Source: Albula goreensis (Eukaryota; Chordata; Actinopteri; Albuliformes; Albulidae). Taken from it: a stretch of 64,000 nucleotides of DNA. Below are positions 1-64,000 of this stretch, piece after piece (the first letter of the stretch is position 1; each line of letters begins with the position of its first letter). The translations under genes were made by a program, and so were the position numbers. Where the stretch lies: positions 19,547,832 through 19,611,831 of the forward strand of contig CM040746.1 of assembly GCA_022829145.1 (NCBI GenBank), read 5' to 3'. Below the pieces are notes generated by a model, which worked only from the letters and a program-made list of their open reading frames with translations, had not been told where the DNA came from and did not search any database.

Positions 1-90
1 AGACACACACGCGCACACACACAGACACACACACACACAGACACACACACACACACACAAACACTCACACACAGACACATACACACACCC
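1..90. repeat. (CA)n microsatellite
   Basis: Interrupted CA dinucleotide tract with occasional AGAC, GCGC and CATA units, running off the left edge. Typical of fish non-coding DNA; no gene is implied. Confidence 0.9.
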
Positions 91-313
91 CTTTGATCAA
101 AAAAGATAAAACCTGGGCAGCCGCACGTAGTGGATACAGTCACAGAAATGGTCCAGCCAAATCACACCAGGGATGATGGCGTGGAGTCTTTGCGTTCAAA
201 GGCAATATTGTTCCGCTCCCTCTCAACAGGGTCAGAGAGAGACTGGAAATGTGTGTGAGTAAACACTGCGTCATACGCTGTGGGAACAGATGCAACCGTC
301 CAGCAAATAGGGA

Positions 314-367
314 GGGGTCCCTGTGGGGGTGGGGGGGTGGAGGTTAGGGGGTGGGGGTGTGCGGGGG
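314..367 (+). other. G-run tract, potential G-quadruplex
   Basis: Five runs of five or more G separated by 1-9 bases lie within about 45 bases of the + strand. This satisfies the usual G3+N1-7 pattern apart from one longer loop. No gene context assigns it a role. Confidence 0.5.
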
Positions 368-1012
368 TCTGGAATCAATTAGAGTCGAGTCGCAGGGCTG
401 GGAGCATGGCGAGGGTGGGAAAAAAAGGGAAGAGCGGAAGAGTGGAACTGAGCGGAGGAGGATTCCTCTGAGGGGGGTTGTGGAAAACTTGTGCATTTCT
501 TTAAAGGAGATAAACACACCACTTTGATCAAGTCTGCTTCAACAATAACCAGATGATATCACACCAGTGGAATTGTACCATGTATTGTATGTGATACTGA
601 ATAGTTCTCGCCTGATGTGTCTCAGACTTCTGCAATCTCATGATGAGCCCCTAACCCCCCCCGGCCCTTCCTCACATTAGAACATCCCTCTACCTCCCTA
701 TGCCATGAAAGTGAATACATGAGTCCTGACTCAAACACTGGTATTCCAGGCTTCTTGATTACCTCATATACATAATGAGTCTCTCAACAATCTCAACAAT
801 TTATTTTCCAGCATGGCACAGAGCAAATGCATGAGTTAAAAGTATGTATGTGCAAATGGTTTATTACTGGCTTGTTAAACAAATCTTGCTTGGGGAAACA
901 ATGTTCCCTCACTATGTGCTTGACCGCTGCCAAGAAAATGACTTCTGCTTCTCCTCCCACGCCTGCTCCTTCTCGGAGAACGAACGGCTAAACAAACTGA
1001 CCCGACAGTATC

Positions 1013-1061
1013 CACCCCCATCCCCCATCCCCCATCCCCCCAACCCCACCCCATCCCCCTC
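1013..1061 (-). other. C-run tract, potential G-quadruplex on the minus strand
   Basis: Seven runs of four or more C with short A/T/CA spacers make a strong G-quadruplex pattern on the minus strand, or i-motif on the plus strand. It may equally be an interrupted simple repeat. Confidence 0.5.
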
Positions 1062-4000
1062 AGAGGCCTAATGTACTGATTTTTGTACTTCATTCACACA
1101 CCACCCCCTCACTCCTTGGTTTACAGTTCAGATTCCCAGAATTAACCTCTGCAGCTTTCCCATGAAGAGGAATACACTTGAGATGATGGTGGAAGAACAG
1201 AGCCACAAGGGTCACATTTTCCCACAAGGCCGCGCTCCGGGCACATGATGTTGGAACAACATTAGGGCTGGACAGCAGGCACGTTGAGGTGAACAATTGG
1301 CAGGAAAACAATACGTATGACTTGTGCTATTTTAATGCCAGAAGCTGTAATACTTCAACAAAAATGACAAAAAATGCTCTCATGAGCCTTGCCATGAACT
1401 GAAGGTCAGTCACAAAGATGAAGAACCACAAATTTTAAAATGAGACACTGAAGTCAAGGTAGAGTTAGGTTTTATTTTACTTAAAGACCTTACACATGAA
1501 CGAGAGAGGGAGAACACAGTGTTTAGGTATCATGATCTCTCTGAAAGAAGGCTTTCAGGGGAAATTGCACCCCTAAGAAAGGGCGAGACCCAAACTGTGG
1601 TGTATCAGAAGACAGACATACTGGGCAACACACAACAACCATGGGGAGAGGTGGCATGTTTGAATTCAAGATTCAAGACTTTTTTCAAGAAAATATTTGT
1701 TCAACTAATGAAATTAAATAAATTACCTTCATTACTTCTGTAATACTTTACTGAAGGTAAGGGTATTCCTCATCAATTTGAAATTCAAATGGCTTGAGTG
1801 TGCAAAACTGACCCTTTAAAAACGTTTAATTGGCTGCAAGCTCTGGCAAGTCATGACTTGCTTTCCACAGTGTACCCATGAGCTCTCTGCCAACAGCGGA
1901 TGGCATCATGCCAGACTGATTCAAAACACGGAATAATAAAAGCAGTCCAGTGCCAGTACAACTGGGAATGAAACAGAAATACATGTCACTGTCCAGTCAT
2001 AACACAGACAGGGAGCCAAACAGTGAACTCAGTGCACAGTGAAGTACCAGTTCTGTGTGAGTAAACGGTGGGGGTGCATTTACCTAAAATCTGAGGTTTT
2101 CACTACAGAATCCTTAATTCAATAATTGCATAAGTATTTGAAATTGCCTGATACAATGGGATGTCATGCAAGGCCTATTAAATGAAATGCTGTCCCTTTT
2201 GTTAAGTGCTGAAGAGGTCTGTTATAGATATGGTTGTGATTTAAGGATACACACACTCAGCGGATGTAGTGTGTGAAGTGTTCCCAGAGCGAGCCTGGGA
2301 ATGGGCCGCCTTTGAGGGCCTGACCAACCCTCCTCAATGTTTGTTTCCCCCGCTCTGACTCATGCTAAGTGTCGCTCACTGACATGAAACATTGGCCGAC
2401 CAGGACTCATTTGATCCAATCCCACGAGGGGGACCACGCAGCCCACTCACAGCCTAAGGAAGTATACATATACACGCTACACGTTGTTTTGATTGCAACA
2501 TCTGGCAGCAATGAGGATGAGGTGGGAACCAGTTTCCAGCCTTAGTTGATCAAATTTGCTCTTGAGCATCCGTTTCTTTAAGCGCGTCCTGTGGGACGCT
2601 CTGGGTTTGGAGAGGAAAGCTGTAAAGCATCAGGACAGAGCGAGAGTGGCTGATCTGCAGTCAGGTTGAGGCACAGCTGGAGAGCACTGTCTTCCTGTGC
2701 TGGGACGAGCTCAGCCCCTATGTGGGTGTGAGGGCATGACCAGGCCGGCTTCACCCACCCACAATAAAGCACAGACTAAAGCTACACTGAACCATCCAGC
2801 ACTATCCCACCAAGCACAATACAATAAAACACCAACTGAAGTACTCATCACAAGCTATTGCATTAAAGCACAAAGCAAAATTCACATCAATACAACTGTC
2901 ACTTCATTTTAATTTTCATCAATGTCACAAAACATTGGATGGCAAAACATGTTACATTATGTAGCACTGCTCAGTCTGCAGCACAATTCAATGATTGCAA
3001 GGTTACCCTGTGCTCCAAACTTGCACAGTGCGGTTTCTGAATTGTTGCAGGGTGTTTTTTTTATTGAAGTGGTCTTAAACAAACATGTTCTTTGTTAAGT
3101 ATGCACCAGCACATCCGGTCTTCTTCTCCATTGACCTACAGTGGAAAACTAGTACCTGTTTGTGTCAGCTATGTTTGTTTTAAAAACTTATGTGCTTGAC
3201 AACCAAAACAAAGAAGGTCACTGAGATTTTACCTTGGGGCTGAAATGAAAAAATAATCCTTTTTAGTAGCGTTTCAGTGCTTTACAATATAAACCCAATG
3301 TATATGTATGCCCCACCCACCTCCCTTGTTCTGCCACCCCTCTCCTCTCTTACTGCGCAGACTGTTTATAGATAAGTACAGAATTAGTCTTGGAAGCCGT
3401 CCACCCAAAGCTTGGATTTGAAGTAGACTGTGGGAAAAAATGGGGACGATACGTTCCAGTTAAAATAAACGCCAGCTCTTTTGTTATCTTTCTACATGGA
3501 CACATCAGGTCCCCAAAAGAGAGCAGTTGCACCATCTGCAAGGATGAATGATAAAACATTGGTGCTTAAAACAGGCTCTCAGCTGTTAAGGTATCCTGAA
3601 AACCAAGTGAAAACCAAGCCTCATATAACAAGCCCCAAAATCTAAGCTGTAGTGCCTTTCATGCTTAAGAAATGTAAACAGGCCTGTTTGGGTAATATCC
3701 TGTGGCTCTACCAACCCCTGAAAGCAGATGGGCAGGACTGGGAGCAGGTTATAGTCTTTCAGAGGGTCACATCTTATCAGGATTTCTGTTCCCTCTCAGT
3801 GTAATTCTGAACCATTACCATATGCTATTAGCTAAGTGGGAGACGAATATATGAAATTTAGAAATTTGGTACAAAATCCACAATTCTCTTTTAGCAGGGC
3901 AAAGTCAGAACTGCCAACTATAATCTTAATGAATTATTACCAATTTGTTTACAAAATATCTTAAGAATTTAAGATTTCATATTAATTCTCCTAATTGCAA

Positions 4001-4230
4001 TACAAAACAGTGTGTTTTTCTGTCAGGTAAATCAGCTGATATTACTCCATGAAGGAGACATACCTCTTGCGCAGAAGGTTTATCTGTGGCGGCTCCAGAC
4101 TAAACATTAGCAATGCATGAACATCACACCATATTGGCAACAGATACTGGAAAAAAAGTTAACATGCTGGGAATTCCTGAAATTGTTCCCACTGCAAAGA
4201 CTAACAAAATCAAACCCTGCCCTGTCATAA

Positions 4231-4256
4231 TCTTTTTTTTTTTTTTTTTTTTTTTT
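4231..4256. repeat. poly(T) tract
   Basis: An uninterrupted T run of about 26 bases. It could be the reversed A tail of an old retroposon, but no recognisable retroposon body is attached, so it is called only as a homopolymer. Confidence 0.8.
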
Positions 4257-7200
4257 GCTTGGTGACCAGGGGATCTTTATCTCATTAAAGGCCAATGAGG
4301 AGAGTTTTGGTAGCAAGCCACACATAAATGCCCTTTCCTTGGCAATGGAGAATCAGGTGGGCATAGCTCTGAGGCTCTGAGACCACCAGAGACTTTCTTT
4401 GCCATCTGCCAAGGAGTTTCACAAAGACCGATTAGTGGCTGGGCTGAAGGCCTCAGACCACCTCACATCAAGCTTAGGTCAGCAAAGATGCCACCCTCAA
4501 TGTTTGTGGACTCTTGAGAAAGGAAATGTGTTTAATTCTAGCAAACAAAAGGCAGTGTTTTAAATGTGTGCAGTCAAAGGGACACCCAAACACTCTGCTT
4601 GTGTTCGAGAGGACTCCAGGGACATTCACAGCGTCATTGTGTGGGGTAAATATTTGCTGTTGCTTGGATGCCTTTGGGGTGCTCCACTGTCGGAAGTGTC
4701 TAATGCTTCTACAGCAAACTGCGGGTTATGGTTTGTTCCTACTGCAATGGAGCAGTAAACATTCTGAAAAGCACAGTGGGGGGAAGGGGTTGCGTTTAGG
4801 AGCGTTAGAGGCTGGATGTGTGCACGTGCATGCATGTCAGGGTGTGTATGTATGTTTGGGGGGCTTAAAGTTTTGGTCATGTCAGCAAAATAATTTTCAT
4901 CAATGAAGGCAGCTGTTATTGGTCTGCATAGGTAGTCTGTCTAGGCTTGTAAGAAATCTTCTAAAATTCAAGTTTACCACTTGGACAGGTTCCATTGAAA
5001 ATAGCTCTGCTTGAATCTACTTGAAGCTTCCCACTCTTCAGTAGCTACACAATTCTTCAAATATACAGCCTCTATTTGAAATTTACATCCACTGAAAGCC
5101 CGATATTGAGGCCCACAACCCTCCATGGCAGCTCAATGAGGAGAGAAAAGCCAGGAAAAGTACCAGACAGACACAACAATTGACCGATCAACAATATAAT
5201 AGTGTGCTTTATATCTTTAAAAATCAGGGGTAATGGGCTCAAATAAAATAGAAATTGCAATAAGTAACAAGAAGCAACATGTAAGATGTAAACTAAATGG
5301 TAATGTCTCAAAAAACAAGGTCAGGGCACCCTTTAGTTCAGCTGGCATTGCGAAACTTTGACTTATCCACCCACCCTACAGAAGGGGTCCTAACGTCAGC
5401 TGGCCCCTAAACCAGCACCATCTGGGGTTTAAAATGCCCATGGCCCAGTACTCCCAAGGGGAACATATACTCCCTCTTGCTCCATAGCTGACATAGGGGC
5501 ACCCACACAAAGTCAAAAAGAGAGTGAGAGAAAGAATGAGAGAGAAGAAACAGCTGAATACAATTAAAGCCCTCCTTCGCATTAAATTCCTCTTCTCTTC
5601 CGTACCTCCTTCCAAAGTACAGGGCAGAGGGAAAAAAAGAATAATAAAATCTTTTTTCCCTTTTTCTGTGAGTGAACACATTTCAAATCCAAACATCTTT
5701 CCAGGGGTGTCGGCTTCCAGCACCCCAGTGAAGTTGTACGCCCATGACTTTTTTGGTTTTCCTCCCTGCTGCTACAAAACTGACACATTGTAGATTAGCC
5801 TGAATAAATGAGCTCAATAAGGAGAAACATCTGGGCAGCTTGTCTTTGATGCATGGATCTGTGTTTTACTGGGGCTGCTTTTGGAAGTGTAGAACTCAGG
5901 AAGGCAGCACATTTGATAGTTGATATCAATATGAAATACTTACTGCATTTGACCAGAGTTTATAACAACAGATTTTAAAACCTGTATATCAGCTCAAGAA
6001 AAAGAAGGACTACACTTCCAATTTATGTACAAGTATATGACATGTATATATTTATAAAACATAGTATATAGTATTTGCAATTAGAAACAATTTATTAACA
6101 ATTAAATATTAACATAAACACTTACAGAAACGAGAGTGATAGGTATTTCACATATTCTCCCACATTTCAGAAAATGTAAAAAACAATTATTGGGTAAAAC
6201 AAATAATATCTCATTAATTCAGTTGAACTCCTTTGTATAGGAACAGAGATAATATTCAAAATATGCTTTTATTTAAAGCTGCACTTACTGTGTGTTGTGG
6301 ATAGTACAAAATGTTCTTTAGTTTCCTGGTGACTGTGTAACACCTAATCACTGACGAGATCCCCAGGGAGTGGTACCTTTCCATGCATTACAGATATTGG
6401 GTGTGTGATACAAAAAGTTGGATGTGGGTACTTTTTCTCCCAGAATGCCATGGGAGCTGTGCCAAGGGAAGTTGTGCAGTATACAAAATGTTTTTTTTTC
6501 TGTCATAAAATGCAGATTAATTTTTAACAATATTTGCCTGGGTCAGGCATTTTCAGTGAAATTAAAATGACTGTTTGACTAAGTTTTGCTTTGTGGAGAA
6601 TCAGAGTTTACCAAAAATCTATCATTTCTACCATGTCTGTGACCTTGGTTAAAAACTGTAATCTAAGGAACCTTATACGGCTGTTCTACCCAAACTGAAT
6701 CTTTGTAGTCATTAAGCAATAATTGTGTCTCTGTTCTCCTTTCTTCGTGTGTTATCACTTGAGAGGGTCTTAAAAGCTTTCCATTGACTTGCCAACCCAT
6801 CACCTCACCCTATTTTTTTTTGGCCCGAGCTAAGGTAAAGGCCACCAGCGTGCTGGCTCCTAGAGGCTGGTGAAGCTCCAAGCTTCCTCCCAAAAGCCCT
6901 CCACTCCCCAAATGAAACAGCTGCCCTCTCTGCAGAGCAGAAGCAGGGGGATGAAGAGAGAACAGCTGCAGGACACATCAAACATTGACAAGGTCCCAAA
7001 TCTCTGTAAGAACTTTTCATTAAGTGCCTTGTGTTCGATAATGAGTTTGACAGAGTGCCATAATAATCAGCTGTATGGGTGAAAAACTATAAACAACATG
7101 AGGGCCCAAGAGCATGTCATAGAGAATACTATGCATGTTATAAGTAAAAACCATTTAACAACAAAAGTATGAAGGGTCATGTTATTTGTATCTTTATTAC

Positions 7201-9739
7201 AGATATTCTTTTAAGGATTCATAGGAAATCTGAAAAGGTATGTAAGTTCTATGTTGTCATAAACCATGACTTAAATCATAAATGTGAATAAAAAATATAT
7301 TTATAACATCAAAAGAGGTAAACAAATCCTTCTAATAGCAACTTTTTGTTCTGTAAAGCATTTCATGGTACAGGAAGTGAGCTTTCTTTCAAGCTTTCTG
7401 TAAAACAATGGAGTACTGCAATGGTGCAAGTGAACCCATGAGTATTATGCTCTCATAGTTCACATATGCCTACAATGGTAACACCTCTGGCTTGCAAATG
7501 TAAATTCACGGTTGCATTGGCTGCACCTCTGGCTTGCAAATGCAAATTCAGTTCATATTTGACTTACGTTCAAAACAAAGAGTTCTAAGGAAGAAATCAT
7601 TATGCACAGGCCAATTTTATATTCAAAGACTGGACCATGGTCCTGCAAATCTTCTCAATTGCCATTACATAGTTTGGAATGTTAGTATGGAAAATTCATT
7701 CACAATCGTGATTAAACCTGCCTGATGAAGATGTTGCTGCTTATTGCATTCTGCTGGGCATTCAGCTGTACAACTTATACCAATGGTAAGGTCAGGCAGT
7801 TTTACTTCAAGGTGTCATGTAGCACCATATGCCATATGTAATTGCTTTAGATACATTTTTAACAGTGGTCGGACACTGAACTCAACATTATGGGGCTTTT
7901 TGACAGGAGTGGAATACCAGGCATGCTGAGAATCCACACTGATAATGCCCAATGCCTAAACAAAAACAGTAGATTGGGCAGCAATGAGATCCTTGCTCAA
8001 CTGCAACACGTCAGAAGATTACAACACGTTTAACATAGCTCATGCTGCCCTTCAAACACGCAAAGAACTTGAACGCAGCGGTAATCTAAAGCACATTGTT
8101 CAGCTCACTGGAATGCGGTACACTCGAGGAGCCAGGAAACAGCTGATGGCTAAGACTGCTGAAAACAGAGCTGCCTTTAAATTGTCAGAGTGAAATCTGA
8201 GTCATTCTGAATTAATCATATTTATGTAATACCTGATACTGACATATCCCTGTGCTACTCTATTCTGCTTCAGATTAATCAGTAAATGTCAATCGATGTT
8301 GTGGTGTGACCATCTGTCCATTTATATCTGCTCACACAGAGCACATAGCGCATATGATAAAGTAATACGAACATACAAATTTTCAACAAGACATCAACAT
8401 GGGTTTTGACTGCGCCTAACCCCAAGGGCGAGCAGCCCCCAGGCTTCATTCAGACCTGTACTAGGTGCCCTTGGTGTCAATTAATGAATCCCAACCAAGG
8501 TGTCTCACAATGTTTTTAGCAGTTGAGTTGACACTATTTCAGGCCCAAACAAACAACCATGCCAACTCCTACCATGGGCTTCCCCATGACCTTGTACACA
8601 AAGTAGCAACATTTGTGAATGGAATCATTCATCCTTTTGGTAACTGGTTTAATCAAAATTTTGATCCATCTACCTCTCTGGCTCTCTCTGAAAACCCTAT
8701 AACATCTCCCTTGTGATGTATTGAACATTTAATTATTGAAGTTACAGACTACTTATTTCATGTTTTGTTTTAGTTAATTTATTCTTTATGTTAAATTACT
8801 TTTAGTTTTACCATAAATTTTTGGTTTTTAAATTGATTAGTTGCTCATATTTGAGGATAATGAGATTTAAAACGGGGTAAAATTTGAAAAATTGGCCTTA
8901 ACAAACTCATACTGAGTTGTGGGTGTGTGAAAATTAAATGTGTGTGAAAAGTGTGTGAAAACTAAATGAAAATAGTATCATTTTCATTAATGTCGCAAGT
9001 GGTTCTGTCCTGAGGGACCTGCATGGGAGCTGAAGGCACAAACAAGTTCACCCTTGGTCCTTGAGCAGACACGCAACGCTGGAGAAAGGACCCTTCTTTC
9101 ATTGTGTTGTGTGGGCGGTTTCAAACACATCCTCGGAGGATGGAAGCAAACACTGCTGGGGATTCTCACACCAAAGTCACAATGGACATGTGTACAGAGA
9201 TTCCTACCAGCAACATTCTAATGTAACAGCATAAATGGCATTGGCACAGCAGGTCAAAGAGCAACTTTACACAGGTTTCCAAAGCATTTGCATTTAAATG
9301 CACCATGCTTAATGCTTGTCGTCAAACATCAGGCTCACAAAAGCCCTCCTTGCGTGAATGCAGATGTTGAGAGCTTACCGCCGCAGCAGGTGAGAGCTCT
9401 CCAAATCAAAGGACCATTTGGTTGTTTTGCTGCCTATACCTGCCTCTGCTCTGTTCTTTATATCATCGGGCAGCTCAAACTAATCTGATAATAACAATAC
9501 GACTGTTTCTGAAAAATTCAGAGGAAACATACACATGTACAAACCTCAGGTGAAGTCTGCAATATATGCAGTCCAAAAAAAAAATGATACAGAGGGGTGA
9601 TACAGGTGTCAGTCAACTTTCAAGGCATCTTCACAAACACAGCTAACAGTAAAATATATTCAGTGGATCACTGGGGTCCTGAGGCAGAAAACCAAGAAGA
9701 GATACTGGAATAGAATGGTAACAAAGTCACATCACTCAC
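4257..9739. other. Intergenic DNA without recognised genes
   Basis: AT-rich unique sequence. The open frames are short and overlap each other on both strands, including a 130-codon one at 4514-4906 whose translation resembles nothing I know. A 27-base direct repeat at 7482-7550 is listed separately. Confidence 0.6.
7482..7550. repeat. Direct repeat pair, 27 bp, 42-bp period
   Basis: A 27-base unit beginning CACCTCTGGCTTGCAAATG occurs at 7482-7508 and again at 7524-7550 with one mismatch (T/C). The 15 bases between them are unrelated to the unit. This is a small local duplication. Confidence 0.85.
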
Positions 9740-10100
9740 CTTTAAAGTTTCTCTGTGGGGTCCTTTGGTTTGACTCCTAAAGCATAGTCCCCCAGCCAAG
9801 AGCTCTTTGAGCTGCACTCTGTCTTCCTCTCTTCCTGTGAGTGTCAGTAACAGTCTCCAGTTAGCTCGCTTTGTACGAGTGCAGCAGATTCCTCAGCCCC
9901 AGAGGGATGAGGATCCCAGTCCTCTCTGTCAGAGGCAGGCACCACCACCTTGTTTATCTAGTCAAATTACAGGAGAGGGAGCCTCCAATGACAGAGTTCA
10001 CAAAACTTTTCTGAAAAAAGAAGACCTTCGCTTTTTTAAGGTGAAAGAAGACGTCCTGCTGGAGCGATCCCTGACCGCAGAAAGCAAACCTAAATAAACC
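9740..10100 (-). other. Possible 5' non-coding exon of a divergent upstream gene
   Basis: On the minus strand a moderately GC-rich, G/A-rich stretch ends in a good donor (AAAG|GTGAGT, exon edge at 9740). No long coding frame uses it in that direction. If the vertebrate order PDGFRB-CDX1 holds, a divergent pdgfrb would have its leader on this side. The upper boundary is a guess, and there is no protein evidence. Confidence 0.2.
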
Positions 10101-10891
10101 ACGTGCTGTTTATTATTCTTGAGGGACCGTGGTCCCTGTTACAACGATGTGATGTAGCTCCTAGTGCGGCTTTACACATTTGTGGGGGACGTCATTTGTC
10201 GGAAAAGGCTAGCCCACTGACAGGAGTGGGCTGAACTGTTTCAGATCCTCCCCAAAACATGTATTCCCCAAAAAGAAGGGGCAACACATAAAGAGAAGTC
10301 CTAAAGACTTTTTTGGCAAGGACTGTCTTGCCCTTGTCCGAAAGGAAAAATAAATTGTAGCCTTCTTAAGACCTTTTCTTCTTCTTTTTTTCTTCTTCTT
10401 TTCAGAAAAGGGAATCAGCTGCACAGTCTGTAAGGAATAATAATCACTTTGTCCCTGCAAAGTGTGAGGGGATAACAGTGACGTCTGAAAGCACGGTGCC
10501 CCTTTTCTGTGGATCTGAAACACAGGGGGCTGAAGAGAGGGTGCTTTCCTCCTCGGCTCTCCACATGAGTGCGCCTGTGTCTGTTTTCAATCTTGGCTAA
10601 ATTCCTGATTTAGCCTTTCCCAGGATGTGAGTTGATGGCTACAAAATTCATACCCCTCGCCAGCAGCTGAGTAAGGCCTTCTTTTTATTAGTGAGGACTT
10701 TTTTTTTTTTGGGGGCAAATTGGACTGTGTAGACTCACTCCTCTAATTGTTAGAGTAACTGTAACAACCCGGTGGCAGTAATTAGAAGGCTGCGGCACAG
10801 TTATTAGATTGGAGGGGACAGTGGCACATTTATTTGAAGGCCAGCTTGGGGTGTGCACCCCGTCACAATTCTTCATACAGAATTTTACCAG

Positions 10892-11173
10892 CCTTAATAT
10901 AGAATGATACAATTACAGCTGCTGTTGGATTTCCTCCAAAGACACAAAGTGTGAGTGAGCCAAACAAGTGAGAAACAGAGAAACAAAGAGAGAGGGAGCT
11001 TTGAATATACAGCTGGACCATGGACCTTACAATAACACCATACATATTTCTGCTATGTCTGTTTAACTACAATGTGATATATTATTGCTTTCAGCATTAA
11101 ACACCTTAATATAGAGTGATCAAATTACAGCCACAATTAGATTTCTTCCAAAGACACAGGGAGTGAAAGAACC

Positions 11174-11249
<76 letters not shown>

Positions 11250-11350
11250 TTGGAATATGCAGTAGGATCCTGAGCCTTACAATTACTCCATGCATATTTG
11301 TGCTATATCTGTCAAACCACAAATTGCTATATTCATGTTTTCAACACTAA
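10892..11350. repeat. Tandem duplication, ~211-bp unit, with (GA)n in copy two
   Basis: Copy 1 starts at 10892 (CCTTAATATAGAATGAT) and copy 2 at 11103 (CCTTAATATAGAGTGAT). Both continue in parallel through CCAAAGACACA, a purine-rich block, and the CTTACAAT-A-CCAT-CATATTT-TGCTAT segment, to about 11102 and 11350. Copy 2 is longer because its purine block has expanded into (GA)n. Confidence 0.85.
11176..11245. repeat. (GA)n microsatellite
   Basis: About 35 uninterrupted GA units. It lies at the position where the neighbouring duplicate copy has only a mixed GAGAAACAGAGAAAC block, so it appears to have grown after the duplication. Confidence 0.95.
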
Positions 11351-14300
11351 ATTCACATAAAGATTTGGAATAAAGAATGTTTTTCTGAACTGAATACATT
11401 CACAGAATAAGTGACGTGCTCTGTCTGACTGTATGAGCAGTGCAGACAGAAAAAGCTAAGCAAAAATGTGAATTGCAGTCATAGTAATAATAAAAACAGT
11501 TTTCATTTAATATGCATGACTGACATTTGCAATAGTTGATTGAATCTTGTACAACTGTAACCCCAATAACACAGTTATTGCAACAGTATATTAATGTTGA
11601 GATGCTTCTGTCTTACTAGAAAGAGAGGCAACCAAATTAAAATAACATAATTTGCAAGCATATTCCTATTTATGAGGGGTCTGGTTCTCAGCCCTGCAGA
11701 ATGCCGACTGCAGATACAAGTTAAAGTTATTACAAGTTTAATTGCTCCTCAAACACATAATCAGGAGGACATGGTCCACATGGCCAAAGTGCTCCAGACC
11801 CCTCTGAGTGCAGAAGTCATTTGTATACTAAGACAGAGATAGTGGTTATCAAACTGCTCTGTGGGAGGGGAAGACAGGAAGTAACCTCATTGATGATGAT
11901 AGACATTTAAGGATAACCGTTGTGAGCACTGACCTTAGAGTAATTTTAACTTTTTCACATAGCATTTGTGGTGCCAGGAATATGCATAGGAATGCTGTTC
12001 CTGGATCAGCACATATGAATTTCAGATTTCATGACACAGAATGAGAAAACCTGGCTTATCTGACTGAGAGACAAGAGATGTCAACATCTCAAAGTGTTGT
12101 TTAAAGGTCTGGATAGTTCTGGTATGTCACATGTTTCATCGTCCTATTGTTATTCTTTGTCATCTGTGAGCTTGGGTTTGGGTTTACTCGCAGATCTGAC
12201 AAATAAACTGTGGGTGACCACAGCAGGAAACTGCACAGACCAAAGGTTGTCTGGGATTTTTCGGTGGGTCTGGAGAGCTGTCTACAGACAGCCCTCATTT
12301 TCCCCACGGTCACCAAACCTGAATGGCTGCGACCCATTACAACTCATTAGAGCAAAAGCTGTCAGTACGCCGCACCAGTCATGCAGCCCTCAGAAGTGGC
12401 AGCTCTGAGCACTGGGGCATTAATTATCCTGTCGGATAAATGTGGCTCAGCTGAACCATTACATTTCCCATTTTGCTTGTTTAAAATAAACCAACCATGA
12501 GGACTGCATGTACTTTTATTTATTTATTATTCCCCATCATGATAGAAATTTGTATTGAAATGTACATAGGTTAATGGACAAAATACATTTTTATTTTGTA
12601 ACCCATTTGCCAAGACGGAGTCAAATGTCATTGTCATCTTTTTTCAAACTGTGTGTCAATTTATATATTTGTGGTTTGAATCTTTTCTGCAGATGTCGGC
12701 ACACGGTTCTTCAGGGGAGATCAATGAATATGAATTAACAGCTTATACAAAACACAAGCCAAAATGTTAGGGACTAAAATGGCACATCTTCCCAGAAACT
12801 GATCATATTCTTTCATGATGAAATTAACCCACAGTAACAACTGCGTGCAAAACCAGTATTTTTGCATTTCATTTTGGTAACCATACATTAAGCCCACATC
12901 TCACATGTGCCTATTCTTCAGGCAAATTTGTTCCACAAAATGCAAAAGGAAGAAATATTCACAAAAGAATATATTATGTGTTTCATAGAGTTATTTAAAA
13001 CCAATAAATGGACCCTTGCAGAAAGCTGTAAATTAGTGGCATTAAAGAGGATGCTCAGCCTGAACTAATGCAATGAGATTTCAGCAGCATTACATCTAAG
13101 GGGAAATGCAAATTCATAAAACAGCTTGATTGTGTAAACTTCAACCACAGAGTGCACTACACATCAAAGCGAAACACACTCAAACATTTATGAGTATGCA
13201 ATTGGTGAAGAAAACATGTGTAACATTAATTCTGTGCAGTACTGACTAAATTATGAAATTGTTAATTATCAAAATTAATATAATAAAAAATTTGAACTTT
13301 ATCTAGGGAACTCATTGTAAAACATACTAAAACTGTAAAACACACTTGACAACACATATTTAGTAGAACAGTTTGTGCCCTCCTTGAAGCCAGTTTTAAC
13401 ATCTGTTAATTTGGTTTAGGAATTTTCCATTTCAAACCATTTAGATCATTAAAATCCATCCTGTGTGAATGGGCTATAAAAAATGTGAGATAAAAAAGTT
13501 ATACTTACTAAATAAAAGTTATGTCATTATGGGATTAAATGTGTCACAGTATAGTTTAGACCAGTCATTAAAGATATTTTATGACAAGTTGGAATCACGT
13601 ACAAACAGAATACAAACAGATGGGTACATGCTGTGAATACAGTGACTGAGATGAGCCATCCATATCATACCATCAAACCAATTAATGCACAATGTCTGTT
13701 TGGCACAGTAGACAGAAATATGACCTTTGACTCAGTAAGCAAACCAATTTCAGGGCATGGGAAATTTCCAGACTAAAAGAATTGCAAGAGCCATCACAAA
13801 ATGGTAATTCAAAAATAAATATGAATATTTCCACCTGTAGTTGCTGACTGTATAGCAGACATAAGGTACTCTTTTCGCAATGCGTGTGCTGGTGGAAATT
13901 ATAGCACACATGCACACTGTGTGTAATAATGGAGAGTGTGCCATTTCATCTGGGATTACACCACTGCTGAGGGCTGTGCTTCTGCAGCACCTTGGCCAAG
14001 GGATTACAACACTAATGCTTAAGTTAACCTGTAAATCAGTCTTCCTCTTTACATTTTCACTGACTATGAACAATACAAAAGATTTAAACAATGGCTACCC
14101 TTAAAGTGAACCTATACATTGTGGATTCCATGGAAACAATATGCAGATTAATGTATGAAAAGACATAATCAACAGGAAATGCTTCAGATTTTTATGTTGT
14201 GGGAAAAACATATGAAGCCGAAACTAATACAGGAAGTTCAGCAAATGTTTTCTGTGAAAAACGATTATCTTAACATCAAAGTGGACATGAACCACAGGGA

Positions 14301-14414
14301 GCAGCAGCGAAGAACCTGAGACATTTAATTTGGTCAGTAGCACAAATGTAATGGTTTTGAAAGAAAAACAAGTGAAAATGTTTGAAATAGTCTCACAGCA
14401 CTTTAAAGAAGCCA
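11351..14414. other. Intergenic DNA without recognised genes
   Basis: AT-rich unique sequence. The longest frames (12094-12408 on +, 12101-12337 on -) overlap each other and have no family resemblance. No splice-bounded exon stands out. Confidence 0.6.
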
Positions 14415-14840
14415 CCAACCGGGCAGCCATGTCTGCCTGTGATGACCGGTCTCTATTGCCAGGCTGTGCTCACTCTCTGTACATTGTCAGTGTTTTTCTC
14501 AATTTGTTATCAGTCACCATGGTTAAATATTCTGCCATGGTGTACTCTCTTTTTAGGGCCAAATAGCATTCAAGCTTGTGTTGAGTCTGTGTAGATTTGT
14601 TCCAGTGAGTGATGTATTTTTCTTTTTCTTTAGTCATAATTTGGTTTTCTCTAATTCTTCGAACATCTGTATGGCTGTCCTGAGGCTGATTGGGGTTAGT
14701 GGTGTTAGTATCTGTAAGGGAGCTCAGCGTCAGGACTAGCTGGCTGAGGGGACTCCTCTCTATGTTCAGCTCTTGGCATTGCAGGGCTTTGTAATGATAT
14801 GATTTGGGGTCACTCATTTTTTTATGTTTCCATATAAAAT
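14415..14840 (-). mobile_element. Decayed transposon-derived coding fragment
   Basis: Read on the minus strand, the translation contains HKLECYLALKREYTMAEYL and then KLRKTLTMYR. After a frame break near 14,490 it continues EHSLAIETGHHRQTWLP. I recall this R-K-x-LTMYRLSEHSLAIE-G-RHRQTW pattern as recurring in many transposon-borne reading frames of fish genomes; the element class is uncertain. The break fits loss of two bases where the family reads R-L-S-E-H. The 5' side runs into a (GA)n tract (minus sense). It is a dead, truncated copy with no link to neighbouring genes. The family assignment is from memory of the motif, not from a search. Confidence 0.6.
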
Positions 14841-14848
14841 ATGTGTTT

Positions 14849-14853
14849 TCTCC

Positions 14854-14891
<38 letters not shown>
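14849..14891. repeat. (CT)n microsatellite
   Basis: Mostly pure CT repeat with one GCT interruption, abutting the 5' side (minus sense) of the transposon-derived fragment. Confidence 0.9.
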
Positions 14892-14899
<8 letters not shown>

Positions 14900-15433
14900 T
14901 CTGTCCAGTGACTGGCCAAGATCCTCCAGCCACACGTATGTTAACATGTGGTCACGGTCACACCCATGCATTCCTCACGAAGTGAGACCGCACCAGACAG
15001 ACTGAGGACAGGGAACCCTTTCAGATCCGGAGCGTTCCACCAAAGAATGTGGGCAGAGGGTCTGGCATGTGCAAACAGGACCACATATTAAGAAAAGAGT
15101 ATTTCAGTGAGCACTGAGGTTTCAGCTGGCACCATGGTGTTATATATACAGGAAATTAAAAGGTGTCAGGGTGAAATCATCTGTCTCCTGGGATCAAACC
15201 AGGGAGATTTTAGCTGACTGAGATGCACTGAAATTAAACTTTATGGGTTCAATGTACAATCCACAAGGCTCTGTCTACAATCAGGTTTATGTAGTTTCAT
15301 TATGTATTGTTAAATTGGTCATCAACTGGTTCACTTTATCTATTACAAATTATATATGGGATTGTTGTTTAAAAGGACCTTTTGTGTTTGTTTGATCACA
15401 ATGGCTGAGGTTAAAACAAGGACAGATAACTCC

Positions 15434-15462
15434 ATTGAAATGCATCTTAAATGCATTTCAAT
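15434..15462. repeat. Perfect 12-bp inverted repeat, 5-bp loop
   Basis: ATTGAAATGCAT, then CTTAA, then ATGCATTTCAAT. The arms are perfectly complementary. No downstream T run or transposon ends are seen. Confidence 0.85.
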
Positions 15463-16106
15463 TTGAAATCTAAGATGTTAAAGCTATTGTTGACTTTTCA
15501 AGAAGAGAGCTCATCATCTATTTTCTTCCTTTACTGTCTCTCAAAAAATAGTTAATCCCCAATGATTTATTCTGTTTTAGACTGCAGCCCTCGGAATCTG
15601 TCTCCTCCACATTTTTCATTGCTTGCTGTCGACTGTAAAGAAGTTCAAATGTGTTCATGTGAAGAAACGCAGATGGGACACTTGACATCTTAATGTTTCC
15701 TTTTATATCAGAGCTGGAGCAGGCAGACTGACAGACCACAGCTGGGCTGACTGTAACTGACCATGGCTCAACACATAGCCCCGCCCTTCCTGTTGTCCCC
15801 AGTAGAGGGAGACAGAAGGCAAGGAGAGACAGTTGTCAAGCTCCTAACCACAGCTCTATTTACAAACCAGATGAATAGTCTGTCTGCTCCTTCCATTTTA
15901 TCCTCTGTACTGTGTTAATCTAGGTTGTCTTCTCACTAGCAGAATATGATCTGTTTTCAATCAAGACCATACACAATGTACCAGACATTTTCTGCAGTGT
16001 CAAAAATTTAAAAACATTCAACGCATATAATACAATCTAATTAGTGAAGACAAATTCTATTATAAAGTATCAATCTCATTGATTGGATAGAACCAACCAT
16101 TTCAGC

Positions 16107-16107
<1 letters not shown>

Positions 16108-16144
<37 letters not shown>
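16108..16144. repeat. (TTA)n microsatellite
   Basis: About 12 perfect trinucleotide units in AT-rich DNA. Confidence 0.9.
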
Positions 16145-16147
<3 letters not shown>

Positions 16148-19100
16148 AATAATTCTCTGACAACGAGAGTGTGCTTAGATGGGTTTATTGACATGGATTG
16201 CTGTTTCAGACAGAGATCGTATCCTGTCTTGGGCTTGGAGTCCACAGAGGGATGAGTAGTACCGGTCCTCATGGTGAGAGGAAGAATCCCCCTATAGGTG
16301 GCTAATAGAAACTGTCCCACCAGTTTTTGATATCTGGATTTTTTATATTTTTATTTTATTACTATTATTATTATTTTTTTTAAATTTTAGTATGATAATT
16401 TTACATTATGAGTCGATAATATCTTTCTAATTATGCCATAGATCATTCCTCAAAAAGTCACACACCCCCTTTCCGTATGGCATTGGTTTCTTTCAAAAGT
16501 TGCAGGATGAAAAGTTAGTAGCCATCCCTCAATTCGGTTGTTTTGCCTTTTGGCTCGCTAGTCATGACATGTGATAGCATAGCATCCTGGCAAAGGAGAA
16601 TACTGGCAAAGGAGATAACCCCCCCCCCCAAGTGACTGTAGGTGTGGTTACAGGTTATGTGTACTTAGGTAAGTGGTGGTCTTTCAAGGAGGCTGAGCAG
16701 GATCCGACTGCTCAGTATGAGCTTTCATTAGCAATGGAGCAGACACTGCTATGTGATGTCAGCACAGTCTCATCTGTATTCATGCTGCTTCCTATGCATT
16801 GTGTTTGAAAATACTACAACTATTACCATGTTGGCAGGTTACTTACATCTATGGCTTTATTATACATGTTCTCTAAATTAATTTGGATTGTGGATAGTCT
16901 TTATGTGAATTTATGCCCCTTAAATTTTTGGGTAATCAGACAACATTTAGCCCTTTTTCAAGAAAAGTGGCAGCAGTGCAGAAACTAGTGTAGAAGTGAG
17001 TGAATGTCATTTTCAATAACCATAGCAGCACAAATAATTGACATGAAAAGCTCTAAATAAATATGCAGTATATATAATATTAATGAGCTACAAAAGCTGA
17101 TTTGGAGAAGTTTTAAAATAATCCATGCAAAGTCTTTGAATATATATGTCAAATTGCAAACTGCATAATTATTTTCTTTTTTCTTCTGGGGAAGGACCCC
17201 CATGCCCCCCACTCTAATTGTGTCCCCCCCCCTTCCCCCAGAATTTTGGCTTGCATGACACCCCTGGTTATGCTTCACACATTATTCTTCGAAACAGCTG
17301 TAAGCAATTGGATGGTTAAAATTTTTTGTCTCTAACCACAGTGGTGGAGTGTCTTCATCTAAAAAACTGTCTCACCTGGTGCACCTTGTCGAGGTACGAG
17401 GGATGCCACAGTAGGGTGTTTGTGCTGCAAATTAAAGAGCCATCAAGCTTTCTCTTCAGACTCACTCTGTTTCCTGGCAACATGTGTGCCTTACCCTGGC
17501 TGTAATTAACTGGAACCTTTTACTGCACCATTTCAGGAAGAGTCAGCTGGCCGCACATGGGATAGTGCTGCATTCAGCAGATGGCAGTCTCATGTGAGTG
17601 GGCCAGGAACAAACCCGCCCACCTGCGCATACTAATCATGCTTTTATTGGGGGGCTGTGGGCAGATCAATATTTGTGTATTCATCTAACCATCCCAACCA
17701 AACCCTCTGTATTTTTTTCTGCTCATAGTAACAAAACATCAATTTCCATCCCTCCAAAATAATATCTTTAACTCCAAAAAAACATTTTCCTAAAATGATG
17801 AAGTATCTGATAAAGGAAACGAGGCATTACACATGAATTAAATAAAGGAATGAAAATAAAAAAAAAATTGGTTCAGAATATTTTCATGTGCATTAATTAA
17901 TTCCTATCATATAGGTCAGCATATTGCTGAAACTCTGTCTTTGTGAAAGTAATTCCCAGAATATATTCATGTATGATTCATGAATATTGTTGACTTTTAT
18001 TACAAAATGAACTTTGGCTACAGTTTGAGGTACATGTTTGTTTTTTTCTGATGAGATGCAGTTACTAGCATTATTAACACCATTACGCTAAATGCAGGGA
18101 ATAAATATTAGCTGGGTGTGAGTAATGTGTGAGGTGCATCCCTTTTCACTCATTTTCATATCAAAAGGTAAGGTCATTTATTTCATTGAGGGTTTGCTCA
18201 AACACACACTACATTATATCCTGTTCAGTGTATTTAAGACTAAATTAAACACTAAATTAAATAACCTTATAAGAATTTTTAGGGAATACTTTACATTTTA
18301 TGGAGGGCTATATGTGTAATAATACATAGTCTGGTTAAAATATACATTCATATTTTTCCTTTGGCTTAGAATGAACCATGCTTGCTTCTCCATAGAAACC
18401 CATATATAAAACATTGCACTCTGATTGGTGACATCATCTATGTAATTTCAAGGAGGGGGCACTGCCATTTATTGACAAGGGACATTACCTGAAGCAGACA
18501 GACTTACATTGTTTAGCAATTTATGTTTCCCTCCTTTCCCTCAGTATTTCATTTTTGTTTTCTTTTGTTTTTGATACTGTTTTTAATTATTACTATTTTT
18601 TCTCTTATGTTTCATTACCCGTCTTTCAATGGGTATATTGTTTGTTAGTTCATTCGTAATAGAAAAGAAACAGCTTGATGTTTCTTTTCATTTTATTCAA
18701 ACCAAAAATGTACAGTTTGACAAGGCTTGAGGGATTCATTTAAATCTGCCCCTAGAAAAAATATGCAAATATAAGACACATTTCTCAAACAGCCCTTAGA
18801 ATCCTATACTATTGCAATCTAGCGATTGTTTTTCAGAGCCCAAAGTGCCCCTTATGCAAAGCTTCAAATTTACAACCTCTCTTTCCAAACGCCTTTTTGT
18901 AGCAAATGCAACAAAGCATTGAGAATCTCGGCGAATGCCGGAAGTGCTGTTTACCACAAGGAGGCGCCAAGCAGCAATATTGCTGGAGCTAAACTGTAGG
19001 CAGTACTTATTTTCCTACACTTTTTAAAGCGTTTTGGTGGGAAAAACAGTTATATAAATGTTTTGATGTACTAAATCACATGATCTCTTAAATTTGAGTT

Positions 19101-19334
19101 AAATATAGTTATTCATATCATAAAAATACAAATCACTCAAACAGCATATGTGTACATCTAGAATATATCAGGAGAAAAAATGTAAAATCATCACATTTTT
19201 CCTTTTTTCTAACACCATACATTTAGAAATAATAATAATAAAAAACTAAAACTTAAACAAAAAAATAAATAATGAGCTAGTCATTTTAACATAGTTTTTC
19301 ATCGTTAAATTCTACGAATGAATATATAAATGTA

Positions 19335-19364
<30 letters not shown>
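19335..19364. repeat. (ATT)n microsatellite
   Basis: About ten perfect units within intergenic DNA. Confidence 0.9.
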
Positions 19365-19365
<1 letters not shown>

Positions 19366-19832
19366 CAAATGTAATTTTACATACAGAAAATGCCATCTAA
19401 TTGCATCCCACTATCACCTAAATTAAAATACAAATATTATTATATGATAAAGTAACTGTGGAAAAGCATGGAAAAATAATGGCAGAACAATATGCTGTAA
19501 AATGTAGATCATTTCATGAACAATTTCTGGTATTTTGAGTTCTCAGATCATGTTAAATACAGTTATCAGTGAACTGCATAAAATGTAATTTAAACTGTGT
19601 GGAACTATACTGTATAATAAATAATGAGGAAAAATCAATCAAAATTAATATAGCTCAAAATAGAAATATTTGTGTAATTGTGTAATTAATCTTTTACTAG
19701 ATTAATATGAGCATATTTAAGTCAGTCTTGAGAGAATGCACCTGTCCAAAGTACTTTAGGAAAACATTTTGAGAATTATTAACAGGTCAGAATTCTATAT
19801 GGAAATATGTCACACCTTGTCATGAATTTTTA

Positions 19833-19940
19833 TTATATTATATTATATTATATTATATTATATTATATTATATTATATTATATCATATCATATCATATCA
19901 TATCATATCATATCATATCATATCATATTATATTATATTA
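19833..19940. repeat. Compound pentanucleotide repeat (TATTA)n(TATCA)n(TATTA)n
   Basis: A 5-bp period array of about 21 units. A central block of about eight or nine TATCA units is flanked by TATTA units on both sides, so the point variant has spread within the array. Confidence 0.9.
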
Positions 19941-20368
19941 CAATTGGGAATTGGTTTATACACACATTCTGTAAGACAAAAAAATAAAGGCTAAATGTTT
20001 CTGCCATGGTTTGTTTTTCTCATTTTGTTTTTGTTTTTTAATCTAATTAAAAAAATATTATCACCCAGCATTATCACTGTAAGAAAAACATCATGAAATA
20101 GTTTGGAACATATTAACTATATATTGTATATATACCTAATATCTATGAATTTTTTGGGTGTAAGGGTGATCAGTTTTGATGTGCTTAAACTATCAGCTCA
20201 GTTGTATTTTGTTGGGACTGTATTAGCTCACCACTTTCCTCTGTTTCACTGCAGGAGTCCACCTCCCCATTCGCCTCAACTCGATGGCACCCAGCATTGC
20301 CGAGGAAGTGGCACCTGATTGCTAAGTGTGACCTAACACTTTTGTATCCCAGGTCTGCTTTGAACCCT

Positions 20369-20401
20369 GTGCTATCACCCCCACCCCCACCCCCACACCC
20401 A
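20369..20401 (-). other. C-run tract, potential G-quadruplex on the minus strand
   Basis: Four consecutive ACCCCC-type units give four G5 runs with single-base loops on the minus strand, the most regular G-quadruplex pattern in the window. It lies about 2.7 kb upstream of the cdx1 leader. Confidence 0.55.
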
Positions 20402-21810
20402 TGGCCCCCAAAGACTCTGTCTCTATTTAGGTTGTGCAGTTGAAGTCTTGAAAGTCTTCCCAGGGCTTCCAGTTTCCCAATTCGAGACACAAAAAAGGGT
20501 TATGAGAGACCTGAAACATGCTTTATTTTGAAATACTTTTATACGTAAATACTTCCATTTATCTTTTTACCCTGCATTATATACTATTTGAACAATTTGC
20601 TTTATTAAATGCAAACATTCCTGTTGTGTAAAATGCCAGTAGTGTGTGGTCGCAACATGCACACATACACACGCACATTCTTTCAAACACGCATATTTTT
20701 TTAATATAAAACACACACACTGACTGAGAGGCTGGGAGACTCTGGGACAGGGAGTCTGGGTGTCCTGTGGAGGGAAGGGAAGCGGGAAGGGGGTCCCGAC
20801 AGTTCCGCATGTCTGTGAGTCCTTTGTGACTCTGTATTGTGGGGTTTGAACAAAGCCCCAGCAGACAGTAGGCCACAGGAGGAGAGGTCCTCGGCTCTGA
20901 CGGGCCCTGTGGCAGGGATGTGTGAAAACACAGCACAGACAAGATGACTGCAGACACACAGGTGAGGGCAGTCAAGGAGGGGGTTGGGCGGAGTCACAAG
21001 GGGAGACGTGTGGTCTGGGGGTGGGTCCTAGGATGTTGACATCATTGGATCTCTAATGGATATACTCTCTTCATATTTAATTTCAATTTATCAAAATGCT
21101 TGGAGTGGAATATTACTCAAAGAGCCAGAGTTTGTTTCGCAAAGCAGTCCACATGAAAAAAGACATACAAACAAGAAATGCCTTATTTTATTATTAAAAA
21201 AATAAGAAAGATGTAGATCTTTCATCTATTTAAGAAAAACATATGTAATTGCATATTTTATGCAGGCTTTATTACATCATTTAAATTATTTTATTACTTT
21301 GTCTTGTGTCTCTGCCGCGTATAAATGTGCAACATTGTATTAATGCCAAAGTAATCAATTATATAGTTGCTGTTTTTAAAAAGAGCATATGATGTGAAAC
21401 CTAACGCTATGTAATTATTATATGTTATACATATGAGATATGTAATTCTTGATGTCAATCAATCTTTTTTTTTCTCAAATCATGCGCTTAAAAAATATTG
21501 TACATTGCAAATGACGTTCATAACCACCAGTTGATTACAAGAGTCCAGTGGTGGCAAAATGGCAATCAAAAATGGGTGAATTTTAAATTTATATTTCTAC
21601 ACGTCACTATCAATAATTTTAAATAAACAGAAGTGATTCACTAAATTTACCACAGGCAATAAATCTTTTTCTATGCAGCCGTTTCTGCTGTCTGGCGGGA
21701 GAGCTATTTATAATTACGGTGTCACCTACAACCATATAACAATATAACTATATATAACATACATTCCCTGATACAAATAGCATAATTGAGCTTATAGCAT
21801 GGAACCATTA

Positions 21811-21830
21811 TCCAATATTATTATTAGTAT

Positions 21831-21883
<53 letters not shown>
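21811..21883. repeat. (ATA)n microsatellite
   Basis: A trinucleotide array of more than 16 units, with a short imperfect TTA part on its left. Confidence 0.9.
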
Positions 21884-21884
<1 letters not shown>

Positions 21885-22989
21885 TGTGTAAAAAATTAAA
21901 CAATAAAACAATAAAAGTGTATTCTTTTTAATATAAAATATGAAGAAATTAATTGATTTTAATAATTAATTAATAATACATTTTTCCCAATTTTCAGATT
22001 TTTACTATTTCTGCAGGCACCCACACGCGCGCACACGTACACACGCAATTATTATTCTACTAAGAATAATAGTTACTAAAAGAACCTAATTCTAAAAATT
22101 GGCTGCCACTTTCTCTGTTTTTCTTTTTAAAATTTAAAGTTAAATTATTCCGACAGCCTATTAGAACATGGGAAATGAATGTTATATTAATGACGGAAAG
22201 TGAAAATGCACCGAAATGTAAGAAAGTAATTAATGCTTATGGTGTTTGGTTAACACCACTTTATAAAATATTGCAGTATCACTGAACACGAGGTCTTTCC
22301 AAGCCATTCTTCTCAAATGCGTTAGAAACAAAATTTTAACGCCTTAATAAACGCTTCATGTTACAAGCCCACAGAGAATTAATAAAGAACGACCATATTA
22401 GTTGAAAAATATGTAAGATTTGTTTTTGCAATGACTCTTCGGGCAACTTATTAACATTTTAACAGTAACAGAACGATATTGTATGCCATATTGGAGGGAT
22501 GTTTTTATATGACTTTATGTAGCCTATTGTTCTCCTTTAGTATCAGTACAGTAGCCTTAGATATAGATATAGTACATAGTAATACATTTTTTGGTATCTA
22601 TATCAACAAATACATATCCTGACAAACAATGTTTAAGTTATTCATGATTAAACACCCTTACGTTATTTATGATGCACTGTCAGCATCATCATGGGAAGTT
22701 TTAAAATGAGGGAAAAGGGGGAATGAGGGAAAAATCAGTTTCTTGCTTATACATTTTAATTAGGCTTTTCTAACGAGTTGCGGAGTAAAATGTAGCAAAA
22801 ACATTTACCGTCTATAGCGCATTTGTACTATTTGTGCTGTCATTGTGCTAAGAGTAGCTACAGGCCATACAACGCGTGCATCGCTATGACAAAATAGAGT
22901 CATGACTGATGACTGGCTCGCTCTGAGAAAAATCTACATAAAACTATGTAGGTGTCGCCTATACTATTTGTAAGTTTTTTGTTCGGGCT

Positions 22990-23160
22990 GGCGACTGCTT
23001 TGATGACAGCGCTCGACAGCCTTTGAAATGCAGGCCTGTCTTTCAATGCAAATCCGTTGAGATGGGAGAGCATAAGGGAGGAAGGGAGGGAGTCGAGTGC
23101 AATAAAAGTTGACGTCAGGGAGGCGTCTTTTAACTGCCAACGTGCCCGGCAAACCAGAAG
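22990..23160 (+). promoter_or_regulatory. cdx1: cdx1 core promoter and proximal sites
   Basis: In order: CTTTGAT (22998-23004) and CTTTGAA (23021-23027), both fitting the TCF/LEF core; ATGCAAAT octamer (23046-23053); a TATA-like AATAAAAG (23101-23108); and a perfect palindromic CRE, TGACGTCA (23110-23117). The TATA-like box would place the start of transcription near 23,130, giving a leader of about 160 bases before the start codon at 23289. Mammalian Cdx1 is a known direct Wnt target through promoter-proximal TCF/LEF sites, so the paired motifs fit. Assignment is by motif only. Confidence 0.5.
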
Positions 23161-23164
23161 TTAA

Positions 23165-23437
23165 ATGAGTACAGGTAAGTCATCCAGGAAGGAGAAGGCT
23201 GATTTGGTTAAAGACAAACCCAAGACCAACTTGCGGGACTGCAGTTTCTTTTTGGACGCATTATGCGTAGGAGTACCTTTTCGGAAAGATGTACGTGAGT
23301 TATCTTTTGGACAAGGACACCAGCATGTACTCAAATCCCGTGAGACATCCCAGCCTAAATTTAAACCACCAGAACTTTGTTCCAGCGCCTCCTCAGTATT
23401 CGGATTTCACCGGATACCATCACGTCCCAGGAATTAA
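23165..23437 (+). CDS. Upstream ORF in the cdx1 leader, overlapping the cdx1 start
   Basis: A 90-codon frame opens at an ATG 124 bases before the cdx1 start, in a different frame, and terminates 146 bases inside cdx1. Its start context is weak (T at -3), so leaky scanning could let ribosomes reach the cdx1 ATG. A perfect donor consensus, CAGGTAAGT, lies inside it at 23172-23180. The translation resembles no known protein. It may be a regulatory uORF, or irrelevant if transcription starts downstream. Confidence 0.3.
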
Positions 23438-23713
23438 CAATGACCCCCACCATGGTCAGAGCACAGGCGCATGGAACCCCGCTTATGCACCTCCTAGGGA
23501 GGAGTGGACCCCCTATGGACCAGGAACGGTACCCTCCACCTCAAACCCGGCACAAATCGGTTTCAGCCCCCCAGAATTTACTTCCGTCCCGCCGCCGGCT
23601 CCGGGACTTCTCCAATTCACCTATCAATTCACCTGTCGGTCAACTCTCTCCGAATTCACAGAGGAGAAACTCTTACGAGTGGATGAAACGCAATGGGCCG
23701 CCATCAAATTCAG
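23289..23713 (+). CDS. cdx1: cdx1 exon 1 (contains frame break)
   Basis: Starts at ATG with A at -3 and ends AATTCAG|GTAATT, phase 1. Residues 1-108 read correctly to PPPAPGLL (codon ending 23612). From 23614 the conserved continuation [13 protein letters not shown], then YEWMKRN, lies in the next frame. One extra base (C at 23613) or two missing bases near it would reconcile the two. Confidence 0.9.
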
Positions 23714-24541
23714 GTAATTGCTTAATTTATTTATGTTGATTTATAAAGCCACCGAGAAGGTATGGAAACCCATGTTTTGCATTATATTTACGTTTCTCAT
23801 TAATGTACTGCTTGTCATTTTAATATAGAACTTATATCTACATTAATTGTTCTAAACGATTTGACTATTCTGTATTATCGTTAGAGAGCGCCATTTGCAT
23901 ACCTTGCAGCATATCATCTGTAAATAATTGAGTAAAACGAACCATTCGCCTTTAGCTATTACAATGCATCATACGTGCATTTTAGCTTTCTGACTTTTTT
24001 CTGAAATTCCGCACATTCAGGAGTTCCGTAGATGCAGGAGTTCATTAATATCATTTGACTGATTGTCTTAACTTAAAAGTGTAATGTCAGACTGACAGAC
24101 ACGCGAATATAATAGCCATGACAAAATGACAAAGATGGTCACCTGTTGGTTTGAGTTGTGGATGCAGTTAAAGCATATATATACACATCATTTTCTTATA
24201 TGAATTTACCGAAAAGCCGGTCAGTTGACGGCAGTTTTATTTCATTGGCACACTTTATATCAAGTGCATTTCACGTCCAAGGAATCAAGTTTTTTTTTTT
24301 CTTTTATGCAATGACAAGGTCTGTCTAGCTGCGTGTAGCTATCAGTGTGTTCCATGAATCTCGACACATACTGACTTAAATCAGCCAATTTACCACTAGT
24401 ACAAGCTCATCAGTTTTATGGGTACTATATATTTAATGGATTTACAAGGTGAAAGGCTTCACAACAATGTCACTGCTCCGATGTGAACTTTTCACAGCGG
24501 AGCCCATTAGTTAAGGTAGATTAAAAAAACATAAACGATTA

Positions 24542-24599
<58 letters not shown>

Positions 24600-27500
24600 C
24601 GTGATATTAGCTGTGATAATATAGTAGTAGTGCTAGTCGTCGTCATTGGTGGTGGTAGACGTTGTAAAACTTGGTAAAACAGTTGTTGGTTTAAGCAGGT
24701 TAGTGGGTCTAAATAATATATTTTTGAAAAAAATGTTTTAACATTGTTATTGTTTCAGTGTAGTTGTTGAAACTTTTCTTAAATATGATTCAACATGGTA
24801 TCAGTCATGGCTATGAATGTAAAATAAAATACGCGCTAGTTTGGGTATATTCGTTTTTGTTGTAGATCGATTTTGTTGTCTTTCCTGTGTTTATAAAAAT
24901 AATCTCAATTATTTAATTAAAGATGTACTTAAACATGAATATGTAGATTGTAATAATAAGAAGGTTCGTATATGGCCCCAGAAAACAGAACTTTTCAAAG
25001 CAGGCGTAGACAGTTTATTCCAGGAAGGTGGAAGTGGCATCCTCTCTATGTTTCGCAAAGTAATCAAAAATAGTATTTGGTTGGCATGTAAATGAACACA
25101 GTTTTTGTTTTGTTGTCGACTTCAGGCAATCGTAACAAATATAATTGTTTGTCTGGTTGTCATCGTTTCTTTGTAGGCGATGGTCCCTTGGCCGTGCACA
25201 GCATTAGCAAAAGCACAAAATAAGATCCAGGTAGCACATGCTAGTTTGATGTGAAGTTCATGAGTACTATTATCAGACAAAACAGTGCAGTCTGTATGAA
25301 AATGAGGAAATGCATTCCTAGTATTTATTACTCATCAATGGCAGTAGCTGCATATTCAGTTCAGAGGTATAATTTATTGATTGATTAATGCAACTGCATG
25401 GGTGCAATTAAGCTATCTTAGTCCAACAATAAAGTCATATATACATTATAAAATTAAAGAGTAATTGATTGTTAAGCATTGACATATTGGCCATCTATTT
25501 TATATTGTCATTAAATAAACTCATTCAGTTTATATTTCTTTACCGCAATGCAAATGAGTTTTAGGTCTGAGATTGTGAGGAGCAATACTAATTACATACA
25601 GTTTGATCCATGGATATTTATTGGGTGTCAAAACTACTCACCAACTTCTGTCATATCAAACAGCACAACAAGGAGAATTTTTGAGTGAGGGAATCTTTAC
25701 AAGATAGTGTAAGTGGGCAATTACAAAGTTATGAGGGCCACACTTTAAAAAACAGACTCGAGGTTGGTTTTGTATTGTTATTTACCAATTTTGGTTCTCT
25801 AACTTTTAAGTTTGTCATGAATTTTGGCTTACAAAAATCAAGCAACAGAATATGTTGTACACACTCAGCAGAGCTTGTTCCAAAGCTCGAAAGCTGTAGG
25901 CCTGTAAATGCAGGACTGTACAAGGTGTCGTATCTAAGACAACTGTTTAATCAACTGATGCAAAGAGAAAAATCTGGTTTTATTTTACCACAATTAAACA
26001 CATATGTTTGCCATAGACAAATTTTGATATGTAGCACGCCTTGTAATATTTATAATAAGGAAACATAACTGAAATAAAACAAAGATAGACTTGTATGTTT
26101 AAGCGCAGGCCATTTCTGCATCAGGCAGTATACAACTTTTTTTTCTAATTTAAGAGTTAATTGTTTGTGGGTTAAATGTAAATGAATTCCTTTATCTAAT
26201 AAAAAAAGTTATTTTTTTATAAAATACATGGTGTAGCCTATTAAACTTTGTGAAAGTCGCAATTTAAGGTTTTTAATGGAAATAACAACGGGGAATATCC
26301 CAAAAGGATAGAATTACAATGTGCTTGTAGTATAATCATGCCTACTGCACATTCATGCATACTCCAGGTCTGTGCAGAGAGGTAGAACCTGGCTGCTAGG
26401 TCAGGAAAAAGACTGACGCAGGCCTGCTTTCTCTGATCACTATGCTTGTGGTATGATTTTAATTGATGTGAAACTCATGACATTTTTTGAGGTGCCTAGA
26501 AAATTCACAGCTGAGCACTTCTCATATGTAGCCAAAGCTGATTGGCTATTATTCATTTTATATAATATTTTCTTTATAAAGGGAAGTCAAGACTTCTCCT
26601 GGCTGCCTCAAAATTCTATGGGCAGAATAGTTGCTGGACAATACTCTCTGTGGGCACACAGACTTGCGAACATGGGCCACGCATGATTAGAAGGAGGGGT
26701 GCTATTATGCTCAAACCACTGATGAAATGTTGGGATATGTTGCAAATTGTTGCAGTGTTGTGTGCAAATTATGGGTCAAACCTGTATTTGAGCTGGGTGT
26801 CATTTCCCACGTAATGATAGCAATGTTTTTGTGGAAATAAACTTAGGCAGTGTATTAGTATAGACCTGGATTCCGTCCTATACTGGAATGATGAAAGAAC
26901 ACCAGAGATGAAAGAAATTCCTTTTTTAGTCTTTTCCCCTTTTTTTAGGTAAGCCTTCCTGGCTTTGCCTTCCTTGATTACATACCACGACATACAGTAT
27001 GTTTAAGTTAAAATGCAATGTGAATTTCTCCTGGGAAAAAACCATGGGTATTTATATTCATGAATTACATGGGAACATAAACTATATGTGGAATATACAT
27101 ATGTGCATGTTGGTCTTGGATGGTAATAGTGTGAATCAACAACTACAACTTCCCTCTCCAGCGACAACAGAACTGACAAGTGTGTTCAGGTTCTTGTGTT
27201 AAGGATAGAATGAAAAGGTTACTTTGAAAGCTTGTTAGCTGTTATCTTACCTTGTTGATACTATATAATTGAGTTAAATGTGGTGTACTGCATTCTTGAA
27301 TGATTTATATGGTTGTAAATATGGAAGTTATGATATAATATATTTTATAATATGACATCATGAGTTCAACTTGCTGTGATGAAAAAAAGCTTAAATTTGA
27401 AATACATTGTGAGCTAAAATTAAGGACAAGTATTGTTTGATTTCAAGATTTTGTTTTGCTTAGGGAAAAGACACCTTCCATACAAGTACTCTGGTCAGGA

Positions 27501-30500
27501 AATGGAAAAAAATAGAGACAGGGCTGAAAATCAGGGGGGTGCATGAAGAATGGGGGAACCCCTCTAAAAACATACATGTGGGCCAGGTTGCCAGTTAATT
27601 GTTTTACCAGTGTAGTTATCCTTCCACTCTATGTAGTTATGGTTTGTCACATAAAAGCCCATCCCCAGCACCTCTCCTGCTTTCCTGCCTCAGCTTAACT
27701 GTGCAGGCACTTCCCCAAGAGTCGGTGGTCCGTTTAAACTCTCAATGGCAGTGAGTTTTGTAAAGACAACATGGCCCAATAAATTAGCTGAGAGTGCAGA
27801 GGTATGTTAAGGCGGTCTTGGTCAAAACTTAACATGAAAGGCTTAACTTGTGAATCTGGACATTCTGGTGTGATTCCTCCACACGTAGTCAACCAGAGCA
27901 GTGACGCACTGGTGTGTTTGTCTCTGAGTGCTGCAGAGAGAATCTCTGCTATGTTTATGACAAGACCTGATAAAATTTGAGTCTATCTACACAGCGGGAA
28001 TGTTTCGGAATGGCCATAAAAGCACGAGAGCAGGGAATCTCTTGGTACAAGCATTTCTTACATGAATACAGCCCACTGGGTCGTGCCATTATCTTGCTGG
28101 CCCAGACAGACAAATTTTGAAGCGTGCGTTATCGATTAACTCAGAACAAGTGCAAAGACACTTTATCATATCACCTGTAGGCTCATTGTTTCTAATGAAC
28201 TTCCCATTGGCAGCAACTGAAAAATCATCTATCTGGGTGTGCAATGACAGGACAGACAGAGGACAAGGCACAAAGCAAGAGCCAGAGCGTAGGCTTTCAT
28301 ATCATTTGCCATTATAGAACAATTAGATGCAATATTAAGTACAAACATTCGGAGTTCCATATGCGTACGCACACATGCACACATGCATGCATGCACGCAC
28401 ACACCCCACACAAGCCATAGTTAATAGTACATCGCAAGTATATTTAAGCACATAGATGAAAATGCAATTTATTATGTACACCTAATGACATCAGTATTGA
28501 CTGAATCACATGCATGCATAGGTGGAGTCTTCCTGGCGAGTGACAGGAAAGGTCAAGTTGAAAGACATCCCCTTGCATCATCTGAGTCACAGATAAATGG
28601 TCACAGTCTAAGACATGCTCAAAATCCACAATGACCATTGTGCAACATTGCAAACAACATTGTAGAATCAATCTAAAATGAATATTTCCACTCATGTCAC
28701 CCTTGGTGAGAAATTCCCTGAAATGTTAATATCTAAGGCCAGACAAGCAGACAGGTGGTGTACACGCCCTGTAATGACTTTCTAGAGTGAGAAGACACTT
28801 GTTTCAGACAGACTGACAGACTTCCACACGCCGCAAATTCTTATCTGTGTGTGCACCTCCAAATCAATACAGTATGTTAACGCTCCATCAAGACCCTGCA
28901 GAATCGATATCCCCGGGACGTCCCAGGCGCTGAAACATCTTGGGCGCTGCATGCTGTGGGCACGGCAGCTTGTATAAACACTCAGCATTGATAAGACTGC
29001 CCATCAAAATAGCAGGTTGCTGCATTAATTATGAATCACATGATTAATAGAATTCATCAGGATTACACAGGCGCCAGTGAGTTTTAGAGGCCCCTAGGAA
29101 CTGTGCCTTAAAGTCCCCACCCCCACAACACACACTTCTCACATCACTTCCTCTTATGCATGTTTTAATCTTTAACTTGGTCAGTGCCGGTACATCCATG
29201 GGTTCTTCCTCAAAGGAATGAAGTACATTTCTGAGATACTGTATAGATTAACAGTGAAATTTGGCTGTAAACGCTGACTTTTATTTTAGTTTTTTTCTCT
29301 CAAAAGTCTATAACGTGTACTTACAATTATATAGTGATTTTATTAAATAAGTATACAAAAATGTCCTCCTTTCAGAAACTGCACATACTTCCTGGTCGGC
29401 TTCTAAGAAATCATCCAATGTACTGGAAAGAATCTTTCAAATGCACCGTGCCTGTTTCCAATCTGTGATACAGCACAATTTGAAATGATATTCCTATTAC
29501 AGAAGTCAAAAAATCATATCAAACTGAAAAAAAAATATTGGTGTTGCACACAAAATTTTGTCTTTCTTGGTAGATTTTGTATTCAGGGCCCAACCCAGAC
29601 CTCAGTTACTGCTTAAATGTGTTTTCTGTGAAATGATAGAATCTCATAATAATTGACTTGAGTGCTTAAATGCATTCAAGCAGTATGTATCTGAGGTCTG
29701 GATTCAGGCCTTAGGTTTACATATACATACATATTTATTTATATGGCTGGATATTTACTGAAATTAACATGCTTACTTTAAATCACAGATGAATGCCCAA
29801 CACAGTTATGAATATGAAAACAATAGTTTCACTCATGCAGAGATGCCTTTATGGCCTTTAAGGCCTCTCTCTGAAGAACTGCAGGAGACAGACAGCACTG
29901 ACAGGCAGAAAGAAGCCCCCTGTTCATGGTCTGAAACAAATATTACTTTGGGGTTTATTAGTTACAAACATGATTATATTGCTAGATTAAAACAAGGCAT
30001 TTTCTCCTGGATTGATTGCAGGAGGAAAGACACGAACAAAGGACAAATACAGAGTGGTATACACAGACCATCAACGTTTGGAGTTGGAGAAGGAGTTCCA
30101 CTACAGTCGATACATCACCATCAGGAGAAAGGCTGAACTTGCCACCACTCTCAGCCTATCAGAGCGACAGGTGAGACCATGTGCTCCAGATTTGGAGAGG
30201 TACCCTGGCTTCAGAGCTGGCACTATCTCTCTCCATCTCACAAACACATGTGGACACACGTGTGTGCGCGCACACATACACACACACACACACACACACC
30301 CAGGGCCGGCTCTAGCCATGTTGGTGCCCTAGACAAGATTTGGATTTGGTGTTGCCCCAGCATTGTAAAAAGAGGTTTGTTTCGTTGTAATATAATCTCA
30401 AATAAGAACAAAGAAAAACACATCATTGGTATTTCTGTTGCTTACAGACATCAACATTAGCGATAGTAGCCTATGTTATAGTCACATTAACATTTCCGAT

Positions 30501-31288
30501 TATATTACAAATGAATTACCTGACAAACATAAAGATAGTTGGCTTGCTGGTTGACTTGAAAAACAATCTGGTAATAAAAAAGCATGTCAAAATAATGTTC
30601 TCACAAAATAAGAAAGGAGGCATATCGAAAGAAAACTCACTGTCTGTATGTTCAGACCATTTGTAACAAGTGCTGTCAGAAGGAGAGGGAAAACTGAAAA
30701 ACGGTAAATGACGTGCCTAACCAAATCCCACAGTTGTCCGTCTATTGTACCTTTGCCGTCTCCATGGGAACACACCGCACACTCAAACCCCTCCCTTTGG
30801 TGAAAGAACAACAGTATTCACCCCTCTATTTTATAGGATAACAATGCTCAAACCAGCTGCGGTTTCCCCAGCTAACGCTACTTGAAAAAATATTACATAT
30901 AATTATAATAATACAATTCCAGTACAGTCCGTCATTTCAATAGCATCAACAATATTGAAACAACCAACCATATACAAAGCATCACTTTAAAAAAGCATGC
31001 AGTTAGTCAGCTTAGTATCTGATAATGTTTAAAAAAGGAAAGGAGTAGTAAGCAGAATAGTGATGACAAATGTAATGCAACAACACAAGTTAACTAATGC
31101 TTATGGCAATCAACATTGCAACAGCTTCAACAATATTGAAAAAAACCTAATAACAATAACAATAATAAAAAACAAAAATAGTGCAACAACATGAGCTAAG
31201 GGCAAGGCCTTCATGTATAGCAAGCAACAGTACAAGTGCAGACCAGGGCAGATGAAAAACTGTAAGGAACAGGCAAGCAAAGAGTATT

Positions 31289-31371
<83 letters not shown>

Positions 31372-31759
31372 CTCTCTCTCTCTTCTCTTTCTTTCTTTCT
31401 TTCTTTCTTTCTGAGGAAGGGTGCTGTACTTGTGAGCTTAGTTGTACTTGTAAACTTGTGGGTGAGCTTTGTTGCAGGTCTGCTACAAAGAATTACTTAT
31501 TATTATTATATGTAAGGGCACTGTTAAACTTTTCATACTTTTTGAATTTTGGCAGGTAAAAATCTGGTTCCAGAACAGGCGAGCGAAAGAGAGGAAGGTG
31601 AATAAGAAGAAGATGCAACAAACCCAGCAGGCCTCAACGACTACTCCTACCCCACCAGGTGTGGGCAACCATGGTAATATTGCCATGGTGACCAGCAGCA
31701 GTGGTAGCAGTGGCTTGGTATCACCATCAGTAACAATGACAATTAAGGAGGAGTACTGA
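23289..31759 (+). CDS. cdx1: Cdx1 caudal-type homeobox transcription factor (three exons)
   Basis: Nuclear DNA-binding protein of the caudal (ParaHox) family that patterns the posterior axis and intestine. Exons are 23289-23713, 30022-30170 and 31556-31759. The N-terminus [14 protein letters not shown] and the block [10 protein letters not shown] are hallmarks of Cdx1. A YEWMK hexapeptide precedes the homeodomain, which starts at [16 protein letters not shown] and is split by intron 2 immediately before [14 protein letters not shown], the usual CDX intron position. The C-terminus [10 protein letters not shown] is typical. Predicted length is about 258 residues, normal for fish Cdx1. Exon 1 has a frame break at 23613 (see findings), so the literal reading fails although everything else looks functional. 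I cannot tell whether this is the a or b paralogue. Slc6a7 downstream supports orthology. Confidence 0.93.
24543..24600. repeat. (TTA)n microsatellite in cdx1 intron 1
   Basis: About 19 perfect trinucleotide units. Confidence 0.93.
29587..29710. mobile_element. Short palindromic MITE-like element, copy A
   Basis: The left arm (CCAGACCTCAG...TACTGCTT) is complementary to the right arm (AAGCAGTA...CTGAGGTCTGG), giving a foldback of about 124 bp in cdx1 intron 1. A second element with matching ends and the same internal GCTTA-ATGTGTTTTC string lies at 62688-62794, which supports a dispersed family. Confidence 0.55.
30022..30170 (+). CDS. cdx1: cdx1 exon 2 (most of the homeodomain)
   Basis: Acceptor TTGCAG, donor CGACAG|GTGAGA. 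Its 149 bases enter in phase 1 and leave in phase 0. It encodes [14 protein letters not shown] through SLSERQ, which is the N-terminal arm, helix 1, helix 2 and the start of helix 3 of the homeodomain. Confidence 0.95.
30272..30299. repeat. (CA)n microsatellite in cdx1 intron 2
   Basis: A CA tract directly abutting the hAT-like end at 30301. It could be the insertion target. Confidence 0.85.
30301..31260 (+). mobile_element. Possible truncated hAT-like element in cdx1 intron 2
   Basis: CAGGGCCGGCTCTAGC at 30301, followed by TTGGTGCCCTAGACAAGATT, matches the type of terminus I know from fish hAT elements. The opposite inverted end was not found before the (TTTC)n array, so the right boundary is approximate and the copy is incomplete. 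No transposase coding is seen. Confidence 0.4.
31288..31411. repeat. (TTTC)n microsatellite in cdx1 intron 2
   Basis: Long tetranucleotide array with a short CT interruption, ending about 145 bases before exon 3. Confidence 0.93.
31556..31759 (+). CDS. cdx1: cdx1 exon 3 (recognition helix and C-terminus)
   Basis: Acceptor TTGGCAG, phase 0. It begins [20 protein letters not shown], the DNA-recognition helix and basic tail, then a Q/T/P/S-rich segment, and ends in TIKEEY with TGA at 31757-31759. Confidence 0.95.
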
Positions 31760-32470
31760 GGAGCGTTCACTACACCGAGCCAACACACATTCTTGTTGAC
31801 ATCGTCCAAACCAACTGGGTGCCACTTTATTATATCCTTTGAACTTTTGAATGAAAGAGACACAGCAAAGATTATCTACTTTTACAGCTTTCTGCGCTTT
31901 TTTGTAAAAAACAGAATCACAAATATTAAAATAAAGAGAGAAGAAATATAAATATATATAAATATAAACCTCTATGTTTGAAAGTCATGACAGTTGTTCT
32001 GTTGATGATGTCACTGATTAGCTTGGTCTAACCTCACACAACCTGCCATGCTGGCAAGAAATACTTTTGATTTAAAACTGTTTTTTTAGATGGGGCAAAT
32101 GTATATGTTTAAAATATTTTGTATTAAAAGCTTTATTGATGTGAATAATGTTATTGACTGTGACAGGACAGGCTGAAATGAGAACGCTTGAGTTTAAAGG
32201 AAATAAAGCACAAGCGCTTCATCCTCAGGTACTTGCCTTGGCCTGTTTCTCTATTTTAATCAATACCATCCTTACAACTCAGTGAAGGACCATTGAAGAA
32301 ACTTCACCAAAACACTGTTAGGAATCTACCAGTTAACAAGGCACATCAAATTATTCCAGTTTTAGCTTATTTTCTATGTGTATTTTTTTTTTACAACATT
32401 ACTCTGCTGTATGTACTGTGAATGTCATAATCTAATAAGCAATAAACCTGGTTCAGAAATATAAATGATG
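31760..32470 (+). terminator. cdx1: cdx1 3' UTR with candidate poly(A) signals
   Basis: AATAAA-type hexamers occur near 31930, 32202 and 32441. The last is followed within about 30 bases by a GT-rich stretch (GATGTTGTCTTGGTG), so it is the best candidate for the major 3' end. The usage order is inferred from sequence only. Confidence 0.5.
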
Positions 32471-35400
32471 TTGTCTTGGTGTAAAAAAGGCATGTGATGG
32501 GATTCCTGAGGATTCATTTTCTGCATGTCTTTTTTGGGTACTTGGTTTTTGCACATTAATGATATTTAGCAAACCAGCTTATGTAGGAACCCCTCACTCC
32601 TACAAAATACAGACTTCTAAGGCAAGAGCTAGAGATATGTATCTCCTTCTACTGTAATTACCTCAATGGAAACTCTAGAAATTGGGGAGAAAATACTTAT
32701 ACTTTTCCAGCAATAAGTAAAAAAGTAAGCCTGGAGAAAGTTTTGGTGGCTGATCTGCAGATGATTACAAAGGGGTCAGTGCCATGTGTGCTGAAGTATC
32801 CCTGGTCTGAATGGACTGGAACTGAGAATTGCAGGAGGATGTAAATGCAGATGAAATGCTGCTCGGCCTGTTGCATCCGAGCTTTGCCAACATTGGTTGG
32901 TGCCATTGCCAGTGTTGGCTACATGGTGGTGAGCACTCTTGTAAAGGCTGGTGCCAATACATTACAATCTCAGCTTCTTTATTTTATAAACAGTTGTGCG
33001 TTCCTTCTTTATTTGGTGTTGAGAGACAGAAATTATGGCAAAGAGGCAATAACCCAGCAGGAAGCAGTAATTCCTGAATTGTGAAGTATCTGATTTACAG
33101 AAAGAAAGTGATTTACAAGCCATGGGTGTAAAGATTTTACAGCCTCTAATTTAAAAAAATGGAAATGTCCAAAAAGAGGAGGTCCCCTTCTTTGTTAATA
33201 TCCCTATTGGTTTGAAATAATGGTTAACGTAAACAGATCACATCACTGGGTATATAAATGCAGAATCATGAAATATTTATGAGTTTATTTTCATCCATTG
33301 TCTGTTTCAACTACAGGTATAAGCAATGAGAGAGCTGATGAAAGGTTGCTGAAAGCGGAAAACTGACATTTCAGTTGCAGAGACAGAAAGGAAAATTCAG
33401 ACCTGGGAGCCACTGCTGTTTGTACAGCAAAATGAGACGCCGGGATAACAAGTGATGATTAAATTTAGCTGAACAGTGGAGGCGCTTTACATGCCTCTTA
33501 TCAGTTTGTGGTGAGGCGCCGGTTTTGGGCCCGGCCTGGTATCGGCAGTGCAGTGAGCGGAGACATATTTGCCAATCTTCTCAACAAACTGACGGAGTGT
33601 GGAGCAAAGGGCAGGGTGAGAGCTGTGCAAACAGCGTGGGAGGAGCCTCTGGACCAATGTCTCTGTGCACAGAGATAGGAGGGCTGGGCTCTGGCCACAC
33701 GTCTTCATGCCATAGGAGGGCACACGTATCAAGGGGGTAAAAAAACCGATGCCTGAGGAGGGGGGTGTTACAGGGGCCATGGAGGTCTCAAGATCAACCC
33801 AGGAGAGTCCTGCATCTCACACCTCTGATGGTACAGGGGGTTCATTTACAGTATGACTCTCTTTTCGAAACAATGCCATACATTCCACAGCGTGTGAGGC
33901 TTAAGAACCATTCACTAATACATTACATTTAATGCGGATGTTCTAGGTTGTAATGGAAATGTCAGATATCAAAATGTGTGTTAAGGTCAGGGTTAAAGAT
34001 AGTACGGTAATGATATCAATTGTAAAGGGACATGCAGAAGTGAGTCAGTGGTCATTCTTGTTGTTTTTATCATATATTTCTTCATCAAGATCCTGATAAC
34101 TTTTGTTGATAATTTTTTTTTCTTTTCCATTGGCCTTACCACCGTCGAACCTTAGTGGTAATCTGATCAGGGAATAGTTAGGAGTTTATCTGGGAAAGAG
34201 GCCCATCTCTCCACCTTCTCCCAGCACACTTCCCATCTGCCTCGCCTCATATCTGTAGGACAGAATTGCACTTTGGTACCATGTGCAATAAAATGGTCCC
34301 CCCCACCATGTGATGTGTACAGCTGCTGTGTGGCACATAGTCAAAGGTATGACAATAAAAAAGGCACCTTGTTTTCTTCTGTCTATCATGAAATGTCCCT
34401 TTTAATTTCCAACCAATATTTCCTGATAGTTGTCTTCTGCTTCCTTTATTCTGATTGGTGCCTTCAGATTTTTGAAGGTAGATCAAATGCATGTGCACAT
34501 TGTTCACTTATCAAAACTGGACTTGATGATGATAGCTTTGTTCTTTACTAGTATGTATATTGTAGAGGATTAATTGGTCAATCCTGTATAGAAAAAAGAT
34601 ACATGGCAGGCTCAGGGTATGAGTGAAGTATGTTGTAAGTAAAAATTAAGTATCCAATGGCTCTGAGAAGAAAACAGGAACATTTCTGTTGTTTTGATGG
34701 AAAGTGGAATAGGCTGGCAATGTCACCTTGTGTAACCTGTAACCTTGTGTAATTGGAAGGGCCCGGATTAAGGATGTGAACTACTGGTGGTGTGAATGAT
34801 ACAGTGTCACTGAAACTTTTTTACTGTCCTCAGAATTATTAATGCAGCTAAATATTATGTGTACATTTAAATATTATTTCACCCATGTGTATGTATTTTC
34901 TCTCAGGATGCTAAATTGGGTCACAGTATACTATTATTATTCAGTATGGAGTTTAAGCTAACCCTTAACCTATCAGTGCATTTGTATTAATATCAGGTAC
35001 ATTGAGATCTAGGCATGTGGAAGCCCATAAATTTTATTGAACTGGTGTGCTGTAATGTTTCTAAGAGCAGTGGCACAGTCATGTGGTCACCCTGACCATG
35101 ACTTGTACATCTTGTATATGACAACTCAAGGTATAAAATAGCATCATACAACATTTTCACATCTCTTTGTTTTCATATCATTGTAGTTTCAATATATCTT
35201 TACATCTTTCACAGGCTATTGGTCTATTTATTGTGGCATCCCTCTTCTTCCTCTGCCTTTCCATTTCACATTGAACTGTATTGTTTTTTGAACCAGTTTT
35301 CTATAATGCATGCTATGTAGTATATTGTGACAATTTTTATGTCAAGCCATTCTAAGCTAAGTTTACTGGAGTGATTGGCCATTCCACAGCAAATATCACG

Positions 35401-37743
35401 TGAACACTAACAACAACTCAAAGCTTCGAGTCAATATGGGGGCTGCACCATTGCTCTCAGAGAGAAGTGAAAGACTGCTGTCTGTTGAGTAAACAGACAA
35501 TGAAAATAAAATCACAACCAACACAAGCACACAACTTTTGCCTCGCCTCAATAAAATAAAATTATAACTGAAATAGGCACACTTTACGGGCCAGCTTTAC
35601 CATAAACTTTCACATTTACAATGGCCTTACTGCCCCCTAATAACCTCTATATTGGCCAGACTTATTCTTAAATAAACAGTGGGGCAGTAAAGCAATGGCA
35701 ATCGGAAAAGTGCTGATGCTGTTATTGTCTATAAATGTCAGATATGCCTAAGTGCTTTTGGACTGTAAATGGTTAATTGGGACTACTGGTATTTCAAATT
35801 AGTATGTGTAAATACCAATGCTTGCATTTTATGTCTGAATTTTTTGTCTGTATTTTTGTTTTTCTTGATGACCCTTACAATTGTTCAATTGCAGGTTTTT
35901 TACTTATTGAGGTGAGGTGAGGTGATCAGTTGGTTTATTATATTGTAATCAGTGAGTTTAATTCTTTTCTGGGGCCATTTATATCACCTTATAATTATAA
36001 TAAACCAAAATGGATTCTCATAGTTTAATGACCCTCTTTTGAATCTCTTATACCATGAATACCAGTTGTTATGAATTCTGCACATTTCCAGCATTTTGGT
36101 GTGCAGAGAAGTTGTACTTATTGTTTTGTGCATGTACATTTGCCTATATAACAAAATGTGAGATTTATGTTTCATGTAAATGTAATTGAGTACAAAGGTA
36201 ACAGAGGAATTGGTGATTGCTGTCAGGGTGTATTTCTCCCTCTCTATGATAGGGGGTGCTGAATCTAAGTTTTAAATCCCTGATTGTTCTCTTAAAATAT
36301 AACCTAGTCAATCCCTGCTATGGCTGTTTGACAGACTAACCTTTTCATCATGCAATGTAATCATTGTGATTAACCTTTGCTTTGTTGATGAATAAATGAT
36401 TTCAACATGACACAATAAAACACAATCTAAGGCAAGTTCATGTTTAGCTACTTGCAGATAAGAGGCCGTAGGTCACATTGTCAAACATGCCATAAACACC
36501 AATGTTTAACCAATGAAAATGTAAAATGAAGAATTGACACACACATAAACGAATTGGCACAGATAAGTCAGAGGATCTACTATTGAAATAAAATGAAAAC
36601 ATAACTAATAAGTTCACTGGGAAATTATCATGTTACATTGAACTGCATTGAACTTTCATTTCAAATAAATGCAAATTTCAAATGAATAATTTCTCAAATG
36701 GTTGTATTGAGCTAAGTGTCCACAGTTTCATGACTACAGTAATTTGTTTAATATATTAAGAATGTTTTTTCATTGTGAGGAGCCACATCACACAAGCAGT
36801 GTACTCAGTTCATACAGAATTGTTGATCTAGAGCTGCAGTTGCTCCAGGCCATGAACAAAATAATGCAGCTCTGTTTCCTACTGCGTTTTCTTTGTGTGA
36901 GGGTTAAGCCCACCCTTCCACCCCCCAGCACTGATGTAGCTGTGACCCGAAAAGCTCAAAAACACCCATACAAAGTTATCAACAGCCTGGAGCCAATAAT
37001 CTGCAGGATACTGGACAACAGTTTCTCCAGTGAATTTTTAAACACAGCCTCAGGGAGGTGAAATCTTCAAATCCCATTGTGACCAGCAATGACACTTGCC
37101 ATGGTGTTGTTTGTCAGCGTAAAGCTTGAGTGTTGCTCTGAATGGGGTGTGATACTGGTGTATTCCTTATGGTTATTTTGTGGCCTGGCCAAGTGCTGCT
37201 GCAGCTGTACACTCATAGCAGAGTATTGTTGTTTAAATCCCATTTTCTTGACCTCGGCCCCGCTATCTTGCTGGCTCGTACTGTACTTAAAACAACTCCA
37301 GACATCACCATGCATTGTGAATGAAAGCCCCCACTGAAGTCATAAATAGCAGGGGTTCTGTTGAAATGTGTAACCATTTGAATCTCTGCTGTTGGGTAAA
37401 ATCAGTTCATCTTTTCAGTTGGGGATGTTACAGTAATTAAGTGACTGTAAGTAGCAAACTATGGTCCAATTCATGGTGTTTCATCACAGATTCTCATGTG
37501 GAGGCTTATTTATTGGTGGTAATCATCTGATTCTGCCATCATGTAGCATTTTTACATCTCTTTGAATCAGTTGGATCTGCCACAGTTCCTTCATAAACAA
37601 CAGTCAAGAAAGTGGGAGAGGTCTTTTCTCTGTCAAAGCAAGAGCTGCTGCTGAACAGTCTCACCTTCTCTCGGATCTCTCTGCCTTCTTCTTTCTGTAC
37701 CTCCCCACCTCTCTTGATTTCCCCTCTTCCCTAATAATCCCAG

Positions 37744-37778
<35 letters not shown>

Positions 37779-40700
37779 TTCCTGTCATCCATGTTTATTC
37801 AGAACTGTTGAGAAGGTGCAAAGGAACCATCGTGCTGGCAGAGCAACATAGCAACAGGGCACGGACCTGAAGCGTCTCCAAGCTGACCATCTCCTGGAGG
37901 TAAGGAGCTGTCACACCACGGATGGCTGTGTGCGCCTGCCTGGCTCATTTGATTGTTGCACACACGCTCTCCCAAGCCCAAAGATGCTGTTCCAGCTGTG
38001 ATAAAAAAGGCATTGGAGGAAATCAAGCATTACGGCTGCAGCATTTACATCTTTTGTTATCTCTCTCTGGTTTACAATGTGCTCCATAAAACCTTCACTC
38101 CACATGCCATCGCCTCTGTCCTCTCCACTCTCTATTATTTGCTATCTTTGTTACCTTGCATTCTTTACTGCTTGAGGATGCAGTTGACATTTGTCTTCCT
38201 TTTGAAATATTCCCTCTATCTTTTCTTACAAAGTCTTTCTTTTTTTCTTTTTTCTCTGGTATTGAGCGCTTGAGAAATAGTCTTTAGCCCATTGCTGATA
38301 TGTATTTATTAGTACTGCTCATATGGAAATGAAGTGATACCAGTGAAATTGCATTGCTTCATGCTTTCCATTATGATAATTCTTTGTACACCTGTGGCTG
38401 TATGCACTTACAACCAGATTGAATATGATGTGGCAGTGCATGATTTCTCTTAAATATTGGTCATAATTGATCTACATAACTTTCTAGAAATCTTTTTAGT
38501 TGACAGAATATTTCTGTATGTATGAAATGCCATCAATAAATGCCTCTGAAAATTTGATGCAATCAGCTGTTAGTGTCAGAGGGGATTTTACTGTCTTTGC
38601 CAGAATCAAGCTTTTATTCTCTGTGGAAAACCTTGATAAGAATCTTCAGCTACAGGCACTCAATGTCCAGACTTCCATGACTGCAAACAGAAGCAGACTT
38701 TGCCACTCCTGACAGAACTGTATCACCTTTGCAAAGTAGATTTACATATTAAAATGTCTTATAGCATTGAATAAAATTTATATAGATTGTTGGAATATTG
38801 TCATTTCTCTGCATGAAATATTGCATCAGTGGTTATAGGGGAGGTGGAGTGGGAGGAAGAGTGACATGTATGAATTGTGGAAATATGTCTTTTTTGTGGT
38901 AGAGAAGTAACAGTGTGGCAGTTGCCATTATTATGTATAACAATACTGATAATGTCAGCACTGTTGGCTACTGGCTGTGGGTTTCCATGGAAACGTTCTG
39001 CTGGAAACATCCAATAGTTTCAGTGTAGATGCGTGTGCATGTAGATATATTTGTGTATTCATAAAGACAATTGTTTTTGTTGGCTAATTAATAATTTCTC
39101 TACTGAAGTTCAGAGAACACTTTTATTTTTAACATTCATTTTTGGGGTCCAACAACAGAAGAAATGTGATAACTATTTAAAATTAAATACTGTAAAATGA
39201 TGTGGATAAACTCTTTGAGTAACTCGCTGGAGAAATTTATTTATGAGAATTGTTTTGTTGAATAAGTGTGTTTAGGGGTTATTTTCATCACCATGTCATG
39301 TCCATGTTTGTTAGCATGAGCTCCTAGGACAGCTGTCATCTCTGGGTTAATCAGTGGTCAAGATGACCATTATATTAGTCATAGGTGCACCGAATAGGCA
39401 CAACTTTTACAGCTATCCTAAATGATGAAGCCCAAACAAAAATGACTAAATAGAGAATGAAACTGATTTGATACACAAAAGTCACCATACATATGAACAC
39501 TGAAAATGAACCATGGCCTTGAATGCCTTCTTTGGTTTAAAAAATGATTACTGAAATTTTAAAATGTCAAGGACACAGTTTAATTGGATTTGGAAGTTAG
39601 GATGAGGCCAATATGGACCAGCGGGCTCCGTTCATTCAGAATATGGTGAACAGAAAATGATTTTACCTTGTTCATGAAGACACACCAAAGGCAAGGAAAC
39701 GGTAAAGCAAAGGCGTTTCCAAAGTAAAATGCCCCTTTAAAGGTTTTTTTTTAAAGGAATGTATAAAAATGCCATAATGAACTCTGCCCATGGGCTAAAT
39801 TCACCTTATATTTTTTTTTTGATTGGCCTGGCCCTACAGCTGAAAAAGTCTAACAGGTTATTTTGTCTCACTGGAAATCAATAAATCGCACAGAGGGTCT
39901 CAGAAAAAATATAAATGACTCTTTATATGTTTATGGATCCTTTAAATACATTATCCATAAAATTTCATACATTAAGGTTCAATCAACTGATACAATTTTT
40001 GTTTTATAATATGTACAGGTGTGTTAAACAAGTTCCTTTTCATTCTTCAATGCCTCTTTATGCATCAAGTGATTTCCAATACTTCTTGTTCCTGTTTTGT
40101 CAGAGCTATACAATGGCCTCTTGAAAACACTGGCTGAGACTTCCTCTGAACAGCTCCTTTGCTTTGATGCCTACCTGCAGCATTGTTTCTCAGTGCTTTT
40201 GTCAAAGCTCAGTCCCCCATAAATAATCAGTGAGGTTGTTGTGTTTTATTGCTGATTGTTAATCAGCTCGGGGGTGGCAGGAGCAGGCCCTACTGTGGCT
40301 TTGAGATTGCCAATGAGGCATTCTGCAAACTCTCCAACAAGCTCCAAGTCAACGTTTCCCTGTTCTTCCTTTAATATGGTTAAACAGCGTGTGCAGAGTA
40401 CATATCGGCCTCACAGAAGTGAGCGTACGTAACCGTCATCGCTGTCACCACATGCCATATCATGGCAATTGTAAAAAAGATAGGGAGAGGCCACAGTTAT
40501 CGTGAGAACTGCACATTTTACATGTGTTTGTCTTATTGTTGCAATTAACATCTTAGAAGTAATGTTTAAGAATACAGACAGTGGTTCCAGTTAAGGATAA
40601 GCACATACTAAAAGAATACATTTAAAGATACATCAAGTGAGAAGAGGACACAGTCTGCAAATTAATAAGCATTATTGGTTAAACTGGACTGAACACAATA

Positions 40701-40779
40701 ATTCTAAATCTGCCCTTCTGCTATAATGCTCTTTGTAATACTCTGTTATCTGTTACACTGTTATGTTTTGGGGATCCAG
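32471..40779. other. Interval between cdx1 and slc6a7, no recognised exon
   Basis: Over 8 kb of mostly unique AT-rich DNA with a (CT)n tract at 37742-37779. The slc6a7 transcription start and the exon for its first dozen or so residues probably lie here but could not be identified. A relatively GC-rich patch at 33480-33790 has open frames on both strands and no family match. A donor-like AGGTAAGG follows 37897, without a coding frame I can justify. Confidence 0.55.
37742..37779. repeat. (CT)n microsatellite
   Basis: CT repeat with one TT interruption, about 3 kb upstream of the first visible slc6a7 exon. Confidence 0.85.
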
Positions 40780-40973
40780 CCCAGTACCCCAGACCTGCTA
40801 CTTAGTATTTAGTCCCAGTGAAGGGGCGGATGGTCTGCTATCAGAGCATGAGTTCCCAGCTGAGCGGGGCAACTGGACAGGGAAACTGGACTTCCTGCTC
40901 TCTTGCATCGGGTACTGCGTTGGGCTGGGCAATGTGTGGAGGTTTCCCTACCGCACCTATGCCAACGGGGGAG
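40780..40973 (+). CDS. slc6a7: slc6a7 exon with TM1 (start uncertain)
   Basis: Reads [20 protein letters not shown] then [20 protein letters not shown] and [13 protein letters not shown], ending GGAG|GTATGG in phase 1. Upstream, STPDLLLS matches the mammalian N-terminus but lies in another frame. The exon could instead begin after TTTAG at about 40811. The acceptor ATCCAG (40778-40779) is a best guess. Confidence 0.75.
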
Positions 40974-43900
40974 GTATGGGAGAATATCCAGCAGAAAAAG
41001 AGTCAGATTAGTTTATGTTCCAGCAACAAATAATTGTCAAAAAAATCTATTCACAATTCTGTGAAAATAATGCACACAAGCACACACACACACACACACA
41101 CATAAGCATAAGACATGTCTTAGTATATTACCAGATTCCTTACAACTGTTTTATCCACACAGAATGATGACTAGTCCAAGAGCATGTTAGTTAACTGAAT
41201 AATTTACCATGTTAGCTGGTCTTTAATGAGCAGCCCAACCTGGCCTTTCATCGTTCCAGGTACTCTAGACTGACAGAGAATGCACAGAGAGGCTGGTACT
41301 CCTTACTCCATCAGTAACTAACAGAATCTTTCATTTTCACTGAATGTTTCCTTTTTTCACCAGGTGCTTTCCTCATCCCCTACTTCTTCATGCTGGCCAT
41401 CTGTGGGATCCCCATCTTCTTCATGGAGCTGTCACTCGGCCAGTTCTCCAGCCTTGGACCCTTGGCAGTGTGGAAAATCAGCCCTTTCTTCAAAGGTGAT
41501 GCCATTTGATGACCCAGCCTAAGGATGGCATGAATTACTGCAACATGTGGGCAGCTTAAAATGGAAGATCAGCAGTTTTAAAATAAATACACAAATAATT
41601 CCTTAAAATAAACAATCTTTCTTCATTCTTCCAAGTGTTATTTCCATTTTTATAAAGCACTAAAATGGAATAAATATTATGGAGAAATATTCTACATATT
41701 TAGTAATTAGTAAATGCTATCTGAGAAACAATATAAATTCAGTGAATGGTGGGTCACACTTAGTCACAGGACCTCATATCTGATAACATCTGAATGTATG
41801 AAGACTTCCTCCTCCTCTGCCTGCCCAGGTGCCGGCGTGGGTATGATCATCATCGTGTCCTTAGTGGCCATCTACTATAACATGATCATCACCTACGTGC
41901 TGTTCTACCTGTTTGCTTCACTGACAAGTGACCTGCCCTGGCAGCACTGCGGACACTGGTGGAACACTGAGCACTGTCGAGACCACAGGCGGGGAAACCA
42001 ATCAGGGCATGCCCTCAACACTACAGGCACTGTCAGCCCAAGTGAGGAGTACTGGAGGTGAGAGTGTGGCTCCTCATCTTATGGGTTCATTGAGCAAATA
42101 TGCTGAAACTCATCCATAGATAGCATGACTAGCCAAGCAAGCCAATCACGTGATGTAAATCCAGTTTTGCATTCTCCGCTTGAGATGCAAATGCCATTGA
42201 TTCTTTAACGGTGATGTTACATGGTTTATATTTTACCTGTGATGTTATGTGACTACATGTCTTTTGTTTTTCTGAGTGATATATTCCTCTGGTCCTAAGA
42301 TCACAGCTTTTCTTTCCTAGTAGAACTTGAATCTAATCAGGCAAAAACACCTCAAACAATTATGTGGTTTATGCCTCAGTACCTTGTGGTGCCAGCAAGT
42401 AAAACAGACAGAAGGATATTCTGCATAGATCTAATTAGCCAAATTCTAGGCTACACATGATGATGAGCGGCCAGAGAACGCATCCGTTTCTCTCTGATAA
42501 TACAGTCAGAGTGAGGGTTCATTTCCATGCTCACCTTGCTCCCAGTCAGGCACACTGACTTGCAAATGAGCTCGATTTGCTCCAAAGGAGGACTGTTGGG
42601 CTGATAACAGCAGCCATATTTTACAGAAACCCATCTTATCTCAGTTTTTCTTGGGATTTCAATCCCTATTTCCCCTCATTTCTGCCCTGTTTATACTGGA
42701 TTGGGAACACAAGAAATTCATTAGTTTCCCCTGTCATCCCAATTCTGGGTTTGCATTCCAGTTTTCATGTGCCTCAGAAAAATCTTATGTTTGTTTGCAT
42801 ATCTTTCTCATTTTCAATAACAACAAAATTGAGCTGCTAAAATTGCATGCAACAATTTCCCTACCTTAGCAGTTATTGCATTAGTTAAAATCTTTTATTA
42901 GGAATTTTTCATTCAAGAGTGCCATGCATGAGACTGAACTGAGTGTTGATGACTGCATGAGAATAAATATTGAGGACATAACTGCATATTAGTTAATTCA
43001 TAGTGTGTTATACTTTAATCAGAGCTTTTTATGTAATGTCCGATTTGTTGGTGGATTTCTGATGGCCATGCTGAAGCCAGAGGGTCCTGCACATTCAGGG
43101 CAGCTCTGGCGTGGGTCACCCAGGAGCAGTCAGGTGGAACCTGTGCCTCTGTCTGCTTCTTTCCTGGGTCATTGTCTACATGTGTATCCTCAAAGGGGTC
43201 AAGTGCTCAGGGAAGGTGAGGCCATCATATAGCAGTTGGTCTTTTACATAGAAATTTACAGAATTAAGTACATGATATTGGCCGAAAATAGACAATATTC
43301 ATGGGTGTCTAACTTGACAGTCTTTTTAAATGCAAAAAAAAAATACTATTTCTGAAGCATATAGGTTTATCGATATGCAGCCTTAACGAGACAAATATAA
43401 GAGCTAGATGAGGTTCACATTTGAGACAAATAATAATTAATTATTTGAGTAATTATTTGAGCATGTCCAGACCTCTTGGTAAGACTTGATACAGGGAACA
43501 ATGTTCTCATTCATGATTTATGATGTGTCATCATTTTATGTAATGGTAATGACATAATTTACATTTTATGTTACACATTAATATTAAGAAAATGTATCAG
43601 ATCATTTATGAGTACATATATAATCAATAATGCACATGACAGTGGTAGATTACTTTCCCTCATTGCTTTCAGTGTACACATTCATTATGCATTCAGATAT
43701 AGTTTTTAATTTCCTTGTTTCATATATTTGTTGTTTGTTGTTTGTATTTTTTTGTTATCAGAGCAACCAATTTCAGAGCACCCAGCTATGCCTGATGAGA
43801 TCAGCTGGTCGCTCTGAACCTCCTTGTACAAATAACAACACAAGACACAGAAACAGATCCTTATAGATAATGAGAGAAAAGACTTGATAGCAGAGAATTA

Positions 43901-46900
43901 AGCATGGTTCTAAATTCTAAATAATAAAATATGACTCTTTGGCAGAGGTGTTTAGGAGCAAATCCTTGCATAGTGTTTGACACAGCTGTGACACAAACAT
44001 CCATGCTTGTTGCTGAGGGATCTCATCACCCATTGCAGTTCCTCTATCTGCTGCCCAGGTGGTGTACTTCACAGCCACCTTCCCCTACATCATCCTGCTC
44101 ATGCTGCTGGTGCGGGGGGTGACGCTGGATGGGGCCTGGCTGGGCATCAAGTTCTACCTCACACCGCAGTTTGACCACCTGCTCTCCTCTAAGGCGAGCC
44201 ACTTCTCTCCAGTGTCAGTCAAAGCAGCATGTTTCTCCCAGCTCCTTTTCCAAACCACAGCCACTCTTAAAACAGGGGAGGGAGACGTAATTTGATCAAC
44301 GAGGACGGCTTTCCAGAGCTGGGTTGTTAAACGCTTTCTCATGTTGCCCTGTAAGGAGAAGAGAGGACTGGAACTACAGCTGCACTGTCATGTACAATTG
44401 AGAGGAGAGTTTTGCTCCAGGCATATGTCTGTAGTGTTATGTTTCTTACAGTGCAGTTTTAATCAGACTGCTTAACTCAGGGACCTGCTCTTGTGAATGC
44501 TGATAGACTACTGGTTGTGCTGTATAAGTTGGAATTCCACATCAGAGCCATAAATAGGGAAGAAAGATAGATCTGTGTGTGGATTTGAGCTATGATTTGA
44601 AGAAGTTATTAAAATGCACATTACTCATTTATATTACATTACAAAGTCTACAGAATATAATTGCTCCTGACAGCTCTCTCTTGTTAGTTTCCATGCTTCA
44701 AAGCAGGCTCCAGGACTTTGGAGTTTTTCTAAACAGAAGTCATAGAAGGAAGCCTGCTTTGCCTTCCCCTGAGGTCTCTGGTGTGAATTGCTCCAAGGCC
44801 ATTGTGTCAGGTGTCAACAATACAGCAATTTGTAGACTGAAAACCCTGAGAAGGTTGTTGACCTCTTGTATCAGATAAGGTCAAAAGCATTGTAACTGGT
44901 CTTACCATAGTCACGTTAGACAGGCAAATGTGAAAAACCTTAACATATGCCCATATGAGATACATAATGGATACATTTTACATTATTTTAATTGTTTTTA
45001 AAATGGGAAAAATGTATTTAACCAATTCTTTTGGTGTTTTGTAAGGATCTGGTATATTACCACAGAACGTTTGTACTGACCATGGTATAAGTGCACTACT
45101 TTTATATGTAAAGATATAAAGATTGTTATGGTCTTGGTGCCTCAGGTTTGGATTGAAGCTGCCCTGCAAATTTTCTACTCCCTGGGAGTGGGGTTCGGTG
45201 GCCTGCTGACCTTTGCCTCCTACAACACCTTCCATCAAAACATTTACAGGTTTGTGTAACTTCACCTAGAGGGTGGGGCACCTGGGGACCTAGAGCCCTT
45301 TTTTCCTTATCACCAACCCTTACAAAGGTGAACTCCAGTACCTACAGGAAGTGGGCGGAGAGACCTTTGCTCGATGACGACTCAGGAGCTCCTCATCGTT
45401 TGACTTACAGATATTCCCTTACTCAGTTGTGTAATTCTTCAAGGGATACGGTCCAGGTGCCAGGGACATTCTGGCCCCCATAGGTAAACAAGCTTTCGCT
45501 CACATCAGCACAGAGAGAGCTGGCAGAGGCGTAGGAGAGTGAATGTGTCAGGTGCAGAAAATAAAGGAGATTGTTTTATGGCACTGTGGTAGAAACCTAG
45601 CTCTGAGGAACAGGATGCCGTAAAAGTAGTTAATCAGTTTTCACCTGAGGCTGAGAGCAAAGTTGAGAAAATTTTTTCACCTTATACCTGTAAACAACTC
45701 AAACATATAGATGGCAATGTAGTATTATACTACTAAAAGATAAATTAATATAAGGATGAAACAGTGACCACAAATTTACATTTTCCTTAGCATGTTTTAT
45801 AATATTTAGGAAATCTAAGGAAAAATGTTATTTTTGTTTTCTTTAAATATAAAGTGCCCTTGTGTTGCCATAGAAGGTATGAATAGACAGTCCAAACTTG
45901 ATCCAGTCAGAAAAATTGAAAAGTTAAATGTAAATCCATTTGGCCCCTGAAAAATGTATTGTCAGTAAGCTTGTCAGTAAGTAGGAATGTTCTAACTTCC
46001 GACCCCTGAAAACAAGTGAAATGTGTACAATATATGTTTTGAGTCTAATAGAAAATAGGGGATATTCATCATGACTGCAGTTCAATTAGTCATTAGAACA
46101 GTGAGTCTTCCTTGTTTCAGAATTGATAAATGTATGTGTATCTCATTAAGTGGGTGAGTGGTGTCCATCAATTGGATGAAGGATAAGCAGTGTCAATCTG
46201 GCTCTCCTTTCAGGGACACCTTCATTGTTACACTGGGAAATGCATTCACCAGCATCCTGGCTGGATTTGCCATTTTCTCTGTTCTGGGCTACATGTCCCA
46301 GGAGCTGGGTGTCCCAGTCAACCAGGTGGCACAGGCAGGTGAGGCCTATCTTCATTGCCATCTTGACTAATTTATCAGTATGGTGTGCACATGTCGGCCT
46401 CAGGTTAGGCATAAAATGCCATGGGGTGAATCAGCTCAAATAATCAATGGTTCTTTATTATACTGTACTTCAGCTGTACTCGATTCTTACACTTCTGGTT
46501 ACTGTGTCAATCCATTGACAGCCTGTATTGTGGGTTTGGCTCCTGTGTATTGCTCTCAATGGGCCCAGCTGGTCTTCAGATACAGAGATCAAAGGTGATA
46601 GGCTGTGATAGAGGGACAGACCGTCTGCACTTTCTGCCCCCTTGGGGCTAAACTCCACCCTCCTACCTGGTAATTATAACAGGCTCCCATGCAAGACCCC
46701 TTCCCCCTCAAAAAGGGCCAGAGAGAGGCCTTTTGAGCAGAGTATCCTAGCGATCGTTTGGCCCAGTGACATTTCTTAAAAAGAGGGTCAGCGAGATGCT
46801 TTGTTGTAAGAATCACAGTTACATATAAGTACATCTTCAGTGATGAATCTCCTCAATGATTCTGGATTTCTCATCAAGAAGCATATGCTTAAAAAACCAA

Positions 46901-48493
46901 GTTTAAGTAACAAATCTTAAAAGTGACAAAAAGCTCAATCTAAACTTTAGCTGTATTAAAAGAATAAACAATTTTCAAATTCAAGCAATTAAATTGTTGC
47001 ACTTGCAAAATTAGTATTTGTGTTAAGTTTTACATTGTCTTTGTTGACTTTTTTCTTGCTGTGTTTTATAGGCTTTTATCTACATGACCTATTGTATTTA
47101 AAGTTAATGTTGCAAATTAGAGCATATTCTCAGTGGACCAATCTGGGTATATAAGGCAATAAATAATAATAATCAATATGTGGGGCGTGCTGAATTATAT
47201 CTCCCTCCTTGATGAAAACCATATTGAAAACATCAATCTTTCTGACTCTTTTTTGAAAATGATGTAATTCGAGGTAAACTCATGTGACATTCTCAAGGAA
47301 ACATAATGTGATGTGTGGCGTTTATGTCATTCAGAATGAGATTCTACCGTGCTGAGCTGTAATGGCTCCCGCCTCTCTTTTTTTTCCATACGCCAGGTAT
47401 GTCTTTATATACCAACTGCAGTATCTTGGTTAATGGAGTGCAATGTATCTAGGTTAAGTCAGCATATCAGTGCATTGAACTCATTTCTCTCTGGATGCAG
47501 GACCTGGGCTAGCGTTTGTGGTGTACCCACAGGCCATGACGATGCTGCCACTGGCCCCACTGTGGTCTTTCCTCTTCTTTTTCATGCTCCTTACTCTGGG
47601 CCTTGACAGCCAGGTACATGCTACATGCACATATTCATTCAGTGAATTCTATTAAATCATATGTTTATGTGATTATGATTAATAAGACTAATTCTGCATT
47701 TGAAAACATCATACATACATACATACATACATACACACTCATTTCTCTCTCTCTCTCTCTCTCTCACTCACTCACTCACTCACTTACTCTAATGCAATAA
47801 CACAAGCTCTTGGTTTATGCTCAATGAAGTACAAGCAAATATCAATAGCAGTAGTATAAGGAAATATCTCCAACAGCTCTCTTTAATTATATTAACAAAA
47901 CTGTTGCTGCAAAATGTTTTTCCTGTGTTTGTCTGCAGTTTGCATTTATGGAAACTATTGTCACAGCTGTAACAGATGAGTTTCCTTACTTCCTACGGCC
48001 ACGGATGGCCCTCTTCTCAGCATGTGTCTCTGTAGCCATGTTTCTCATGGGCATAATTCTCACCACTGAGGTACCATTTATTTCCTTCAGCAGTTCCCTC
48101 TCAGCAATCTAAATATGTGCATTCTTATTTATCAGTTTGTTTGCTTATTTATCTATTTTTTCAAATGCTCGACACAACTATAACATTTTTTAGCAAGTTT
48201 TTTATATTTTTTTAAAAAATATATGTTTATATTGCAATTGATTATATGTTATGTAATGATGATGCCAAATTTCCAGTGTAATGAAATTTTTTATTTTTTA
48301 TTTAACCTTTATTTAACCAGGTAAAGTCTTGTTGAGATTAAAATCTGTTTTACAGGAGAGACCAGGCAAAGAAGGCAGCAAAAAAAAAACACATATCACA
48401 AAGACAATATAAAAATATAAATCCTTGTGTCAATTAAAAAATAGAGCACTGGAATTATACATTTACGTTTAAGTGACAAAATTAGGTATGACA

Positions 48494-48524
<31 letters not shown>

Positions 48525-51500
48525 TGTATGTATGTATGTATGTATGTATGTATGTATGTATGTATGTATGTATGTATGTATGTATGTATGTATGTATGTA
48601 TGTATGTATTAAATGTGTATGGGAGTTAAAATGACTTAAGTTTCACTATGAAATTGCTAACATTATAAATTTTACTATTTTATTATAAAATAACAAACAG
48701 CCTGTCAATAGTATCCTATATGAATATAAACTGATCCTAGTGTAAGCTTATATACCATGTCGACACATACTTATATGTGTTGACATGGAAGATGAAAGAT
48801 GTAGTCTAACATTTTAAACAATCCTAACTATAATGTAATTTTACCAATAGCATGCTGTCTAAAACAAGAGTAGGTATGTTGTCAAACTACAAATAACATT
48901 TTAAAATTATTTTTACAATATAGGGTGGAATGTACTGGCTGGTCTTGTTTGATGACTACAGTGCAGGGTTTGGACTGATGGTAGTAGTCATCACTTCCTG
49001 CTTTGTCATATCGCAAGTCTACAGTAAGCAAATCCTCTTTCATTCTCTATTTTAAATGGTTTTCTTTTTAACAGTACACAATTCACAGCATTTCAGTGAC
49101 ATTAAATAATTGTATGAAATATTGTCCATATATGGGATATTTTGTACCTGAAAACGTGCATTATGTTCTGTATTTCTTCAGGTGTGCAGAGATTTTCTCA
49201 GGATATTAAGATGATGCTTGGTTTTGAACCCGGCATCTATTTCACCACATGTTGGAGGTACCTGTCCCCCCTCACCATGGCGGTAAGACCCTGTTTCCTC
49301 CTACATAAAAATCTAATTTCAGAGCAGGTCTGTGGGTTCAGCACGACTATATTCTGACACATCAGATATTCACAAGTGGGATGGCTGTAAATGAAGCAGT
49401 AACAGAAAAGGTGCCGTGGAAAACACCATTGGCTTAAACTGAATGGAACCACTGTTGTTGTGTAAGTAATGTTAGACTGATGCAACATTTAGAAGCAATC
49501 GTTCAGTAAGCAGTTTGCACATAAATACTATGCTATTTTTTCATACTGAGTAGTATTTTTCCTATGAATACAGATAAAGCAGATATTATACCAAGAAAAT
49601 ATCCACATTAAAAGCAACTGGCAATGAAAGTGGCAAATAAAATACATCAATAAAAGATGAACCACTTATTATCTGAAATGAGTGTAGAAATGCTTTATAA
49701 GTCTTCTGCTGTATAAAGCTTCTCATGCATTCATCACACCAGTGATAAGTGGCTATTGCTAATAATTGTTTTTCATCATGTAATCAGGGATGTATGATTT
49801 AAGGGTTCATTTGATTGGGACTTTATTTAAAAGGGTGATAATGAAACATTTGTAAGCATACAACCATATTATAAAATGGGAATTACCAGAAATGGAATAT
49901 CACAAACCAATTGGCAATTTGGAGTCTCATGTAGTATCAGTCCTGTCGCTACCATACCGAGCTTGTGCTGCTCTCTTATCCGTAGGCCTTACTGGTGTAC
50001 AGTATTGTGAAGTACCAGCCCAATCAGAGTATGGGACATATAAGTTCCCCCAGTGGGCAGAGACCCTGGGCATCCTGATGGGGTTGCTGCCCTGTCTGAT
50101 GGTACCAGCAGGGATGGTGGTGGCATTGCTGAGACAAGAGGGTACAGTCCTGCAGGTAAACCTCACATCTAGAATTTAAACCAATCAAAATGTCAACTCA
50201 CAGGGTATTACCATTCAATTCCTATTCTTCTGCTCCAAAAAAATAACATAACATTCATTATTATGTTGAATCAACTGTGCAAAAAGACATTTTAGTAGCT
50301 GGTTCTGTGAATACAGTTTCCACGCCTTCATATCTTCATATCCATAATCCTTCATATCTTGCTAGGGTTTAAAAAATATTGAAAAAGTAAATATTCAAAG
50401 TGCTATATGAATATAACCCCAACCATTTATAGTTCTAACATACCTGTGCTAACATACCTGTTCAATTAAATTCACAGCAGTAAAAATTAAGCAATCATGT
50501 AATGACATACAGAGATAGACGTATAAGATAAGAACATAACATCAGACGGAAAATGGGAGTCAGAGCGGCAGTCAGTCAAAGTATGTAAGTGCAACACAGC
50601 CTGCAGTGCTGTCAGTTGTGCATGTCGTTAAGTCCAAGAAATTAACAGGGTTTATATATCCAAATTAGCTTTGTCTCCTTGCCTGAAGCCAAGCTTGTTT
50701 TGTGAAATAGAGGAGGTAGGTGTTTGTATGTTAAAATATGCGTAATGTTTGCAAAACATCAAGCTCTGATGAAGAATGTGACACACAGATGTTGTATAGT
50801 ATACATGTGCAATCTAATTTTTCATTACCATCATATGTTTTAATTTCAGGGCTCTTCTCTGCACACATTCTACTCAAATATTGCAGCTCCTATGTGATGC
50901 TACATTTTTGTCATTCTCTTGTGACCAGGAAATATCCCTCCTGTGAAAGGATGTCCGTGTGCTCTCTGGGGTTATACGTGGTAGTTTTTTATTTTGACAC
51001 AGTGGGTCTCACAGGCTTTCTCATACTCTCATCACACCAAGGTGTCCCCTATATCTCCGGGATGTACTTGAGCACATTTGAAAAACATTGCTTCACTTAA
51101 GGCCAATGCCAACACTATTTTTAACTATTCTATTTTTCTTACTATTTTTAGGGATAATATGCCTACCAGAATTCAGATAAAACACAATTTTATGCCATAT
51201 GCAATTTATGAAAAGCAAGTGTACTTTACCAGTGGTCCTATGGATTTTGTTCTTTGTTCAGTTTTTCCCTGTTTTCATAAAACCACAGGTATTTGTAAAA
51301 TAAACAAAAAAAGGGGGGCAAGGAGAACTTATCCATACAATTATCCTTAAGTGAAAGAAGTTTTTGATTTGAATTGAATATTGATACTGTTAATAATTGT
51401 AATCCCTCATAGATGTCTTAACAATAGATTTTACATTATTCTTTCACTCAGCCAATTTCAATAGTATGAAAAAATGCTAGTTTTTAAACACGTTATTTTA

Positions 51501-52738
51501 ACTGCTATTGTAGATCAGGATCAATATTTTACAATTTATGATCTGAAATGTTTGTCATGGTGAAACCTGGTTCATATATTGATAATATGCACATGCACAG
51601 CTGGTTTTATGGGACCAGTATGTGTTATTTTACTGATAATCAGGGGTCTTGTAATGTAGAAATCTTTAGAGGTATCCACAAGCATATAATATTTATCAGC
51701 TATTATCGGTTCAGCAGCAGAAAGCGACCATTCGAGGGTGTCAAATTTATCACTGGATGGTGAGTGTGAACCAGTCTCAGTCTTTCTAAGTGTTGCAGGC
51801 TTGGTATCTTATCTTTCTCAGGATATTGCTATTATTATTTGTCAGTTCTGGGCTACTTCTTTCCCTTGCAGTAAATGGAAATATGGAGGGACAGCCTGTG
51901 AGGTAATAAAAGTGTGCAGCATTTATCCACTCAGATACCACTCAGCATCAGCCTGAGGTGGATGACTCACATCCCCAACCAATCACTGTCTCTGTATCCC
52001 ACAGTTCATTTTAAAGACCAAACAAGAAAAAAAAACTATTATAGACACTTTGTGAAAGAACTTAGTTTTATCTTGTTTTTACTTGCATTAGAATTAATGC
52101 ATGTTTGAGTAATTTTTACAAATGTCTACAAATCACAAATTTGGAGTCATTTTCACTTCCACCCCCATTGCCAATTGCTCATAATATATTTCCCATGGAG
52201 TTTCAATCTGAAATCATTATTCAAAACTGTCCTGAACCATTCAGAAGTTGAGCAGCTGTGATGCCAAATGTGCACCAGCAACCTTCTTTTTTTGGAAATC
52301 ATTGTTTGAAGCCTCAGAGAGAAGCCCTCTTTGTGGTAATCTCTACTTTGTATATTCTGTTATCTCATTAACTCTGAGTAAGTCTCATTTACTTAGGATT
52401 GTTTCCTTTTTGTTCACCACAAGCATACTGGAATAATATAATGACATAGTGGATGAATAAATTACGTCTGTGAAAATACCAAAAAGACTACTAAAATGTT
52501 ACAACATGTACCTCTTTCTCAGCGGCTGAGGCAAGCCATTCGGCCATCTTTGGAATGGGGTCCTTCCTTGGACGAGAATCGTACAGACATCTATGTGAAC
52601 ACCCTTCCAGGCTGTCAATCTCCAAGGCCTCTGATGGTCCACATGAGGAAGTACGGAGGCATGACCAGCTATGAGAATACTGCTATGGAAGTAGATAAAG
52701 AGATGGAGACTGAGATAGAGGAGGCATTAACAATCTGA
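40780..52738 (+). CDS. slc6a7: Sodium- and chloride-dependent proline transporter Slc6a7 (PROT), 13 exons, N-terminus missing
   Basis: Plasma-membrane SLC6 symporter that takes up L-proline with Na+ and Cl-, in mammals mainly at glutamatergic terminals. Thirteen exons give about 627 codons against about 636 residues in the human protein, with the same order of conserved blocks: [18 protein letters not shown] and NVWRFPY (TM1, Na+/substrate site), [18 protein letters not shown] (TM2), IYYNMII (TM3), a large loop with two Asn-X-Ser/Thr sites (NQS, NTT), [10 protein letters not shown] (TM4), [42 protein letters not shown] (TM8), and a C-terminal tail with [19 protein letters not shown]. All borders are GT-AG except one GC donor at 44194. 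Two frame breaks (near 40797 and near 50023) interrupt otherwise strong conservation. Position just after cdx1 matches vertebrate synteny. SLC6A7 is favoured over the glycine transporters by long identical stretches, as I recall the human protein. Confidence 0.93.
41081..41102. repeat. (CA)n microsatellite in a slc6a7 intron
   Basis: About eleven CA units just after the TM1 exon. Confidence 0.85.
41364..41495 (+). CDS. slc6a7: slc6a7 exon, TM2
   Basis: CACCAG acceptor, CAAAG|GTGATG donor, 132 bases, phase 1 to 1. Encodes [20 protein letters not shown] then [20 protein letters not shown], the second membrane helix and intracellular loop. Confidence 0.95.
41829..42057 (+). CDS. slc6a7: slc6a7 exon, TM3 and large extracellular loop
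   Basis: CTGCCCAG acceptor, TGGAG|GTGAGA donor, 229 bases, phase 1 to 2. Encodes [20 protein letters not shown] and the extracellular loop containing the conserved cysteines ([12 protein letters not shown]) and the N-glycosylation sequons NQS and NTT, ending SPSEEYW. Confidence 0.93.
42058..43082 (+). other. slc6a7: slc6a7 intron, no other feature
   Basis: About 1 kb of unique AT-rich intronic sequence. Nothing else recognised. Confidence 0.75.
43083..43215 (+). CDS. slc6a7: slc6a7 exon, TM4 (acceptor unusual)
   Basis: Encodes [19 protein letters not shown] then [19 protein letters not shown] and VKCSGK, ending in donor GGAAG|GTGAGG, phase 2 to 0. The in-frame acceptor is the AG at 43081-43082. 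The more natural-looking CCAG two bases upstream would break the frame. Relative to the human SRYVLHIQG two residues are missing, so the start may be damaged or misread. Confidence 0.88.
43216..44058 (+). other. slc6a7: slc6a7 intron, no other feature
   Basis: AT-rich intron of about 0.85 kb. No repeat or exon recognised. Confidence 0.75.
44059..44193 (+). CDS. slc6a7: slc6a7 exon, TM5, with GC splice donor
   Basis: CTGCCCAG acceptor, 135 bases, phase 0 to 0. Encodes [20 protein letters not shown], then [18 protein letters not shown] and HLLSSK. The exon must end after AAG because the next exon continues VWIEAAL, but the following bases are GCGAGC rather than GT. Confidence 0.92.
44194..45145 (+). 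other. slc6a7: slc6a7 intron with GC-AG borders
   Basis: Begins GCGAGC and ends CCTCAG. No other feature seen in 0.95 kb. Confidence 0.75.
45146..45249 (+). CDS. slc6a7: slc6a7 exon, TM6
   Basis: TGCCTCAG acceptor, TTACAG|GTTTGT donor, 104 bases, phase 0 to 2. Encodes [19 protein letters not shown] and [15 protein letters not shown], the unwound helix 6 substrate and ion-binding region of SLC6 carriers. Confidence 0.95.
45250..46213 (+). other. slc6a7: slc6a7 intron, no other feature
   Basis: About 0.96 kb of unique intronic DNA. Confidence 0.75.
46214..46338 (+). CDS. slc6a7: slc6a7 exon, TM7
   Basis: CCTTTCAG acceptor, GGCAG|GTGAGG donor, 125 bases, phase 2 to 1. Encodes [20 protein letters not shown] then [20 protein letters not shown]. 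Confidence 0.95.
46339..47500 (+). other. slc6a7: slc6a7 intron, no other feature
   Basis: About 1.16 kb. The two overlapping short frames after the preceding exon are read-through of its donor, not extra exons. Confidence 0.75.
47501..47613 (+). CDS. slc6a7: slc6a7 exon, start of TM8
   Basis: GGATGCAG acceptor, AGCCAG|GTACAT donor, 113 bases, phase 1 to 0. Encodes [20 protein letters not shown] then [17 protein letters not shown], with the LTLGLDSQ sodium-site motif. Confidence 0.95.
47709..47785. repeat. Compound (CATA)n(CT)n(CACT)n microsatellite in a slc6a7 intron
   Basis: Three adjoining simple repeats within the 325-bp intron that follows the TM8 exon. Confidence 0.9.
47939..48070 (+). 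CDS. slc6a7: slc6a7 exon, TM8-TM9
   Basis: GTCTGCAG acceptor, ACTGAG|GTACCA donor, 132 bases, phase 0 to 0. Encodes [20 protein letters not shown] then [20 protein letters not shown] and LTTE. Confidence 0.95.
48286..48390. mobile_element. Fragment of a common fish interspersed repeat
   Basis: The string TTTATTTAACCAGGTAAAGTC, ATTGAGAT-like sequence, then CAAAGAAGGCAGCA resembles a short interspersed repeat that I recall from many fish genomes. Class and exact ends are unknown. It lies inside a slc6a7 intron. Confidence 0.45.
48495..48609. repeat. (TATG)n microsatellite in a slc6a7 intron
   Basis: About 28 perfect tetranucleotide units. A candidate length-polymorphic marker. Confidence 0.95.
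48924..49023 (+). CDS. slc6a7: slc6a7 exon, TM10
   Basis: ATATAG acceptor, CTACA|GTAAGC donor, 100 bases, phase 0 to 1. Encodes [20 protein letters not shown] then [13 protein letters not shown]. Confidence 0.95.
49182..49282 (+). CDS. slc6a7: slc6a7 exon, loop and TM11 start
   Basis: TTCTTCAG acceptor, GGCG|GTAAGA donor, 101 bases, phase 1 to 0. Encodes [20 protein letters not shown] then [13 protein letters not shown]. Confidence 0.95.
49283..49985 (+). other. slc6a7: slc6a7 intron, no other feature
   Basis: Unique AT-rich intron, 0.7 kb, ending CCGTAG. Confidence 0.75.
49986..50155 (+). CDS. slc6a7: slc6a7 exon, TM11-TM12 (one base short)
   Basis: Starts [12 protein letters not shown] in frame with the previous exon, then continues [18 protein letters not shown] and [20 protein letters not shown] in the other frame, ending CTGCAG|GTAAAC. 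Flanking exons require a length divisible by three but it is 170, so one base is missing, near CCCAATCAGAG (about 50021-50026). Confidence 0.9.
50156..52522 (+). other. slc6a7: slc6a7 last intron, no other feature
   Basis: 2.4 kb. Several frames of 60-120 codons (for example 50738-51100) are patternless and not bounded by credible splice sites together with any family match. Confidence 0.7.
52523..52738 (+). CDS. slc6a7: slc6a7 last exon, cytoplasmic C-terminus
   Basis: TTTCTCAG acceptor, phase 0. It encodes [20 protein letters not shown], then [20 protein letters not shown] and an acidic end, stopping at TGA 52736-52738. The MVHMRKYGG stretch is characteristic of the proline transporter tail. 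Confidence 0.95.
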   Translation, partial: RLRQAIRPSLEWGPSLDENRTDIYVNTLPGCQSPRPLMVHMRKYGGMTSYENTAMEVDKEMETEIEEALTI

Positions 52739-52891
52739 TGACTGTCTGCATGTTCTCATCTTCTGAAGTAAAGGTATCTGCAGACCAGGGTGAGGGGCAT
52801 GTTGAAAGACCCTTCAGTTTGGTTTCTGCAATTTGAGAATGTAAATGAAAATAGCAGGCAGTGTTCTGGGGATAGCTGACAGACGAACTTA

Positions 52892-54959
52892 CAGGGTTGG
52901 GTCAGATTACTTTGAAATGTAGTCAGTTACTGAATACAAATTACATGGAAATTTTTGTAATGTAAAATTAGTAACGGAATATCTAATTTTACATTAAAAA
53001 AACTAAATTTAATCCAATCTAAATACTTTTTGATTACTTTTGGATTACTTCAAAATCAAACAATGAAAATATTGCACATTATACTAAAAAAATGGGTGCA
53101 GCCACAAAAATTTGATATAATCAACTTGTCATATGTTCAGTTTAGCTAGCTAGCTCGCTACAGTGGAAATGAGTGATCAACATTGTATTTCTAGAGGAAA
53201 ATAACTGAAAATTGCACACAATACAGCAGACTACAGCTAGCATATAAAGAGTGCTCTGACTCCTTGCAATCATATTGGGTAACATGCATAGCAAGATCTA
53301 TATTTTTGAGATCCAATATCCATAATTTGCTCAGTATGTTAGCTAATGAGCTAAGCCATTGCTACCAATATCAACCATACAACTCCGGCAGACGCAAATG
53401 AGCTGTTGAGCACAGTGGTGAAAATGGTTGAAATAAAATTCCATACACAAGTTAAACCTAGGCCTGTGCGATATGATCAAAATCTCACATCCTGAATTAG
53501 GTAATTTCATATCCCAATAACAATACATATCACCACATAGCACATTTTCTGTAAATTAAATGAATAAATAGTTTATATAAAATGACTACATGGGAAGACT
53601 TATAACTTTTTACATTTTGAATTTTATTTACTCAACAAATAAAAGGTTCTTACTCATATTTGATTATTTTTCTCCTTTTGTCAAGAACCTTTGTGCAAAT
53701 TTTAAATTAAGCATTTAACAATACTGATACAGATATGCACTGCATAACTTCCGTTCAGGTAGCGTCCGACCGCATATACATCCATGTGTTTACGATGTAT
53801 TATTATATTATGTATACAGTATTGTACAGTTTTGACCTACTTAACCCATAAATCACCTTTCCCAGATACATTAGCTGAAATACAGAACTGTATGAGTACA
53901 GTATCTTGGCTATTTAGTAAATACAGGTACACTGCAGTATCTGATATAGCTTTGCTAAGTATATACGATAATATGGTGTTGGCACAATGTCCAAATCACA
54001 TAGCATCCTATTTCACAGAACGTATCATGGATGTTAAACATGAATACCTGTATATGTAAGTGTGCTGTGGGCAAAAGTCTCTTGCAACGTCTAAGTCTGG
54101 GGTTTGTTTTGAGCACTCGACTGTCCTTTTGTGGCTCTCATCTGTACTGTTTGACATGATTCTTGCATAGATGGTATGTCCATGTGACAGAAGTAGCCCT
54201 TCTTTTAGGTCCAAGCTCCTCATTTTGTCTTGGCTGGTTGGAGTTTTTCTCCTGTTCAGATTTACCTCATTCTGTGTCACGTTCACAACGACACAACAAA
54301 ATAAATGATAGAGCATAATATGAAATGATGGAAGTTTTTCTATCATCACACGATATATATCATAATATCACACAGCCCTAGCTAAACCCATACCACTTTT
54401 TTTCTGCCACATTAGATAACTAACATTAGCTGGTTGACGTTAGCTATGCTAGGCCAACTGAGAAGGAAATTTACCTGTAAGTGTTTCTTCAGATTTGAAT
54501 TTGAGGTCTTTGCAGATGACAGAAACTTTATTTTTGGCTTGCACAAATTTCACTGGGCATAAACGTTCTTGTGTTGCACATATTTGAAGTCAAAGTGATG
54601 ACGATATTGCCAGGAATGGAAGGCTGTTTTGGAGGGACTGCTGCTGCTTGAACCTTCCATCTTGACTCAGCACCATTCTTTTTCCCCGCCACAAAGTGGA
54701 GTACTTGTCTAAGAAACTTTGTTTGTCAGATGTGTTTTTCATGAGTTAATAGCATTGGTTATAATGAAAAAAGTTTCATGATTTTAAAATTGTCATACTC
54801 TAAAGACATAATAAAATTATCAAGCAATCCTTGGCAATGTAATTGTAATCTAATTGCACATTTTTTCAAATGTAATCTTTGTTGATTAATGTTACTTATT
54901 TTTTTTGTAATCTGATTGCCAAATCCCAATTACATGTAATCCATTGCTACCCAACCCTG
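52892..54959. mobile_element. hAT-like non-autonomous element (outer, host of a nested copy)
   Basis: Begins CAGGGTTGGGTCAGATTAC and ends with the inverse of CAGGGTTGGGTAGCAATGG. The flanks CGAACTTA (52884-52891) and CAAACTGA (54960-54967) match at six of eight positions, which fits an old 8-bp hAT target duplication. It carries GATTAC/AATTACAT-rich ends and no transposase. It starts 153 bases after the slc6a7 stop, so it probably lies in or beside the 3' UTR. A second element is inserted at 53459. Confidence 0.7.
53459..54380. mobile_element. hAT-like MITE nested in the outer element
   Basis: The ends TAGGCCTGTGCGATAT and (inverted) TAGGGCTGTGTGATAT form imperfect terminal inverted repeats. 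Flanks GTTAAACC (53451-53458) and GCTAAACC (54381-54388) are an 8-bp target duplication with one mismatch. The element is 922 bp. Its open frames (91 and 113 codons) do not resemble transposase. Confidence 0.8.
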
Positions 54960-57900
54960 CAAACTGACATATCAGTATGTATTGCCAAGATGGCCTGCCC
55001 CAATGGGTGAAAAATAAAATCACAGAAGAGAATTGGACCAATGAAAATGCTGTTGACATACAACTTTCTTACAGACATGAACTCAGTGTGCATCCATCCC
55101 TCCACTGATTCTGATGCAAGTCTGGTGCAAGAGGCATAATTTCAATGTTGCTCTCATCATTGATGCATTACATAACTATGTATTATCCTTTAAATTGTGA
55201 TCACAGTGTGTATTGAAATGCAGACATATGTGATTATGTGGTTATATGTGTAAACAAAGTATGGTATGTCTGTATTAACACAGAGGGAGTGTTTTGAAAA
55301 TTGATTGCTAGGATGTTTAATGATTCAATGTAAGTCTACTATACTTAGCATGGGTATGTTAGTGTAAGGTAGTAATGTGTTATTTATACATATTTATTAT
55401 CTATTTATAAACTATCAACTTTAAATGCTCATGTAAAGAGACAGGTTATTTTTCAGGTGATGTGATGTTATTATATCAGATTTTTTTGTTTTATTTTCAT
55501 TAGCCCCTTATCAGTTTCCTAGAGACTGTGAACCATATTGAAACATACTGTAGTTGTGAATTTCAGGTCCATTTGTCAATATTTGAATTTGTCAATGCAA
55601 TGTCGCCAGTGTTTACATGTGTGGATATAGTCTAGGAGGAGTTTAGTGGTCCAGTCACCATTTAAATGTGAGTGTTCACTTTTACTTTTCATACAAAAAT
55701 GTAACATTTTTATGTATTTGTTTTGGAGTCTCTCCAGATGTATTAATTGAATTCTGAACTGTTACATAAGTTTGAGACATGAACCATTCAGCATTGAAAT
55801 CCAATCATCCTCAGGAGAGGTGCATGTTGGGAGGTTCCCTTTCCCCTGTGGGCACATGCTTGGGAAGAGGCAGCAGGTTGACCTTGTTAAGATGTTTGAT
55901 GTGAAAGGCTTTGCTTTTGAGTCTCTGCACTGGAATTCAGGTATTACTCTTTCCAGTTCTCAGCTGTGAACAAATGCTGTATCCTTTGCCTTTGACCTTG
56001 TAGGTGTGAGCTGCGAAGGAGACAGTAACTCTGCTTTCAGATCTGCTCTTGCATGGTATTTTGAGCAATGATATTTTTGGATATTTGCTAAGGAAATCAC
56101 CTCTGCTTGGCAAGAATAAAATAAACTCTGTTCAACATATGCAGGTGCCTACATACTTTCAATTAGATTAATCATTTTCTTTTAAATGCATCATGTGTCT
56201 TGAGAATAAAAATAAATAGCTTTTGGAAATACAAATAGATGCAAAAATAAATATTTGGATTCATGTAAAAATGCAATGCTGGCAGTATGATCTGCATTTA
56301 AGTTCAGGAGCAGAATGACACAGAAAATCTTGGATTTGTGTCAGGTGCAATCCATTAAGGATAGAAGAAAGGTGATCATGGGTCAGAATGCAATAGTGCT
56401 GCAGTTTTGCTTGCTTTGCATGGCTTCATTCCCACAAAGCCAAAAGAGAACTGCAGAAGAGAGAAGGAAGGCTTCCATGATGCTGTATCACTGGGTCCTT
56501 GTCACCTGTCCGTTGTGTTGAATGATTAACCAGAGAGATGCCATAAACCTGTAGTTTATGGAAAGTTTGATTATGATGAGTCGTAAAGATTGTGTTTTAT
56601 TGCTCCTCTGCATGGCTGGGGTCCTGAGCTGTGACCTCTGACCCCTGCCTGACTCCTTAAGTCTACTGGATGGACCAGTGTTCAGGTGTAAATATTTCAC
56701 TTGTGTTTGAGCATTTCTGTAATTTATAGTTTTACAAACATCCAATTCATGTCTCGTAGTGACATTCATGAAAGTCTTTTTTTAGATTTGCAAATGGTGC
56801 ATGTTGGCCCTTTTCACAGAATGATTTCCGGTTTACTTAAATTTATAAAATCTCTACTCAAAGCAAATTCAATGCCTGTGTGTAGTAGCCATGATCTGAC
56901 CTCCCTATCCAGTGAACAGGGGTGTTGATCATTGCAGTCAAGGGTTGCTGAAATACTGGCCACTGTCTCAAAGTCATGTGATGTAAGAGGAATTGTAAGA
57001 ACTCAACTCGGTAACAGTAATGGTGAATGTACCAAACGCTCCATACGCACTCTCATCACTGCTCTCTGGTCCAGCAATTACAGAACCAATGACTCCTATC
57101 TGAAATATAGGAGAGAATTCATTTAGCAGAGACACAAACCCAATTAACAGAGTATAATGATTGTGTCTCTCCTATTCATATAGGAGAGACATAATCCCAG
57201 TTAATTGTGTATAATGATTTGTGTGCTAGTTGATGGTAAAGCATTTTGTTTTACAGTGTAGTGGAGTCATTTTTACACTGTGAAAAAATGCAGTTATTTT
57301 AATGATTCACAATATTACTAGCAAAAAAAAAAAATTTTGGAACAAAGGACAGCATACACATTTTTGTTAGTTCACAGTAAACTGTTATGTGGTGCTGTAA
57401 TAAATCTTGGAAATTCCTTTATGTGAATTTTTTTTTAAATGTATGCTTCCATCTAGTGGTCACATTTTGTGGTAACACTTTCAAACATTTCAGCTGAAAC
57501 CATGTTAGTGTCCTTCATACCAAATATTTGAATTGGAACTATATATAAAGGCTATATATAAAAGTTTAGATATATATGATTTGCTGATTATGTATTGCAT
57601 TACATTTATATATGATTGGCAGCCTGTAAAAGTTTAAATGGTGATGTAAAGGTCATATGGTATGTGTGTGTGTGAGGTGAACTGAAACAGGATTTTTTTT
57701 ATGAGCCATATTTATGATAATCATTTACACATCAGTATAATATTTTTTATCATGGCTAGTCTTAGACATGCCATTAGTAATTTGATATCTTTTACATTTT
57801 GCCAGGAGTAAGGTTCAAGTTCAAATGGATGTTCAGGGTTTTGAAATTAAGAAAAGCCCTGCAATACAATATCCATTCTGTCCATTCTGTCAAAAGGCTA

Positions 57901-58472
57901 TGTGTATCTTTAATTGTATTCCATGTTAAAAGTTCTAATATAAAATACCTTTGGTTCCATAGCTTATTTCATTGTTTTGTCGTGTTTACGAATAGTTTAC
58001 GCTTGTATTTCCACAAAATTATTACACTTGAAAGTTGTTTACACTTGAAAGCTGGGGGGGGGGACTGGAACCACCAGGAAGGACTGATCAGGCGCATACA
58101 AGATACATATCTGGTGAAAGAATATCACCAGCTAAGATGATCTTTGTGTGAAAGGACGGCATCCAATAATGAAATAATTTTCCAATATATGTATATGATA
58201 ATCTACAAAGTTTAAAATAAAATGTGGTGAAAAGATGAGGCTGAGTGCATTTGAATGGAACATAACATCTAATTAATGAAATTTCCAATGGACAGAGAAC
58301 TCTGCAAGTATAGCATGAGCATATAATATTGGGCAGTTCAAACAGGATGTGATGTCACAGAAGCCACAGCAGCAGTGTCCAGGATTTCATAGTAGGTGAT
58401 CAATCAACCACACCCCACCCACAAACATAGGCTACACATCTTACAGCAAAATTTCACAGTGACACCAAATCG
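54960..58472. other. Intergenic DNA between slc6a7 and the butyrophilin-like gene
   Basis: No coding region recognised. AATAAA hexamers near 55014 and around 56110 could end slc6a7 transcripts. A short inverted repeat at 57165-57190 is listed separately. Confidence 0.6.
57104..57230. repeat. Imperfect direct repeats with embedded perfect hairpin
   Basis: Two related units (ATATAGGAGAGA ... AATTAAC-type ... GTATAATGATT-GTGT) lie in tandem. At their junction GTCTCTCCTAT (57165-57175), TCAT and ATAGGAGAGAC (57180-57190) form a perfect 11-bp stem with a four-base loop. Confidence 0.75.
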
Positions 58473-58478
58473 TTTATT
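58473..58478 (-). terminator. Candidate poly(A) signal of the butyrophilin-like gene
   Basis: AATAAA on the minus strand, about 270 bases downstream of the B30.2 exon stop codon. Confidence 0.4.
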
Positions 58479-58677
58479 GGCAAATCAAATAAGTGCTAAA
58501 ATCAGGTTTTGCTGGTATTTACAACTATTTGTACCAATCAAACATGACATTTTCAGGTGAAAAAACATGCCATGACAAAAAAATTCAGTACAAGATATTA
58601 TTCTCTCTAAACCATTTTTTTTTTTTTTTAAAAATTAAATGTAATGTCCTCACATGGCCACATATAGAAACATCAGG

Positions 58678-58699
58678 TAAAAAAAAAAAAAAAAAAAAC
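58678..58699. repeat. poly(A) tract
   Basis: A run of about 20 A just beyond the stop of the butyrophilin-like gene (a T run in its sense direction). Confidence 0.85.
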
Positions 58700-58745
58700 T
58701 AAACTGTATCACAGAAAGGACCCTGCAGAGGTTGAGAATCACATT

Positions 58746-59283
58746 TTAGAGTGTTATCATGTTCTTTTCTGTCTTGGACACTATCTCTACAGTAACATCA
58801 TTATTCTGAAAGAAGAATAGTGGATAGAGTCTCTCAGTGAACTTGTGTCTGAAGGTGTGGAGGTGTCTCCTGTCCTCCACTCCATAAAAGGAGAGCTGCT
58901 GTTCCTCATAATCCAGGTACAGTCCCACCCTGTGGGGTACAGGTCTCAGAGAGATCTCAGTCTCAGGGACAGACAGGGCCTTAAACCTTTTATCTTATAC
59001 TCTAGAATCCAGTACCCAGTCTTAGAGTTCATTGGGAAGTCCCCCTTTCTATCAGCAGAGTCACACACAACCCCTAATTTCCACACAGTTGCCTCCCCCA
59101 AATCCACCTCCCAGTAGTGTCTCCCTGAATCAAACCCCTGCCTCCCCACCACTGCCTGCCAGCAGTCAAATCTCTTATCACTCTCTGGATAATTCTGTCT
59201 GGAGTCTCCCCTCTGCATCTTCTTCCCATCTTCAGACAGGATGAGATCAGGATGTGCAGAGTCTGGGTCCAGAGTCACATCAG
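58746..59283 (-). CDS. B30.2 (PRY-SPRY) exon of the butyrophilin-like gene (one base short)
   Basis: Acceptor CTGCAG, stop at 58746-58748. Contains the three SPRY signatures: VTLDPDSAHPDLILSEDGK (LDP), GRHYWEVDLG (WEV) and VGLYLDYEEQQLSFYG (LDYE). After EYKIKGL the frame must shift: observed TTTAAGGCCCTG where TTTAAAGGCCCTG would continue ALSVPETEISLRPVPHRVG. The length of 538 bases also falls one short of a phase-1 terminal exon. Confidence 0.92.
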
Positions 59284-62200
59284 CTGCAGACATAGAATGA
59301 GTTCATCAGATTGTTTTTTTTTTTTTTTTAGTTTGGTAGCAAAAACATTTATGTGTAATCAATACAAAAAAGATTCACATGTTAAACTATTTTAGGTGTA
59401 TTTTAATATTCATGCAACCATCAAAAATGTTATGTAAAGAGTAAAGATAATTATATGTTAATTAATCCATGGTAAAAGAGCTTATTATGATGTTGAATAT
59501 TGGTATGGACATTGATCTTGGGCTTGGAGGCTGGGGGGGGGCGGGGGGATAGTGTCATGCCTCACTATTTTTAGGATGAAATGAACCCCCACTTGACTGT
59601 TAGAAGAGAGGGTGAAAAACAGAGGAAAGGGAAGTAGACATGAAGGAGGAGATGGGGAGGGGGAGGGATGCAGAGCATGATGGGAGAGAATATATGTGGC
59701 AAATTAATACCTATGTAGACAACCAGATTGGACAGATACTGGTGTTTGAGTATAGGGTTGTCTGAAGGTTACCTCTCCCGAAATTTGTTTTAACAAACTC
59801 CAGTTTGTGAACAGCTATGTCATTTATTGAAAATATGCTCCCACTTAATGTTACATCTTTATTTCCTCTTTATGTCCATTTCAATTACTCTTCTGTTGCT
59901 TGATAAATAGAAACACATTAAAATATCACATATTCATTGCTTCAATGCTTTACAGTCAGATAAACTTACATACAGTAAATAACCTCAGTGCACTGGATTA
60001 CTGATATTACATGTTATGATGACTCTTAAGAGAAAGAAAATACTGGCACTATGGGCCCATTATTCCCATATTATTACATTATAATTTATAAGCATTGTTT
60101 GTTGCATTGCCTTTGAGGACACTTTCAATATGAGTTAGAAATACTTACCCAAATTGGTTTGAATTGCCTTCCATTCTAAAATAAGAAAACAGGATAAAAA
60201 TTAACAGTTTTATACTAGTTTTTGTACTAGAGAAATATTTTAAAGTTTTTCCACATTTTCTCCATATTACCAATTTATATTTCTGTATATTTTAGGTCAA
60301 TAAAGTGTTCAAGAGCAGTGTTCTACCTGCAGTTCAATGTAACAAATGTCTTGTTAAAACTCAACAATCCATTCACACAAGCAAAAACTGCACACATTAT
60401 CATCAATGTAATACATATATAAAGTATTCACATACCTGATTTCAAAGGTATCCTTTAGATTCTGATAAAATTGAATGAATTTTGTCACAATGGCACATCC
60501 ACAATAATTTTATTTATACTTTTTAACCATAAATTAATTTTGAGATGAACAAACACATTCAAGGAATTTAATGCACACCAGCATACATAAACACATATTG
60601 CAAAAACTGAACAACTATGTTTTCTGTGGATGAAGTAGAAGTAGCAAATTATCATTATGATCACTGTTTTCCCATACTCCAGGATGGCATACTTTCCCCA
60701 CATGCAGTGAGACATTCCCAGAAACATTTAAGACTGAATTTTTAACCTCCACAATACCCTGTCCAGACTGAAAAATATTTCCAAAAAACTTACTTAAATC
60801 ATCACGAAGTTCCACACAATCTGTCCAATAAAAAATAAAATAAAAATGGGGGAGCAGTTCTTGGTGGTGTAGCAAAACATTCAAAAGACATATGAAGCAA
60901 TAGCTCACAAGATCAAAGCAGGACACATTTCAGCTTCAAGAGCATTTCATGCAGTTATTTCATAACTCTAATAATGACACTTAAGATATTACTCTAATAA
61001 TATGTTTAAGCAAACTTACCCTCTTCTAGTTTCTTTATCTTCTCTAAAAGGAAAAAAATAAAGCATATCATCTATAAATTTAAATGTGCACTACATGAAT
61101 ACATATTGATTACAATCAGACATATTATTGTAAAAAATCAAAACAAAACAAACCACTTTCTTTCTTCAGGTGACTGCACTCTACAATATCAAAGACAAGT
61201 AAAATTGTAAATAAATGTTATTGTAAAACATTGTAGTATAAATCAGATGTATAAGGTCATTTTACATTCTATAATAATGTGCAACTATTTTATTGATGCA
61301 TTAAAAATGAACACTTGATTTTTATAGTATAGAGTCATATGTCTTTATTTAACTCTAGGTTATATAAAGGTCTTTCATGAAACAAGTATCTGAGTGTATA
61401 TATGCACAGTAAAAAGGCCTACCTTCTTCAATGATCCTCTTGTCAGCTATAATAGACATAGGCAATGTAAATGTAAATTAATGTAAATGTAAAACACACA
61501 AAATATTTTTGTACATTTTGTGCTGGATCAATCAATCAGTCAATCAATCAATCAATCAATCATGTTTTGTATGTTCCACTGTATGCTTCGCAAGCTACAT
61601 TTTCATAGGGAATCATAACAATAAAATACAAACCATTTAAGCTGATAAGAAAAAAAACTGTAGCTCCCAGAGGAAAAGCTGAATTTGTGGGAAATGGTGG
61701 GATACAATAAAGAACATCCAAATAAACATAAACATACTAAAGAAGAAGAAAGAACTTGACAATAAGGAGATAGGCGTGTGTGCCTTGGTATGACCAGCTC
61801 TGAAGGAGGTTTCCAAGAATAACTTTAAGAGAAGGATAAGAGTAGTCAATCAATTTAAAGATCTAATGGACACAAGAATACAGCAATATGTTTTGAAGAG
61901 ACATTGTTTTCAATAGACATAACAATCTATGAGTCTTACCCCTCTCTTTTTTCAGTGTTGTGGAGGCTAGAAAATAAATGTTAAAAAGTTTGAGTCAGAA
62001 ACAGTATTACAACATTTCAAATCAATACAGAGTAAATGCAAAAGCTTTACAACATGTTTAAATATCTCCTGTGTTGTTAATTGACTCAAAATGATTTATT
62101 ATAGCCAAAAATTGCTCTATATTTACAATAAAAATGAAGATCTATAATGTTATCCTCCTGTTCTCTCACAGCTGCTGCTTATTTGCATTGAATGCATGCA

Positions 62201-63691
62201 TTGCTGGAGCCTGTAGGGAGCGCTCCATACACAAAACCAGAAGAGTGAAAAATTCTACTGAAGAAAATTAAACATTTATGCTTTACATTTGATCATTTCA
62301 TTTATTTTTCAGAATGGGGAAATGTTTAGAGCTGATCGTAGCTTGGGGCACTGCCTATCAAGATCTTAGTTGTTCTGTTCTTCTAGATAATTTACCAGCC
62401 GTTTTTAGAATTCTTCAGTAAGGGACATGTTTTGGGTCCCTAAAAGCTGGCTGATTGTGGGGGTGTAACTTTGGGGAAAAGCCATTTCTGCTTCAAATGT
62501 GCAACAAACCTCTTTTGTTTCTCAGGACCAACACTGTGACAACAAGAAGGAGACCTAGCACAAAAATGATGAGGAAGACGCCACCATTCTTCCATGATGC
62601 AGATACATATGAGATGTACTCTCCTAATGGAAAAATGAGCCTTCCATGATCACTCACGCACATATGCACATGTTGTTTACACTCTTTGGGCTGAATCCAG
62701 ATCTGTGCTTATATGTGTTTTCCATGCCAGTCTCTCACTCTCTCAATGATGAGCTGTATGGAAAATACACTGAAGTAGAGGTCTGGATTCTGCCTTTCAA
62801 CTCTTATTTCTTAATTTAATGTTTAATTAATTTACATAAATTATATACACTTAAAAAATACCTGCATTCATTTATTATAAAATTAGTATCCCTCACCACT
62901 GAGTTGTACTCTTGACTGCATGGTCATAGGATCTTGTTTGTGTCTAAGCAGACACTGGAAGTACACTCCTCCCTCCATCTGTGATGAGATGTCCAGGTGA
63001 CTGGTCATGGCAAACAGCCTCTCTGTGTCCTTTTCTGCTGTAGTCTTGGCTTTTTGACTCAGATCTTCACCCTTCCCATCAGTCCAGATCAGCTCTGGTT
63101 GGGGGAACCATTTCACTGACACACAGGTGAGGGTGAGCCCACTGCCCTGGGGCTCATTCACAGTAATGAGTGGGTGCTCCCTACAGCTGACAACAGGAAG
63201 GCCAATCAAAACACAGTGCACTTTCCCTTTGTGTCCAATCATGGATGGTTGCTACATAATTTGACCACAATAATTGTTTGTCAACAATTTGAAAATGTTA
63301 CAAAAGAATATTATGTAGCTTTAATAATATGTTAGTTGTGACAGTGGGCACTCACCAATGACTTCAAGAGTCACATGACTCTCTGAATACCAGTCAGTGA
63401 CCAGGACAGAACATGTGTATTTCCCCTGATCAGAGAGCTGCAGGTTGCTGACATGAAGGGAGACGTTTCCAGTCTTCAGCTCCTCCTGGAACAGTTGTGT
63501 TCTGCTGTTGTGATTCTGGTGACTGGAACCTGGCCTGTATTTGTGAACTTCTTTCCCCTCCCATTTCCACAGCACATTCATGTTCTCTGCATTGAGGGCA
63601 GGGGAGAGCTGACACTGCAGAACCACGACTCCACCCAGGTGCCCAAGTGTGCTTTCTTCAGGGGTCTGAACCGTAAACTCGGTAGGTTCTA
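58746..63691 (-). CDS. Butyrophilin-like receptor: IgV, IgC, TM, coiled-coil microexons, B30.2 (5' end missing)
   Basis: Type I membrane protein of the butyrophilin/BTN-like family, whose members regulate T cells through outer Ig domains and an intracellular B30.2 domain. Nine supported exons in gene order: 63356-63691 (IgV), 62897-63186 (IgC), 62510-62623 (TM), 61940-61966, 61423-61446, 61154-61180, 61020-61043, 60794-60820, 60149-60175 (24-27-base coiled-coil exons, the last three groups continuing to) 58746-59283 (B30.2); a possible extra microexon is at 60436-60461. All junctions are phase 1. Total is about 478 codons, plus a signal exon not seen, near the usual ~500 residues. Single-base losses break the IgC and B30.2 frames. 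Fish carry many such genes, so no one-to-one mammalian name is given. The ligand is unknown. Confidence 0.88.
59284..60148 (-). other. Intron before the B30.2 exon, with G-run
   Basis: Contains a T run (59311-59328) and an interrupted G run (59532-59548). No exon recognised. Confidence 0.7.
60149..60175 (-). CDS. Coiled-coil microexon, butyrophilin-like gene
   Basis: TTATTTTAG acceptor, GTAAGT donor, 27 bases, phase 1 to 1, coding WKAIQTNL. It joins directly to ADVTLD of the B30.2 exon. Confidence 0.75.
60436..60461 (-). CDS. Possible additional microexon, 26 bases, frame-broken
   Basis: Clean acceptor (TTTTATCAG) and donor (GTATGT) bound 26 bases, one fewer than the 27 of its neighbours. 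As read it cannot keep frame and meets a stop. It is either a dead exon or another single-base loss. Confidence 0.3.
60794..60820 (-). CDS. Coiled-coil microexon, butyrophilin-like gene
   Basis: TTGGACAG acceptor, GTAAGT donor, 27 bases, phase 1 to 1, coding CVELRDDL. The other two frames contain or produce stops. Confidence 0.75.
   Translation of the reverse strand: MVWNFVMI
61020..61043 (-). CDS. Coiled-coil microexon, butyrophilin-like gene
   Basis: CCTTTTAG acceptor, GTAAGT donor, 24 bases, phase 1 to 1, coding KIKKLEE. Confidence 0.75.
61154..61180 (-). CDS. Coiled-coil microexon, butyrophilin-like gene
   Basis: TATTGTAG acceptor, GTTTGT donor (the same donor type as the TM exon), 27 bases, phase 1 to 1, coding CSHLKKES. 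Less certain than its neighbours because the acceptor tract is weak. Confidence 0.55.
61423..61446 (-). CDS. Coiled-coil microexon, butyrophilin-like gene
   Basis: TATTATAG acceptor, GTAGGC donor, 24 bases, phase 1 to 1, coding DKRIIEE. Confidence 0.7.
61527..61563. repeat. (CAAT)n microsatellite
   Basis: About nine tetranucleotide units with one GTCA variant, inside a butyrophilin-like intron. Confidence 0.85.
61940..61966 (-). CDS. Coiled-coil microexon, butyrophilin-like gene
   Basis: TTTTCTAG acceptor, GTAAGA donor, 27 bases, phase 1 to 1, coding STTLKKER immediately after the membrane exon. Confidence 0.75.
62510..62623 (-). CDS. Transmembrane exon of the butyrophilin-like gene
   Basis: CCATTAG acceptor, AAAAGAG|GTTTGT donor, 114 bases, phase 1 to 1. 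Encodes EYISYVSASWKNGG, then the hydrophobic helix VFLIIFVLGLLLVVTVLVL, closed by the stop-transfer residues RNKR. This sets a type I orientation with Ig domains outside and B30.2 inside. Confidence 0.88.
62688..62794. mobile_element. Short palindromic MITE-like element, copy B
   Basis: The left end CTGAATCCAGATCT is complementary, with one mismatch, to the right end AGGTCTGGATTCTG, and the interior holds GCTTATATGTGTTTTCC as in copy A at 29587-29710. It lies in the intron between the TM and IgC exons. Confidence 0.55.
62897..63186 (-). CDS. IgC-like exon of the butyrophilin-like gene (one base short)
   Basis: TTGTCAG acceptor, CAGTG|GTGAGG donor. Encodes PLITVNEPQGSGLTLTCVS, WFPQPELIWTDGKGEDLS and GVYFQCLLRHKQDP, with the two disulphide cysteines and core Trp of a butyrophilin C-type domain. 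The length is 290 where a phase 1-to-1 exon needs a multiple of three. The frame from the acceptor reads AVGS and then must shift to enter PLITV. Confidence 0.88.
63356..63691 (-). CDS. IgV exon of the butyrophilin-like gene
   Basis: GTGTCTCAG acceptor, CATTG|GTGAGT donor, 336 bases, phase 1 to 1, frame intact. Encodes EPTEFTVQTPEESTLGHLGG, then VVVLQCQLSP, MNVLWKWEGK and LQLSDQGKYTCSVLV. These provide the V-domain cysteine pair, core Trp and the D-x-G-x-Y-x-C motif. Confidence 0.92.
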
Positions 63692-64000
63692 CTGAGACAC
63701 ATGGACAGGGTATTTACTTACCATTAACAACAAAGTATTACTGTGGGACACTACATCTATAGCTTCACTCAGAAAAACCCTGCTGCAGAGTACAGTGGTA
63801 GAAGGCCTTACTATTCCAGTCTGATACAAACAGATTTGATTTGACCCACAAAATCCAATTCACAGTTACTCTACACTCAGGGCAGGGGGTGGAAATGAGG
63901 TGAGCAGGACACTTAATTGAAATGTTGGACATTCTTCTTTGATGTCAGGCTGGATATTTATTAAACAGGGTAGACACTGTTGCACATGACCAGGGGTTAC
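63692..64000 (-). other. Upstream flank of the IgV exon; signal-peptide exon not found
   Basis: No ATG followed by a hydrophobic leader and a phase-1 donor is visible on the minus strand before the window edge. The first coding exon is presumed to lie beyond 64,000. Confidence 0.6.

Follow-up and report, generated by a model that had tools for sequence, protein, structure and literature searches.

Frame breaks in the neighbouring cdx1 and slc6a7 genes and a butyrophilin-like gene of Albula goreensis: probable DNA lesions of separate origin

In the chromosome stretch of Albula goreensis analysed here (the window, 64,000 nucleotides, G000:C6:19547832-19611831), the reading frames of cdx1, slc6a7 and a butyrophilin-like receptor gene are broken at five sites, and on balance we favour the reading that most of these breaks are genuine DNA lesions, arisen separately rather than through a common read-error artefact; sequencing reads from the sites would, according to this reading, carry the same lesions. 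slc6a7 and cdx1 are neighbouring, long-conserved genes, and we tentatively suggest, at somewhat less than even odds, that the only SLC6A7 gene, which encodes a proline transporter of the brain, and a member of the cdx1 pair of ParaHox genes were lost recently and within a short time. If the lesions are real, this fish would be a vertebrate lacking that transporter, in which one cdx1 duplicate is being lost, and a natural test of slc6a7 and cdx1 function; if they are errors, the chromosome stretch needs checking before annotation. Either way, automatic annotation of the stretch is unsafe before the reads have been inspected.

The features concerned are the following; C2 denotes a second contig carrying a block with a cdx1 duplicate and non-coding elements in common with the window.

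23289..23713, plus strand: cdx1 exon 1 (425 nt), whose frame breaks within 23613-23622
23613..23634, plus strand: site of the cdx1 break, where the 10-nt sequence CAATTCACCT is directly repeated at an offset of 12
30022..30170, plus strand: cdx1 exon 2 (homeobox), intact
31556..31759, plus strand: cdx1 exon 3 to the stop codon, intact
24405-24454, 28089-28260, 35599-35744 and 56496-56606: non-coding stretches with 76-96% identity to the C2 block
37867..37899, plus strand: first coding exon of slc6a7, with CTG where the start codon is expected and the donor gtaagg
40780..40973, plus strand: slc6a7 exon 2, 7 nt too many within 40801-40810
41364..49023, plus strand: middle exons of slc6a7, open and of high conservation, with a GC donor at 44194
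49986..50155, plus strand: slc6a7 penultimate exon, 2 nt too many within 50022-50029
52523..52738, plus strand: slc6a7 last exon, open to the stop codon
58746..59283, minus strand: exon encoding PRY-SPRY (B30.2), lacking a base near 58995 by comparison with a copy of 96% identity
62897..63186, minus strand: exon encoding Ig-C, lacking a base at 63172-63174 by comparison with a copy of 97% identity
63356..63691, minus strand: Ig-V exon, open

A first-pass annotation of this DNA had listed five frame breaks and ascribed them to uncorrected read errors, describing three of the exons as exactly one base short, with splice sites and residues otherwise intact. Upon re-checking of the coordinates, a frame break was found in the assembled sequence at each of the five sites. 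A uniform class of one-base deficits was rejected, the sizes being +1 in cdx1, +7 and +2 in slc6a7, and -1 in both receptor exons; the description is thus correct for the two receptor exons by comparison with near-identical copies, is wrong for cdx1, and fits the penultimate slc6a7 exon modulo 3 only. Wrong exon boundaries were likewise rejected as a cause, given that acceptors and donors at the broken exons agree with the C2 and human frames.

Among solved SLC6 transporters, the slc6a7 exons match human PROT best by far, with 914.5 bits versus 561.8 bits for the next. In the first exon, the residues KRLQADHLLE align without gaps to human PROT residues 2-11, as part of a 73-residue piece (E 2.7e-30), and the donor lies exactly where the exon 2 acceptor demands one. 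The score of this exon alone is unremarkable, being reached by 62 of 1000 shuffles, but none of 1000 reaches it when the required donor is included. At the position of the human ATG stands a CTG, with an in-frame TAG 18 nt upstream. CTG acts as start codon in some genes; as a substitution, it is not what indel errors produce. Exon 2 contains 10 nt in place of one expected codon, that is, +7 relative to human PROT, or +1 instead if the fish protein is longer by two residues, and by eye the break lies on a short direct repeat (TTAGT, offset 7). In the penultimate exon, where human KYQP (to residue 523) adjoins SEYG (from 524), the window has two bases over, which would turn into -1 only if the fish protein had one extra residue; both sizes were derived from the residue numbering of the solved human PROT chain. 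Together, the CTG start and the two insertions mean that no full transporter can be read from this gene.

Beyond these lesions too, the supposed integrity of splice sites and residues does not quite hold for slc6a7. The intron at 44194 has a GC donor (exonic AAG followed by GCGAGC), a kind of donor with which introns can be functional, and the junction after 49023 encodes Ser where PROT, GlyT1 and a DAT have Gly in common. Apart from this one Gly-to-Ser change at a conserved position, the remaining codons are highly conserved, as judged against solved transporters.

The cdx1 gene encodes a Caudal_act domain and a homeodomain and has a second copy in the duplicated block on C2, as expected of a cdx1 duplicate. 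Its break separates the Caudal_act (Pfam) match into profile positions 1-96 before and 106-135 after, in two frames, while in the C2 duplicate the frame is open across the corresponding place. The sequence CAATTCACCT at 23613-23622 recurs exactly at 23625-23634, 12 nt downstream, and its upstream copy occupies the place of a different 9 nt in the C2 duplicate; the same Leu and Ile codons flank the 9 nt there and the 10 nt in the window, hence the +1. No other direct repeat of at least 9 nt with an offset of at most 30 nt occurs in the coding sequence of cdx1 and slc6a7 surveyed (2,713 bases); in shuffles of cdx1 exon 1, direct repeats of at least 10 nt arise in 45 of 2000.

Probably, 9 nt of the window's cdx1 were replaced by a 10-nt copy of the adjoining sequence; such templated copying of a neighbour would explain repeat and frame change together, a single extra T being the simpler alternative account. 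The lesion would remove the homeodomain from the protein, and thus presumably its function, a loss that would be tolerable because the C2 duplicate is intact. We regard the cdx1 break as probably a real lesion beside an intact duplicate. Exon 2 differs from that of the C2 duplicate by one residue, which suggests that constraint persisted until recently. In teleosts, cdx1a has evolved faster than cdx1b, according to the available part of PMC2020491; as in that pair, two cdx1 copies are present here, yet differing from the pair as described in that part, one copy has a broken exon 1, and the two copies are not assigned to a and b.

The two remaining breaks fall in domains of one minus-strand gene, whose Ig-V, BTN-type Ig-C and PRY-SPRY exons, all on the same strand, identify it as butyrophilin-like. 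The Ig-C break consists of CCC at 63172-63174 versus CCCC in a copy 22 kb downstream (97% identity over the exon), from which the Ig-V exon differs by 2 nt, the open frame of the two there being that of the window. The B30.2 break consists of AA versus AAA in the copy at C6:19699626-19700190 (96% identity); this comparison contains four gaps, two at bases that the copy lacks and two at bases that the window lacks, and the second base lacking in the window, near the domain end, had escaped the first-pass annotation. Two nearby butyrophilin-like copies are themselves broken in frame, at sites that differ from those in the window. In the B30.2 comparison, 9 non-synonymous and 5 synonymous changes give a ratio of 0.48 for this single pair of copies, while the corresponding Ig-C value is distorted because the copy ends in unrelated sequence on its 3' side. 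The copies align over the exon and little beyond, too little intron for a neutral indel rate. With its Ig-V, Ig-C and PRY-SPRY domains and its nearby copies, the gene resembles other butyrophilin-like receptors with B30.2 and, set against them, has nothing unusual. Independent small indels among copies are ordinary for such clusters, and errors would look alike; the gene shows either ordinary family decay or error. Near receptor copies, on the minus strand of L032 (2954-3924), transposase-like frames of 245 and 182 residues in different frames were seen by eye.

How often frames break elsewhere in the assembly was estimated from protocadherin exons, by hand count on 150 scored Cadherin_2 matches of 200 candidates, leaving out six matches outside the C6 and C2 clusters and taking as short any exon with an open frame below 700 residues (our own cut-off). 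In the C6 cluster, on the same contig as the window, 3 of 53 exons are short, compared with 35 of 91 in the C2 cluster (G000:C2:628126-1120670), which is either in mass decay or a badly polished patch. Three of the 38 broken exons were read, and each is open apart from a single net frame change, amounting to one base, to two bases (relative to a copy only 77% identical, with other gaps that cancel) and to two single bases 12 nt apart. Small lone breaks thus occur elsewhere in the assembly and are patchy. Assuming 2.4-kb exons, the C6 rate is about 0.024 breaks per kb, at which five breaks in about 3.9 kb have P = 6e-8 (0.001 at the C2 rate), the three breaks in cdx1 and slc6a7 P = 5e-5 (0.02 at the C2 rate), and the two in slc6a7 P = 0.001. 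The break rate in these exons is far above that of the C6 cluster and about six times that of the C2 cluster. Two observations argue against uniformly poor sequence: 254 kb downstream on C6, a sulfatase gene that we take to be arsi has a 507-residue open frame, and on C16 a frame stays open for 3,344 residues.

Among the rival explanations, indel errors from long reads, left uncorrected in a badly polished patch and breaking all three genes, survive best and keep a limited probability, and the rate in the C2 cluster makes such a local patch possible. What speaks for errors is that each receptor break is the loss of one base from a short homopolymer, that patchy lone breaks of 1-2 nt in otherwise open exons are found elsewhere, and that the coding sequence flanking the cdx1 and slc6a7 breaks is strongly conserved; to this extent, the read-error reading of the first-pass annotation stands. 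It fits poorly with the substituted slc6a7 start codon, the +7 and +2 insertion sizes and the direct repeat at the cdx1 break, and also has against it a rate well above the C6 baseline with its few short exons, the open sulfatase exon nearby and the broken receptor copies. One-base indels in homopolymers account for two of the five sites only (Ig-C and B30.2). Measured against long-read assembly indel errors as treated in the accessible portions of PMC12007338 and PMC8445201, the window is alike in having small breaks in conserved coding sequence, two of them in short homopolymers, and unlike in the start codon, the +7 and +2 sizes and the repeat-associated site. The companion argument, that the three genes are unlikely to have decayed independently, loses force, since for cdx1 an intact duplicate exists and the receptor sits in a local cluster.

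An improbable second explanation is that alleles differing at short repeats were merged into collapsed haplotypes, creating frameshifts absent from either allele. There is precedent in PMC8445201, in the part available, for frameshifts arising in a collapsed assembly from internal repeats together with nearby allelic variants, and both the cdx1 break and, on its shorter repeat, the slc6a7 exon 2 break would suit it. Merged haplotypes leave the CTG start codon and the +2 site unexplained, however, and cdx1 exon 1 has two matches only in the genome, on C6 and C2, and hence no second haplotype there.

Returning to real lesions as the preferred reading, the sequence makes slc6a7 a candidate recent unitary pseudogene. 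Unitary pseudogenes represent the loss of a single-copy gene. In slc6a7, at least two independent inactivating lesions are present (start codon, +7 and +2), and no other functional copy came up, either among the candidates scored (88 of 390) or in 50 kb of the block on C2: the 91 matches include none above 79% identity outside the window, and the 50-kb C2 stretch around the cdx1 duplicate has no slc6a7 match. The gene resembles unitary pseudogenes in this lack of a second copy among the matches scored, in lesions of several kinds and in its recognisable exons; it is unlike them in having very little damage elsewhere and in being known here from assembled sequence alone. Given that exon 2 of cdx1 and the middle exons of slc6a7 show signs of constraint, any loss would have to be very recent. 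Our literature search found no report of a teleost slc6a7 pseudogene. That slc6a7 still yields protein through a new N-terminus from the ATG at 40763, whose frame is by eye open into conserved exon 2 sequence, is very improbable, since this ATG precedes the acceptor (40780) and could be used only if intron sequence were retained, and since the +2 break would still cut off the last part of the protein.

As for the wider setting, the assembly searched comprises 931.9 Mb in 208 contigs. Homeodomain matches (150 scored of 560 candidates) form dense runs on C3, C5, C6, C12, C14, C19, C20 and C22, which were taken for eight Hox clusters. In positions 1-23000 of the window, no gene was noticed in a quick look, by eye only, at 275 frames of at least 40 residues. 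The non-coding stretches 35599-35744 and 56496-56606 bracket slc6a7, and both persist on C2, in which no slc6a7 was detected; such a pattern would suit regulatory elements for which slc6a7 is a bystander gene that contains or adjoins them.
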